The notes beneath the pieces are model-generated. The model was not told the DNA's origin. It saw only the letters and a list, made by a program, of their open reading frames with translations, and ran no database searches. Positions 1-40,053 of a stretch of 40,053 nucleotides of DNA are shown in pieces. Both the position numbers and the translations under genes were made by a program. Each line of letters opens with the position of its first letter. Within the stretch, counting starts at the first letter, position 1. Origin of the DNA: an uncultured Bacteroidales bacterium (lineage in GTDB: Bacteria > Bacteroidota > Bacteroidia > Bacteroidales > UBA4417); contig CAIRMR010000091.1 in NCBI GenBank assembly GCA_903879715.1, positions 1 through 40,053 on the forward strand, given 5' to 3'.

Positions 1-119
1 GTACGATTTACGAGGTACGATTTACGAGGTACGATTTACGAGGTACGATTTACGAGGTACGATTTACGAGGTACGATTTACGAGGTACGATTTACGAGGT
101 ACGATTTACGAGGTACGAT
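1..119. repeat. Tandem array of a 14-bp unit (two heptads), cut by window edge
   Basis: Eight perfect copies of GTACGATTTACGAG fill bases 1-112, and a ninth copy breaks off after GTACGATT at 113-120. The 14-bp unit is two related 7-mers (GTACGAT and TTACGAG), so the array reads as 17 heptads. It has no spacers, so it is not a CRISPR. The true left end lies outside the window. The same heptamer in another register (TACGATT) recurs near 20401, which ties this array to the other heptad-phased tracts in the window. Confidence 0.95.
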
Positions 120-152
120 TAACTATTGACTTAATTTTATCAGTAGCAGCTG

Positions 153-160
153 CAAAGGTA
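153..160 (-). promoter_or_regulatory. Outward (leftward) promoter -7 box
   Basis: On the minus strand this reads TACCTTTG followed by CAGC, a full match to the Bacteroidota -7 consensus TAnnTTTG. It points left, through the tandem array, to a gene outside the window. I cannot see a clear -33 TTTG at the usual distance. Confidence 0.5.
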
Positions 161-237
161 CAACGAATGAAGTTAATGTTCAGCGGGTATCATGCCTTGT
201 TTTATTGAAGAGATTGTTTCAGGGTTTCAGAGTTTCC

Positions 238-265
238 TACTATTTTCTAATTCCCATTTTCTAAT
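238..265. repeat. Heptad-phased tract B
   Basis: Four consecutive 7-mers (TACTATT, TTCTAAT, TCCCATT, TTCTAAT) give a 14-bp period just upstream of the promoter of the next gene. The order and spacing match the tract at 11155-11182, so the two are the same family at unrelated loci. The T/C-rich tract continues more loosely to about 290. Confidence 0.6.
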
Positions 266-294
266 TTCCTTTTCCTTTCCTCGTTTTTCATTCG

Positions 295-302
295 TAACTT
301 TG
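295..302 (+). promoter_or_regulatory. -7 promoter box for the NAD(P)HX repair gene
   Basis: TAACTTTG matches TAnnTTTG and ends 17 bases before the ATG at 320. There is no Shine-Dalgarno-like sequence in front of that ATG. Confidence 0.55.
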
Positions 303-319
303 GAAAGAATTCGATCCCT

Positions 320-1828
320 ATGATTAAAATATTTTCACCCGACCAGGTCAGGAAAGCTGACACATATACAATTCAGAATGAACCGGTTTCATCTATTAAC
401 CTGATGGAAAGAGCTGCTATGGCTTGTTTTGAATGGATGAATTCGTTCCAGGATTTAAGCAATAAGCATGTTCTTGTTTTCTGCGGTCCCGGGAATAATG
501 GCGGCGACGGACTGGCAATTGCAAGGATGCTCATTGAAAAAAAAGTTCAGGTTTCAACTTTTATACCGGACGAATCTGTTAAAAAATCTGAGGATTTCTC
601 TGTAAATCTTCAACGTCTGAGAGAATGTGGTTTGGAACCGCATTTATTTGAATCTTTCGAACTAAACCAGCTCACTGAAAATTCAATTTTAATCGATGCT
701 TTATTCGGTTCCGGTTTATCAAAACCATTAGAAGGCATTTATAAAGAATTGGTTAAACTGATCAATAACAGCACATGTGTTACCGTTTCCATTGATATCC
801 CATCAGGTTTGTATGCCGATAAGCCTTTTGATCCTGTTAAAGATACTATTTTAAAAGCCGATTATACTCTCAGTTTCCAATTCCCAAAACTAGCTTTCCT
901 GTTTCCTGAAAATGAATTCTATACCGGTAATTGGCAGGTTTTACCAATCGGATTACACCCTGATTTTATCAATGGCGAGCCTTGCCGCATTTACCTGGTT
1001 GAATTTGCGGATGTAAAAGGAATTCTGAAACCACGATCCAGGTTTTCGCACAAAGGAACTTTTGGACATAGCTTACTAATTGGCGGAAGCAAAGGTAAAA
1101 TCGGAGCAACTGTACTGATGGGAAAAGCTTGTCTGCGTTCAGGCACCGGGCTGGTTACCGTACATTTGCCAGCCTGCGGTTATACCATAATTCAGACTGC
1201 CGCTCCAGAAGTAATGGTTTCGGTTGACGAAGAGGAGAACGAATGTACGCAACTTCCTCATTTGGGTGCATTTTCATCAATTTCCGCCGGTCCAGGAATG
1301 GGAACCGGTAAAAACACGGCCAATATGCTGAAACATTTGATCCAGGAAGCAAAGGTTCCTTTATTACTCGATGCCGATGCTTTAAATATACTTTCGGATA
1401 ATCCAACCTGGCTGGCATTTTTACCTAAAGGCACCGTGTTGACTCCTCATCCCGGAGAGTTTGCAAGATTGGCTGGAAAAATGTCCAATAGTTTTGACCG
1501 GCTCGAAATATTGCGGGCTTTTTGCATTAAATACAGTTTGAATATTGTACTCAAAGGAGCGTACACCGTAGTTTGCTCCCCCTTGGGAAATTGCTATTTT
1601 AATCCTACCGGAAACCCTGGAATGGCGACAGGAGGAAGCGGCGACGTACTTACCGGCATACTTACAGGTTTGTTAACTCAGGGGTATAATCCAACTGAAG
1701 CGTGTATTCTTGGAGTTTACCTTCACGGACTGGCAGGCGACCTGGCTGCCGAAAATAATGGGCATGAAGCCTTGGTTGCAGGCGACATTATTGAGGATAT
1801 AGGGAAGGGTTTTATGGAGTTTTACTGA
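320..1828 (+). CDS. nnr: Bifunctional NAD(P)H-hydrate epimerase / ADP-dependent NAD(P)H-hydrate dehydratase
   Basis: This 502-residue protein has the fused YjeF architecture. An N-terminal epimerase domain (about 1-215) carries the loop GPGNNGGDGLAIAR at 56-69. A C-terminal ribokinase-like dehydratase domain (about 235-495) carries GMATGGSGDVLTG starting near 434, the phosphate and Mg binding loop. In the family the epimerase interconverts R and S forms of damaged NAD(P)HX and the dehydratase restores NAD(P)H using ADP, so this is a cytosolic metabolite repair enzyme. The length is usual for the fused form. The ATG follows a TAACTTTG promoter box by 17 bases. The gene is convergent with the topoisomerase gene, with only 47 bases between the stop codons and no obvious terminator hairpin there. 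Confidence 0.95.
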   Translation: MIKIFSPDQVRKADTYTIQNEPVSSINLMERAAMACFEWMNSFQDLSNKHVLVFCGPGNNGGDGLAIARMLIEKKVQVSTFIPDESVKKSEDFSVNLQRLRECGLEPHLFESFELNQLTENSILIDALFGSGLSKPLEGIYKELVKLINNSTCVTVSIDIPSGLYADKPFDPVKDTILKADYTLSFQFPKLAFLFPENEFYTGNWQVLPIGLHPDFINGEPCRIYLVEFADVKGILKPRSRFSHKGTFGHSLLIGGSKGKIGATVLMGKACLRSGTGLVTVHLPACGYTIIQTAAPEVMVSVDEEENECTQLPHLGAFSSISAGPGMGTGKNTANMLKHLIQEAKVPLLLDADALNILSDNPTWLAFLPKGTVLTPHPGEFARLAGKMSNSFDRLEILRAFCIKYSLNIVLKGAYTVVCSPLGNCYFNPTGNPGMATGGSGDVLTGILTGLLTQGYNPTEACILGVYLHGLAGDLAAENNGHEALVAGDIIEDIGKGFMEFY

Positions 1829-1875
1829 TCAAAATACACTTCAACAAATCGGGAATACTATGAGTAAAATTAAAA

Positions 1876-3744
1876 TTACGCTACCTCTTCCAGAATCTTC
1901 TCCTCTATTTCGCTGTCATTGCGCAGGTTATCGATAATAAACAGCTGGCGTTCAGGCGTATTACTCCCCATGTAAAATGTAAGAATTGCATCAATCTCCG
2001 AAAGGTGTTTCAGAATAACCGGATCAAGCCGCATAGAGGAATCTATAAAATGGCTGAATTCATCCGGAGATATCTCGCCCAAACCTTTAAAACGTGTAAT
2101 TTCAGGACTTGGCCCCAATTCGGTTAAAGCATCCTGGCGTTCCTTTTCAGAGTAACAATAGATGGTTTTTTTCTTGTTACGTACTCTGAAAAGCGGTGTC
2201 TGAAGAATATAGACATGGCCTGACTTCACCAGGTCGGGAAAAAACTGCAGGAAGAATGTGAGCAGCAGCATCCGGATATGCATTCCATCCACATCGGCGT
2301 CGGTAGCCATTACAATGTTGTTGTATCGCAGGTTTTCGAGGTCATCTTCTATATTTAGAGCGGATTGCAGCAAGTTGAATTCTTCGTTTTCGTAAACTAC
2401 TTTTTTACTTTTCCCGTAACAATTCAATGGTTTCCCTCTTAAACTGAATACGGCTTGTGTATTTACATCTCGCGATTTGGTTATGGAACCGCTTGCTGAA
2501 TCTCCTTCGGTAATAAACAGTGTAGTTTCGAGTCGGCGGGTATCGTTGCTGTTGTAATGAACACGGCAATCGCGGAGTTTTTTATTGTGTAGGCTGACTT
2601 TTTTAACACTTTCTTTGGCAAGCTTTTTAATATTTGCCATCTCCTTACGCTCTTTTTCCGACTGAAGAATCTTGCGGTAAAGAGCTTCAGCCGTATCTGA
2701 ATTCATGTGCAGGTAATTATCCAGCTTTTTTTTCAGAATATCGGTAATAAACTTGTTAATAGTAACGCCACCCGGCTCGATATGCTGCGAACCAAGTTTG
2801 GTCTTGGTTTGTGATTCGAATAATGGCTCACTAACCTTGATACTCACGGCCGCAATGATGGATGAACGGATGTCACTGTATTCAAAGTCCTTACCAAAAA
2901 ATTCGCGGATTGTTTTTACTAGCGCGTCACGGAATGCAGCCAGGTGAGTACCGCCCTGAGTTGTATGTTGTCCGTTTACAAATGAATAATATTCTTCTCC
3001 ATATTGTTTGGCACTATGAGTAAAAGCACATTCAAAATCTTCATCCTTGATATGAATAATAGGATAATTAACAGGACTCCCGTTATTCGTCTTTTCAAGC
3101 ATATCAAGCAAGCCATTCTTTGCCAGGAAGCGCTGACCATTGAAAATTATGGTTAAACCGTTGTTGAGGAAACAATAGTTCCACAACATCTGTTCGATAT
3201 ATTCCTTCAGAAAATGATAATTGCCAAACAACTGGGCATCGGGAACAAAGGTGATAAGCGTTCCATTCCTGAGATCAGTAGGCTGCTCGCCCGATTCACT
3301 GATTAATTCGCCTTGCCTGAATACAACTATATTAGAGCGCCCTTCGCGTATGGCCTGGGCAGTAAAGAAACTGGAGAGCGCGTTTACAGCCTTGGTACCA
3401 ACACCGTTGAGCCCGACAGCCTTTTTAAATACTTTTGAATCGTATTTTGCACCGGTATTTATCTGCGAAACGCATTCAACCAGCTTGCCAAGCGGTATTC
3501 CCCGGCCATAATCGCGTATTGTGACCAGGTGTTCCTTGATGGTTACTTCAACATTGCGGCCATGCCCCATGGTGAATTCATCGATACAGTTATCAATGAC
3601 TTCTTTGATCAGCACATAAATACCATCATCGTGAGAAGAACCATCGCCTAATTTACCAATATACATACCGGGACGAAGCCTGATATGTTCCTTCCAGTCA
3701 AGCGACCGGATACTTTCCTCGTTATAATTTCCAGTTGTGTCCAT
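1876..3744 (-). CDS. parE: DNA topoisomerase IV subunit B (type IIA, ATPase subunit)
   Basis: The 622-residue product begins with a GHKL ATPase domain (motifs around DNCIDE, GRGIPLG and [14 protein letters not shown] in the first 130 residues), then a transducer domain. The TOPRIM domain follows, with EGDSASG near 413 and [11 protein letters not shown] near 485, which hold the metal-binding acidic residues. Its length (about 620) and its lack of the long GyrB-type insert favour ParE over GyrB. Topoisomerase IV decatenates sister chromosomes as an A2B2 complex. The partner parC is not downstream: the gene ends against the convergent nnr gene, so the subunits are either split or parC lies elsewhere. 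A minus-strand TATATTTG box sits at 3755-3762, leaving almost no leader. Confidence 0.93.
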
Positions 3745-3754
3745 AATGCGGCAG

Positions 3755-3762
3755 CAAATATA
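3755..3762 (-). promoter_or_regulatory. -7 promoter box for parE
   Basis: The minus strand reads TATATTTG, a full TAnnTTTG match, 10 bases before the parE ATG. Transcription starting about 7 bases after the box would give a nearly leaderless mRNA. Confidence 0.5.
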
Positions 3763-3913
3763 ATTTAATCCTAAAAAGGATTGTAAGCTTTCATGCAGAA
3801 GTTATTAATGAGTTTTGCACAGGTAAAAGGATGTCGGATGTTAGAATTAGTGGTTGGATATTTATTTTAAACCAGAAAAAGCTAATGCAGACAAATCCAT
3901 TTAGCCTGTCATA

Positions 3914-3939
3914 ATAAAAAAACCGGAAAGATTCCGGTT
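3914..3939 (-). terminator. Rho-independent terminator of the CAP/SPOR gene
   Basis: An 8-bp stem, AACCGGAA with TTCCGGTT (3921-3928 and 3932-3939), has a 3-base loop. In the minus direction it is followed by a run of Ts (3914-3920 on the plus strand are mostly A). It lies about 40 bases past the stop of the gene ending at 3981. Confidence 0.8.
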
Positions 3940-3980
3940 AATTAAAAGCTTACTCCAGTGAATCCTGCAGCATATTTAAT

Positions 3981-4946
3981 TTATTTTTTTAATACCCAGA
4001 TTCCAGGGAAAGCATCTTTGAGTTGATTTTTCTTATTCGCTGCTTTCTGAACTGAATTATATGAAGCAATAGAAATGCGATACACAGATTCCCCTTTAAT
4101 AATTATCGCATCGGGATAGCCTTTCGATTTGACTTTTTTAAGCTCTGTTTCAGCGCCTTCGGCTGTTTTAACACTGCTTACAATCAGAAAGTACATGGTA
4201 GCTGTTTCGCCGGTTACAGGCTGAATAACTTTTTCATTAGCTGTAACTTCCTTCAGTTTTTCAGATGGTTTAGTTTTCACATTATCTTTTTCCGGTGTAG
4301 TTACTTTTTCAACTTTTGCAATGGGTTGCTGAACAGCAGCTACTTTCTCTATAGTTTTACCCTGATCATTTTTATCTTTAGCGTCGCCCAGCCAAAGTAC
4401 TGCATAACCGGACATTATTCCTACACCAATAGCTTTCCACTGATATGCGCTCCATTTACCTTTGCTCAGAATCATATCCGAAGAGGCACCTACTTCTTTC
4501 CATAAGGCTGCTGCTTCAGCGGGAGTTGCGTTATCTTCGCCCCAATAAATTAATTCATATCCATCGCCCGGGTAAGCGGTAATTTCCCTGGGTTTTGATT
4601 TCATACACTGAATACCGAAAACATCCTTTGTGTTACAACACGATGTCCATTTGCCTGAACCGCTCCAGCTGTGAAGACTACATCCTTTTTCCTGCGGTTT
4701 CCATTTAATGAGATCAGCAATATGTATCTGAGAAACTTTGCATAAATCATTTGACAAAGGAATAGAGGGAAGTTTGTTCTGCCGGCGCATATCGTTTATC
4801 ATATTAAACAGGATAGTTTCATCCTGAGATATTCCAGCAATAACAGTATCATTACCACAGATACCATTTGACACATTACCGGCAATACCAGAGAATGCCA
4901 AAAACATCAGCAGAAATAAAAGTCTAATTTCTTTTCGTAGAAGCAT
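3981..4946 (-). CDS. Exported CAP (SCP-like) domain protein with C-terminal SPOR domain
   Basis: The 321-residue protein starts with a basic then hydrophobic signal segment (1-23, ending near FSGIAGN), so it should be exported. Residues about 42-190 resemble a CAP/SCP domain: a helix with LFNMINDMRRQNKLPSIPLS, then LCKVSQIHIADL, a Cys-rich stretch, and YELIYWGEDNATPAEAAALW. A Lys/Glu/Thr/Pro-rich linker (about 198-248) leads to a C-terminal SPOR domain (about 250-321, with YFLIVSSVKTAEGAETELKK and YRISIASYNS). SPOR domains bind denuded septal peptidoglycan glycans, so a cell-envelope role near division sites is plausible. The CAP part may be a hydrolase-like or binding module; the substrate is unknown. 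It is monocistronic with its own terminator. Confidence 0.75.
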   Translation of the reverse strand: MLLRKEIRLLFLLMFLAFSGIAGNVSNGICGNDTVIAGISQDETILFNMINDMRRQNKLPSIPLSNDLCKVSQIHIADLIKWKPQEKGCSLHSWSGSGKWTSCCNTKDVFGIQCMKSKPREITAYPGDGYELIYWGEDNATPAEAAALWKEVGASSDMILSKGKWSAYQWKAIGVGIMSGYAVLWLGDAKDKNDQGKTIEKVAAVQQPIAKVEKVTTPEKDNVKTKPSEKLKEVTANEKVIQPVTGETATMYFLIVSSVKTAEGAETELKKVKSKGYPDAIIIKGESVYRISIASYNSVQKAANKKNQLKDAFPGIWVLKK

Positions 4947-5090
4947 TTGAGTACGACCGGTTTTGATTTTGATTGGCTAAATTACTAATAAAATATCAAC
5001 TTCTCCATGATAATTCCCAATAGTACGCGATAGTTTTATTACAGAGAACTAAACTATTACTTGTTGATCATCGCAAAAAAATGTTTTAAA

Positions 5091-5334
5091 TCAGTTTTCT
5101 TCCTTCACAAGTTTATACCACCTGATGCCTTCAACAGCGCTTTCAATTGCACATAGAATTACTGAAACATGATTTAGTATCTTGCGCTTTTATGTTGATA
5201 AAAGTCTGAAAAATTCCGTTTCCGAAAAGTGCATCCGTTGTTCTAATTCCTGCTTCCATGAGGAGATCGGCCAAAGCACTGCCAAAATTAGTCAAATCCT
5301 CAGGTTTTATTGCGAAGTCTTTTCGATTTATCAT
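5091..5334 (-). pseudogene. Small conserved-looking gene with an apparent +1 frameshift
   Basis: The frame opening at 5334 overlaps the M28 peptidase stop by 4 bases (ATGA), the arrangement of a translationally coupled gene. It reads an amphipathic, protein-like 52 residues (ending FINIKAQD) and then a short unlikely tail to a stop at 5143. Skipping one base near 5178 moves into a frame that continues LNHVSVILCAIESAVEG and ends ...KLVKEEN at 5091, which looks like a natural C-terminus. The combined product would be 81 residues. I do not recognise the family; no signal peptide or membrane segment is visible. It could be a sequencing or assembly error, a fresh pseudogene, or simply a 63-residue protein. 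Confidence 0.5.
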
Positions 5335-6770
5335 TTGAAAGTTTGTATATACGCTTTTACATTTTGCATAATGTGAACTTTTTGAAATGGAATATCTGGA
5401 TAAGATTCTGCCGTCAGGATAAAATCAATCAAATAGGACTCAAGTTCCAACATCCCGTTAAAGTTGATTAACTCAATATCATCCTGTGGCGTATGATATT
5501 GAGGATGAAGCCCGGTTGTAAAATATATTACCGGAATTCCTTTTTTAAGAAACGGGGCATGATCTGAATATGCAGGAGCTCCGTTTATTTTCCTGATTGA
5601 AAAGTCAGGATGTTTAACGGAGTCCAGAATCTGGTCCCAAACAACTGATGAAGCCACACCAAGCGCACTAATCGTGTCGCCCTGGTAACCAAGCCGGCCA
5701 ACCATATCCATATTCAGCATATAAACAATATTGGTATTGTTCACCCATGGATGACTGCAGAATGCTTTTGAGCCAAACAGTCCTTTTTCTTCGGCGCTAA
5801 ATGCCGCAAAAATATAATTATACTTCAGGCTTCCATTTTTCACTGCCCAACGGGCCAGTTCGAGTAAGGCTGTAGTTCCGCTGGCATTATCATCGGCGCC
5901 ATTATGAATCTGTAGCGATTTATCAGCACCAGTCCTGCTTTTAGTAATTCCTACATGATCGTAATGAGCGCCAATCACAACCGTTTTGGCGGATTTATTA
6001 TCAATCCAGCCTACGACATTTGATGGTTTTGATACTGTCCGGTCTACTTCGACTGACAATGAGCAAGTACCAGTCTTAATCCTGCTTATTTTGTTGAATG
6101 GCAGGCGCGCTATATAAACAACAGGTACATTCAGTGATTCAGTAAAAGGTGAACCGAATAATACGTCCTCACTTGTTTTACGCGAGCTGTTATGAAGAAT
6201 AACACCAACCGCGCCTTGCTGAACAACTAATGTAACCCTGGAAATAATGTCCTCAAGTAATGAAATGTTATCATCATTCTTTGTTCCGGAGATATCCAGA
6301 AGTACAATTTTACCACTAACGTCAGATTGCCCGTTTTCCCCTTGTATTTTATCAGGGGCAATAGAAATCCCTTTGCCGATATTGATTAATGGTGCAGTAA
6401 CATTGCCTGGCGATGACAAATCTGTAGCACCAAATTCTTCAATATGCTTAAAATCAATATTATCAACCCTAAGCATTGCCTTTTTATAAATAACGGGATA
6501 ATTCATCCTGAATTCACTCAGATACGATCCTTCGTGTTCCCCTTTAGGCAGCAATCCAGCCTGAATCATCTGTTTTGAAATATAATCCGAAGCCATTCGC
6601 TCACCGGCTGTGCCGGCTTCACGGCCTTTGAGTGAATCGGACGCAAGTACAAAAACATCGTGATACATCCTGGTTTGAGCAGTATCATTTATAATTTTCT
6701 GAGCGGTTACATTTGCATACCAAATGAAACTAAACGAAAACAGAAGTATAATTAGCTTAATTTTCATCAT
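5331..6770 (-). CDS. M28 family metallopeptidase (aminopeptidase with PA insert)
   Basis: The 479-residue protein has a signal peptide (1-23, ending NVTAQ) and should act in the periplasm or outside. The zinc-peptidase core carries the M28 ligands in order: IGAHYDHVG (His269), NGADDNASG (Asp293), SAEEKG (Glu327/328), MLNMDMVGR (Asp355) and HPQYHTPQDD near the C-terminus. Residues about 120-240 look like the protease-associated (PA) insert seen in many M28 members. The family removes N-terminal amino acids or dipeptides using two zinc ions. It starts within the last codons of the upstream formyltransferase gene (4-bp overlap) and in turn overlaps the small downstream frame by 4 bp, so all three are probably co-translated. 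Why a peptidase follows sugar-modifying genes is not clear. Confidence 0.88.
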   Translation of the reverse strand: MMKIKLIILLFSFSFIWYANVTAQKIINDTAQTRMYHDVFVLASDSLKGREAGTAGERMASDYISKQMIQAGLLPKGEHEGSYLSEFRMNYPVIYKKAMLRVDNIDFKHIEEFGATDLSSPGNVTAPLINIGKGISIAPDKIQGENGQSDVSGKIVLLDISGTKNDDNISLLEDIISRVTLVVQQGAVGVILHNSSRKTSEDVLFGSPFTESLNVPVVYIARLPFNKISRIKTGTCSLSVEVDRTVSKPSNVVGWIDNKSAKTVVIGAHYDHVGITKSRTGADKSLQIHNGADDNASGTTALLELARWAVKNGSLKYNYIFAAFSAEEKGLFGSKAFCSHPWVNNTNIVYMLNMDMVGRLGYQGDTISALGVASSVVWDQILDSVKHPDFSIRKINGAPAYSDHAPFLKKGIPVIYFTTGLHPQYHTPQDDIELINFNGMLELESYLIDFILTAESYPDIPFQKVHIMQNVKAYIQTFK

Positions 6771-8443
6771 TTTTTGATTTTAAATAATTTTTTAAATTTA
6801 AACGAAAGCTTTCGCGTAAAAGCCTGCCAGATAAAGCATTCGCGTTTTCCATCAACAATTATCGTTCCTTCTGTTACGCAAAAAGTATGCATTCCATCGC
6901 GGAATTTCGAAGTAAGTGCGGGGTTTAAAGTGGCATATTCTGTTTCAATATAATCATTTGGTGTGAGTGTAAGCACCTGGTTGATAGTAATCCTTCGCCC
7001 TGATCGTATGGAACAATCCTGTGCGGGACGCAGAAGCTTTCCATCAAGTATAAAAGGATTTCCTGCTGGTCTGGAGGATCGGATATCGACTTTTACCGGA
7101 TTATTGGCATGAGATTTATAGGGGCCTCTCAGATTTTCAGAATACCAGATATTCAAACGCTCATTTGTTGCCGTTTTATCTGTAAAAAACAACCACCAAG
7201 TTCCTTCGTGGAAAAAGATTGAAGTATCAACTGCTTTCAGGTTTTCGATCAACGTTTGATCAAAAACCAATTTCCCTTCCGAAATCTCGTAGCGGTATAA
7301 ATCTACACTACTTCCTTCTGAATTCTCAGGAATGCAATACCGGACATTTGCATACTCAAAAAGATAAGGATATGCCAGATGATAAGATTTCTCAAGAGCT
7401 ATCGATTTTTTTAGAATCTGATTTGTTAGCCTGTCGACCTGGTAAGATGTAAGTATTCCTTTGGGACTTTTATAGTCATATTCTTCGCAAATAATGTGAT
7501 AGGAACCACCCTCTACAAATCCAAACGGATCAGCATGAAATACCGATTTTTCGTTATTGATAGTTAGCCAGAGAGGTTCAGGAATTGTATGGTTTCCCGG
7601 TATAACAAGTTCTTCAGCAGGTAATGATATAATTCCTACATTCCATTTCTCGGACAGAAACAGATCACGGTAATGAAACTTTAGTTTGTTAATTGCAACT
7701 TTCAGCAAAAAACGAATCATCTTAAAGTTACCCGGAGTTTTGTAAATAGCTGATTCGGGCGAATTTGATACCGAAAGAAATTCAGTGTTGCCATTCTCAA
7801 TTTTCCGGCAAACCTGTAAAGGCCATTCAGTTGAACATTGAAGCAGGTTATTGAGATTTGCCTCCCACGAGTGGTTAATGGTAGCAAAGTAGGCTTTGTG
7901 TAAAATAATTCCGCTATCTAATTTATCAGTAAGCCTTTGAAGGATTGCCGCGTTAACCGGATCACCAAACAAAATTTCCCAAAAACCTGTCGGCACTCCG
8001 CGATACTTACGGTCATCGTCGTGATGATACGACCACACGCCATATTTCGCCGCATCCAGTATATCCCCTTTAATTATATCGAAGCCAAACCTGAGCATAA
8101 AATCAAGGTTATACGATTTTATGATGTCCACATCAATTTTAAAAAAATACTCAGCATATCCTTTTTGCCTGGTTAAACATTTTATTTCGGGGATATTACT
8201 GTAAAAGTCATTGAAATTAACGCGTTTTTTAGCATCAGGCTTTAAAAAATATCTGAACCACAAACGACACAACATTTTGGAATACGGATAGTGAATCCAC
8301 CTGTCAAAGAAACGCTGATTTTCAACCAGGTTGTCATTTACAATCAGTAAAGTGCAATTGTGCCCTGCTTCAATCAGAAGTTTTATGGATTCAAACTGCC
8401 ATTGTTGAAAAGTATTGCCGTTAGAGAGAATTCCGAAGTTCAT
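6767..8443 (-). CDS. Formyltransferase-like domain fused to a GINT1_N-type beta-propeller
   Basis: The 558-residue protein has two parts. Residues 1 to about 215 resemble the formyltransferase fold (methionyl-tRNA and sugar N-formyltransferases): GVWSYHHDDDRKYRGVPTGF at 135-154 and LTDKLDSGIIL at 171-181 match the family's HP..YRG and D.G.I regions. The usual Asn of the N-x-H catalytic motif is Ser (SYHH, 138-141). Residues about 290-535 (from FHADPFGFVEGG, through AYPYLFEY, WWLFFTD and RPAGNPF) look like the five-bladed propeller family known from the N-terminus of plant GINT1 and related to GH43/GH32 folds. Such fusions occur in surface-polysaccharide gene sets. I infer modification of a nucleotide sugar or glycan. 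It follows the GT4 gene by 23 bases and overlaps the M28 gene by 4. Confidence 0.72.
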   Translation of the reverse strand: MNFGILSNGNTFQQWQFESIKLLIEAGHNCTLLIVNDNLVENQRFFDRWIHYPYSKMLCRLWFRYFLKPDAKKRVNFNDFYSNIPEIKCLTRQKGYAEYFFKIDVDIIKSYNLDFMLRFGFDIIKGDILDAAKYGVWSYHHDDDRKYRGVPTGFWEILFGDPVNAAILQRLTDKLDSGIILHKAYFATINHSWEANLNNLLQCSTEWPLQVCRKIENGNTEFLSVSNSPESAIYKTPGNFKMIRFLLKVAINKLKFHYRDLFLSEKWNVGIISLPAEELVIPGNHTIPEPLWLTINNEKSVFHADPFGFVEGGSYHIICEEYDYKSPKGILTSYQVDRLTNQILKKSIALEKSYHLAYPYLFEYANVRYCIPENSEGSSVDLYRYEISEGKLVFDQTLIENLKAVDTSIFFHEGTWWLFFTDKTATNERLNIWYSENLRGPYKSHANNPVKVDIRSSRPAGNPFILDGKLLRPAQDCSIRSGRRITINQVLTLTPNDYIETEYATLNPALTSKFRDGMHTFCVTEGTIIVDGKRECFIWQAFTRKLSFKFKKLFKIKK

Positions 8444-8466
8444 GGAGTGAGACTATTTCATTATCA

Positions 8467-9639
8467 TTATTTTACAAAACCGTAGAGGTCCTTCAACTTT
8501 TGTGAAACAGCCTGCTTACTGAAAATATCTACTGCATTTTGTCTTATTCTTTGCTTATCGAAATCCGAAGAATGATCAAGCATGAAAATAATTGCTTCCA
8601 GCAAAGCAACTTCATCATGAGCAGCAACAAGCTTTCCATTCGTATGGTTGATATATTCCGGAATTCCCCCGACGGAAGTAGCCACAACCGGCAAACCACA
8701 CGAAAGGGTCTCACTTATTACAACTGGCATATTTTCATAGTTACTGAACATCACCATAAAATCTGCACTTTGATACGCTTCCACCACCTTTGCACCTTCA
8801 AGTAAGCCGGTAAACCTGACCTGAGATTCACTTAATCCAAGTTCAGCAGAAAGGGATTTCATTTTCTCCAGGTCAATCCCCTCTCCTACCAGAATGCACT
8901 CAAAATCATCCCTGAGTTTTGCCAGCTTGCTGATGGCTCTTAATAATCCGCTGATATTTTTAGAACGATCCTCAAAACAGGAAATATGGAGAAAACGTTT
9001 CTTCGTGTTTTTTGATTCAGTCCATACCGGACTATAATCCTGGGTATCTACCACGTTGGGTAAAACCATGAAATGTTTGTTAGCTAATCCATGGCTTTGC
9101 ATGGCTTTTGCAAGGTTTTCGGAAACCGTGCTTACAGCCTCGGCATTCCCCACAACAACTTTGGTTATATACTTCCGAAGAAATCCTTTATAAGTTCCTG
9201 TTACTGGCAAATACCTCGACCAATGCTCAGTTATTACATACTTTATCCCTTGAAACTTTCGCAGGCAAAGAGCCATAAGCCCTAGCCGGGTTAAAATATT
9301 AACATGAATAATATCGGGTTTGCCCCATGAATCGAGTAAAAACCTGTAGCCTTTTATGAAAGCGATAGCAAATAAAAATCCTGTAATCCGCTTAATTATA
9401 AATGAAGGCAAAATGCTTTTGGTTCCATAATAAACTAGGGTTGTAACAACTCCATTTTCAAGTTGATGATCAATCTCGGTACCAATCGGCTTACCAGGTG
9501 CCACACGCAGATACAATACCGCAACATCAGCAAATCCTGCCGCTACTTCGGCGTGCCGCTTGATAAACAGCCCCATCATCGGGTCGTACCGGTCAGGATA
9601 CCAACGCGCCAGAAACAGGATTTTAGGTATGTTTTTCAA
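8467..9639 (-). CDS. Glycosyltransferase family 4 (GT-B fold)
   Basis: The 390-residue protein opens with KILFLARWYPDRYDPMMGLF, the typical N-terminus of GT4 enzymes with the FxRxHAE segment. In the C-terminal Rossmann domain it has ILVGEGIDLEKM, VRFTGLL and NYENMPVVISETLSCGLPVV with the following GGIPEYI, which contains the E-x7-E donor-binding motif. Such enzymes transfer a sugar from a nucleotide-sugar donor at the cytoplasmic face of the membrane, often in surface glycan assembly. It is first in the run GT4, formyltransferase fusion, M28, small ORF. A TACTTTTG box at 9662-9669 with TTG 16 bases further upstream (9686-9688) is a fair promoter. The acceptor and donor cannot be told from sequence. 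Confidence 0.88.
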   Translation of the reverse strand: MKNIPKILFLARWYPDRYDPMMGLFIKRHAEVAAGFADVAVLYLRVAPGKPIGTEIDHQLENGVVTTLVYYGTKSILPSFIIKRITGFLFAIAFIKGYRFLLDSWGKPDIIHVNILTRLGLMALCLRKFQGIKYVITEHWSRYLPVTGTYKGFLRKYITKVVVGNAEAVSTVSENLAKAMQSHGLANKHFMVLPNVVDTQDYSPVWTESKNTKKRFLHISCFEDRSKNISGLLRAISKLAKLRDDFECILVGEGIDLEKMKSLSAELGLSESQVRFTGLLEGAKVVEAYQSADFMVMFSNYENMPVVISETLSCGLPVVATSVGGIPEYINHTNGKLVAAHDEVALLEAIIFMLDHSSDFDKQRIRQNAVDIFSKQAVSQKLKDLYGFVK

Positions 9640-9661
9640 ACAGCAAAAGTTAAAAGTGTAT

Positions 9662-9669
9662 CAAAAGTA
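9662..9669 (-). promoter_or_regulatory. -7 promoter box for the GT4 operon
   Basis: The minus strand reads TACTTTTG, 22 bases before the GT4 start. A TTG on the same strand at 9686-9688 lies 16 bases upstream, close to the spacing expected for a -33 element. Confidence 0.55.
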
Positions 9670-9748
9670 GAAATTCCTGCCATAACAATCCTTATAAAAT
9701 TGAGAATCCAATGGCTTTGAAAATCATAACCGGATTACGCAGTAAGGA

Positions 9749-10303
9749 TTAAAAGATGACATCCATCTGGTTATTAATTTTTTCCTGCTTAATCGATTTC
9801 AAATATTCATCCACGAAAGCAATCGCATTTTGCAATCTTTCCTCGCCTGTTCCTTTTACAACCTTGTAATTAAAACATTTCTCCAACAATAAATCCCTGT
9901 ACATTCCGAAAAGTTCGGAGCGCATTTCCGGATGTTCACGCAAAGGATCATACTGCCAGGGAAGATCAATATCACAAAGAAGATAAAGCCCGTAGTTTTT
10001 TCGATTAAGATGATCCGTAATCCATTCGTGGCATTTACCGTATTTAACATTACACCAGATACTTGTAACACAAAAATCGGTATCACAAAAAAGCAATTCC
10101 GTATTTCCATGAGCTGAATTTTCCTCTTCAAACTGTTTTTGAGAGATCAATAAAATATCATCGTACGTATAAGGCCTGTCAATATCTTCGAGGTATTTGC
10201 GGGCATATTCAGGTACCCATTCAGTTTGGTAATGATCAGCCAATTGCCTGGCTATCCAGGATTTACCTGTTGATTCAGGGCCTGTAACCGAAATGCGTAT
10301 CAT
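9749..10303 (-). CDS. nadR: NadR-type nicotinamide riboside kinase (AAA/P-loop)
   Basis: The 184-residue protein is the kinase-only version of NadR. It starts with ISVTGPESTGKSWIARQLAD, in which GPESTGKS (8-15) is the Walker A loop in the form typical of NadR kinase domains, followed by WVPEYARKYL (substrate loop) and LLFCDTDFCVT (Walker B-like). The N-terminal HTH and the adenylyltransferase domain of enterobacterial NadR are absent. The enzyme should phosphorylate nicotinamide riboside to NMN in the cytosol, trapping it after uptake. It overlaps the upstream pnuC-like gene by 4 bp (ATGA), so transport and phosphorylation are coupled in one operon. Confidence 0.88.
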   Translation of the reverse strand: MIRISVTGPESTGKSWIARQLADHYQTEWVPEYARKYLEDIDRPYTYDDILLISQKQFEEENSAHGNTELLFCDTDFCVTSIWCNVKYGKCHEWITDHLNRKNYGLYLLCDIDLPWQYDPLREHPEMRSELFGMYRDLLLEKCFNYKVVKGTGEERLQNAIAFVDEYLKSIKQEKINNQMDVIF

Positions 10304-10911
10304 AAAATCTCTTTTAATTTTATCCGCTTACGCCATTCGATATATGCCATGATTGCCAAAACAAGAAAGACAATGTATTGGACGCTGGTAAATGCCAGTC
10401 CTTTAATTGCAAACATTGGAATTACCAATACATCGCCGAGTATCCATAAAAGCCAGTTTTCAATCTTCTTGATCGCCATCAGCCACATCCCTGCAATAAA
10501 CAAAGAGGTTGTAAATGAATCGAAAAGAGGAACTGTGCTATCGGTAAAATCCGACAGAACGTAATAAATAATCCCGAATGCAACCACAATAAGCAGGATA
10601 TAAAAAAGCCATTGTTTTACACTCAATGTGCTTATAGGTAAATGGTTCTTATTATCAACGCGCCTTGACCAGTTGTACCAACCAAAAACACTCATGAAAA
10701 AATAAAAAACGTTGATGGCCATATCACCATATAAGCCAGCAAAAAAACAGAGGTAAACATATATGAGTACATTCACAATTCCTGTTGGATAAACCCAGAT
10801 ATTTTCCTTCCTGGCAAACCATACACTCAGAATGCCAAAAATTACGGCAAGCACTTCGAGCCACGATGTATCAAGAATATTGGAATAGAGCTGACTAAGA
10901 ATTTCGGGCAT
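10300..10911 (-). CDS. pnuC: PnuC-family nicotinamide riboside transporter
   Basis: The 203-residue protein is almost entirely membrane-embedded, with about seven hydrophobic segments. It has the family signatures WLEVLAVIFGILSVWFARKEN and NVFYFFMSVFGWYNW near the N-terminus and a C-terminal WRKR tail. PnuC proteins move the vitamer by facilitated diffusion; uptake is driven by the kinase that follows. The 4-bp overlap with a NadR-type kinase supports nicotinamide riboside rather than thiamine (PnuT) or riboflavin (PnuX) as substrate. A minus-strand TATATTTG box at 10931-10938 is the likely promoter. I saw no riboswitch-like structure in the short leader. Confidence 0.9.
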   Translation of the reverse strand: MPEILSQLYSNILDTSWLEVLAVIFGILSVWFARKENIWVYPTGIVNVLIYVYLCFFAGLYGDMAINVFYFFMSVFGWYNWSRRVDNKNHLPISTLSVKQWLFYILLIVVAFGIIYYVLSDFTDSTVPLFDSFTTSLFIAGMWLMAIKKIENWLLWILGDVLVIPMFAIKGLAFTSVQYIVFLVLAIMAYIEWRKRIKLKEIL

Positions 10912-10930
10912 AAAGAAATTTAAAGAGCGG

Positions 10931-10938
10931 CAAATATA
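10931..10938 (-). promoter_or_regulatory. -7 promoter box for pnuC-nadR
   Basis: The minus strand reads TATATTTG, 19 bases before the pnuC start. The leader would be only about a dozen bases, too short for a riboswitch. Confidence 0.55.
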
Positions 10939-11071
10939 GCGAATTGTAAATTCAGCATTGTAACATTAACCTTGGGCTTATGTAAACAAAATATGGATCG
11001 GGACCCTATTCCCAAATTTCCTGGTTTCTGGTTAGCCCCGCCTAAAATCTCCACCTCATCCACCCTTTGGG

Positions 11072-11094
11072 CACTTTCTCCTTGAAGAGAAGTG
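11072..11094. repeat. Imperfect hairpin in the Mpl-pnuC spacer
   Basis: CACTTTCTC pairs with GAGAAGTG around the loop CTTGAA, with one bulged T. It sits in a GC-richer, C-rich stretch (about 11030-11100) unlike the surrounding spacer, which may be the remains of a dispersed intergenic repeat. It lies downstream of the minus-strand mpl gene but has no T-run, so it is a weak terminator candidate. Confidence 0.35.
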
Positions 11095-11154
11095 AGTAGG
11101 TATTCTTGTGTTTTTGGTGAGGACTTGAGAAGGTTGAGCCATTCGGGTGTATGA

Positions 11155-11182
11155 GACTATTTTCTATTCCCTATTTTCTATT
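11155..11182. repeat. Heptad-phased tract C, containing the mpl stop codon
   Basis: Four consecutive 7-mers, GACTATT, TTCTATT, CCCTATT and TTCTATT, make a 14-bp period. The stop codon of mpl (TAG on the minus strand, 11178-11180) lies inside the last heptad. On the mpl sense strand the tract is purine-rich with G but no C. Confidence 0.65.
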
Positions 11183-12545
11183 CCCCCAATTCCTCCGCAA
11201 ATTCTTTCACCTGCAATCCATCATAATTCCCTGAACTCATTAAAAGCAGGTTCGAATTCGCCCATTTTTCATTCCGAAGAAATTTCTGGAATTGTTTTGT
11301 ATCTGAAAAAACGAGAAGGCCTTCTTTTTGAAAGGATTGTTTAATATCTTCAGGTAAAAGCATCGGAAGTTTTTTCAATTCCAAAGCATGCGACGAAAAA
11401 TATACAATAGCCTCGTCCGCTTTCTCCATACTGTACGCATATTGATTCAGGAAATCCTTGTTCAGGCTGCTAAAAGTGTGTAATTCAAAACAGGCAACAA
11501 GTCTTCGGTTGGGGAACTGTTCTTTTACTGCCTGGATGGTAGCTTTTAATTTTGAAGGCGCATGAGCAAAATCGCGGTATGCATTAAATCCGGGCTTTTC
11601 AGCGATTAGCTCCAGTCGATTCGAAGCTCCTTTAAATGTAGAAATTGCCTTGTAAAAATCTGAATTACTAATATTTAACTCATTACAAACCAGCCTGGCG
11701 CCTTCGAGATTCATCAGGTTATGTTGCCCGAAAATCATCAACGGAATTTCACCTTCTGATGTTGAAAGTGTGGTTTTACCATTTGAAACACTGTGCACGG
11801 GAACGCCATAAGGCAGCTTTTTCATCTTTCCAGGTACAGAATCTACTGCGTTCAGAACTTCCGGATCTTCCTTACAGTAGATCAATGAACCCGAATCATG
11901 CACCATATTCATAAAAATACGAAACTGCTCAATGTAGTTTCCGAATGTCGGAAATACATTCATATGATCCCAGGCTATTCCGCTAACCAAAGCAATATCA
12001 GGTTTATACAAGTGAAACTTTGGACGAAGATCGAGTGCGGATGTCAGGTATTCATCTCCCTCAAAAACCATAACCTTAGCCGCCTCTGTCAACCTGACCA
12101 TAACATCAAATCCTTCGAGTTTTGCGCCTACCATATAATCGGTATCCACATTGCATTGATGTAAAACATGAAGAATCATCGCTGTAATTGATGTTTTTCC
12201 ATGACTACCGCCAATTACAACACGGAGTTTATCTTTACTTTGTTCGTAAAGGAATTCCGGATACGAATAAATTTTTAATCCAAGTTCCTTAGCTTTTGCC
12301 AGTTCAGGATTATCGCCACGGGCATGCATGCCCAGAATAATTGAATCAATACTAGGATCAAGCTTTTCAGGAAACCACCCGAATTGCGCAGGCAATAAGC
12401 CATAAGAACCGAGCCGTGCACGGGCAGGATCAAATATTTCATCATCCGATCCTGTAACACTGTAGCCTTTCAGATGCAGTGCTATAGCAAGATTGTGCAT
12501 GGCACTCCCTCCTATTGCTATAAAATGAACCCGGTTATTTGTCAT
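11178..12545 (-). CDS. mpl: UDP-N-acetylmuramate--L-alanyl-gamma-D-glutamyl-meso-2,6-diaminopimelate ligase
   Basis: The 455-residue Mur-ligase-type protein starts RVHFIAIGGSAMHNLAIALH (nucleotide-binding Rossmann domain), has the ATP loop GGSHGKTS at 112-119, and the C-terminal domain with AYRDFAHAPSKLKATIQAV and RRLVACFELHTFSSL. The AMH motif in the first loop and FAHAPSK are characteristic of Mpl rather than MurC. Mpl rejoins recycled tripeptide to UDP-MurNAc in the cytosol, so it belongs to peptidoglycan recycling. The start is supported by a near-consensus promoter box (TACCTTCG on the minus strand, 12573-12580). The last codons run into a 7-bp repeat tract that supplies the stop codon. 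Confidence 0.93.
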   Translation of the reverse strand: MTNNRVHFIAIGGSAMHNLAIALHLKGYSVTGSDDEIFDPARARLGSYGLLPAQFGWFPEKLDPSIDSIILGMHARGDNPELAKAKELGLKIYSYPEFLYEQSKDKLRVVIGGSHGKTSITAMILHVLHQCNVDTDYMVGAKLEGFDVMVRLTEAAKVMVFEGDEYLTSALDLRPKFHLYKPDIALVSGIAWDHMNVFPTFGNYIEQFRIFMNMVHDSGSLIYCKEDPEVLNAVDSVPGKMKKLPYGVPVHSVSNGKTTLSTSEGEIPLMIFGQHNLMNLEGARLVCNELNISNSDFYKAISTFKGASNRLELIAEKPGFNAYRDFAHAPSKLKATIQAVKEQFPNRRLVACFELHTFSSLNKDFLNQYAYSMEKADEAIVYFSSHALELKKLPMLLPEDIKQSFQKEGLLVFSDTKQFQKFLRNEKWANSNLLLMSSGNYDGLQVKEFAEELGE

Positions 12546-12572
12546 AAAAAAACACTTTGATGTTATATTTTG

Positions 12573-12580
12573 CGAAGGTA
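12573..12580 (-). promoter_or_regulatory. Near-consensus -7 box for mpl
   Basis: The minus strand reads TACCTTCG, one mismatch from TAnnTTTG, 27 bases before the mpl start. Confidence 0.35.
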
Positions 12581-12702
12581 AAACAGAAAGTTGTACGAGT
12601 TTATAGTATTGAAAGAAAATGCCATCAGGTTATGAACAGGCTTAAAAAAACATTGCACGAATGAAGACTTTGATCGGTTTCTTTCATAAGATTCAAAAAC
12701 AT

Positions 12703-12710
12703 TACCTTTG
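12703..12710 (+). promoter_or_regulatory. -7 promoter box for the MBL-cysH pair
   Basis: TACCTTTG matches TAnnTTTG. A transcript starting about 7 bases later would begin almost at the ATG at 12722, which favours the ATG at 12734 as the true start. Confidence 0.5.
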
Positions 12711-12733
12711 TAGCTTCTACAATGAATTTGAAC

Positions 12734-13576
12734 ATGAAGCTTTTCCCCCTTATTGCTGACAACTGGAAAATGGATGGTGGCGTAGCTTTCGGAGTTGTAC
12801 CTAAATCTATATGGTCGCGATTTCATAAAGCTGATGATCTCAACATGATTAATATCACCACCCGTTGTCTTTTAATTATTCATTATAAAAGAAAAATCCT
12901 GATTGATGCCGGTCTTGGCGATAAACGAAACGAAAAGTACTATGCTGTACGTTACCGTGAGCCGGGGATAAACATTCTGAATTCGCTTGATGAACAAGGA
13001 TTTAGTGCCGATGATATTACGGATGTTCTGTTTACCCATTTGCATGATGACCATGTTGGCGCTGCTACCCGTTATAATGAAAAAGGACTGTCGGAATGTG
13101 TTTTCAAGAATGCGCAATATTGGGTGTCAAAAACTCATTGGGATTGGGCCATGAATCCGAACAAACGTGAAGGAGCCGCTTATTTTACAGACAACCTCCT
13201 ACCATTGCAGGAAAGTGGCAGATTAAATTTGCTAGAAGAAGGAAATCAACCTTTCGAACAAATCACGTTGAAAATTTACAATGGTCATACCCGCGGACAA
13301 ATAATCCCATATATTCATACTGACAATCACACTGTTGTTTACATGGGTGATTTCATTCCAACGCAAACCAATATCCCAATTCCTTTTGTCCCGTCAGTGG
13401 ATATTGAGCCTCTGGTTTCACTTCAGGAAAAGGAAGAATTTCTTAATGAAGCTGTTAACAAAAAATACATTCTCTTTTTCGAACATGATGCCGCAAACGA
13501 ATGTTGTACGGTTAAGCAATCAGAAAAAGGTGTGGTTTCCGACCGATCATTTAAGCTTAGTGAAATACAATTATAA
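12734..13576 (+). CDS. MBL-fold metallo-hydrolase
   Basis: The product is about 280 residues. The motif THLHDDHVG (His102, His104, Asp106, His107 counted from this start) is the metallo-beta-lactamase zinc site, and GHTRGQIIPYI and YMGDFIPT supply the later metal ligands. The layout (N-terminal DGGVAFGVVPKSIW, then TRCLLI, then IDAGLGDK) fits the hydrolase branch that includes quinonoid or lactone hydrolases and other small-molecule enzymes. The substrate is unknown. A frame four codons longer starts at 12722, but homologous N-termini usually begin with MKL and the promoter box sits too close to 12722. cysH starts 8 bases after the stop, so the two are probably co-transcribed, hinting at a sulfur-related substrate. 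Confidence 0.82.
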   Translation: MKLFPLIADNWKMDGGVAFGVVPKSIWSRFHKADDLNMINITTRCLLIIHYKRKILIDAGLGDKRNEKYYAVRYREPGINILNSLDEQGFSADDITDVLFTHLHDDHVGAATRYNEKGLSECVFKNAQYWVSKTHWDWAMNPNKREGAAYFTDNLLPLQESGRLNLLEEGNQPFEQITLKIYNGHTRGQIIPYIHTDNHTVVYMGDFIPTQTNIPIPFVPSVDIEPLVSLQEKEEFLNEAVNKKYILFFEHDAANECCTVKQSEKGVVSDRSFKLSEIQL

Positions 13577-13584
13577 CAACAACT

Positions 13585-14295
13585 ATGAATCCAACACAAA
13601 ATATTGACTTGCTGAATGAGCAATGGGCTAAACTTTCAGCACCGGAAATACTGTCAAAAGCTCTTGAATTATTTGGCAGCAAAATTACTTTCGCTACCAG
13701 CCTGGGAGCTGAGGACCAGGTGATTACTTATATGCTTTCGAAAATTGATAAGTCGGCGAACATAATCACGCTTGATACCGGTCGGGTTTTCCCTGAAACG
13801 TATGATTTGCTTCACAGAACAATTAACAGATATGGAATTGCAATAAAATCGTATTCTCCCGACACAACCCAGCTTGAAGAAATGGTTAATACCAAAGGGA
13901 TAAACCTATTTTACGAAAGTATAGAAAATCGCAAATTGTGTTGTCATGTCCGCAAAATTGTGCCACTCCGCAGAGCATTGCACGGTAAAGATGCCTGGAT
14001 AACCGGTTTACGTCGTGAACAGTCCGTTACCCGGACCGATCTTAAAATTGTGGAATGGGATGCAGCCAATGGTTTAATAAAAATAAATCCACTTCTTGAA
14101 TGGACAGAGACTCAGGTTTGGGATTTTATTAAAGAAAAAGATATTCCTTATAATAAACTTCACGACCAGGGATTCCCAAGCATCGGATGCCAGCCTTGTA
14201 CCCGTGCTATCGAAAAAGGTGAAGACCTTCGTGCCGGCCGCTGGTGGTGGGAAATGCCTGACAGTAAAGAGTGCGGATTGCATGGAGGGAAGTAA
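13585..14295 (+). CDS. cysH: Assimilatory adenylyl-sulfate / phosphoadenylyl-sulfate reductase
   Basis: The 236-residue protein carries TSLGAEDQVI (PP-loop, 38-47), DTGRVFPETYDLL, TGLRREQSVTR and a C-terminal KECGLH with the catalytic Cys230. It also has the four cysteines of the [4Fe-4S] type: CC at 119-120 and C202-x-x-C205 (IGCQPC). By the family rule, these cysteines favour APS rather than PAPS as substrate. It reduces activated sulfate to sulfite in the cytosol with thioredoxin. The sulfate adenylyltransferase and sulfite reductase genes are not in the window. It follows the MBL gene by 8 bases. A run of five GATT-ending heptamers begins 11 bases after the stop. Confidence 0.92.
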   Translation: MNPTQNIDLLNEQWAKLSAPEILSKALELFGSKITFATSLGAEDQVITYMLSKIDKSANIITLDTGRVFPETYDLLHRTINRYGIAIKSYSPDTTQLEEMVNTKGINLFYESIENRKLCCHVRKIVPLRRALHGKDAWITGLRREQSVTRTDLKIVEWDAANGLIKINPLLEWTETQVWDFIKEKDIPYNKLHDQGFPSIGCQPCTRAIEKGEDLRAGRWWWEMPDSKECGLHGGK

Positions 14296-14306
14296 GGAAA
14301 TAAAAT

Positions 14307-14341
14307 TGTGATTTCTGATTTTCGATTTCTGATTTTTGATT
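14307..14341 (+). repeat. Heptad-phased tract E, 3' of cysH
   Basis: Five consecutive 7-mers all end in GATT: TGTGATT, TCTGATT, TTCGATT, TCTGATT, TTTGATT. The tract starts 11 bases after the cysH stop. The fixed GATT with a variable first half is the same pattern as the tracts at 20373 and 21236. Confidence 0.7.
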
Positions 14342-14544
14342 TTATGCTTTAAGGAGTTTTAGCGTCTTGATTTAGAAATACGAATTTGGAATTAGCTTGC
14401 AGCCTGTATGAATGCAGCCTGTCTTATCCTATAAATGCAATAAACTCTCTGAAAGAAAAGTAGTTGTTGAATAATTGTAATTAATACACTAAACTGAATA
14501 TCACACATTTACACTACAAAATAAATTTGTTTTAAAAAATGTTT

Positions 14545-14552
14545 TATTTTTG
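14545..14552 (+). promoter_or_regulatory. -7 promoter box for the CBM48-like gene
   Basis: TATTTTTG matches TAnnTTTG, with TTTG at 14526-14529 upstream (15-base spacing, somewhat short). It lies 46 bases before the ATG. Confidence 0.5.
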
Positions 14553-14598
14553 CATTGCTTTTCGAAGCTTATTCTATGTTTAACCAATATTATTAAAA

Positions 14599-14892
14599 AT
14601 GATTGAGAAACGTCAATTACTGAAGACCAAACCAGTTAGCAAAGTAACATTCAAGTTTAAAGCAGACGCTGAAGCTGTTGCTTTGGTTGGTGATTTCAAC
14701 AGTTGGAACGAAACTTCCACTCCCATGAAAAAAGCTAAAGATGGCACTTTTTCGGTGTCAGTAGAAATGGAAAGTGGTCGTGAACAACAATTCCGTTATC
14801 TGGCAGATGGTAAAATCTGGCATAACGATGAAGCAGCCGATAAATACGTAACCAACGCGCTGGGAAGCGAAAATTCGGTGGTTATTCTGTAA
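14599..14892 (+). CDS. Small isoamylase early-set (CBM48-like) protein
   Basis: The whole 97-residue protein is one immunoglobulin-like glycogen-binding fold: VTFKFKADAEAVALVGDFNSW, then PMKKAKDGTFSVSVEM and FRYLADGKIWHNDEAADKYV. The GDFNSW and FRYLADG motifs match CBM48/AMPK-beta glycan-binding domains. There is no signal peptide and no catalytic domain, so it is a stand-alone cytosolic binder, probably for glycogen or a related alpha-glucan. It has its own promoter and a strong terminator 21 bases after the stop, so it is expressed alone. No glycogen enzymes are nearby, which leaves the role open. Confidence 0.85.
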   Translation: MIEKRQLLKTKPVSKVTFKFKADAEAVALVGDFNSWNETSTPMKKAKDGTFSVSVEMESGREQQFRYLADGKIWHNDEAADKYVTNALGSENSVVIL

Positions 14893-14913
14893 AAACCTGA
14901 TACATACTTGGAT

Positions 14914-14949
14914 AAATCCTGCGGTGTTCTTATCTGCAGGATTTTTTTT
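14914..14949 (+). terminator. Rho-independent terminator of the CBM48-like gene
   Basis: A 9-bp perfect stem, AAATCCTGC with GCAGGATTT (14914-14922 and 14936-14944), runs into eight Ts. It starts 21 bases after the stop codon at 14892. Confidence 0.9.
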
Positions 14950-15012
14950 GCGTTGATTCTAAATTATTATAATGAAACTCCGGTAAGACATATCATACTT
15001 TTGACTAAACAG

Positions 15013-15073
15013 AAATGATAAATCAACATGTTCCCTTTAGGGATCAAGGGTAAAACATGTTGATTTATCATTT
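15013..15073. repeat. 20-bp perfect inverted repeat with CCCTTTAGGG core
   Basis: The arms at 15013-15032 and 15054-15073 are exact complements (outer part AAATGATAAATC), separated by 21 bases that themselves hold CCCTTTAGGG. It sits 12 bases past the stop of the minus-strand permease gene and 64 bases past the terminator of the plus-strand gene. It could act as a shared terminator, or be a dispersed palindromic repeat: similar words (TGTTGA, TTTATCAT, CCCTTTAGG) recur around 32670-32820. Confidence 0.75.
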
Positions 15074-15085
15074 TGTAAAATTGAC

Positions 15086-16306
15086 TTAATCGAACCGGAT
15101 TGCTTTTACCGGACTTATCCGGGCAACAATAAAAGAAGGCAGTAAAAGCATTAAAGTGCAGGCACCCAAAGTACCGGCATTAAGAGCTAAAATATGAATA
15201 ACATCAAGGTTAATAGGCACTACCGACATAAAATACGATTCCTGTGGAAGGCTCACAATACTAAAATACTTTTGAAGCAGACAAATACTTATCCCTGCAA
15301 TATTTCCGTACAAAAGACCCTTCCCAATGATGTAAGCTGCATTATACAGGAATATCCTGCGAATACTAAGGTTACGAGCTCCAAGGGCTTTCAGAACACC
15401 AATCATACTGGTTCGTTCAAGGATCAGGATTAATAAAGTAGAAATCATAGCCATTCCGGAAACCAGGATCATAAGCACCAGGATTATAATCACATTCATA
15501 TCCTGCAGATCAAGCCAGTCGAACATTTGAGGGTAAAGATCGCGAATGGTTTTGGCGTTCAGCTCATAGCCGACTTCTTTGTAAACGATTTTCCCCATTT
15601 TGTCAAGCTGGTTAAAATCATTGATATAAACGTCAAATCCTGATATTGAATCTGCGCTCCAGCCATTCAGTTTCTGGATTTGCCTGATATCGCCAAAAAT
15701 AAATTTAAGATCAAACTCTCCGAGTCCTGTATTATAAATCCCTGAAACATTGAATCTGCGCGCCCGTGCCATATTCTCAATAATGAAATACATGCGCAAA
15801 GGATCACCAACCTTGATTTTCAGGAGTTCAGCAAGGTTTTGTGAAATAATTACTGAGTTACCGGTTGCAGTGTCTTTAGTTGAAAAAGGGTTCCCGGAAA
15901 CAAGCTTATCATTAAAATAGGACCAGTCAAAATCAGCTCCAACGCCTTTAAATACAACACCTTGTATTTGTTCCGACGTTTTGATAATCCCGGCTTTGGT
16001 AGCAAAAACCTGTATGTGTTTTATTCCTTCCGTATTTTTTAGTTTACTGATAAAAGCCTGGTTTCTACTTATCGGCTCAAACTCAAATGAATTATTTGAG
16101 TCAAATTTAGCAATCTGGATATGGGATCCAAAACCAACTATTTTATCACGTATCTGCTTCTGAAATCCCGTAACAATGGCCACCGAAACAATCATCACCG
16201 CCAATCCCAGAGCAACACTGATAATGGCAATGCGAATCACCGGGGCCGAGAAACTTCCGGGGCCGCCTTTTATCAATCGTCGGGCAATAAATTGTTCTGT
16301 ATTCAT
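15086..16306 (-). CDS. LolC/LolE-type ABC transporter permease (FtsX domain)
   Basis: From the ATG at 16306 the product is about 406 residues, beginning MNTEQFIARRLIKGG, the usual start of this family. A longer frame from 16348 adds 14 residues that do not look native. One N-terminal membrane helix (APVIRIAIISVALGLAVMIV) is followed by a large periplasmic domain and three C-terminal helices with the FtsX signature TSMIGVLKALGARNLSIRRIFL. In Proteobacteria LolCDE extracts lipoproteins from the inner membrane. Bacteroidota have similar permeases, so lipoprotein sorting is likely but not proven. No ATPase gene is adjacent. It ends 12 bases from the large inverted repeat at 15013-15073. Confidence 0.82.
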   Translation of the reverse strand: MNTEQFIARRLIKGGPGSFSAPVIRIAIISVALGLAVMIVSVAIVTGFQKQIRDKIVGFGSHIQIAKFDSNNSFEFEPISRNQAFISKLKNTEGIKHIQVFATKAGIIKTSEQIQGVVFKGVGADFDWSYFNDKLVSGNPFSTKDTATGNSVIISQNLAELLKIKVGDPLRMYFIIENMARARRFNVSGIYNTGLGEFDLKFIFGDIRQIQKLNGWSADSISGFDVYINDFNQLDKMGKIVYKEVGYELNAKTIRDLYPQMFDWLDLQDMNVIIILVLMILVSGMAMISTLLILILERTSMIGVLKALGARNLSIRRIFLYNAAYIIGKGLLYGNIAGISICLLQKYFSIVSLPQESYFMSVVPINLDVIHILALNAGTLGACTLMLLLPSFIVARISPVKAIRFD

Positions 16307-16482
16307 TCGGCTGCAAAAATACTTTTTTATCCGATCTAAATCGGCCAAATAATATTAGCGTCTTCCACAAAGTAAAGATTTTAGCAAAAACAAGCTTTTT
16401 AAACCTTTTTCGTTTATTATTGTACGATTATTGCAGCAGCTTTAAAAATCATGTAGCTCAGAATATTAACACCAAACACAAT

Positions 16483-17694
16483 ATGCAGTCTATCAAATAT
16501 ATAGCACTTATCTTATTAACAGTAGTAACTATTTTAGGATTTTGCCAGACACAGCAAAATCTGAATAAGCATTTATCCTCAGAAGAAAGCATACTACCTG
16601 GTGCGTATATGACCGGCAACTACCTGCCTTTACTCAAAGCAAAAAAGATTGGTATTATAGCCAATAACACTTCATTAATCAATAAAACACACCTTGTAGA
16701 TTCATTAATTTCACTGAAAATTAATGTGATAAAAATCTTTGGCCCGGAACATGGTTTTAGGGGGGATCAGCCGGATGGCAAAGAAATACAGAATGGGAAA
16801 GATCCGAAAACCGGCCTCGATGTCGTTTCGTTGTATGGAAATCATAAAAAGCCAACAAAAACTGATATGGAGAATATTGATATAATGATCTTTGATATTC
16901 AGGATGTAGGTGCGAGATTCTATACATTTATTTCCACATTGACTTATGTAATGGAAGCATGTTCAGAAAACAATATTCCTCTTATCGTCCTTGACCGGCC
17001 AAATCCAAACGGATATTATATTGATGGACCAGTTCTGGAGCCTTCTTTCACTTCATTTGTTGGCATGCATCCTGTTCCAGTTGTATATGGTATGACGATC
17101 GGTGAATATGCAAGCATGGTGAATGGCGAAAGCTGGCTAAAGGAAGGAACACAATGCAGTTTAACTGTAGTAAAATGTGATAATTATACGCATAAATCCA
17201 GATTTCAGTTACCGGAGCGACCTTCACCTAACCTGCAGGATATGAAAGCCATTTACCTGTATCCTTCACTGTGCTTATTTGAAGGAACCGTAGTAAGTGT
17301 TGGACGTGGGACCGACAAGCCATTCAAGGTCTTCGGTCATCCGAGGTTATCGTCAGGAAAGTATAGTTTTACACCGAAACCAATTAAGGGAATCAGTGAA
17401 GATCCACCACTTAAAGGACAACTTTGTTATGGACAGAATCTGGAAAAAGAAGCTGAATTAATAAAGAATAATGGACATCTTGAATTAAAATGGCTCATTG
17501 AGTCGTACAAAAATCTCAATTCAAAAACTCAGTTCTTTACTAATTACTTCGATAAGCTAGCCGGAAACAGCAAATTACGTGAACAAATTATAGCCGGAAA
17601 AAGTGAAATAGAAATCCGTAAATCGTGGCAGCCAAATCTGAATGCCTTTAATAAAATGCGGAAGAAATACTTGCTTTATCCTGATTTTGAATAA
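16483..17694 (+). CDS. DUF1343 / NamZ-like exo-beta-N-acetylmuramidase (GH171 type)
   Basis: I prefer the ATG at 16483: it opens with MQSIKYIALILLTVVTILGF, a signal peptide, while the 21 residues added from 16420 look non-coding. The roughly 403-residue product has GIIANNTSLINKTHLVDSL, KIFGPEHGFRGDQPDG, FDIQDVGARFYTFISTL, VLDRPNPNG and SLCLFEGTVVSVGRGTDKPF, all hallmarks of DUF1343. The family includes NamZ enzymes, which remove terminal MurNAc from peptidoglycan fragments, so a periplasmic cell-wall recycling role is likely and would pair logically with mpl upstream. It stands alone and is convergent with the aminotransferase gene; 7-bp phased repeat DNA begins 5 bases after its stop. Confidence 0.87.
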   Translation: MQSIKYIALILLTVVTILGFCQTQQNLNKHLSSEESILPGAYMTGNYLPLLKAKKIGIIANNTSLINKTHLVDSLISLKINVIKIFGPEHGFRGDQPDGKEIQNGKDPKTGLDVVSLYGNHKKPTKTDMENIDIMIFDIQDVGARFYTFISTLTYVMEACSENNIPLIVLDRPNPNGYYIDGPVLEPSFTSFVGMHPVPVVYGMTIGEYASMVNGESWLKEGTQCSLTVVKCDNYTHKSRFQLPERPSPNLQDMKAIYLYPSLCLFEGTVVSVGRGTDKPFKVFGHPRLSSGKYSFTPKPIKGISEDPPLKGQLCYGQNLEKEAELIKNNGHLELKWLIESYKNLNSKTQFFTNYFDKLAGNSKLREQIIAGKSEIEIRKSWQPNLNAFNKMRKKYLLYPDFE

Positions 17695-17699
17695 AAAGG

Positions 17700-17727
17700 G
17701 GTTAGGATTTAGGTGTTTGGGGTTAGG
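17700..17727 (+). repeat. Heptad-phased tract F, 3' of the NamZ-like gene
   Basis: Four 7-mers, GGTTAGG, ATTTAGG, TGTTTGG and GGTTAGG, begin 5 bases after the stop codon. The tract is G-rich and C-free on the sense strand of the gene it follows. Confidence 0.55.
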
Positions 17728-17756
17728 ATACTAAAGTCATATCTTTCAATAGATTA

Positions 17757-17825
17757 ATCGCCTAGTCGCCCCTCTCCATGTCACCCTTCAACTTGTCAAC
17801 TCTAACGTTCAATCACTCAATCTGC
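17757..17825 (-). repeat. Degenerate 7/8-bp phased tract, 3' of the aminotransferase gene
   Basis: Read on the minus strand, this spacer is a string of related short words (GATTGA, GTGATTGA, AGAGTTGA, CAAGTTGA, GCGATTA) spaced 7 or 8 bases apart, again G-over-C on the sense strand of the gene it follows. The phase slips, so the case is weaker than for the other tracts. With 17700-17727 it makes a mirrored pair between convergent genes. Confidence 0.4.
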
Positions 17826-19022
17826 TCAAACCTTTCCCGGATAAACTTTCAACGCTTCAGCCAAACATTTAACAGCATTCCGCAAATCATCAATCTTTAG
17901 AACATAAGCAATACGCGCTTCTGTTTTGCCTAAACCCGGCGTAGCATAAAATCCTGACGCAGGCGCAAGCATCACAGTTTGATTTTCGTAATTAAAATCT
18001 TCGAGTAACCATTGGCAGAATTTGTCGCTGTCGTCAACCGGCAAACTGATAATTGCGTAAAACGCTCCTTTGGGTTTTGGCGCAAAAACTCCCGGAATCT
18101 TGTTTAATTCATTAATTACAAAATCGCGGCGGGCAATATATTCGTCATACACTTCCGTAAAGTAAGAATCCGGAGTTTGCAGGGACGCCTCGCCAACAAT
18201 TTGTCCTAATGAAGGAGGACTTAGCCTGGCCTGGCCATATTTCAAAGCAGAATCAAGTATTTCCTTATTCCTGGTAATTAACGCGCCAATACGCACGCCA
18301 CATTCGCTGTAACGCTTCGAAACTGAATCAATCATCACTACATTCTGATCAATTCCTTCGAGTTTCATAACCGAAAAATGATCGTCATCATCGTAACAAA
18401 ATTCACGGTAAACTTCATCGGCAAAAAGATACAGATCATACTTCTTTACAAGATCACCAAGTTGCATCAACTCAGCTTTGCTATATAGGTAACCCGTCGG
18501 ATTATTAGGATTACAGACCATTATAGCTTTGGTTTTCGGGCCGATCGAATTCTCAAATTCACGGATAGGAGGAAGCGCAAAACCATCCCTAATATTGGAG
18601 GTAATTGGTTTCACAACCACACCGGCAGTCTGGGCAAAAGCATTATAATTGGTATAAAAAGGTTCCGGAATTATAATTTCGTCACCCGGGTTCATGCAGG
18701 AAAACATAGCAAAAAGGATAGCTTCGGAACCTCCGGTGGTAATAAGTATCTGGTTAAAATCAACATTTATTCCACGACTGCAATATTTTGCGGCCAAAGC
18801 CTTACGATACGATTCATTACCAGCTGAATGGCTGTATTCTATTACTTTTCCATTGTAATTCCGAATGGCTTCGATAGCAACTTCAGGCGTTTTAATATCT
18901 GGCTGGCCAATGTTGAGATGATAAACTTTTATACCTCTTTTCTTAGCTGCTTCGGCGTAAGGGACAAGTTTACGGATGGGAGATGCAGGCATTTTCAGGC
19001 CTCGTTGTGAAATCTTTGGCAT
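17826..19022 (-). CDS. Pyridoxal-phosphate class I/II aminotransferase (aspartate aminotransferase-like)
   Basis: The 398-residue protein shows the fold-type I pattern: YHLNIGQPDIKTP near 34-46, VCNPNNPTGYLYS (169-181), FADEVYREF (Asp202) and DSVSKRYSECGVRIG with the PLP lysine at 236. Arg residues in the GVRIG loop and near the C-terminus (EARIAYV) fit a dicarboxylate substrate. In this subgroup the usual activity is aspartate/2-oxoglutarate transamination, though aromatic or methionine specificity cannot be excluded. It is cytosolic and monocistronic, with a TACATTTG box on the minus strand at 19060-19067. Confidence 0.88.
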   Translation of the reverse strand: MPKISQRGLKMPASPIRKLVPYAEAAKKRGIKVYHLNIGQPDIKTPEVAIEAIRNYNGKVIEYSHSAGNESYRKALAAKYCSRGINVDFNQILITTGGSEAILFAMFSCMNPGDEIIIPEPFYTNYNAFAQTAGVVVKPITSNIRDGFALPPIREFENSIGPKTKAIMVCNPNNPTGYLYSKAELMQLGDLVKKYDLYLFADEVYREFCYDDDDHFSVMKLEGIDQNVVMIDSVSKRYSECGVRIGALITRNKEILDSALKYGQARLSPPSLGQIVGEASLQTPDSYFTEVYDEYIARRDFVINELNKIPGVFAPKPKGAFYAIISLPVDDSDKFCQWLLEDFNYENQTVMLAPASGFYATPGLGKTEARIAYVLKIDDLRNAVKCLAEALKVYPGKV

Positions 19023-19059
19023 TGCAGTATTTTTTAATATTACGAATCGAAAAACGGTG

Positions 19060-19067
19060 CAAATGTA
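19060..19067 (-). promoter_or_regulatory. -7 promoter box for the aminotransferase gene
   Basis: The minus strand reads TACATTTG, 37 bases before the start codon. Confidence 0.5.
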
Positions 19068-19179
19068 TATAAATTATGAAGCAGAAAAAGATTATTAACT
19101 TATATAAATTTCTGATCACAGTTTGTAAAAGGTAATGTCACACAACAATTTTCAGGCATGATTTTTGAATAATAATATC

Positions 19180-19187
19180 TACTTTTG
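19180..19187 (+). promoter_or_regulatory. -7 promoter box for the TlpA-like gene
   Basis: TACTTTTG matches TAnnTTTG, 29 bases before the ATG at 19217. The divergent aminotransferase promoter is about 115 bases away. Confidence 0.5.
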
Positions 19188-19216
19188 TCGGACACTCATT
19201 AAATACGATCAAACTA

Positions 19217-20344
19217 ATGAAACTTCAGAAAAACAGATTTATCCTGATATTAATCTTACTTTTTTTCTCCACTTTCCTGCAGGCGCAAAAAGTAACCGAT
19301 CCGGTTGTTATCAGCGGAACTATAAAGGATAAAGGCGCTTATAAACAGATCTATCTTGATACACTGAATGGACAAAATCCATGGATTTTTGTTTCATCAG
19401 CCATTGATGAGAATGGTTCTTTTAAACTGGTAGCACCTATAACTACAAGCGATATCTTCAGGCTGCGACTGGATGAAAAGAATTATATGATGGTGATTCT
19501 TACTCCCGGCGAAAAAATCAGCTTCAAAACCTTGACTTCCAAACTGGGTGGTGATGCTGCAATTGAAGGATCTTTTCATACACAACTGCTTTATAATACA
19601 ATGAATAGTTCGCAGTCATTCGAAACCCGGAAAGCTATGTTAAACCAGAAGTATAATGATATACAGGCATCGCCGAAACAGGATTCATTGTCAGCCATCA
19701 TTATCAGCCAGTTCCGTGCAAATGACTCTTTACAGAAAACAGCTTTAAAAATTCAAATGGAGAAACACCCGGCATCACTTGCCTGGATTTTTTTTCAGGA
19801 TAAACTGGATATGACCAATGACTTTGATATTATTGATAAAATTGATGCCGCAAATTTCAAAGCATACCCTGAAAATCCATTTGTAAAACAATATCATCAG
19901 CAGGTTGAAGTTGAACGCAAAACTGCAATCGGAGCTTCAGCACCTGAAATTGCATTAACTGATACTGAAGGCAAAATCCGTAAACTCTCATCGCTGAAAG
20001 GCAAAGTTGTGCTAATCGATTTCTGGGCTTCCTGGTGCGGACCGTGCCGCAAGGAAAATCCGAATGTGGTTGCAATGTATAAAAAATACCATGATAAAGG
20101 TTTTGAGATATATAGTGTTTCGCTGGATAAAGAGCGGAGCAGCTGGCTTGCTGCTATTGCCAAGGACAACCTTTTATGGCCGGATCATGTGAGCGATTTA
20201 AAATATTGGAAATCAGAAGGCGCTGCTGCTTATGGAGTTACTTCAATTCCGTTTACTGTATTGATTGATAAAAAAGGTAAAATTGTTGCAAAAAAACTGC
20301 GTGGCGAAGAACTGGAAAGTAAGGTGAAAGAGCTATGTAAGTAG
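19217..20344 (+). CDS. TlpA-like thiol-disulfide oxidoreductase with N-terminal DUF4369 domain
   Basis: The 375-residue protein has a signal peptide (1-24, ending TFLQAQ). A beta-rich DUF4369-type domain follows (about 27-130, VVISGTIKDKGAYKQIYLD), then a helical linker and a thioredoxin-fold domain from about 235 (SAPEIALTDTEGK). The redox site WASWCGPCRK has Cys274 and Cys277, and the cis-proline loop is GVTSIPFTVLID. Such proteins act in the periplasm, reducing disulfides in cytochrome maturation or in oxidative stress defence. This domain pair is very common in Bacteroidota. It is monocistronic; a mirrored heptad tract lies between it and the convergent cyclase gene. Confidence 0.88.
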   Translation: MKLQKNRFILILILLFFSTFLQAQKVTDPVVISGTIKDKGAYKQIYLDTLNGQNPWIFVSSAIDENGSFKLVAPITTSDIFRLRLDEKNYMMVILTPGEKISFKTLTSKLGGDAAIEGSFHTQLLYNTMNSSQSFETRKAMLNQKYNDIQASPKQDSLSAIIISQFRANDSLQKTALKIQMEKHPASLAWIFFQDKLDMTNDFDIIDKIDAANFKAYPENPFVKQYHQQVEVERKTAIGASAPEIALTDTEGKIRKLSSLKGKVVLIDFWASWCGPCRKENPNVVAMYKKYHDKGFEIYSVSLDKERSSWLAAIAKDNLLWPDHVSDLKYWKSEGAAAYGVTSIPFTVLIDKKGKIVAKKLRGEELESKVKELCK

Positions 20345-20372
20345 TTTGACTCTTCGGCAATTTTTGAATTCA

Positions 20373-20414
20373 AATGATTTAAGAACAAGGATTAATGATT
20401 TACGATTTTAGAAG
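20373..20414 (+). repeat. Heptad-phased tract G-left, 3' of the TlpA-like gene
   Basis: Six in-phase 7-mers: AATGATT, TAAGAAC, AAGGATT, AATGATT, TACGATT, TTAGAAG. Four of six end in GATT. It begins 28 bases after the stop and is mirrored by the tract at 20449-20490. Confidence 0.65.
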
Positions 20415-20448
20415 AAAAATTTACCTTGAGGGAAAATTATACATCAAA

Positions 20449-20490
20449 AATCGTTAATCATTATTCTTAAATCTTGCTTGAAAAATCATT
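20449..20490 (-). repeat. Heptad-phased tract G-right, 3' of the cyclase gene
   Basis: Six in-phase 7-mers: AATCGTT, AATCATT, ATTCTTA, AATCTTG, CTTGAAA, AATCATT. On the minus strand four of them again read nnnGATT (AACGATT, AATGATT twice, CAAGATT). With G-left it forms an imperfect inverted repeat in a spacer between convergent genes. Confidence 0.65.
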
Positions 20491-20508
20491 TCTTTAGTTG
20501 AAAATCAA

Positions 20509-21129
20509 TTATTCCTTAATCATTGCCACCGCCCGTATCAGAGATGCCTCAGCCTCAATTTTTAATGGGAAGGCCATAAATTCAATATTTTCTTTTCCTG
20601 TAAGTTTATCAAGGTTGGTCAGATTCTCAACCAGGAATCGTTCATCTTTCAGGAAGACAGTGTGAAAAGCGAAAGGATCTTTATCCGGCGAAGGGGAATC
20701 AAATCCTGCAATTCGAACTCCACAGTTTACCAGTGATTCAGCAATTTCAATATCGAATTCAGGATAATTATAATAATAATTTTCTTTCCCCCATTCGCTA
20801 CTCCATCCGGTACAGAAAAGGACAATTTTATAGTTTTTAAATATCAACTCCCAGCCAGGCTGCATTTTTACACTGTATATACCTCGCACATCAATCACTA
20901 CTGCGGAACCTGAAAACAATTCCACGGGAAATTTATCAATAGTCAGAGAATCGCTTTTAACATGATAAGGAGCATCCATATGGGTTCCTGTATGCATATT
21001 TGTTTCAAGACGATGTGTAACATAGCCAACATCATCCGGCAAAATATCGCGAACGATGGAAGGTTCATTTTCACCCGGAAAAACAGGCATCCCATGGCTG
21101 ATTGTGTGTGTGAGATCTATAATTTTCAT
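20509..21129 (-). CDS. Cyclase family protein (kynurenine formamidase-like metal hydrolase)
   Basis: From the ATG at 21129 the product is 206 residues starting MKIIDLTHTISHGMPVFPGE; a 10-residue extension from 21159 is possible but atypical. The metal-binding motif HTGTHMDAPYH (H-x-G-T-H-x-D-x-P-x-H) and FDSPSPDKDP near 150 are signatures of the cyclase/KynB superfamily. Members hydrolyse N-formylkynurenine or isatin, or act as polyketide-related cyclases. No tryptophan catabolism genes are nearby, so the substrate stays open. It has no signal peptide. The gene is convergent with the TlpA-like gene and lies downstream of the nuclease gene across a 209-base repeat-filled spacer. Confidence 0.85.
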   Translation of the reverse strand: MKIIDLTHTISHGMPVFPGENEPSIVRDILPDDVGYVTHRLETNMHTGTHMDAPYHVKSDSLTIDKFPVELFSGSAVVIDVRGIYSVKMQPGWELIFKNYKIVLFCTGWSSEWGKENYYYNYPEFDIEIAESLVNCGVRIAGFDSPSPDKDPFAFHTVFLKDERFLVENLTNLDKLTGKENIEFMAFPLKIEAEASLIRAVAMIKE

Positions 21130-21203
21130 TCGGTTAATTAATACGTTAACAGGAATCAATATTCCCTTTTACTATTTCATTTATTCTTTGCTTCTGGTAG
21201 GCC

Positions 21204-21225
21204 GAGACGCGAGGCATCGCGTCTC
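21204..21225. repeat. REP-like hairpin
   Basis: GAGACGCGA and TCGCGTCTC (9 bp, perfect) flank the loop GGCA. It is GC-rich in an AT-rich spacer and resembles the dispersed 'GAGACGCG..CGCGTCTC' palindromes I associate with intergenic repeats in several phyla. It sits directly next to the heptad tract D. Confidence 0.65.
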
Positions 21226-21235
21226 TAAGGCTTGT

Positions 21236-21340
21236 TTCTATTTTCTATTTTCTATTTTCTATTTTCTATTTACTATTTTCAATTAACGATTTTCTATTAA
21301 CGATTTTCTATTAACGATTTTCTATTAACGATTTTCTATT
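21236..21340. repeat. Heptad-phased tract D (15 heptads), reaching the nuclease stop codon
   Basis: Exactly fifteen 7-mers without a gap: five TTCTATT, then TACTATT, TTCAATT, and then AACGATT alternating with TTCTATT four times, giving a 14-bp period. The stop codon of the minus-strand nuclease gene (21339-21341) overlaps the last heptad, and the repeat supplies a second in-frame stop straight after it. Confidence 0.9.
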
Positions 21341-22037
21341 AACCTAATAATTCTTCCTGTTCCGCTTTGGATATTTTCTTCCAACAAACTCCCCTGAAAT
21401 CACACGGATATGGATACATACATTGTTTACCCGTCTGAATATCAGGAGATTTATCTCTTTTCATAACCTCCAGCATCTGGCTGATACCTTCCTGAACAAA
21501 TAACTCATTTGTCTTACATTCTGCTGTCACATCAGTAAATACAAACATTTCATGTAAATCGCCTGATTCTGTTAACTCAATCTCAGCATTCCGGTGGATC
21601 AGGAAGAATTTCTCCGGCCTGAAACCGGCAGCATTCAGAACGTAGTATTGAAGATATGCATCATTATAATAAACATTACTTAAGGCCAGGCTACTCTTGA
21701 CCTCATACGCATTGTATCCGTTTTCCTGCTTTACCAGGATATCCAACGCCACAATAACACCATCGGATATAAAACAAGCTTCGTAAATCACAGGAAAACC
21801 CTCGCAGATCAGCTGCGCTGTTTTTTCTGCGGATGGCTTTCCAGGCCGCGACATCGCAACACCGCCCGGAAAGAGCTGCTGAGCAACTTTACCAACCGCA
21901 TGGCCACGGGCAAATTTAGCCAATTGCTCTTCTGTGATTTTGTCGCGCAGGTATGGCCTGAACTTATTCAGGTACAATGATTTGTGGCATTGTAAACCGC
22001 GTATATAAGTAGACTTTGAGAGTATATATTCCGACAT
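21339..22037 (-). CDS. Stand-alone PD-(D/E)XK nuclease with Cas4-like four-cysteine cluster
   Basis: The 232-residue protein starts ILSKSTYIRGLQCHKSLYL, as in the RecB-like N-terminal domain of DUF2779 proteins. The nuclease core shows ALDILVKQ (Asp99) and YEVKSS (Glu112, Lys114), with a Gln/Tyr helix (DAYLQYYVLNAAGF) after it. Cys17 plus Cys206, Cys212 and Cys218 match the 1+3 arrangement of [4Fe-4S] nucleases such as Cas4 and AddB. The long C-terminal DUF2779 part is missing; the frame ends at a proper TAA inside a repeat tract, so this is either a short natural form or a truncation by the repeat. No cas genes or CRISPR lie nearby. It may act in DNA repair or end processing. Confidence 0.78.
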   Translation of the reverse strand: MSEYILSKSTYIRGLQCHKSLYLNKFRPYLRDKITEEQLAKFARGHAVGKVAQQLFPGGVAMSRPGKPSAEKTAQLICEGFPVIYEACFISDGVIVALDILVKQENGYNAYEVKSSLALSNVYYNDAYLQYYVLNAAGFRPEKFFLIHRNAEIELTESGDLHEMFVFTDVTAECKTNELFVQEGISQMLEVMKRDKSPDIQTGKQCMYPYPCDFRGVCWKKISKAEQEELLG

Positions 22038-22392
22038 GATTTGGTGAATTAATAATTTACTTATGAGGCGTGAAAATTACCAATTATTTGAACAGTAAAT
22101 GCAGCTTTTACGAGATTTCGTAAGTTTATAATCATATGATAATGCAGGTTCGATTCAGGTAAAAAAAAATTCAGAATAATATGAAATTTTAAAACAAATA
22201 TTTACATAAATGTATTCAGATTGCTCGTAATTTTGTCAGACTTTGTGTTAGTTGATTGGTAAAACTATGGGGTAGTTTACTAAACCAGATTTTTACAGCA
22301 TGCTGGTAAAGGATCATAGCGCGAACTTGTAGCCGGAAGCACTTCTTTTCCATACTGTTAAAGAACACTATTAGTAATATTAAAACAACAAA
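22038..22392. other. 355-bp spacer between divergent genes, little recognisable
   Basis: AT-rich. It holds two small palindromes, GTTTACTAAAC (22275-22285) and CAGCATGCTG (near 22297-22306), possible operator-like sites upstream of the DUF6051 gene. I see no TAnnTTTG box, RNA gene or coding frame. Confidence 0.4.
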
Positions 22393-23619
22393 ATGATTTA
22401 TAATAAGCTATATCATTTACTAAAAAGCAAATCGCTTTATTCGGATGCCATAATTCCGGTAGACGAGAAATCGGAAATACGTAGTTATGAATTTGATTCC
22501 GTGGCGAACAATATTTTATCCGGAGATGAAATGTACTATTGCGAAAAACACGATAGTTCATTTATGTGTGGTGATTTCAGAAATACAATGATAGAAGGGA
22601 TAAATAAAAACATAGATATTTCGGATATCAATATTCCGGAAAACAGGAATTTCAGGTATCTTGTCTTTAAACCTACGTCTACTAAAAAGTTTAAGAATGT
22701 TTTATTGTTTTTTCATGGTTTTAACGAAAAATACTGGGATAAATACTTACCCTGGGCAAAAAAAATAGCTGATGATACAGGTAAACTTGTTGTGCTTTTC
22801 CCAATAGCGTTTCATATGAACAGGGCGCCGCATCTTTGGAGTGATCCGCGCAAAATGTTTGAACTGAGTATGCAACGCAGAAAGAACTTTCCTAATATCA
22901 TTGATTCAACACTTTCCAACGTAGCTATCAGCACGCGATTACATGCTTTCCCGCAACGGTTCCTTTGGTCAGGACTGCAAACCTATTATGATGTTATTCA
23001 ATTTGTTGAGGATTGTAAAGAAGGAAATCATCCATTGATTGAAAAGGATTTTACGCTTGACTTCTTTTCGTATTCTGTTGGCAGTTTGCTTGCTGAAATT
23101 TTGAAATTAACCAATTATAAAAACTATTTCGGTAACTCGAAACTTGTAATGTTTTGTGGCGGAGCAGTTTTCAACAGGTTATCCCCGGTTTCAAAATTCA
23201 TAATCGATAGCGAAGCTAATGCAGCAATGTATAGTTACCTGGTTGAGCATCTGAGTGCTCACATGGAAAAAAATCCGCGAATGCAGCATCATTTGGGCGA
23301 ATTACATCCTGAAGGATTAGTATTCCGCTCCATGCTGAATTATTCAGTAATGCTTCCGCAACGCGAAGATATGTTTCGGAAAGCTGCCGGGCAGATCCTG
23401 GCTATTTCCCTCGAAAAAGATACCGTGATTCCTTCCTACGAAGTTATAAATACACTCCAGGGATCAAAAAGAGATATTCCTGTTGATGTTCAGGTTCTTG
23501 ATTTCCCTTATGATTACAGGCATGAAGACCCATTTCCAGTGACCGAATCAATTAATGATTTAGTGAACGGTTCATTTAAAATGATTTTCAAAAAAGTTAC
23601 AGATTTTCTCAACGACTGA
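22393..23619 (+). CDS. DUF6051-like alpha/beta hydrolase
   Basis: The 408-residue protein has no signal peptide. It shows an alpha/beta-hydrolase core: the strand and oxyanion segment NVLLFFHGF (102-110), a nucleophile elbow FFSYSVGS (224-231) with Ser228, an acid candidate in SLEKDTVIP (Asp343), and a histidine in YDYRHEDPF (His377). The elbow reads S-x-S-x-G in place of G-x-S-x-G. I recall this pattern from the uncharacterised family DUF6051; the name is from memory and not checked. The substrate is unknown. The gene is alone, divergent from the nuclease gene and convergent with the M3 peptidase gene, with a shared palindromic terminator after it. Confidence 0.65.
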   Translation: MIYNKLYHLLKSKSLYSDAIIPVDEKSEIRSYEFDSVANNILSGDEMYYCEKHDSSFMCGDFRNTMIEGINKNIDISDINIPENRNFRYLVFKPTSTKKFKNVLLFFHGFNEKYWDKYLPWAKKIADDTGKLVVLFPIAFHMNRAPHLWSDPRKMFELSMQRRKNFPNIIDSTLSNVAISTRLHAFPQRFLWSGLQTYYDVIQFVEDCKEGNHPLIEKDFTLDFFSYSVGSLLAEILKLTNYKNYFGNSKLVMFCGGAVFNRLSPVSKFIIDSEANAAMYSYLVEHLSAHMEKNPRMQHHLGELHPEGLVFRSMLNYSVMLPQREDMFRKAAGQILAISLEKDTVIPSYEVINTLQGSKRDIPVDVQVLDFPYDYRHEDPFPVTESINDLVNGSFKMIFKKVTDFLND

Positions 23620-23632
23620 CAGGCAATAAAAA

Positions 23633-23670
23633 AAAGCCTTGTTTTGTAAAGCTTTACAAAACAAGGCTTT
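23633..23670. terminator. Perfect 38-bp palindrome, bidirectional terminator
   Basis: Two 19-base arms (left arm AAAGCCTTGTTTTGTAAAG) are exact complements with no spacer. It lies 14 bases after the DUF6051 stop and 19 bases from the M3 peptidase stop. A run of As at 23628-23632 gives a T-tail in the minus direction, so termination is best supported for the M3 gene. Confidence 0.88.
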
Positions 23671-23689
23671 ACTATATTTGAACGCTGAA

Positions 23690-25801
23690 TTATTTCAATC
23701 CACGGCGTTTCAACAATGGATCCATAGAGGGTTCCTGTCCCCTGAATTTTTTATATTGAATCATTCCTTCATCGTCACCGGATTCAGCCAGGCAATTCTT
23801 ACGGAACTTTGCAGCCAGTTCAGGATTGAAAATATCCCCCGACTGTTTGAAATAGTCAAATGCATCCGCGTCAAGAACTGCAGCCCATATATACACATAA
23901 TATCCTGCGGCATATCCGCCACTGAAAATATGAGCGAAATAGGTTGAGCGGTAGCGTGGTAGAATTTCTGGTATCAATCCGGCTTTAGCCATAGCTTCTT
24001 TCTCAAAAGTCTCCGGCTCAACTTTTGCCGGTGAGGCAAGTTCGTGGTAATCCAGGTCAAGGATGGAAGCAGCAAGATATTCAACAGTAACAAATCCCTG
24101 GTTAAACAGGCCGCTTTTTTCAATTTTGGCAATCAGTTTGTCAGGGATAACTTCGCCTGTCTTGTAGTGCTTTGCATACATTTTAAGAACTTGTGGATCT
24201 GCAGCCCAGTTTTCCATCACCTGTGAAGGCAGTTCAACATAGTCCTGAGGAACATTTCCAGCAGTGCGGTTATATTGGCCGAGAGAGAAAAGTCCATGTA
24301 AAGCATGACCGAATTCGTGAAACAAAGTTGAGGTTTCATCAAAATTCAATAATGCAGGCATATCGCCGGTTGGAGGTGTGAAATTGCATACCATCGAAAT
24401 TACAGGATCAACTTTCTTACCGTTTTCCCATCCGGCCGACTGAAAATCAGTACACCATGCACCGCCGCTTTTACTCTCGCGTGGAAAATAATCAAGGTAT
24501 AAAATCCCAAGGTGTGAACCATCGGCTTCCTTAACCTCAAAGGTTTCTACATCTTTCTGATAGATCGGTAAATTGGTTACTTTCGTAAAAGTGATGCCAT
24601 ATAATTTCCCGGCAACAGCGAACATCCCATTACGAACATTTTCGAGGCTAAAATAAGGTTTCAACTCATTTTCATCAAGATCATATTTTAGTTTGTGGAG
24701 TTTTTCGGAATAATACCACCAATCCCACGACTGGAGTTTAAATTTACCACCCTCCGAATCTGCAATCTTTTGCATTTCAGAAAGTTCTGCTTTTGCAACC
24801 GGTAAGGACGCAACCATTAGTTTGTTCAGGAAAGCATCCACCGTTGAAGGTGTTTTAGCCATATTGTCATCAATAACATAAGCTGCGTAGTTTTCGAAAC
24901 CGAGCAGCCTGGCTTTTTCGGCGCGTAACCTTACAATTTCTGTAAGTGTGCTGTTGTTGTCATTTGCATTGCCATTATCACCACGCATAAAATAGCCGCG
25001 ATAGATTTTCTCCCGCAATTCACGATTTTTTGCGTATTGCAGGAAAGGTATCAGGCTTGGTTTTGCCAGCGTAAAAACCCATTTGCCTTTATTGCCACCT
25101 TTGTCGGCAGCTTCGGCAGCAGCTGATATAACTCCTTCGGGCAAACCATCCAGATCGGCTTTATTATCAATAACCAGTTTAAAATTCTTATTTGTTTCAG
25201 CAAGCAGGTTGTCACCAAATTTTAGCGAAAGACCTGAAAGTTCTTCGTTTATCTTGCGTAACTGATCCTGTTGATCATTAGTCAGATTGGCCCCCTGGCG
25301 CTCAAAATCGCGGTAATATTTCTCAACAACCCGAATCTGCTGCGCATCCAGTTTCAAATCCTTCCGCCTTTCATAGATTGTTTTGATGCGTGCAAAAAGC
25401 TTAGAATTCATTGAAATATCGTCGTTGTGTTTCGATAGCATTGGCGATACTTTTGCAGCAATACCCTGAAGCTGATCGTTAGTATTTGATTCGGTGATGT
25501 TAAAAAACACTTTACTAACACGTTTGAGCATTTTCCCCGACTTGTCGAAAGGAAGAATAGTGTTATCAAAAGTAGGTTCAGATGTATTATTCGTAATTGC
25601 TGCAACTTCTGAATCGTGTTGCTTAATACCTTCGGTAAAAGCTGGCAGGTAATCCGTAGTATCGATTTTATCGAACGGTGGAACCTGGAATGGCGTTGAA
25701 TACTCAGCGAAGAATGGGTTGTCCTTCAGTTTTTTCTCGTTCTTACATGCTGTCATTAAAGTAATAGTAATTACTGTCAACAGCAGGATACTTTTTTTCA
25801 T
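23690..25801 (-). CDS. M3 family metallopeptidase lipoprotein (peptidyl-dipeptidase Dcp-like)
   Basis: The 703-residue protein begins with a lipoprotein signal (LLTVITITLMTAC, Cys about 19), so it should be membrane-anchored in the periplasm. The zinc site HEFGHALHG has His495 and His499, with a downstream Glu region. NPFFAEYSTPFQVPPFDKI at the mature N-terminus and YAAGYYVYIWAAVLDADAF near the C-terminus are characteristic of the Dcp branch of M3, which removes C-terminal dipeptides. Its length is typical. A TAAATTTG box on the minus strand at 25852-25859 is the likely promoter and the 38-bp palindrome its terminator. Confidence 0.92.
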   Translation of the reverse strand: MKKSILLLTVITITLMTACKNEKKLKDNPFFAEYSTPFQVPPFDKIDTTDYLPAFTEGIKQHDSEVAAITNNTSEPTFDNTILPFDKSGKMLKRVSKVFFNITESNTNDQLQGIAAKVSPMLSKHNDDISMNSKLFARIKTIYERRKDLKLDAQQIRVVEKYYRDFERQGANLTNDQQDQLRKINEELSGLSLKFGDNLLAETNKNFKLVIDNKADLDGLPEGVISAAAEAADKGGNKGKWVFTLAKPSLIPFLQYAKNRELREKIYRGYFMRGDNGNANDNNSTLTEIVRLRAEKARLLGFENYAAYVIDDNMAKTPSTVDAFLNKLMVASLPVAKAELSEMQKIADSEGGKFKLQSWDWWYYSEKLHKLKYDLDENELKPYFSLENVRNGMFAVAGKLYGITFTKVTNLPIYQKDVETFEVKEADGSHLGILYLDYFPRESKSGGAWCTDFQSAGWENGKKVDPVISMVCNFTPPTGDMPALLNFDETSTLFHEFGHALHGLFSLGQYNRTAGNVPQDYVELPSQVMENWAADPQVLKMYAKHYKTGEVIPDKLIAKIEKSGLFNQGFVTVEYLAASILDLDYHELASPAKVEPETFEKEAMAKAGLIPEILPRYRSTYFAHIFSGGYAAGYYVYIWAAVLDADAFDYFKQSGDIFNPELAAKFRKNCLAESGDDEGMIQYKKFRGQEPSMDPLLKRRGLK

Positions 25802-25851
25802 AGGGTTGATTTTGAAATAATTTTATTTTTTTTGTGCATAAATAAGGGTGA

Positions 25852-25859
25852 CAAATTTA
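25852..25859 (-). promoter_or_regulatory. -7 promoter box for the M3 peptidase gene
   Basis: The minus strand reads TAAATTTG, a full TAnnTTTG match, 50 bases before the start codon. Confidence 0.5.
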
Positions 25860-26141
25860 GAATGTAATGTAACAGATGCAAGTATATTTTAAAAATATTT
25901 TAAACTTTTATGGAATTTCGGAATCCTGTACATCTAATATCTACAAAGCAAAATTTCTACATTTAAAAACGCAAAGATTAAACGGGGAAAACCACTGATA
26001 ATCAAATTACAAACATAATTCAAGCAATGGTTTTGTTTGAAATCACTTTGAATAAAAAATATGCAGGCAAGATAAAAAGCAATCAAATTATTGATATTTA
26101 TTAAATGCAAAAAAAAACAGTATGAACTTTAAAAAAAAAAT

Positions 26142-26149
26142 TACTTTTG
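26142..26149 (+). promoter_or_regulatory. Distal -7 box upstream of the 26340 operon
   Basis: TACTTTTG matches TAnnTTTG. It competes with the box at 26185-26192; sequence alone does not show which is used. Confidence 0.4.
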
Positions 26150-26184
26150 CAAGCTCGTACGATTTAAATTTCTTCCTTTTTCAT

Positions 26185-26192
26185 TAACTTTG
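26185..26192 (+). promoter_or_regulatory. Proximal -7 box upstream of the 26340 operon
   Basis: TAACTTTG matches TAnnTTTG and would give a leader of about 140 bases before the ATG at 26340. Confidence 0.45.
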
Positions 26193-26339
26193 AAGATTCT
26201 GTTGATAACTTATAATGTCAACGACTTCATACTAATGCAAAATGCTATTTAAATGCCATAAAATTGACTTTTAAAAAAAAGTTTAAAGCTGGTTGACGGA
26301 AAAAGTATTATAGAGATAGAGAAAGAAAGAGGGTAAGCT

Positions 26340-26555
26340 ATGATAATTAACAAAGGGTGGTTTTCAAAATTCATGGTTACATTCGGCTACCTGATGTCGC
26401 TGATTTATATAGGGTTGGGAGTGTCACTTTTTATACCAAATATATTTTTCATTCCATCATGGGAATTAAGATTTGCATTTGCTTTGTTCCTGATTGCTTA
26501 TGGATTTTACAGGCTGGTAAAACAGATTACTAAGAAAACAGAACCCAACGATTAA
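26340..26555 (+). CDS. Small two-helix membrane protein at the head of the PstS-TPR operon
   Basis: The 71-residue protein has two hydrophobic segments (about 11-31, VTFGYLMSLIYIGLGVSLFI, and 41-60, LRFAFALFLIAYGFYRLV) joined by a short loop, with a charged C-terminus KKTEPND. This predicts an inner-membrane hairpin with both ends in the cytosol. I do not recognise a named family, but a small membrane protein in this position is plausible in Bacteroidota TonB-module clusters. A GAGGG motif 6 bases before the ATG serves as ribosome binding site. The stop codon touches the strong ribosome binding site of the next gene, so the two are coupled. Confidence 0.7.
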   Translation: MIINKGWFSKFMVTFGYLMSLIYIGLGVSLFIPNIFFIPSWELRFAFALFLIAYGFYRLVKQITKKTEPND

Positions 26556-26562
26556 AGGAGGT
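26554..26562 (+). promoter_or_regulatory. Unusually strong Shine-Dalgarno for the PstS-like gene
   Basis: AAAGGAGGT lies 6 bases before the ATG at 26569 and overlaps the preceding stop codon. Nearly all other starts in this window lack such a motif. Confidence 0.8.
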
Positions 26563-26568
26563 CATATT

Positions 26569-27513
26569 ATGAAACGTATTGTCTTACTTCCAATTTTTCT
26601 AACTATCAGTATTTTTATTCTGATTGTTACATCATGTCGGAATCCGATGGGAGTTCAGCCTATAACAGAAACTCCAACGCGCGGTAACATTAAAATGAGT
26701 ATTGACGAATCATTCCAGTTGCTCTTCGATACACAGGTTTATACATTTGAATCACAATATGTAGATGCAAAAATAAATGTCAGTTACAAACCTGAAGCAG
26801 ATGTTCTGGCTGATTTCATGAATGATTCAGTTCGCACCATTGTACTAACCCGGGAACTTACCAACCAAGAAAAGGATTACCTGCTAGCACAAAAATTTGT
26901 CGCACGTACTACTAAAGTCGCACACGATGCATTGGCTTTGATTGTAAATAAAGCCAATCCGGATACTATTATCTTAGATTTCCAATTTGCTGATATTTTC
27001 AGAGGCAAGATAACAACATGGAATCAATTAAATCCCAAATCACCACAAAAACCTATCTCTGTTGTATTTGATAACAATAAATCAGGCAATGTGCGTTATT
27101 TCCGCGAAAAGTTCGATTTAAAGGGCAACTTCCCGTCGAACTGTTCAGCTGTAAACACGAATGAAGAAGTTATTAATTATGTAAAAAATAATCCCAGCGC
27201 TCTTGGAATAATCAGTGTGAACTGGATCAGTGATACCCAGGACAGTGTTTCAGAGAAATTCCTGGAATCTGTAAAGGTTGTTGAAGTCGGAACTGATCCT
27301 AAAAATTACTGCAAACCATACCAGGGATATATTGCTGAAGGTTCTTATCCATTTTGCCGCGATGTATATATGATAAGCCGGGAAACATTTTCAGGACTTG
27401 GCACGGGATTTGCTTCATTTGTAGCCGGAGACCAGGGACAAAGAATAATCTTAAAATCAGGACTTGTACCTGCAACCATGCCGATAAGGTTAATACAAAT
27501 AAAAAAAGACTAA
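26569..27513 (+). CDS. PstS-like periplasmic substrate-binding lipoprotein
   Basis: The 314-residue protein has a lipoprotein signal (IFILIVTSC, Cys about 22) and a PBP-like domain of the PstS type: GNIKMSIDESFQ, VRTIVLTRELTNQEKDYL, HDALALIVNKANPD, IFRGKITTWNQL, and a C-terminal SFVAGDQGQRIILKSGLVPATMP. These segments fit phosphate-binding PstS proteins, but no pst permease genes are present. In Bacteroidota such proteins sit with TonB/ExbBD genes, so a role in outer-membrane transport rather than an ABC system is likely. It has a strong Shine-Dalgarno and is followed after 27 bases by the TPR gene. Confidence 0.82.
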   Translation: MKRIVLLPIFLTISIFILIVTSCRNPMGVQPITETPTRGNIKMSIDESFQLLFDTQVYTFESQYVDAKINVSYKPEADVLADFMNDSVRTIVLTRELTNQEKDYLLAQKFVARTTKVAHDALALIVNKANPDTIILDFQFADIFRGKITTWNQLNPKSPQKPISVVFDNNKSGNVRYFREKFDLKGNFPSNCSAVNTNEEVINYVKNNPSALGIISVNWISDTQDSVSEKFLESVKVVEVGTDPKNYCKPYQGYIAEGSYPFCRDVYMISRETFSGLGTGFASFVAGDQGQRIILKSGLVPATMPIRLIQIKKD

Positions 27514-27526
27514 TTCACCAATTATT

Positions 27527-27533
27527 GAGGAGG
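27527..27533 (+). promoter_or_regulatory. Strong Shine-Dalgarno for the TPR gene
   Basis: GAGGAGG lies 7 bases before the ATG at 27541, within the 27-base gap after the PstS-like gene. Confidence 0.75.
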
Positions 27534-27540
27534 AAACACC

Positions 27541-29238
27541 ATGTTACGAATCACACGAACTATTAAGAAAACTCTTGCCGGAATAGCTTTGCTGGTAATT
27601 GGAAATGCTTCATTTGGACAAGTTCAGGATCTGAACTCAGCACTCAGAATGACATATCAGGAACAATTTGATGCTGCCGATAAAGCCTTTAGTGAGCTGA
27701 GCGTCAAAGAACCAGCTAATGGCAAATACTTTTATTACAGTGGCGAAAATCAATTAGCCTCCTATTTTATCGATCCAACCAACATTCCGTTAGACGCTAT
27801 TGCTAAAAAAGCTATTGAACGTTATAATAAAGGAATCGCGGCAAATCCAAATGAACCTCTTAACTACGTAGGACTTGGGAAAGTCGCTTTGATTCAGAAC
27901 AACAAAATTGCTGCTGATGAGAACATTGCCAAAGCTCAGACATTTCTTCCTGCAAAAAAAGTAAAATCTTCGCTTACCAAACCAGAGCAGGCTACATTAT
28001 TGGTTCGTCTTGCCGATGCTTACGTTCAGGTTGGAAGTAAAGACTCTGCTTTGATTTTTGGATTTCTGAGGAGAGCAGAATCTCTTGATAGTAAAAATCC
28101 TGAACTTTATTTAGTACGTGGTGATTATTGGTTCTACACCTTGAATAATGGAAGCCGTGCTGCTGAGAATTACAAAAGAGCCCAGGATTTTTCACCTAAC
28201 TCAACCAGGGCTCGTGTCAGGCTTGGTCAGTTGTATACCCGGATAAGAAGCTACCAGGATGCATTAAACTATTACCAGGAAGCACTTGCTATTGACCCTT
28301 CTTTCGCACCTGCCTACCTCGAAATGGGTTTCCTTTATGCTAAAATGAAACAGCCTGAAGAATCAAAAACAAACTTTAAAAAATACCTTGACCTAAGCAG
28401 CAGTAACATCGCAGCAAAACGCAGGTATGCCAATATGCTTATTCAGACAGAAGATTATAAAGGAGCAATAGAGCAAATCAACCAGATTATGGCAATGGAC
28501 TCTTTAACATTCAATGATCTGAACCGCGCTCTGGCCTATTCATATTACGAAGAGAAACAATACCCTCAGGCTAAATTTTATATGGCTAAGTTCATAACAA
28601 ATGCACCTTCCGAAAAAATTACAGCAAAAGATTACATTTATTCCGGGCATATTCTCCTTAAAAACAGTCAGGATTCCATTGGTATTTTAACTTTAATGAA
28701 AGCTTTTGAAGTTGATACAACTAATGTTGATCTTCTTACCGAGATAGCTGGATTGTATCTTAAAAACAAGAAATCTCAAAATGCCGGTGACACATACAAA
28801 CTTAAGATTCAATATACCAACGGCAACGTAAACGACTATTATAAGATGGGCCGCGCTTATTTTGACGCTAAAAACTGGGCTGAGGCCGATTCAGCCTTTG
28901 CTGCAGTAAACAGGATGAGTATTGATTTTGAACCGGCATATCTTTTCAGGGCTCGGGTTTATTCTAATCTCGATCCTGAAACGAAAGACGGATTAGCCAA
29001 ACCATTCTACGAGAAACTTATTGAAAAGGCCAGTGCTGACTCTGTAAAATACGGTAAAGATATGCTCGAAGCCTATAATTATCTTGGTTATTACTACCTG
29101 GTTAACAAACAATACTGCGAATCACTCATGTATTGGGATAAAATTGCTGCAATAGATCCGGCTAATGAAAATGCAAATAGTGCTCTTAAAGATCTGAAAC
29201 CACGTTGCCCTGAATTCAAATCAGCAAATTCTCAATAA
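27541..29238 (+). CDS. Exported tetratricopeptide repeat protein
   Basis: The 565-residue protein has a signal peptide (1-29, ending GNASFGQ) and is built almost wholly of TPR helices. Clear repeats include YQDALNYYQEALAIDPSFAP, AYLEMGFLYAKMKQPEESK and a C-terminal YLVNKQYCESLMYWDKIAAI. TPR proteins act as scaffolds; this one should be periplasmic. Its place between a PstS-like lipoprotein and the ExbB/ExbD/TonB genes matches a recurrent Bacteroidota arrangement and suggests it organises that envelope complex. No enzymatic domain is present. The 206-base gap to exbB contains a separate promoter. Confidence 0.85.
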   Translation: MLRITRTIKKTLAGIALLVIGNASFGQVQDLNSALRMTYQEQFDAADKAFSELSVKEPANGKYFYYSGENQLASYFIDPTNIPLDAIAKKAIERYNKGIAANPNEPLNYVGLGKVALIQNNKIAADENIAKAQTFLPAKKVKSSLTKPEQATLLVRLADAYVQVGSKDSALIFGFLRRAESLDSKNPELYLVRGDYWFYTLNNGSRAAENYKRAQDFSPNSTRARVRLGQLYTRIRSYQDALNYYQEALAIDPSFAPAYLEMGFLYAKMKQPEESKTNFKKYLDLSSSNIAAKRRYANMLIQTEDYKGAIEQINQIMAMDSLTFNDLNRALAYSYYEEKQYPQAKFYMAKFITNAPSEKITAKDYIYSGHILLKNSQDSIGILTLMKAFEVDTTNVDLLTEIAGLYLKNKKSQNAGDTYKLKIQYTNGNVNDYYKMGRAYFDAKNWAEADSAFAAVNRMSIDFEPAYLFRARVYSNLDPETKDGLAKPFYEKLIEKASADSVKYGKDMLEAYNYLGYYYLVNKQYCESLMYWDKIAAIDPANENANSALKDLKPRCPEFKSANSQ

Positions 29239-29368
29239 CGATTGTTCTTTAGTTTTGATATTCAGCTAAATGCGCTGAATTCTCTAGTGTATGTGTGTGC
29301 GAATTCATTTTTTTTAAATAAAAATGCACCTACTTACAGTAAAGTCTTTTTTAAAAGCCAAAATCTTT

Positions 29369-29376
29369 TATCTTTG
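29369..29376 (+). promoter_or_regulatory. -7 promoter box for exbB
   Basis: TATCTTTG followed by CG matches TAnnTTTG, 68 bases before the exbB ATG. It suggests the four energising genes can be transcribed apart from the PstS-TPR genes. Confidence 0.55.
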
Positions 29377-29444
29377 CGTATGATTTATTAACGTAATTAA
29401 ACAAAAACAATTAATACCATTCACTAATCTAAAATCTAATCACA

Positions 29445-30257
29445 ATGAGCAAAAACGGTCAATCGTTGAAAGAAACACTACGTTCAGCTTTCGCAACTGG
29501 AACAATTCTGATTGCATTGGCAATCGCATTCCTGATTTACTATTATGTATTAGGAAATCCTGTTAACTTTGAAGGTGGTAACCCTGATGGGCACCCAATT
29601 CCGGGTAACTACCTGGCTATGGTTTACAAAGGAGGGATGATTGTGCCTCTTCTAATTACCTTAATTATTGTACTTCTGACATTTACCATTGAAAGGGCTT
29701 TAACCCTCCACAAAGCAAAAGGTACAGGCGCAACAAATGTATTTGTGGCTAATCTGCAAAACTTCCTGAAAAACAATCAGATTGATCAGGCTATCGCTTC
29801 ATGCGACAAACAAAAAGGATCAATTGGAAATGTTATGAAGGCTGGTTTGGTTAAATACAAAGAACTGCAATCAGATACCAGGCTTGACAAAGATCAGAAA
29901 CTCGTATCATTACAAAAAGAGTTCGAAGAAGCTACAGCTTTGGAACTTCCGATGATGTCACGCAACCTGGTTATTTTATCAACCATCGCTTCAATTTCCG
30001 TACTTATCGGTCTTATCGGTACTGTATTAGGTATGATCCGTGCATTTGCCGCTTTGGCGCAAGCTGGTGCTCCTGATGCTTTAGCTCTTGCTACAGGTAT
30101 TTCGGAAGCTCTTATCAATACTGCATTTGGTATCACAGGCTCAACACTTGCCATCATTTTCTACAATTATTTCTCAACAAAGATTGATGGAATGACTTAT
30201 AAAATTGACGAAGCAGGATTCAGTCTTACTCAGACATTTGCAGCGCAATCCAAATAA
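29445..30257 (+). CDS. exbB: MotA/TolQ/ExbB proton channel protein
   Basis: The 270-residue protein has an N-terminal helix (GTILIALAIAFLIYYYVL), a second helix (MIVPLLITLIIVLLTFTI), a cytoplasmic helical domain, and the conserved C-terminal pair around LSTIASISVLIGLIGTVLGM and GISEALINTAFGITGSTLAI. The TVLGMI..F and A.I.TA.G.T segments are the ExbB/TolQ signature. With ExbD it forms the proton-driven motor that powers TonB in the inner membrane. Two exbD genes and tonB follow in order with short gaps (69, 35 and 53 bases), so this is one operon. Confidence 0.93.
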   Translation: MSKNGQSLKETLRSAFATGTILIALAIAFLIYYYVLGNPVNFEGGNPDGHPIPGNYLAMVYKGGMIVPLLITLIIVLLTFTIERALTLHKAKGTGATNVFVANLQNFLKNNQIDQAIASCDKQKGSIGNVMKAGLVKYKELQSDTRLDKDQKLVSLQKEFEEATALELPMMSRNLVILSTIASISVLIGLIGTVLGMIRAFAALAQAGAPDALALATGISEALINTAFGITGSTLAIIFYNYFSTKIDGMTYKIDEAGFSLTQTFAAQSK

Positions 30258-30326
30258 GGTCTGCGAAAAGTATTAATTGAATCATGGCGCCTAGCGCCCG
30301 GTTTTCACAATTCAAAATAAGAAACC

Positions 30327-30953
30327 ATGCCAAAAATTAAAGCACCGGTAAGGACTCCACACATAGACATGACGCCTATGGTGGATTTGTTTGCCCTCTT
30401 GCTTACATTCTTCATGTTGACAACGTCTTTTCGCCCATCCGAAGCAACAGTAATTGATACTCCAAGTTCAGTTAGCGAAAAGGTGTCACCTGAAAAAGAT
30501 GTCATTATTATTCTTGTTGGTAAGGACAATAAAGTGTTCCTGAATTTCGATAACGGACAGGACACATCTGTACTTATAAGAAAAGAAGTTTTGAAAAAAG
30601 TGGCTGAACAGTTTAATCTGACGTTTACTGAAAAGGAATTAAAAACCTTTTCAACGTGGGCTTCATTTGGTATGCCGGCTGATAAACTCAAAGCCTGGAT
30701 AAACACAGCAGATTCAAAGGACCGAGAGGCCTTTCAGACAGGCATTCCTGTTGATTCCGCTGACAATCAGTTAAATCTCTGGGTTCGTTTTATACGCCTG
30801 CAGAATCCACGCGCCGAAGTTGCCATAAAAGGTGACGGTGAAGCTGATTTCAAAACTGTAAAACATGTAATGGATATTCTTCAGGATAATAAGGTTAACA
30901 AGTTTAACCTTACCACCAACCTCATGAAGGACGAAGCTAAATTGGAAGAATAA
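30327..30953 (+). CDS. exbD: ExbD/TolR family protein, first copy
   Basis: The 208-residue protein opens TPHIDMTPMVDLFALLLTFFMLTTSF (9-35), the ExbD/TolR motif in which the Asp at the start of the single membrane helix (MVDL) is the proton-binding residue. The rest is periplasmic; GDGEADFKTVKHVMDILQDNKVNKFNL near the C-terminus is the conserved peptidoglycan-side domain. It is longer than E. coli ExbD (141), as usual in Bacteroidota. Paired with the next gene, it probably forms a mixed ExbD dimer inside the ExbB pentamer. Confidence 0.9.
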   Translation: MPKIKAPVRTPHIDMTPMVDLFALLLTFFMLTTSFRPSEATVIDTPSSVSEKVSPEKDVIIILVGKDNKVFLNFDNGQDTSVLIRKEVLKKVAEQFNLTFTEKELKTFSTWASFGMPADKLKAWINTADSKDREAFQTGIPVDSADNQLNLWVRFIRLQNPRAEVAIKGDGEADFKTVKHVMDILQDNKVNKFNLTTNLMKDEAKLEE

Positions 30954-30988
30954 TACTTATTAAGTTAACAATTTAAAGAAATCATACT

Positions 30989-31642
30989 ATGGCTGAAATA
31001 ATCCAAGCGGAAGGCAAACAAAAAGGCGGCAAAAAGAAAGCTAAAAAGTTTTCGACGCATATAGATATGACCCCCATGGTCGATCTGATGTGTTTGCTGA
31101 TCACCTTTTTTATGCTTACCACAGCTTTCGCCAAGCCCAAAGCAATGGAAATTACCATGCCTGAGAAAGATGATAAAGAGAATAAGATAGCTCCAAAAAT
31201 TGAAGCTGACCGTACCATCAATATTCTCGTTTCAGGAAATGATAAAATTTACTACTATTTTGGACTTGCAGATCCTAAACAACCTCTTCCCCAGTTAATA
31301 TCATCAAATTACAGTAAAGATGGAATCCGGAAAATGCTGCTTCAACGCAACATACTGGTGTTCAAGGCTGTAAAAGAACTAAGGGATAAAGTTATCAGAG
31401 GAGACGAAGTAATGGCAGATTCAACTTTAACACGTAAAGTAAAAGAGTTGAAAAAGACAGTTGATCCAAAGGCCCCAATCATTCTGATAAAGGCTGATGA
31501 AAAGGCAAAATACAAAAACTTAGTTGACATTATTGATGAAATGGCCATCTGCACTGTAGCTAATTATGCTGTCGTCGATATCAATGATCTTGAAAAAGCA
31601 ATGATTAATGGAACAGCGGTTTCAACACCAGCTGTGAAATAA
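30989..31642 (+). CDS. exbD: ExbD/TolR family protein, second copy
   Basis: The 217-residue protein has a Lys-rich cytosolic start (GKQKGGKKKAKK) and then THIDMTPMVDLMCLLITFFMLTTAF, the same proton-binding Asp motif as its neighbour. The periplasmic part (VDPKAPIILIKADEKAKYKNLVDIIDEMAI) keeps the family's C-terminal fold. The two copies differ clearly outside the membrane helix, so they are old paralogues, not a fresh duplication. The gap to tonB is 53 bases. Confidence 0.9.
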   Translation: MAEIIQAEGKQKGGKKKAKKFSTHIDMTPMVDLMCLLITFFMLTTAFAKPKAMEITMPEKDDKENKIAPKIEADRTINILVSGNDKIYYYFGLADPKQPLPQLISSNYSKDGIRKMLLQRNILVFKAVKELRDKVIRGDEVMADSTLTRKVKELKKTVDPKAPIILIKADEKAKYKNLVDIIDEMAICTVANYAVVDINDLEKAMINGTAVSTPAVK

Positions 31643-31695
31643 AATCAACAGAAGTTGACTAAAGTTGTAGTTCACATTTAAAGCAAAATACAAAA

Positions 31696-32487
31696 ATGAC
31701 AAAGCAAAAAGTTTATACCGCTCCAATGGACGAAATCGTCTTTGAGCACAGGAATAAAACTTATGGAGCGTACATTTTGCGTAAATTGTATAGTAAACAC
31801 ATGACAAGGGGTTTAATACTCGCAGTTATCATTTTGGCTGCAGGTTTAGCATACCCATTGGCATCGAGTTATTATGCGCAGAAAAGGCTTGGATACGTCG
31901 AAAAAGCAGCAAGTGCTGAATTTATCGATATGGATAAGCCTAAAGAAGATGCTCCTCCTCCTCCTCCTCCCCCTCCTCCTCCTCCAGCTGAGCTTCAGCA
32001 GAAAGTTAAATTTGTGGCACCTATAGTAACTACTGAAGAAGTAGTTGAAGATGCAGACATCTTTAACCAGGATGATTTATCCAAAACCAGCAATGAAACG
32101 GTTTCAGTTACCGAAGAAGTTGCTGAAGTTGTAACAAAAGAGGAAGTAATAGAGGTTGAAGAAACAAAACCAGTTTTCACAATTGTTGAAGAAATGCCTG
32201 CTTTCCCTGGTGGAGAAGCAGAACGCAACAAATTCCTTGGTACAAACATTGTGTATCCTCAGCAAGCTACCGAAAACGGTATACAAGGTACAGTTTATGT
32301 ATCGTTTGTTGTTGATTCAAAAGGTAATGTTACCGACGTAAAAGTACTTCGCGGTATTGGTGGCGGTTGTGATGAAGAAGCACTTCGCGTTGTTAAAATG
32401 ATGCCACAGTGGCATCCTGGAAAACAAAACGGAAAACAGGTTCGTGTTCTTTTCAATATGCCAATCTACTTTAAACTTCAGGGTTAA
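31696..32487 (+). CDS. tonB: TonB energy transducer
   Basis: The 263-residue protein has the Bacteroidota-type cytosolic start (EIVFEHRNKTYGAYILRKLY), one membrane helix (about 38-58), and a run of eleven prolines at 87-97. An acidic, Val/Glu-rich linker leads to a C-terminal TonB domain (about 170-263: FPGGEAERNKFL, NGIQGTVYVSFVVDSKG and CDEEALRVVKMMPQWHPGKQNG). It carries the energy of the ExbB/ExbD proton motor across the periplasm to outer-membrane receptors. The poly-Pro stretch is encoded by nearly pure CCT repeats (31951-31986). A strong terminator follows the stop by 19 bases. Confidence 0.95.
   Translation: MTKQKVYTAPMDEIVFEHRNKTYGAYILRKLYSKHMTRGLILAVIILAAGLAYPLASSYYAQKRLGYVEKAASAEFIDMDKPKEDAPPPPPPPPPPPAELQQKVKFVAPIVTTEEVVEDADIFNQDDLSKTSNETVSVTEEVAEVVTKEEVIEVEETKPVFTIVEEMPAFPGGEAERNKFLGTNIVYPQQATENGIQGTVYVSFVVDSKGNVTDVKVLRGIGGGCDEEALRVVKMMPQWHPGKQNGKQVRVLFNMPIYFKLQG
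31951..31986 (+). repeat. CCT trinucleotide repeat inside tonB
   Basis: Eleven proline codons, nine of them CCT, encode the poly-proline part of the TonB linker. Slippage here would change the linker length in frame by whole residues. Confidence 0.85.
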
Positions 32488-32506
32488 TAAAGAAGTTTTA
32501 TAAAAC

Positions 32507-32543
32507 AAAAAACGCCGCCAGGTTATTCCGGGTGGCGTTTTTT
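32507..32543 (+). terminator. Rho-independent terminator of the exbB-tonB operon
   Basis: AAAAAACGCC and GGCGTTTTTT (32507-32516 and 32534-32543) form the stem, the second arm running on into Ts. It lies 19 bases past the tonB stop. Confidence 0.88.
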
Positions 32544-32649
32544 TTGCTTGTATTAGTTAGGATAAATTATTAAGCTTGGGATAAATTATTTATTTGAAAT
32601 TTTGAACATTTTTTTAGCTAATACTAATATGGATTGGGATATCAGCAAT

Positions 32650-32699
32650 CCCCGACCTGAAGGTCGGGGCAATAGATGTTGAAATTTATCATTAATCCC
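32650..32699. repeat. REP-like element, copy 1
   Basis: The palindrome CCCCGACC-TGAA-GGTCGGGG (32650-32669) is followed by a flank that is shared with copy 2 (CAATAGATGT at 32670-32679, then a TTTATC word). The identical core and shared 3' flank show a dispersed unit of roughly 45 bases. Confidence 0.85.
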
Positions 32700-32763
32700 G
32701 ACATACAGACACAGACTTTAATCTGGAAGGATATGTGCTAAGTTTCTTTTCTATTTATGCTAG

Positions 32764-32813
32764 CCCCGACCTGAAGGTCGGGGCAATGGATGTGGGAGAA
32801 TTTATCCCTTTAG
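32764..32813. repeat. REP-like element, copy 2
   Basis: The same 20-base palindrome as copy 1 lies at 32764-32783, followed by CAATGGATGT (one base different from copy 1) and then a TTTATC word. Same orientation, 114 bases apart. Confidence 0.85.
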
Positions 32814-32970
32814 GCTTACCACATTTTGTGATCGGAACTAATTCAAGGCTATAGGATTTACAAAGTGAAAGAACTGTACAAGAGCTATTCTGCGGTGTAG
32901 TGAATGCTATAATCTTCCAGATATTTGCTGACTTTTAATGCATAAAAAAATAATTATTTCAAGAATAAGA

Positions 32971-35202
32971 TTAATCTATTGATATAATGGCTTTTAATTT
33001 GATATTATCTGATGCTGCACCAATCAATAATTCATATTGACCTTTTGCAATTGTATAATCGTTACTATCCGGATTAAAATGACGAAGCCGTGAAACAGGG
33101 ATTGACAAAACAACTTCTTTCGTTTCACCTTTCAGAAAATGAACTCTTTGAAAAGCTACCAGCGATTTTAAGGGTTGATCTTTTAATTCCAGGGGTTGTT
33201 TTGAGTATACCTGGATAACTTCAGCACCACTGTATTTGCCTGTATTACTGATTTTTACGGATAAGACAATAGTATCCGCATCGTTTAACAACTTTGATCT
33301 GAGCTCAGCTGCTTCATAATTAAATGAAGAATAGCTAAGACCGTAACCAAAAGTATAAAGTGGTGTACCTTTAAAATATTTATAGGTACGCCCGTTCATC
33401 GAATAATCTTCAAACGCTGGTATATCGTCAACAGATTTATAAAAAGTAACAGGTAACCGTCCGGCAGGGTTATAATTACCAAACAACACATCTGCAACAG
33501 CATTTCCACCTTCTTCACCCGGATACCAGGCTTCAACTATTGCTGTTGCATTATCTTTTGCCCAGTTTACAGCCAAAGCGCTGCCATTAGTAAGCAAAAG
33601 GATAATCGGCTTGCCTGTTAATTTAAGTTTTTCCAATAATTTTTGCTGGTTTTGGGGAAGGTCAAGAGTTGTACGATCGCCAGCTGAAAAACCAGGCACT
33701 TTCACATCCATTTCTTCCCCTTCAAGGTTTGGCGAAATACCGCCGGCAAAAATTATCACATCAGCAGTCATGCTGACTGAAATGGCCTCCGAGAATGAAG
33801 GATCGGCAGAAAAATTAACGTTTTCAGCACGAAGCGCCTGGACTTCAGGCTTATTAACGCCCTGGCAATAAATCACTTTGGTTCCTTTGCCTGACTTATT
33901 CCGTATACCTTGCAACAATGTAACAGGATGAGAAGGAATTCCGTTATAATTGCCTAACAATACCGAAGTATCATTTGCATAAGGGCCAATAACAGCAATG
34001 GTTCTGCTTTTCGATGTCAATGGAAGAATATTATTATCATTTTTAAGCAGTACAATACTCTGCAGGGCAACCTGATGAGCAAGTTCCCGATGAGCCGGGG
34101 TATCATATTCAGTTGAAGGAATAGCCGAATATATAACTTTAGACGGAGGATCGAACAATCCCAGCCTGAAACGGGCTTCAAACAAGCGTTTAATTGAAAC
34201 ATTAAGTTCATTTTCAGAAATATACCCCAGCTCAATAGCTTTTTTCAGGCTGCCATATTCCGGCCCACATGAAAGATCTGTCCCTGCCTTTAATGTAAGC
34301 GCCACAGCTTTTTCTGCTGTCGGTACAAAATTGTGGAAAGTAAAAATATCAGAAATTGCCCAGCAATCAGAAACAACATACCCTTTAAATCCCCATTTTC
34401 CCCTGAGAGTTTCTTTGAACAGGAATGTATTTGCTGAACTTGGGATTCCAAAAATACGGTTATAACAAGTCATTACTGAATATACCTTTGCTTCTTTAAC
34501 CAGCACTTCGAAGGCAGGCAAATAGGTTTCGTACAAATCTGTTTGTGATGGCCAGGCATCAAATTTATGCCGTTGTGATTCAGGCCCGCTATGAACAGCA
34601 AAATGTTTGGCTGTTGCTATTACTTTAAAATAATCAGGATCATTTCCCTGCAAGCCCTGTACAAAAGCTTTACTGATCTGGGATGTCAGAAACGGGTCCT
34701 CGCCATATGTTTCCTGACCCCTGCCCCAACGTGGATCACGGAAAATATTAATATTTGGTGACCAGAAAGTAAGTCCCTGATAAATTTCATGGCTGCCTTT
34801 GCTAACAGCTTCATAATACTTTGCCCTGGCTTCAGTTGAAATCACATCAGCTTCCTGCTTTATCAATGCAGGATTAAATGTAGCGGCCATTCCAATTGCC
34901 TGTGGAAAAACCGTTGCAATTCCGTTACGCGCAACTCCATGAAGGCATTCGTTCCACCAGTTGTATTGTGGAATCCCAAGCCGCTCGACGGCAGGAGCCG
35001 TATATTGCATCTGGAGTATTTTTTCATCCAGTGTCAGTCGTGAAACCAAATCATTAACCCTCTCTGAAAGAGGCAGGTCCGAATTCATAAAAGGAAGACC
35101 ATTTGTATTAATACTTGACTGGCTTTGTACTTTGATTATCAAAAGAAAACAGAGAGCAAAAGTAAAAATGAATTTCCCGGAAAAATTATCTTGAATTTTC
35201 AT
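32971..35202 (-). CDS. Glycoside hydrolase family 3 (beta-xylosidase/beta-glucosidase type)
   Basis: I prefer the ATG at 35202, which opens with a signal peptide (MKIQDNFSGKFIFTFALCFL, cleavage near VQSQ); the frame extends 14 residues further to 35244. The mature 743-residue product has the GH3 N-terminal barrel (LGIPQYNWWNECLHGVAR, WSPNINIFRDPRWGR, TAKHFAVHSG) with the nucleophile Asp279 in YVVSDCWAISDI, the alpha/beta sandwich (VEAWYPGEEGGNAVADVLFG) and a C-terminal fibronectin-III-like domain. The WWNECLHGVAR form is typical of the beta-xylosidase branch. It should act in the periplasm on oligosaccharides. It is divergent from the aldose epimerase gene, with back-to-back promoter boxes between them. 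Confidence 0.9.
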   Translation of the reverse strand: MKIQDNFSGKFIFTFALCFLLIIKVQSQSSINTNGLPFMNSDLPLSERVNDLVSRLTLDEKILQMQYTAPAVERLGIPQYNWWNECLHGVARNGIATVFPQAIGMAATFNPALIKQEADVISTEARAKYYEAVSKGSHEIYQGLTFWSPNINIFRDPRWGRGQETYGEDPFLTSQISKAFVQGLQGNDPDYFKVIATAKHFAVHSGPESQRHKFDAWPSQTDLYETYLPAFEVLVKEAKVYSVMTCYNRIFGIPSSANTFLFKETLRGKWGFKGYVVSDCWAISDIFTFHNFVPTAEKAVALTLKAGTDLSCGPEYGSLKKAIELGYISENELNVSIKRLFEARFRLGLFDPPSKVIYSAIPSTEYDTPAHRELAHQVALQSIVLLKNDNNILPLTSKSRTIAVIGPYANDTSVLLGNYNGIPSHPVTLLQGIRNKSGKGTKVIYCQGVNKPEVQALRAENVNFSADPSFSEAISVSMTADVIIFAGGISPNLEGEEMDVKVPGFSAGDRTTLDLPQNQQKLLEKLKLTGKPIILLLTNGSALAVNWAKDNATAIVEAWYPGEEGGNAVADVLFGNYNPAGRLPVTFYKSVDDIPAFEDYSMNGRTYKYFKGTPLYTFGYGLSYSSFNYEAAELRSKLLNDADTIVLSVKISNTGKYSGAEVIQVYSKQPLELKDQPLKSLVAFQRVHFLKGETKEVVLSIPVSRLRHFNPDSNDYTIAKGQYELLIGAASDNIKLKAIISID

Positions 35203-35278
35203 GTAATTAGGGTTAGTATTTGTTTGATTAAAATGAAAAATCAAAAACTATTCTTCACTAAACAGACAATATAATATA

Positions 35279-35286
35279 CAAATATA
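35279..35286 (-). promoter_or_regulatory. -7 box for the GH3 gene
   Basis: The minus strand reads TATATTTG. It is one arm of a 17-bp palindrome whose other arm is the plus-strand box for galM. Confidence 0.5.
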
Positions 35287-35287
35287 A

Positions 35288-35295
35288 TATATTTG
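35288..35295 (+). promoter_or_regulatory. -7 box for galM
   Basis: TATATTTG on the plus strand, 81 bases before the galM ATG, immediately back-to-back with the GH3 box with a single A between them. Confidence 0.5.
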
Positions 35296-35376
35296 CTAAA
35301 TAAAAAGATGCAATCAACACATACTTCAAACGATAAAAATATTCTAAAACATAGCTTAAAGAAGTAAATTAAAAGT

Positions 35377-36420
35377 ATGAAAGCATCAAGTGAACATTTC
35401 GGTTATACACCTGGCAACGAAGAAGCTTTGTTATTCATTTTTGAGAATAAAAATGGAGTTGTCATGAAGGTTTCTAATTACGGGGGAACAATCATTTCAT
35501 TACTGATTCCTGATAAAAATGGTTCTTCAGCAGATGTAGTACTTGGTTTATCCAAATGGGAAAACTGGATTAAAAATCCCGCTTATTTCAATTGTATAGT
35601 AGGCCGGACATGCAATCGTATTGGAGGCGCCGGATTCAGTATCGACGGTATCAACTTTAAAGTCTCCGCGAACAATGGTGAATTTCAGTTACATGGAGGA
35701 TTTCACGGATTTCAGCATAAATTATGGAAATCATCCTTATTTGAAAGAAAAGATGAAGTTGGAGTTGAGCTTGAATACCTGAGTGTGGATGGTGAAGAAG
35801 GATTCCCCGGAAACCTGAAAGTTAAAGCAGTCTACACGCTCACCAATACTAATGAAATCAGTTTAGATTTTTTTGCTGAAACGGATAAAGCCACTCCGGT
35901 GAACCTTACAAACCATGGTTATTTCAACCTGAGTGGAGAAGGATCCGGTGAAATTTATGATCATGAACTCCAGATTTTTGCTGATAAGATCACTGTTACC
36001 GACAGTAACAGCATTCCAACCGGAGCATTCGCATCAGTTGCCGGAACTCCGTTTGACTTTACTGAACCACGAAGGATTGGCGAACGGATTAACCAGTTAA
36101 ATAATGGATTTGATAATAATTTTGTTTTAAGAAATCAAACCGGCGAACTTGTCCTTGCTACGAAGATTCTTGATCCTAAATCAGGAAGAGTATTGGAAGT
36201 TTTCACAACTGAGCCTGGAGTCCAACTCTATACCGCAAATTGGTTTGATGGAGAAAACCTTTTAGGGAAATGTGGTAAAATTCATTCAAATCATACAGCT
36301 TTTTGCCTTGAAACACAACACTACCCCGATTCGATGAATCATCCTGAATTTCCGAATGTAATACTTCGACCTGGAGAGAAATATCGTTCTACGACGATCT
36401 GGAAATTTTCTGCTCAATAA
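35377..36420 (+). CDS. galM: Aldose 1-epimerase (galactose mutarotase)
   Basis: The 347-residue protein has the GalM fold signatures: VSNYGGTIISLLIPDKNG, YFNCIVGRTCNRIGGAGFSIDG, the catalytic His180 in NLTNHGYFNLSG and Glu312 in FCLETQHYPDSMNHPEFP. It interconverts alpha and beta anomers of hexoses. There is no signal peptide, so it should be cytosolic. Its divergence from a GH3 glycosidase with shared regulatory DNA fits joint use of released sugars. Nothing else sugar-specific is adjacent. Confidence 0.92.
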   Translation: MKASSEHFGYTPGNEEALLFIFENKNGVVMKVSNYGGTIISLLIPDKNGSSADVVLGLSKWENWIKNPAYFNCIVGRTCNRIGGAGFSIDGINFKVSANNGEFQLHGGFHGFQHKLWKSSLFERKDEVGVELEYLSVDGEEGFPGNLKVKAVYTLTNTNEISLDFFAETDKATPVNLTNHGYFNLSGEGSGEIYDHELQIFADKITVTDSNSIPTGAFASVAGTPFDFTEPRRIGERINQLNNGFDNNFVLRNQTGELVLATKILDPKSGRVLEVFTTEPGVQLYTANWFDGENLLGKCGKIHSNHTAFCLETQHYPDSMNHPEFPNVILRPGEKYRSTTIWKFSAQ

Positions 36421-37089
36421 TTTTTTTAGCTGAAAGTTCATAGAACTTCTTGAAGTTTACTAGTAGCCTGATTTTATGTGTAAGGCTAATGCTGAAACAT
36501 ATCTTCTTTCCATGTGAATGATGTTCGTCTGCAACTCAATATACCCGAAAACGTAGGAATAGCCTGGATTTTTACGGAATTGATTTTTTTCCCGCAATAA
36601 ACCTTATTCCCCAAAACGGGACACTTATTCCCTCTATTCCATCAAAGCAGATAATATTTTATTGAATATTAGATATTTAAGTATTATGGCATGATATTAT
36701 AGCAAATAGTATCGGGAAAAAGTGATATGATTCACTTTTAAACTACATGTCCTTCTTTTTTACTCGTAAACAACTAATTGCCAATACCGTATGACTAAAT
36801 GTGCTTTAACTTGCTACAACGTAAATCTAACATTTCTGGTTGACCATTTTTTCAATTCAGGACAGAAGACAAACTTCTATAATTGTCTGGTAAAATTGTT
36901 TTGTCTATCCTCCCCCTTCCTCCCATATGTTCTTGTTAAAGCTCCTACTGACGGCTTTACTGATCTTACTCCTTTTTCAGCGCTAATTTTAATGCAAAAG
37001 CATAATTAAATTAACGGGAGTATTTACATCCTGAATTTCGCTCACAAAAAACTAAAAACTGCCTGTAGCAATCACAAAAATTTCTTACC
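36421..37089. other. 669-bp spacer upstream of the adhesin gene
   Basis: AT-rich and mostly unassigned. It holds a hairpin after galM (AAGTTC-ATA-GAACTT near 36435-36449) and another at 36718-36739. A 72-codon frame at 36791-37009 is not convincing. No TAnnTTTG box is seen close to the adhesin start. Confidence 0.45.
36718..36739. terminator. Possible hairpin terminator in the galM-adhesin spacer
   Basis: AAAAGTGA pairs with TCACTTTT around a 6-base loop. It is 300 bases past galM, so its link to that gene is uncertain. Confidence 0.3.
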
Positions 37090-40053
37090 ATGAAAAAACA
37101 TACAATTCTTACCCCTTCACTTATAACATTGGTCCTATTATTTTCTCTATCAGTTTTAGGTCAGGATATAAGTAAAGTTAGTACATATCCTGGCAGGAAA
37201 TACCCTCCAACGCAGGAAGTTAAAAGCAAAAGTATTGGTGTGAATGGCGGCAATATCAAAGCAAGCGCAGGATCGATATCTGTTGCGGAGAATTCAACAT
37301 ACAATCTAATGACACCGGAACAATTAGTTCGAAATGTGTTGGTTACAGGCTGCCTTCAAACCAGTAATATAAAATACGGCTATTATAAAAAAAATACGGG
37401 CAATACCTGGACTTGGATCGATCATGTTTGGTCAGCAATACCAGGCGACAGGCAGATGGGATATTTTGAAAAAGGCACATCGAATTTCCCAATTGATAAA
37501 GGCCTTATTCTCGCGACCGGAAAAATATCTTCGGCGATGGGGCCCAATACCATTGGAAATAAATCAGATAAAATGGTGAGCGCTGCTAATGATCCGGATC
37601 TTTCAAAGATCACGGCGAAAACCATGTATGATGCATCCTCTTTGGAATTTGATTTTGTTCCTGCGGGAAACACCCTGGAGTTTAAATATATTTTTACATC
37701 AGAAGAATATATAGAGTATTGCGAAACTGAGTTCAATGATGCTTTCGGATTCTTCCTCAGCGGGCCGGGCATTTCAGGTACCTTTTCAAATAATGCAGTA
37801 AACCTTGCCACAATTCCCGGAGGCATACCGGTTTCGATTAACACTATTCATCCGGCTGGAACTAATATCAACAACGTCGTTTTCCCGGCCGAAAATGAAA
37901 CATATTATATAAGTAATCCTTCGGGGTCATTAACTATGCAATATGATGGCGGTACAGTCACGCTTACAGCAACCTATAATGTAACTGCCTGTTCAACTTA
38001 TCACATAAAGTTAAGTGTTGCAGATGCTTCGGATCAGCAATGGGATGGAGCGGTTTTTCTGCAAGCAAAAAGTTTCAATTCGGAACCAGTTACTATAACC
38101 AATATTAATCCTGATTACAGCTCAACAGATTTCAGCAATATTTTCGAAGGATGTAAACCTATGCATTTAACTTTCGAACGTGGAACAACAGAACTGGGTG
38201 AGCCACTTGACATACAATTGCAATATTCCGGCACAGCAGTAAATGGAGTTGATGTGCTAACAAGCAGTGGAGATCCTTTACCCTCTGAGATTACCATTCC
38301 AGTTGGACAAACCAAATATACTATAGATTATTATGCTGTAACTGATGGAGTTGGCGAAGGCGCAGAAACCTTTGAAATCCAAACTCTTCAATCATGCCCG
38401 TGCGATCCAAACGCTGTATACATCCTTAAAGAAATACGCATTAATGAAACCCCGGTTGCAGTAACAGCTAATGCAAATAATATATTGTGTAACGGGACGA
38501 GCGCAGGCGTTATTACTGTAAGTGCTTCAGTAGGTTCAGGCAATTATCAGTATTCGCTTAATGGAGGCTCATGGCAAAATTCAAATTTATTTTCAGGACT
38601 ATCGCAAGGAACATATAATGTTTCAGTAAAAGATATCGGAAGCTGCGCTGTTCCCGCGTTTCTGGGAAATATAGTTTTAGGTGCGCCTGCTGTAATTCAG
38701 GCTAACGCAGGTGCGGATGTAAGCATTTGTTCTGGCACATCAACTCAGTTAAATGGCTCAGGAGGAGTTATTTATTCATGGTCTCCCAGAATCGGACTGA
38801 ATAATTACTCAATCCCTAACCCAATTGCATCCCCAACAGCAACAATTACTTATACATTGACTGTTACGGATGCGAACAATATCTGTTCTTCAACTGACCA
38901 GGTGGTGGTTATTGTAATTCCAAGTCCAACAATTCTTATTACTCCTCTAAGCTCCGAAATATGTGCAGGAAGCAATCTTACTCTTACTGCCAGCGGAGGT
39001 TCAAGTTATATTTGGAATCCCTCTGGATCAACTACATCAGAAATAATAGTATCGCCTTATTCTAATTCTTCATACTCGGTAATTGGAACTTCTTTGAACG
39101 GGTGTAAAGGAATAGCCTCGGTAGATGTTGTTGTAAAACCCATTCCTCAGAATGTAAATGCCGGGAATGATGCTTCAATAGCCCTATGCGAGACCTATCA
39201 ATTACAGGGATCGGCAACAGGTTCTTCTGGTAGTAACCTGGCTTACCAATGGAGTCCGACAACAGGATTAAGTAATCCAAATATTGCCAATCCAGTTTTC
39301 ACCCCTTCTTTTTCCGGCATTGTAACTTTTACATTAACTGTAACTGATAATAATAGTTGTTCTGTATCGGATCAGGTCATCATCAATATTGCATCAGCAC
39401 TGAATACCACCATTTCCGGTCAAAACAATATAAGTTGTTTCGGAACTTCAACCGGCTCAGCTACTGTTTCTGCTATTGGAGGTACTTTACCTTACTCCTA
39501 TTCATGGAATACAAGCCCTGTTCAGGTTGTTTCAACTGCGACAGGATTAAGCGCAGGTACATATACTGTTACTGTTACCGATGCAAAGAATTGCATTTCA
39601 ACTTCACAAGCAGTAATTTCACAACCTTTATCGGATATATCTTTTAGCTACCCAATTATTAATAATGTCAATTGTAGCGGCTCAAATGATGGTAAAACAA
39701 TTGTAAATGCCACAGGTGGAACAGGTTTAATAACGTATTCGATAGATCCTAATATTGGAATTCAATCGCCTGCTGGTACATTTACTGACCTGATTGCTCA
39801 GTCTTATACAATTACTGCAACTGATGGAAACGGATGTATTAAATCGGCTATTGTCAGTGTTGGGACTATAACAGATGTCACTTTACCTTTAATAACTTGC
39901 CCTGCTGATGTAACAGCAACCACCAATACCGGATGTACAGCAACCGGCGTAGCTCTCGGAACTCCGGTGACTTCGGATAATTGCGGTGTGGCTTTGGTAA
40001 CAAACAATGCGCCTGCTGCTTTCCCGATCGGAGCAACTACAGTTACCTGGACA
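37090..40053 (+). CDS. Large secreted adhesin: choice-of-anchor L, Calx-beta-like, SprB repeats, HYR (3' end outside window)
   Basis: An open frame of 988 codons runs from the ATG at 37090 to the window end without a stop, so the gene is partial. A signal peptide (about 1-25, ending SLSVLGQ) leads to a choice-of-anchor L domain (about 74-325: MTPEQLVRNVLVTGC, LILATG, FKYIFTSEEYIEY). Next come a Calx-beta-like domain (about 350-445) and a first SprB-type repeat (about 457-520: NILCNGTSAGVITVSA, GLSQGTYNVSVKD). Ig/PKD-like stretches with SPTATITYTLTVTD and FTLTVTDNNSC follow, then two more SprB repeats (about 769-846 and 852-922) and the start of a HYR domain (about 930 on, ITCPADVTA). This is the pattern of SprB-like cell-surface adhesins exported by the type IX system; the sorting domain would lie beyond the window. 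Confidence 0.88.
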   Translation, partial: MKKHTILTPSLITLVLLFSLSVLGQDISKVSTYPGRKYPPTQEVKSKSIGVNGGNIKASAGSISVAENSTYNLMTPEQLVRNVLVTGCLQTSNIKYGYYKKNTGNTWTWIDHVWSAIPGDRQMGYFEKGTSNFPIDKGLILATGKISSAMGPNTIGNKSDKMVSAANDPDLSKITAKTMYDASSLEFDFVPAGNTLEFKYIFTSEEYIEYCETEFNDAFGFFLSGPGISGTFSNNAVNLATIPGGIPVSINTIHPAGTNINNVVFPAENETYYISNPSGSLTMQYDGGTVTLTATYNVTACSTYHIKLSVADASDQQWDGAVFLQAKSFNSEPVTITNINPDYSSTDFSNIFEGCKPMHLTFERGTTELGEPLDIQLQYSGTAVNGVDVLTSSGDPLPSEITIPVGQTKYTIDYYAVTDGVGEGAETFEIQTLQSCPCDPNAVYILKEIRINETPVAVTANANNILCNGTSAGVITVSASVGSGNYQYSLNGGSWQNSNLFSGLSQGTYNVSVKDIGSCAVPAFLGNIVLGAPAVIQANAGADVSICSGTSTQLNGSGGVIYSWSPRIGLNNYSIPNPIASPTATITYTLTVTDANNICSSTDQVVVIVIPSPTILITPLSSEICAGSNLTLTASGGSSYIWNPSGSTTSEIIVSPYSNSSYSVIGTSLNGCKGIASVDVVVKPIPQNVNAGNDASIALCETYQLQGSATGSSGSNLAYQWSPTTGLSNPNIANPVFTPSFSGIVTFTLTVTDNNSCSVSDQVIINIASALNTTISGQNNISCFGTSTGSATVSAIGGTLPYSYSWNTSPVQVVSTATGLSAGTYTVTVTDAKNCISTSQAVISQPLSDISFSYPIINNVNCSGSNDGKTIVNATGGTGLITYSIDPNIGIQSPAGTFTDLIAQSYTITATDGNGCIKSAIVSVGTITDVTLPLITCPADVTATTNTGCTATGVALGTPVTSDNCGVALVTNNAPAAFPIGATTVTWT

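Follow-up and report, generated by a model that had tools for sequence, protein, structure and literature searches.

The intergenic spacers of this uncultured Bacteroidales bacterium carry arrays of related heptamers that are shared across its genus and turn over fast, a richer form of the heptamer repeats known from Xanthomonas and the cyanobacteria. Tentatively, these arrays can be read as the arms of small MITE-like insertion elements that were later reworked in 7- or 14-bp steps. This reading builds on the observed phasing, a shared vocabulary, genus-limited strings, strand polarity, three inserts and one local 14-bp amplification. Reports of heptanucleotide repeats in scattered bacteria date back to 1990, and the available text of PMC4692102, PMC4679880, PMC3488679 and PMC4596501 does not settle where they come from or what they do. 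A vocabulary of many words specific to the genus, turnover with place and polarity kept, and inserts with duplications make the origin testable by strain comparison.

The window (the whole stretch of 40,053 nucleotides that was analysed) contains the following features:

1 to 120, no strand assigned: tract 1, TRF 14-bp unit GTACGATTTACGAG in 8.6 copies with 100% matches, two alternating heptamers.
238 to 274, no strand assigned: tract 2, short array of the 14-bp TRF unit ATTTTCTAATTCCC (2.4 copies, TRF score 52).
11155 to 11185, minus strand: tract 3, array of AATAGAAAATAGGG; the Mur-ligase-type gene 11178-12545 has it at its 3′ end and takes its TAG stop from it.
14307 to 14343, plus strand: tract 4, five units TGATTTC/TGATTTT/CGATTTC right after a PAPS-reductase-type gene.
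16334 to 16339, minus strand: TTAGAT, an empty target site at which relative G009 has an insert with GGAAGTC-type units.
17698 to 17729, plus strand: tract 5 (weak), left arm of AGGGGTT/AGGATTT/AGGTGTT type after a NamZ-type gene.
20376 to 20473, no strand assigned: feature 6, inverted repeat or hairpin between convergent genes, with ATGATTT/ACGATTT-like words.
21204 to 21225, no strand assigned: short palindrome GAGACGCGAGGCATCGCGTCTC in the tract 7 spacer, present in locus L070 too.
21235 to 21343, minus strand: tract 7, 15 heptamers, a TTTCTAT zone and then (TTTCTATTAACGAT)n; gene 21339-22037 takes its TAA stop from it, and from the end of this gene the tract reads GGTTAATAGAAAATCG.

The best lag-7 or lag-14 run score of each spacer was compared with 500 dinucleotide shuffles. 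None of the 500 reached the score of tract 1 (1-119, score 107), tract 7 (21236-21340, 85), tract 4 (14307-14341, 19), tract 2 (238-265, 18) or tract 3 (11155-11182, 15); at lag 7 alone, p is 0.054 for tract 2 and 0.002 for tract 3. For tract 5 (17700-17727) the signal is weak, with score 10 and p 0.002. Feature 6 (20373-20490) shows weak 7-phasing (p 0.026) and is mainly an inverted repeat, with arms at 20376-20406 and 20443-20473 that are 84% complementary and a predicted RNA fold of z −3.9. An earlier note had described at least seven spacers, seven of them listed, in strict 7-bp steps. Five of those listed are strong, but "strict" goes too far, since TRF reports a 14-bp unit for 1-120, 11157-11185 and 21235-21343; with 8.6 copies at 100%, tract 1 repeats one pure 14-mer that is made up of two heptamers. 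The recurrence of the named heptamers at different loci is visible in the sequence.

The phasing extends beyond the window. The own-genome sample comprises 717,752 bp (about 12% of the genome), made up of the window, 30 stretches from contigs with pattern hits and nine contigs chosen without regard to hits, with one all-N piece dropped. Spacer autocorrelation at lag 7 reaches z = 6.1 in the window, 24.1 in the 30 stretches and 8.7 in the nine contigs, above shuffles in all three, and the lag-7 peak is absent from coding DNA. Head-to-tail 7-bp units in spacers, the defining trait of heptanucleotide intergenic repeats, thus exceed chance. The separate genome G003 has an identical tract 4 (14307-14341), so the tracts are no artefact of one assembly. 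The 30 stretches also show an excess at lags 8 and 15 (z = 13.0 and 10.5), the octamer signal being weaker. With 15 lag-8 tracts beside 48 lag-7 tracts in the own-genome spacers, and both kinds in the same spacers, the suggested selection for a 7-bp rhythm is left without support. Little lag-7 signal is present in the samples of relatives G003 (z −1.3), G018 (1.7) and G009 (1.9), which counts against insertion elements. An ATT-N4 pattern was dropped as a cross-genome measure because it is unspecific, its reversed control also being high (own genome 272 vs 369). Rfam gave no matches in the window.

The vocabulary is shared between loci and across the genus. Among 51 spacers, 89 pairs have a 14-mer in common compared with 7.8 in column-permuted controls, and sharing is far above these controls from 9-mers to 14-mers. 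Mixed multi-unit blocks are shared as well (18-mers, 16 pairs vs 4.4, maximum 9, in unit-order shuffles). Two length classes speak against insertion elements: 8-mer sharing under dinucleotide shuffles (357 vs 407) and 24-28-mer sharing, which equals the shuffle maximum. Of 16 genus members, 12 have the first of two diagnostic strings and 10 the second; neither string is present in any of 25 order-level relatives, and both are thus restricted to the genus among the genomes searched. One of them was also sought in a further 394 genomes from across the phylum and found in none. In a species collection, 37 of the 39 stretches found lie in six Bacteroidota MAGs.

Orthologous spacers turn over fast. 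The gene end that carries GGAATAG/AAAATAG at tract 3 has GGAGTAA four times and then GAAGTAA in G003. The spacer of tract 1 holds a mixed array (TGATGTA/CGAGGTA/CGATGTA/CGATTTA) in G003, compared with the pure 14-mer here, a local 14-bp amplification. The exchange of heptamers that had been proposed therefore stands only as replacement or amplification, as at these two sites, and the expectation that simple slippage leaves one pure unit was too strict, a two-word 14-mer having been amplified locally. Four relatives have the gene pair around tract 4; apart from the identical copy in G003, no tract is called (G015, G007 and G001). G009 has the same family at the place of tract 5 with a different right arm. 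At feature 6 the gap between the aligned genes is 11-20 bp in G009, G011, G001 and G004 and 195-693 bp in G010, G012, G005 and G007. Around tract 7 the gene pair is found in nine relatives, six with no tract called and three (G002, G011, G015) with other words.

Such changes could also come from slippage or unequal exchange of short seeds in place, 7 bp being favoured by the replication machinery and shared words reflecting common descent and similar seeds (stop codons, AT-rich spacers). The 14-bp amplification relative to G003 is what this would produce, as is a GGATGT array that is short in the own genome and G003 and longer at the same site in G009. Most genomes of the Mrazek 2007 survey also have heptamers as their commonest long repeats, and polymerase contact has been proposed, according to the available part of PMC4679880. 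Slippage in place is nevertheless rather unlikely: at orthologous sites in G009, G007, G012 and G004 the aligned genes lie 11-28 bp apart, with little room for seeds, the same mixed words occur at many loci throughout the genus, multi-unit blocks are common to different loci, and inserts are flanked by target duplications.

Most tracts near gene edges share one orientation relative to the gene. Gene edges were taken from the longest ORFs throughout, 5′ edges being uncertain. Near these edges, 38 of 45 tracts of the own genome are G-rich when read from gene into spacer, as are 11 of 13 in eight other sampled genomes and 19 of the 22 scored among 39 loci from other MAGs. Of the 45, 32 lie at 3′ ends and 13 at 5′ ends. 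Tracts are scarcer between divergent genes (4/57 spacers) than between tandem (39/233) or convergent ones (10/49). This is the gene-end placement and strand polarity described by Rehm 2015 (PMC4692102, available text) for Xanthomonas and Nostoc, where repeats mostly lie less than 50 bp from genes with the G-rich strand sense at stops and antisense at starts. Transcription by itself, with a G-rich non-template strand, is ruled out as the cause of the polarity, right-edge tracts between two forward genes being C-rich in 7 of 7 cases.

Placement close to gene ends, scarcity between divergent genes and strong polarity, with similar placement in PMC4692102 as far as its available text goes, would all suit a selected 3′-UTR or leader signal (terminator, RNA stability, protein binding or G-quadruplex) that keeps G-rich sense RNA after the stop codon. 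We consider such a regulatory element improbable. In the spacer 21160-21338 the tract words are kept in none of the nine relatives, and in six of these no tract is called; of four tract RNAs, three are predicted to fold no better than shuffles. A G-quadruplex is ruled out as common denominator: only 31 of 85 spacer tracts have a two-layer pattern and seven the three-layer pattern of the quadruplex-forming GGGNATC unit, and 30 of 76 tracts show a quadruplex pattern vs 18 after each was shuffled once.

G-rich polarity directed inward from either side, and two unlike arms within a spacer, would also fit a break in that spacer to whose two 3′ ends G-rich heptamers were added in telomere fashion before joining. 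This is barely plausible: Ku is absent from all 41 genomes, which rules out Ku-dependent end joining, and three inserts have target duplications, one with a terminal inverted repeat. As to the arms themselves, both are of the same family in 8 of 19 two-armed spacers compared with 2.3 expected; the unlike arms of the other 11 count against insertion elements.

Evidence for insertion comes from three filled/empty pairs, in which discrete inserts of 139-236 bp are flanked by 6-8 bp target duplications, as in MITEs; two have clear heptamer arrays. Relative G002 (filled, vs G012) has a 139-bp insert with the 7-bp duplication AATTAAA, an array matched by none of 500 shuffles and modest inverted arms (p 0.016); it matches an own-genome spacer over 138 bp at 74%. 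KTt_bin-0938 (filled, vs Loc080925 bin-499) has a 236-bp insert with the 8-bp duplication AAAAGAAT, a clear terminal inverted repeat GGTTCTA, and inverted arms and array each at 0/500 shuffles. The 176-bp insert of G009, at the site that is empty in the window, has the 6-bp duplication TTAGAT, a weak array (p 0.024) and inverted arms that are not significant (p 0.82). An example insert end is GGTTCTATTGC; when a related autonomous element with the same ends was sought, the end pattern GGTTCTRTTGCRA matched only L146 among 271 loci compared. As their ends differ, the three inserts are not one family. Of 18 candidate indels, 13 were discarded for a flank alignment, on one side or both, that was short or belonged to a repeated family (flanks 47-443 bp, overlaps −1 to 25). 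The 9-bp overlap at a G003 insert near L062:5546 falls within an octamer array and was therefore left out of the count.

The earlier suggestion of an element that spreads is thus supported by the words common to many loci, by the two strings that no searched relative outside the genus has, and by these inserts, one with a weak array. Several results count against it. There are only three events, the third with the weak array, and no mobilising enzyme was found. Heptamer-free inserts also show 6-10 bp overlaps, so that the duplication does not set heptamer inserts apart. Duplication and inverted ends together were rejected as a detector, with 0/49 own-genome tract spacers (0.4 expected) and 3/220 others (3.8 expected), nothing above chance. 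In 106 kb of long alignments between the own-genome and G003 samples, none of five indels holds a called heptamer tract.

In the insertion reading, lineage-specific heptamer arrays would travel as arms of small non-coding MITE-like elements of about 140-240 bp. Such an element would land in an intergenic gap and duplicate 6-8 bp of target, and its arms, G-rich reading inward from both sides, would give both the polarity rule and the inverted pairs. Once landed, the arms would behave like microsatellites: units would mutate, and steps of 7 and 14 bp would amplify or replace pairs of units, with the result that orthologous tracts soon diverge in words and length. No host function would be required. 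Most tracts would then have arrived by insertion, unlike arm families would probably be due to later rewriting, and the arrays may be moved by a candidate transposase or nuclease encoded elsewhere. It is decidedly doubtful that the degenerate heptamer arrays of Bacteroidales, Xanthomonas and cyanobacteria are all arms of one broad mode of small mobile elements, the polarity rule being the footprint of inverted arms. The candidate autonomous form in that case would be the PDDEXK_3-family nuclease genes, which sit between comparable inverted quasi-periodic arms; PDDEXK_3 is the label that we take to apply to GxxExxY proteins.

The heptanucleotide repeats of heterocystous cyanobacteria are named STRR. 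They go back to Mazel 1990 (as cited in PMC4692102), and the repeats of Xanthomonas and Nostoc have the units GGGNATC and GGGGA(C/T)T (Rehm 2015, PMC4692102). Like the present arrays, the latter are 7-bp units enriched in spacers, fewer between divergent genes and variable in length and sequence between relatives, and those of Xanthomonas often form inverted pairs. Unlike them, in the available text, they have one G-quadruplex-forming consensus instead of many word families that are mostly not G-quadruplex-like, 83% keep the same gene context between two relatives instead of turning over fast, and they are generally not associated with mobile elements, whereas inserts with target duplications occur here (PMC4692102). 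The stem of the Nostoc tRNA-Leu intron is likewise built of degenerate in-phase, stem-forming heptanucleotides of variable copy number, although in a different lineage and inside an RNA (PMC3488679).

The earlier note knew of no named equivalent in Bacteroidota, but TAACTGA direct repeats are known from Beggiatoaceae, cyanobacteria and five Bacteroidetes (MacGregor 2015, PMC4679880). These too are intergenic heptamer arrays, and in two Bacteroidetes other heptamers occur alongside and the relatives' spacers are shorter without obvious arrays, as here. The system differs in its one fixed word, mostly directly upstream of starts in the BOGUAY genome (PMC4679880, available text). TAACTGA doublets are absent from both strands of the 717,752-bp own-genome sample. 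In the titles and abstracts retrieved from an open-access library with few subscription journals, no such arrays in this group and no MITE-borne heptamers were found. Porphyromonas gingivalis is another member of the Bacteroidales. Its BrickBuilt, a minisatellite, is likewise a tandem array that an intergenic MITE carries between short inverted ends, but it has a 23-nt unit, a single family and irregular target duplications (2 and 4 bp in two copies; PMC4596501, available text). Tract 1 lies at the contig start and its length is a minimum; some contig breaks may come from tracts of this kind, the window beginning inside one.

The spacers of this genome (6.07 Mb, 99.6% complete, 223 contigs, the window being contig C91) carry 7-bp-phased tracts that are a real feature. 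In a sample of 717,752 bp, made up of the window and 39 pieces, the spacers of the large group (30 stretches on contigs with pattern hits) had an autocorrelation excess at lags 7, 14, 21 and 28 and a smaller one at lags 6, 8, 15 and 22. Nine contigs picked without regard to pattern hits gave z = 8.7 at lag 7 and 6.1 at lag 14, with weak values at lags 21 and 28 (2.4 and 0.9), and the lag-7 autocorrelation peak was absent from coding DNA. At threshold 16, summed over three groups of the sample, lag 7 yielded 48 tracts in spacers and 5 elsewhere; the spacer totals were 15 at lag 8 and 0, 3, 2 and 4 at lags 5, 6, 9 and 10. The earlier note had listed seven phased spacers in the window, five of which stand:

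1-119, 238-265, 11155-11182: tracts confirmed by TRF and shuffles
14307-14341: tract confirmed likewise
17700-17727: weak in the TRF and shuffle check
20373-20490: mainly a hairpin
21236-21340: tract confirmed by TRF and shuffles

The proposal that something spreads among these spacers is upheld by words common across loci, genus-limited strings and three inserts bounded by short duplications; the accompanying idea of selection for a 7-bp rhythm found no support. The word families include ATTAACN/ATTTTCN (GGTTAATGGAAAATG), GGATGTN, AGGGGTT/AGGTTTT, GGAAGTC, GACTTGG/AATTTGG, TTTACGA and CACTCTT, with an octamer family, GTTCAAAG. A 14-mer was common to 89 spacer pairs, and 45 of the 51 tract spacers had at least one partner; permuting the seven columns of each tract left 7.8 such pairs (maximum 14). 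Mixed 18-mers were common to 16 pairs, against 4.4 (maximum 9) after unit-order shuffling; 5 pairs for 24-mers and 2 for 28-mers only matched the shuffle maxima, and common 8-mers (357 pairs) fell below the 407 of dinucleotide shuffles. Of 16 genus members, 12 carry three GGATGTN units in a row and 10 carry ATTAACN-ATTTTCN-ATTAAC, and each string is found in 0 of 25 order-level relatives; the latter was also absent from 394 other genomes sampled across the phylum, none from this genus. Its longer form gave 39 stretches in a one-genome-per-species collection that may omit records of this or a very near genome: 37 lie in six Bacteroidota MAGs, and one each in an Oscillospiraceae and a Desulforhopalus MAG, possibly through misbinning. 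Uncultured Bacteroidales MAGs form the majority of named records with the window's word mix.

When 272 fetched sequences were compared all against all by BLAST, 18 candidate indels emerged, three of which combined orthologous flanks of at least 373 bp with heptamer words. All three inserts are flanked by a short repeat that is single-copy in the empty relative (AATTAAA, AAAAGAAT and TTAGAT). Arrays exceeded 500 shuffles in the first two; the third has just a few GGAAGTC-type units (p 0.024). The second, whose terminal inverted repeat is GGTTCTA, sits between two tandem ORFs that are 10 bp apart. One further clean indel (window 14949-15081 against the relative G003; two of the 18 rows) is heptamer-free and shows no overlap. 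By rough estimate, a junction repeat of 6, 7 or 8 bp would arise by chance in about 0.4%, 0.1% or 0.05% of events. Long alignments between this genome and G003 (106 kb) held five indels with overlaps of 10, -4, 6, 9 and 0, none with a called heptamer tract, two with CACAGATT- and CACTAAGG-type words; since overlaps occur at inserts without a called tract, target duplications are not confined to heptamer inserts. None of 49 tract spacers in this genome retained a duplication together with inverted ends, so it is by extension from the three events that we infer that most tracts arrived likewise.

Three fetched pieces (L036:11337-11564, L065:12599-13082, L054:6707-7058) contain what may be a dispersed element ending in GTAACTAA, with an 8-bp target duplication at two places; the screen behind this did not, as a whole, exceed shuffles (3 of 220 against 3.8). 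The L054 copy has CACAGATT-type arms, is missing from its orthologous G003 site and has a 78% match elsewhere in G003.

Orthologous spacers turn over quickly. Spacer 21160-21338 has a long tract in the window. The gene pair is present in nine relatives: six have no called tract, and their aligned genes lie 11-28 bp (G009, G007, G012, G004) or 52-61 bp (G010, G005) apart; G002, G011 and G015 carry other words there. Tract 14307 is identical in G003, and none was called at its site in G015, G007 or G001. The Mur-ligase gene end carries GGAATAG/AAAATAG in the window and GGAGTAA in G003, and in two cases the tract supplies the stop codon of the abutting gene. Spacer 1-119 is a pure 14-mer array; the G003 counterpart is a mixed array including that 14-mer, which points to local amplification. 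Heptamer arrays may break short-read assemblies: contig ends in or near tracts are seen at window 1-120, the starts of L046 and L049, and the ends of L039, L144 and L162.

Where a tract lies no more than 30 bp from a gene edge, the G-rich reading runs from gene to spacer in 38 of 45 cases (6 opposite, 1 equal), at stops and starts alike. Eight sampled relatives follow this in 11 of their 13 near-edge tracts, as do 19 of 22 scored loci from other MAGs (39 in all; 6 lay in ORFs and 11 had a spacer running past the fetched piece). In two-armed spacers the arms belonged to one family in 8 of 19 cases, against 2.3 expected (p 0.0002). GGGNATC heptamers follow a matching rule according to Rehm et al. 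(2015, PMC4692102), who leave its role open. The tracts belong with the known heptanucleotide intergenic repeats and extend that class in three ways: their vocabulary is large and genus-specific, they turn over fast, and they provide a first link to MITE-like insertion.

Nine of ten flanking genes scanned with Pfam match unremarkable families (among them cyclase, aminotransferase, redoxin, NamZ, PAPS reductase, Mur ligase and NMN transporter); gene 21339-22037 had no match. PDDEXK_3 (PF13366) nuclease genes, which encode GxxExxY proteins, often lie between inverted quasi-periodic arms of CACGGAGG- and CGCAAAG-type words (L164, L167, L179, L184 and others among L163-L197). Of 33 loci, 4 were skipped and 29 scored; arm scores reached at least 18 in 24 of these, against 24% of cross-locus pairings; 21 exceeded all 100 shuffles and 8 did not. 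The palindrome GAGACGCGATGCCTCGCGTCTC (one strand) occurs at window 21204-21225 and L070:12734, in two spacers where 7-bp tracts are present too. A spacer array of TTGAATGACNA and its complement, judged by eye to have an 11-bp period, lies beside heptamer families at L062:7377-7778 and L069:9451-9693. A CTC trinucleotide array of 11 copies (window 31952-31985) lies within ORF 31696-32487.
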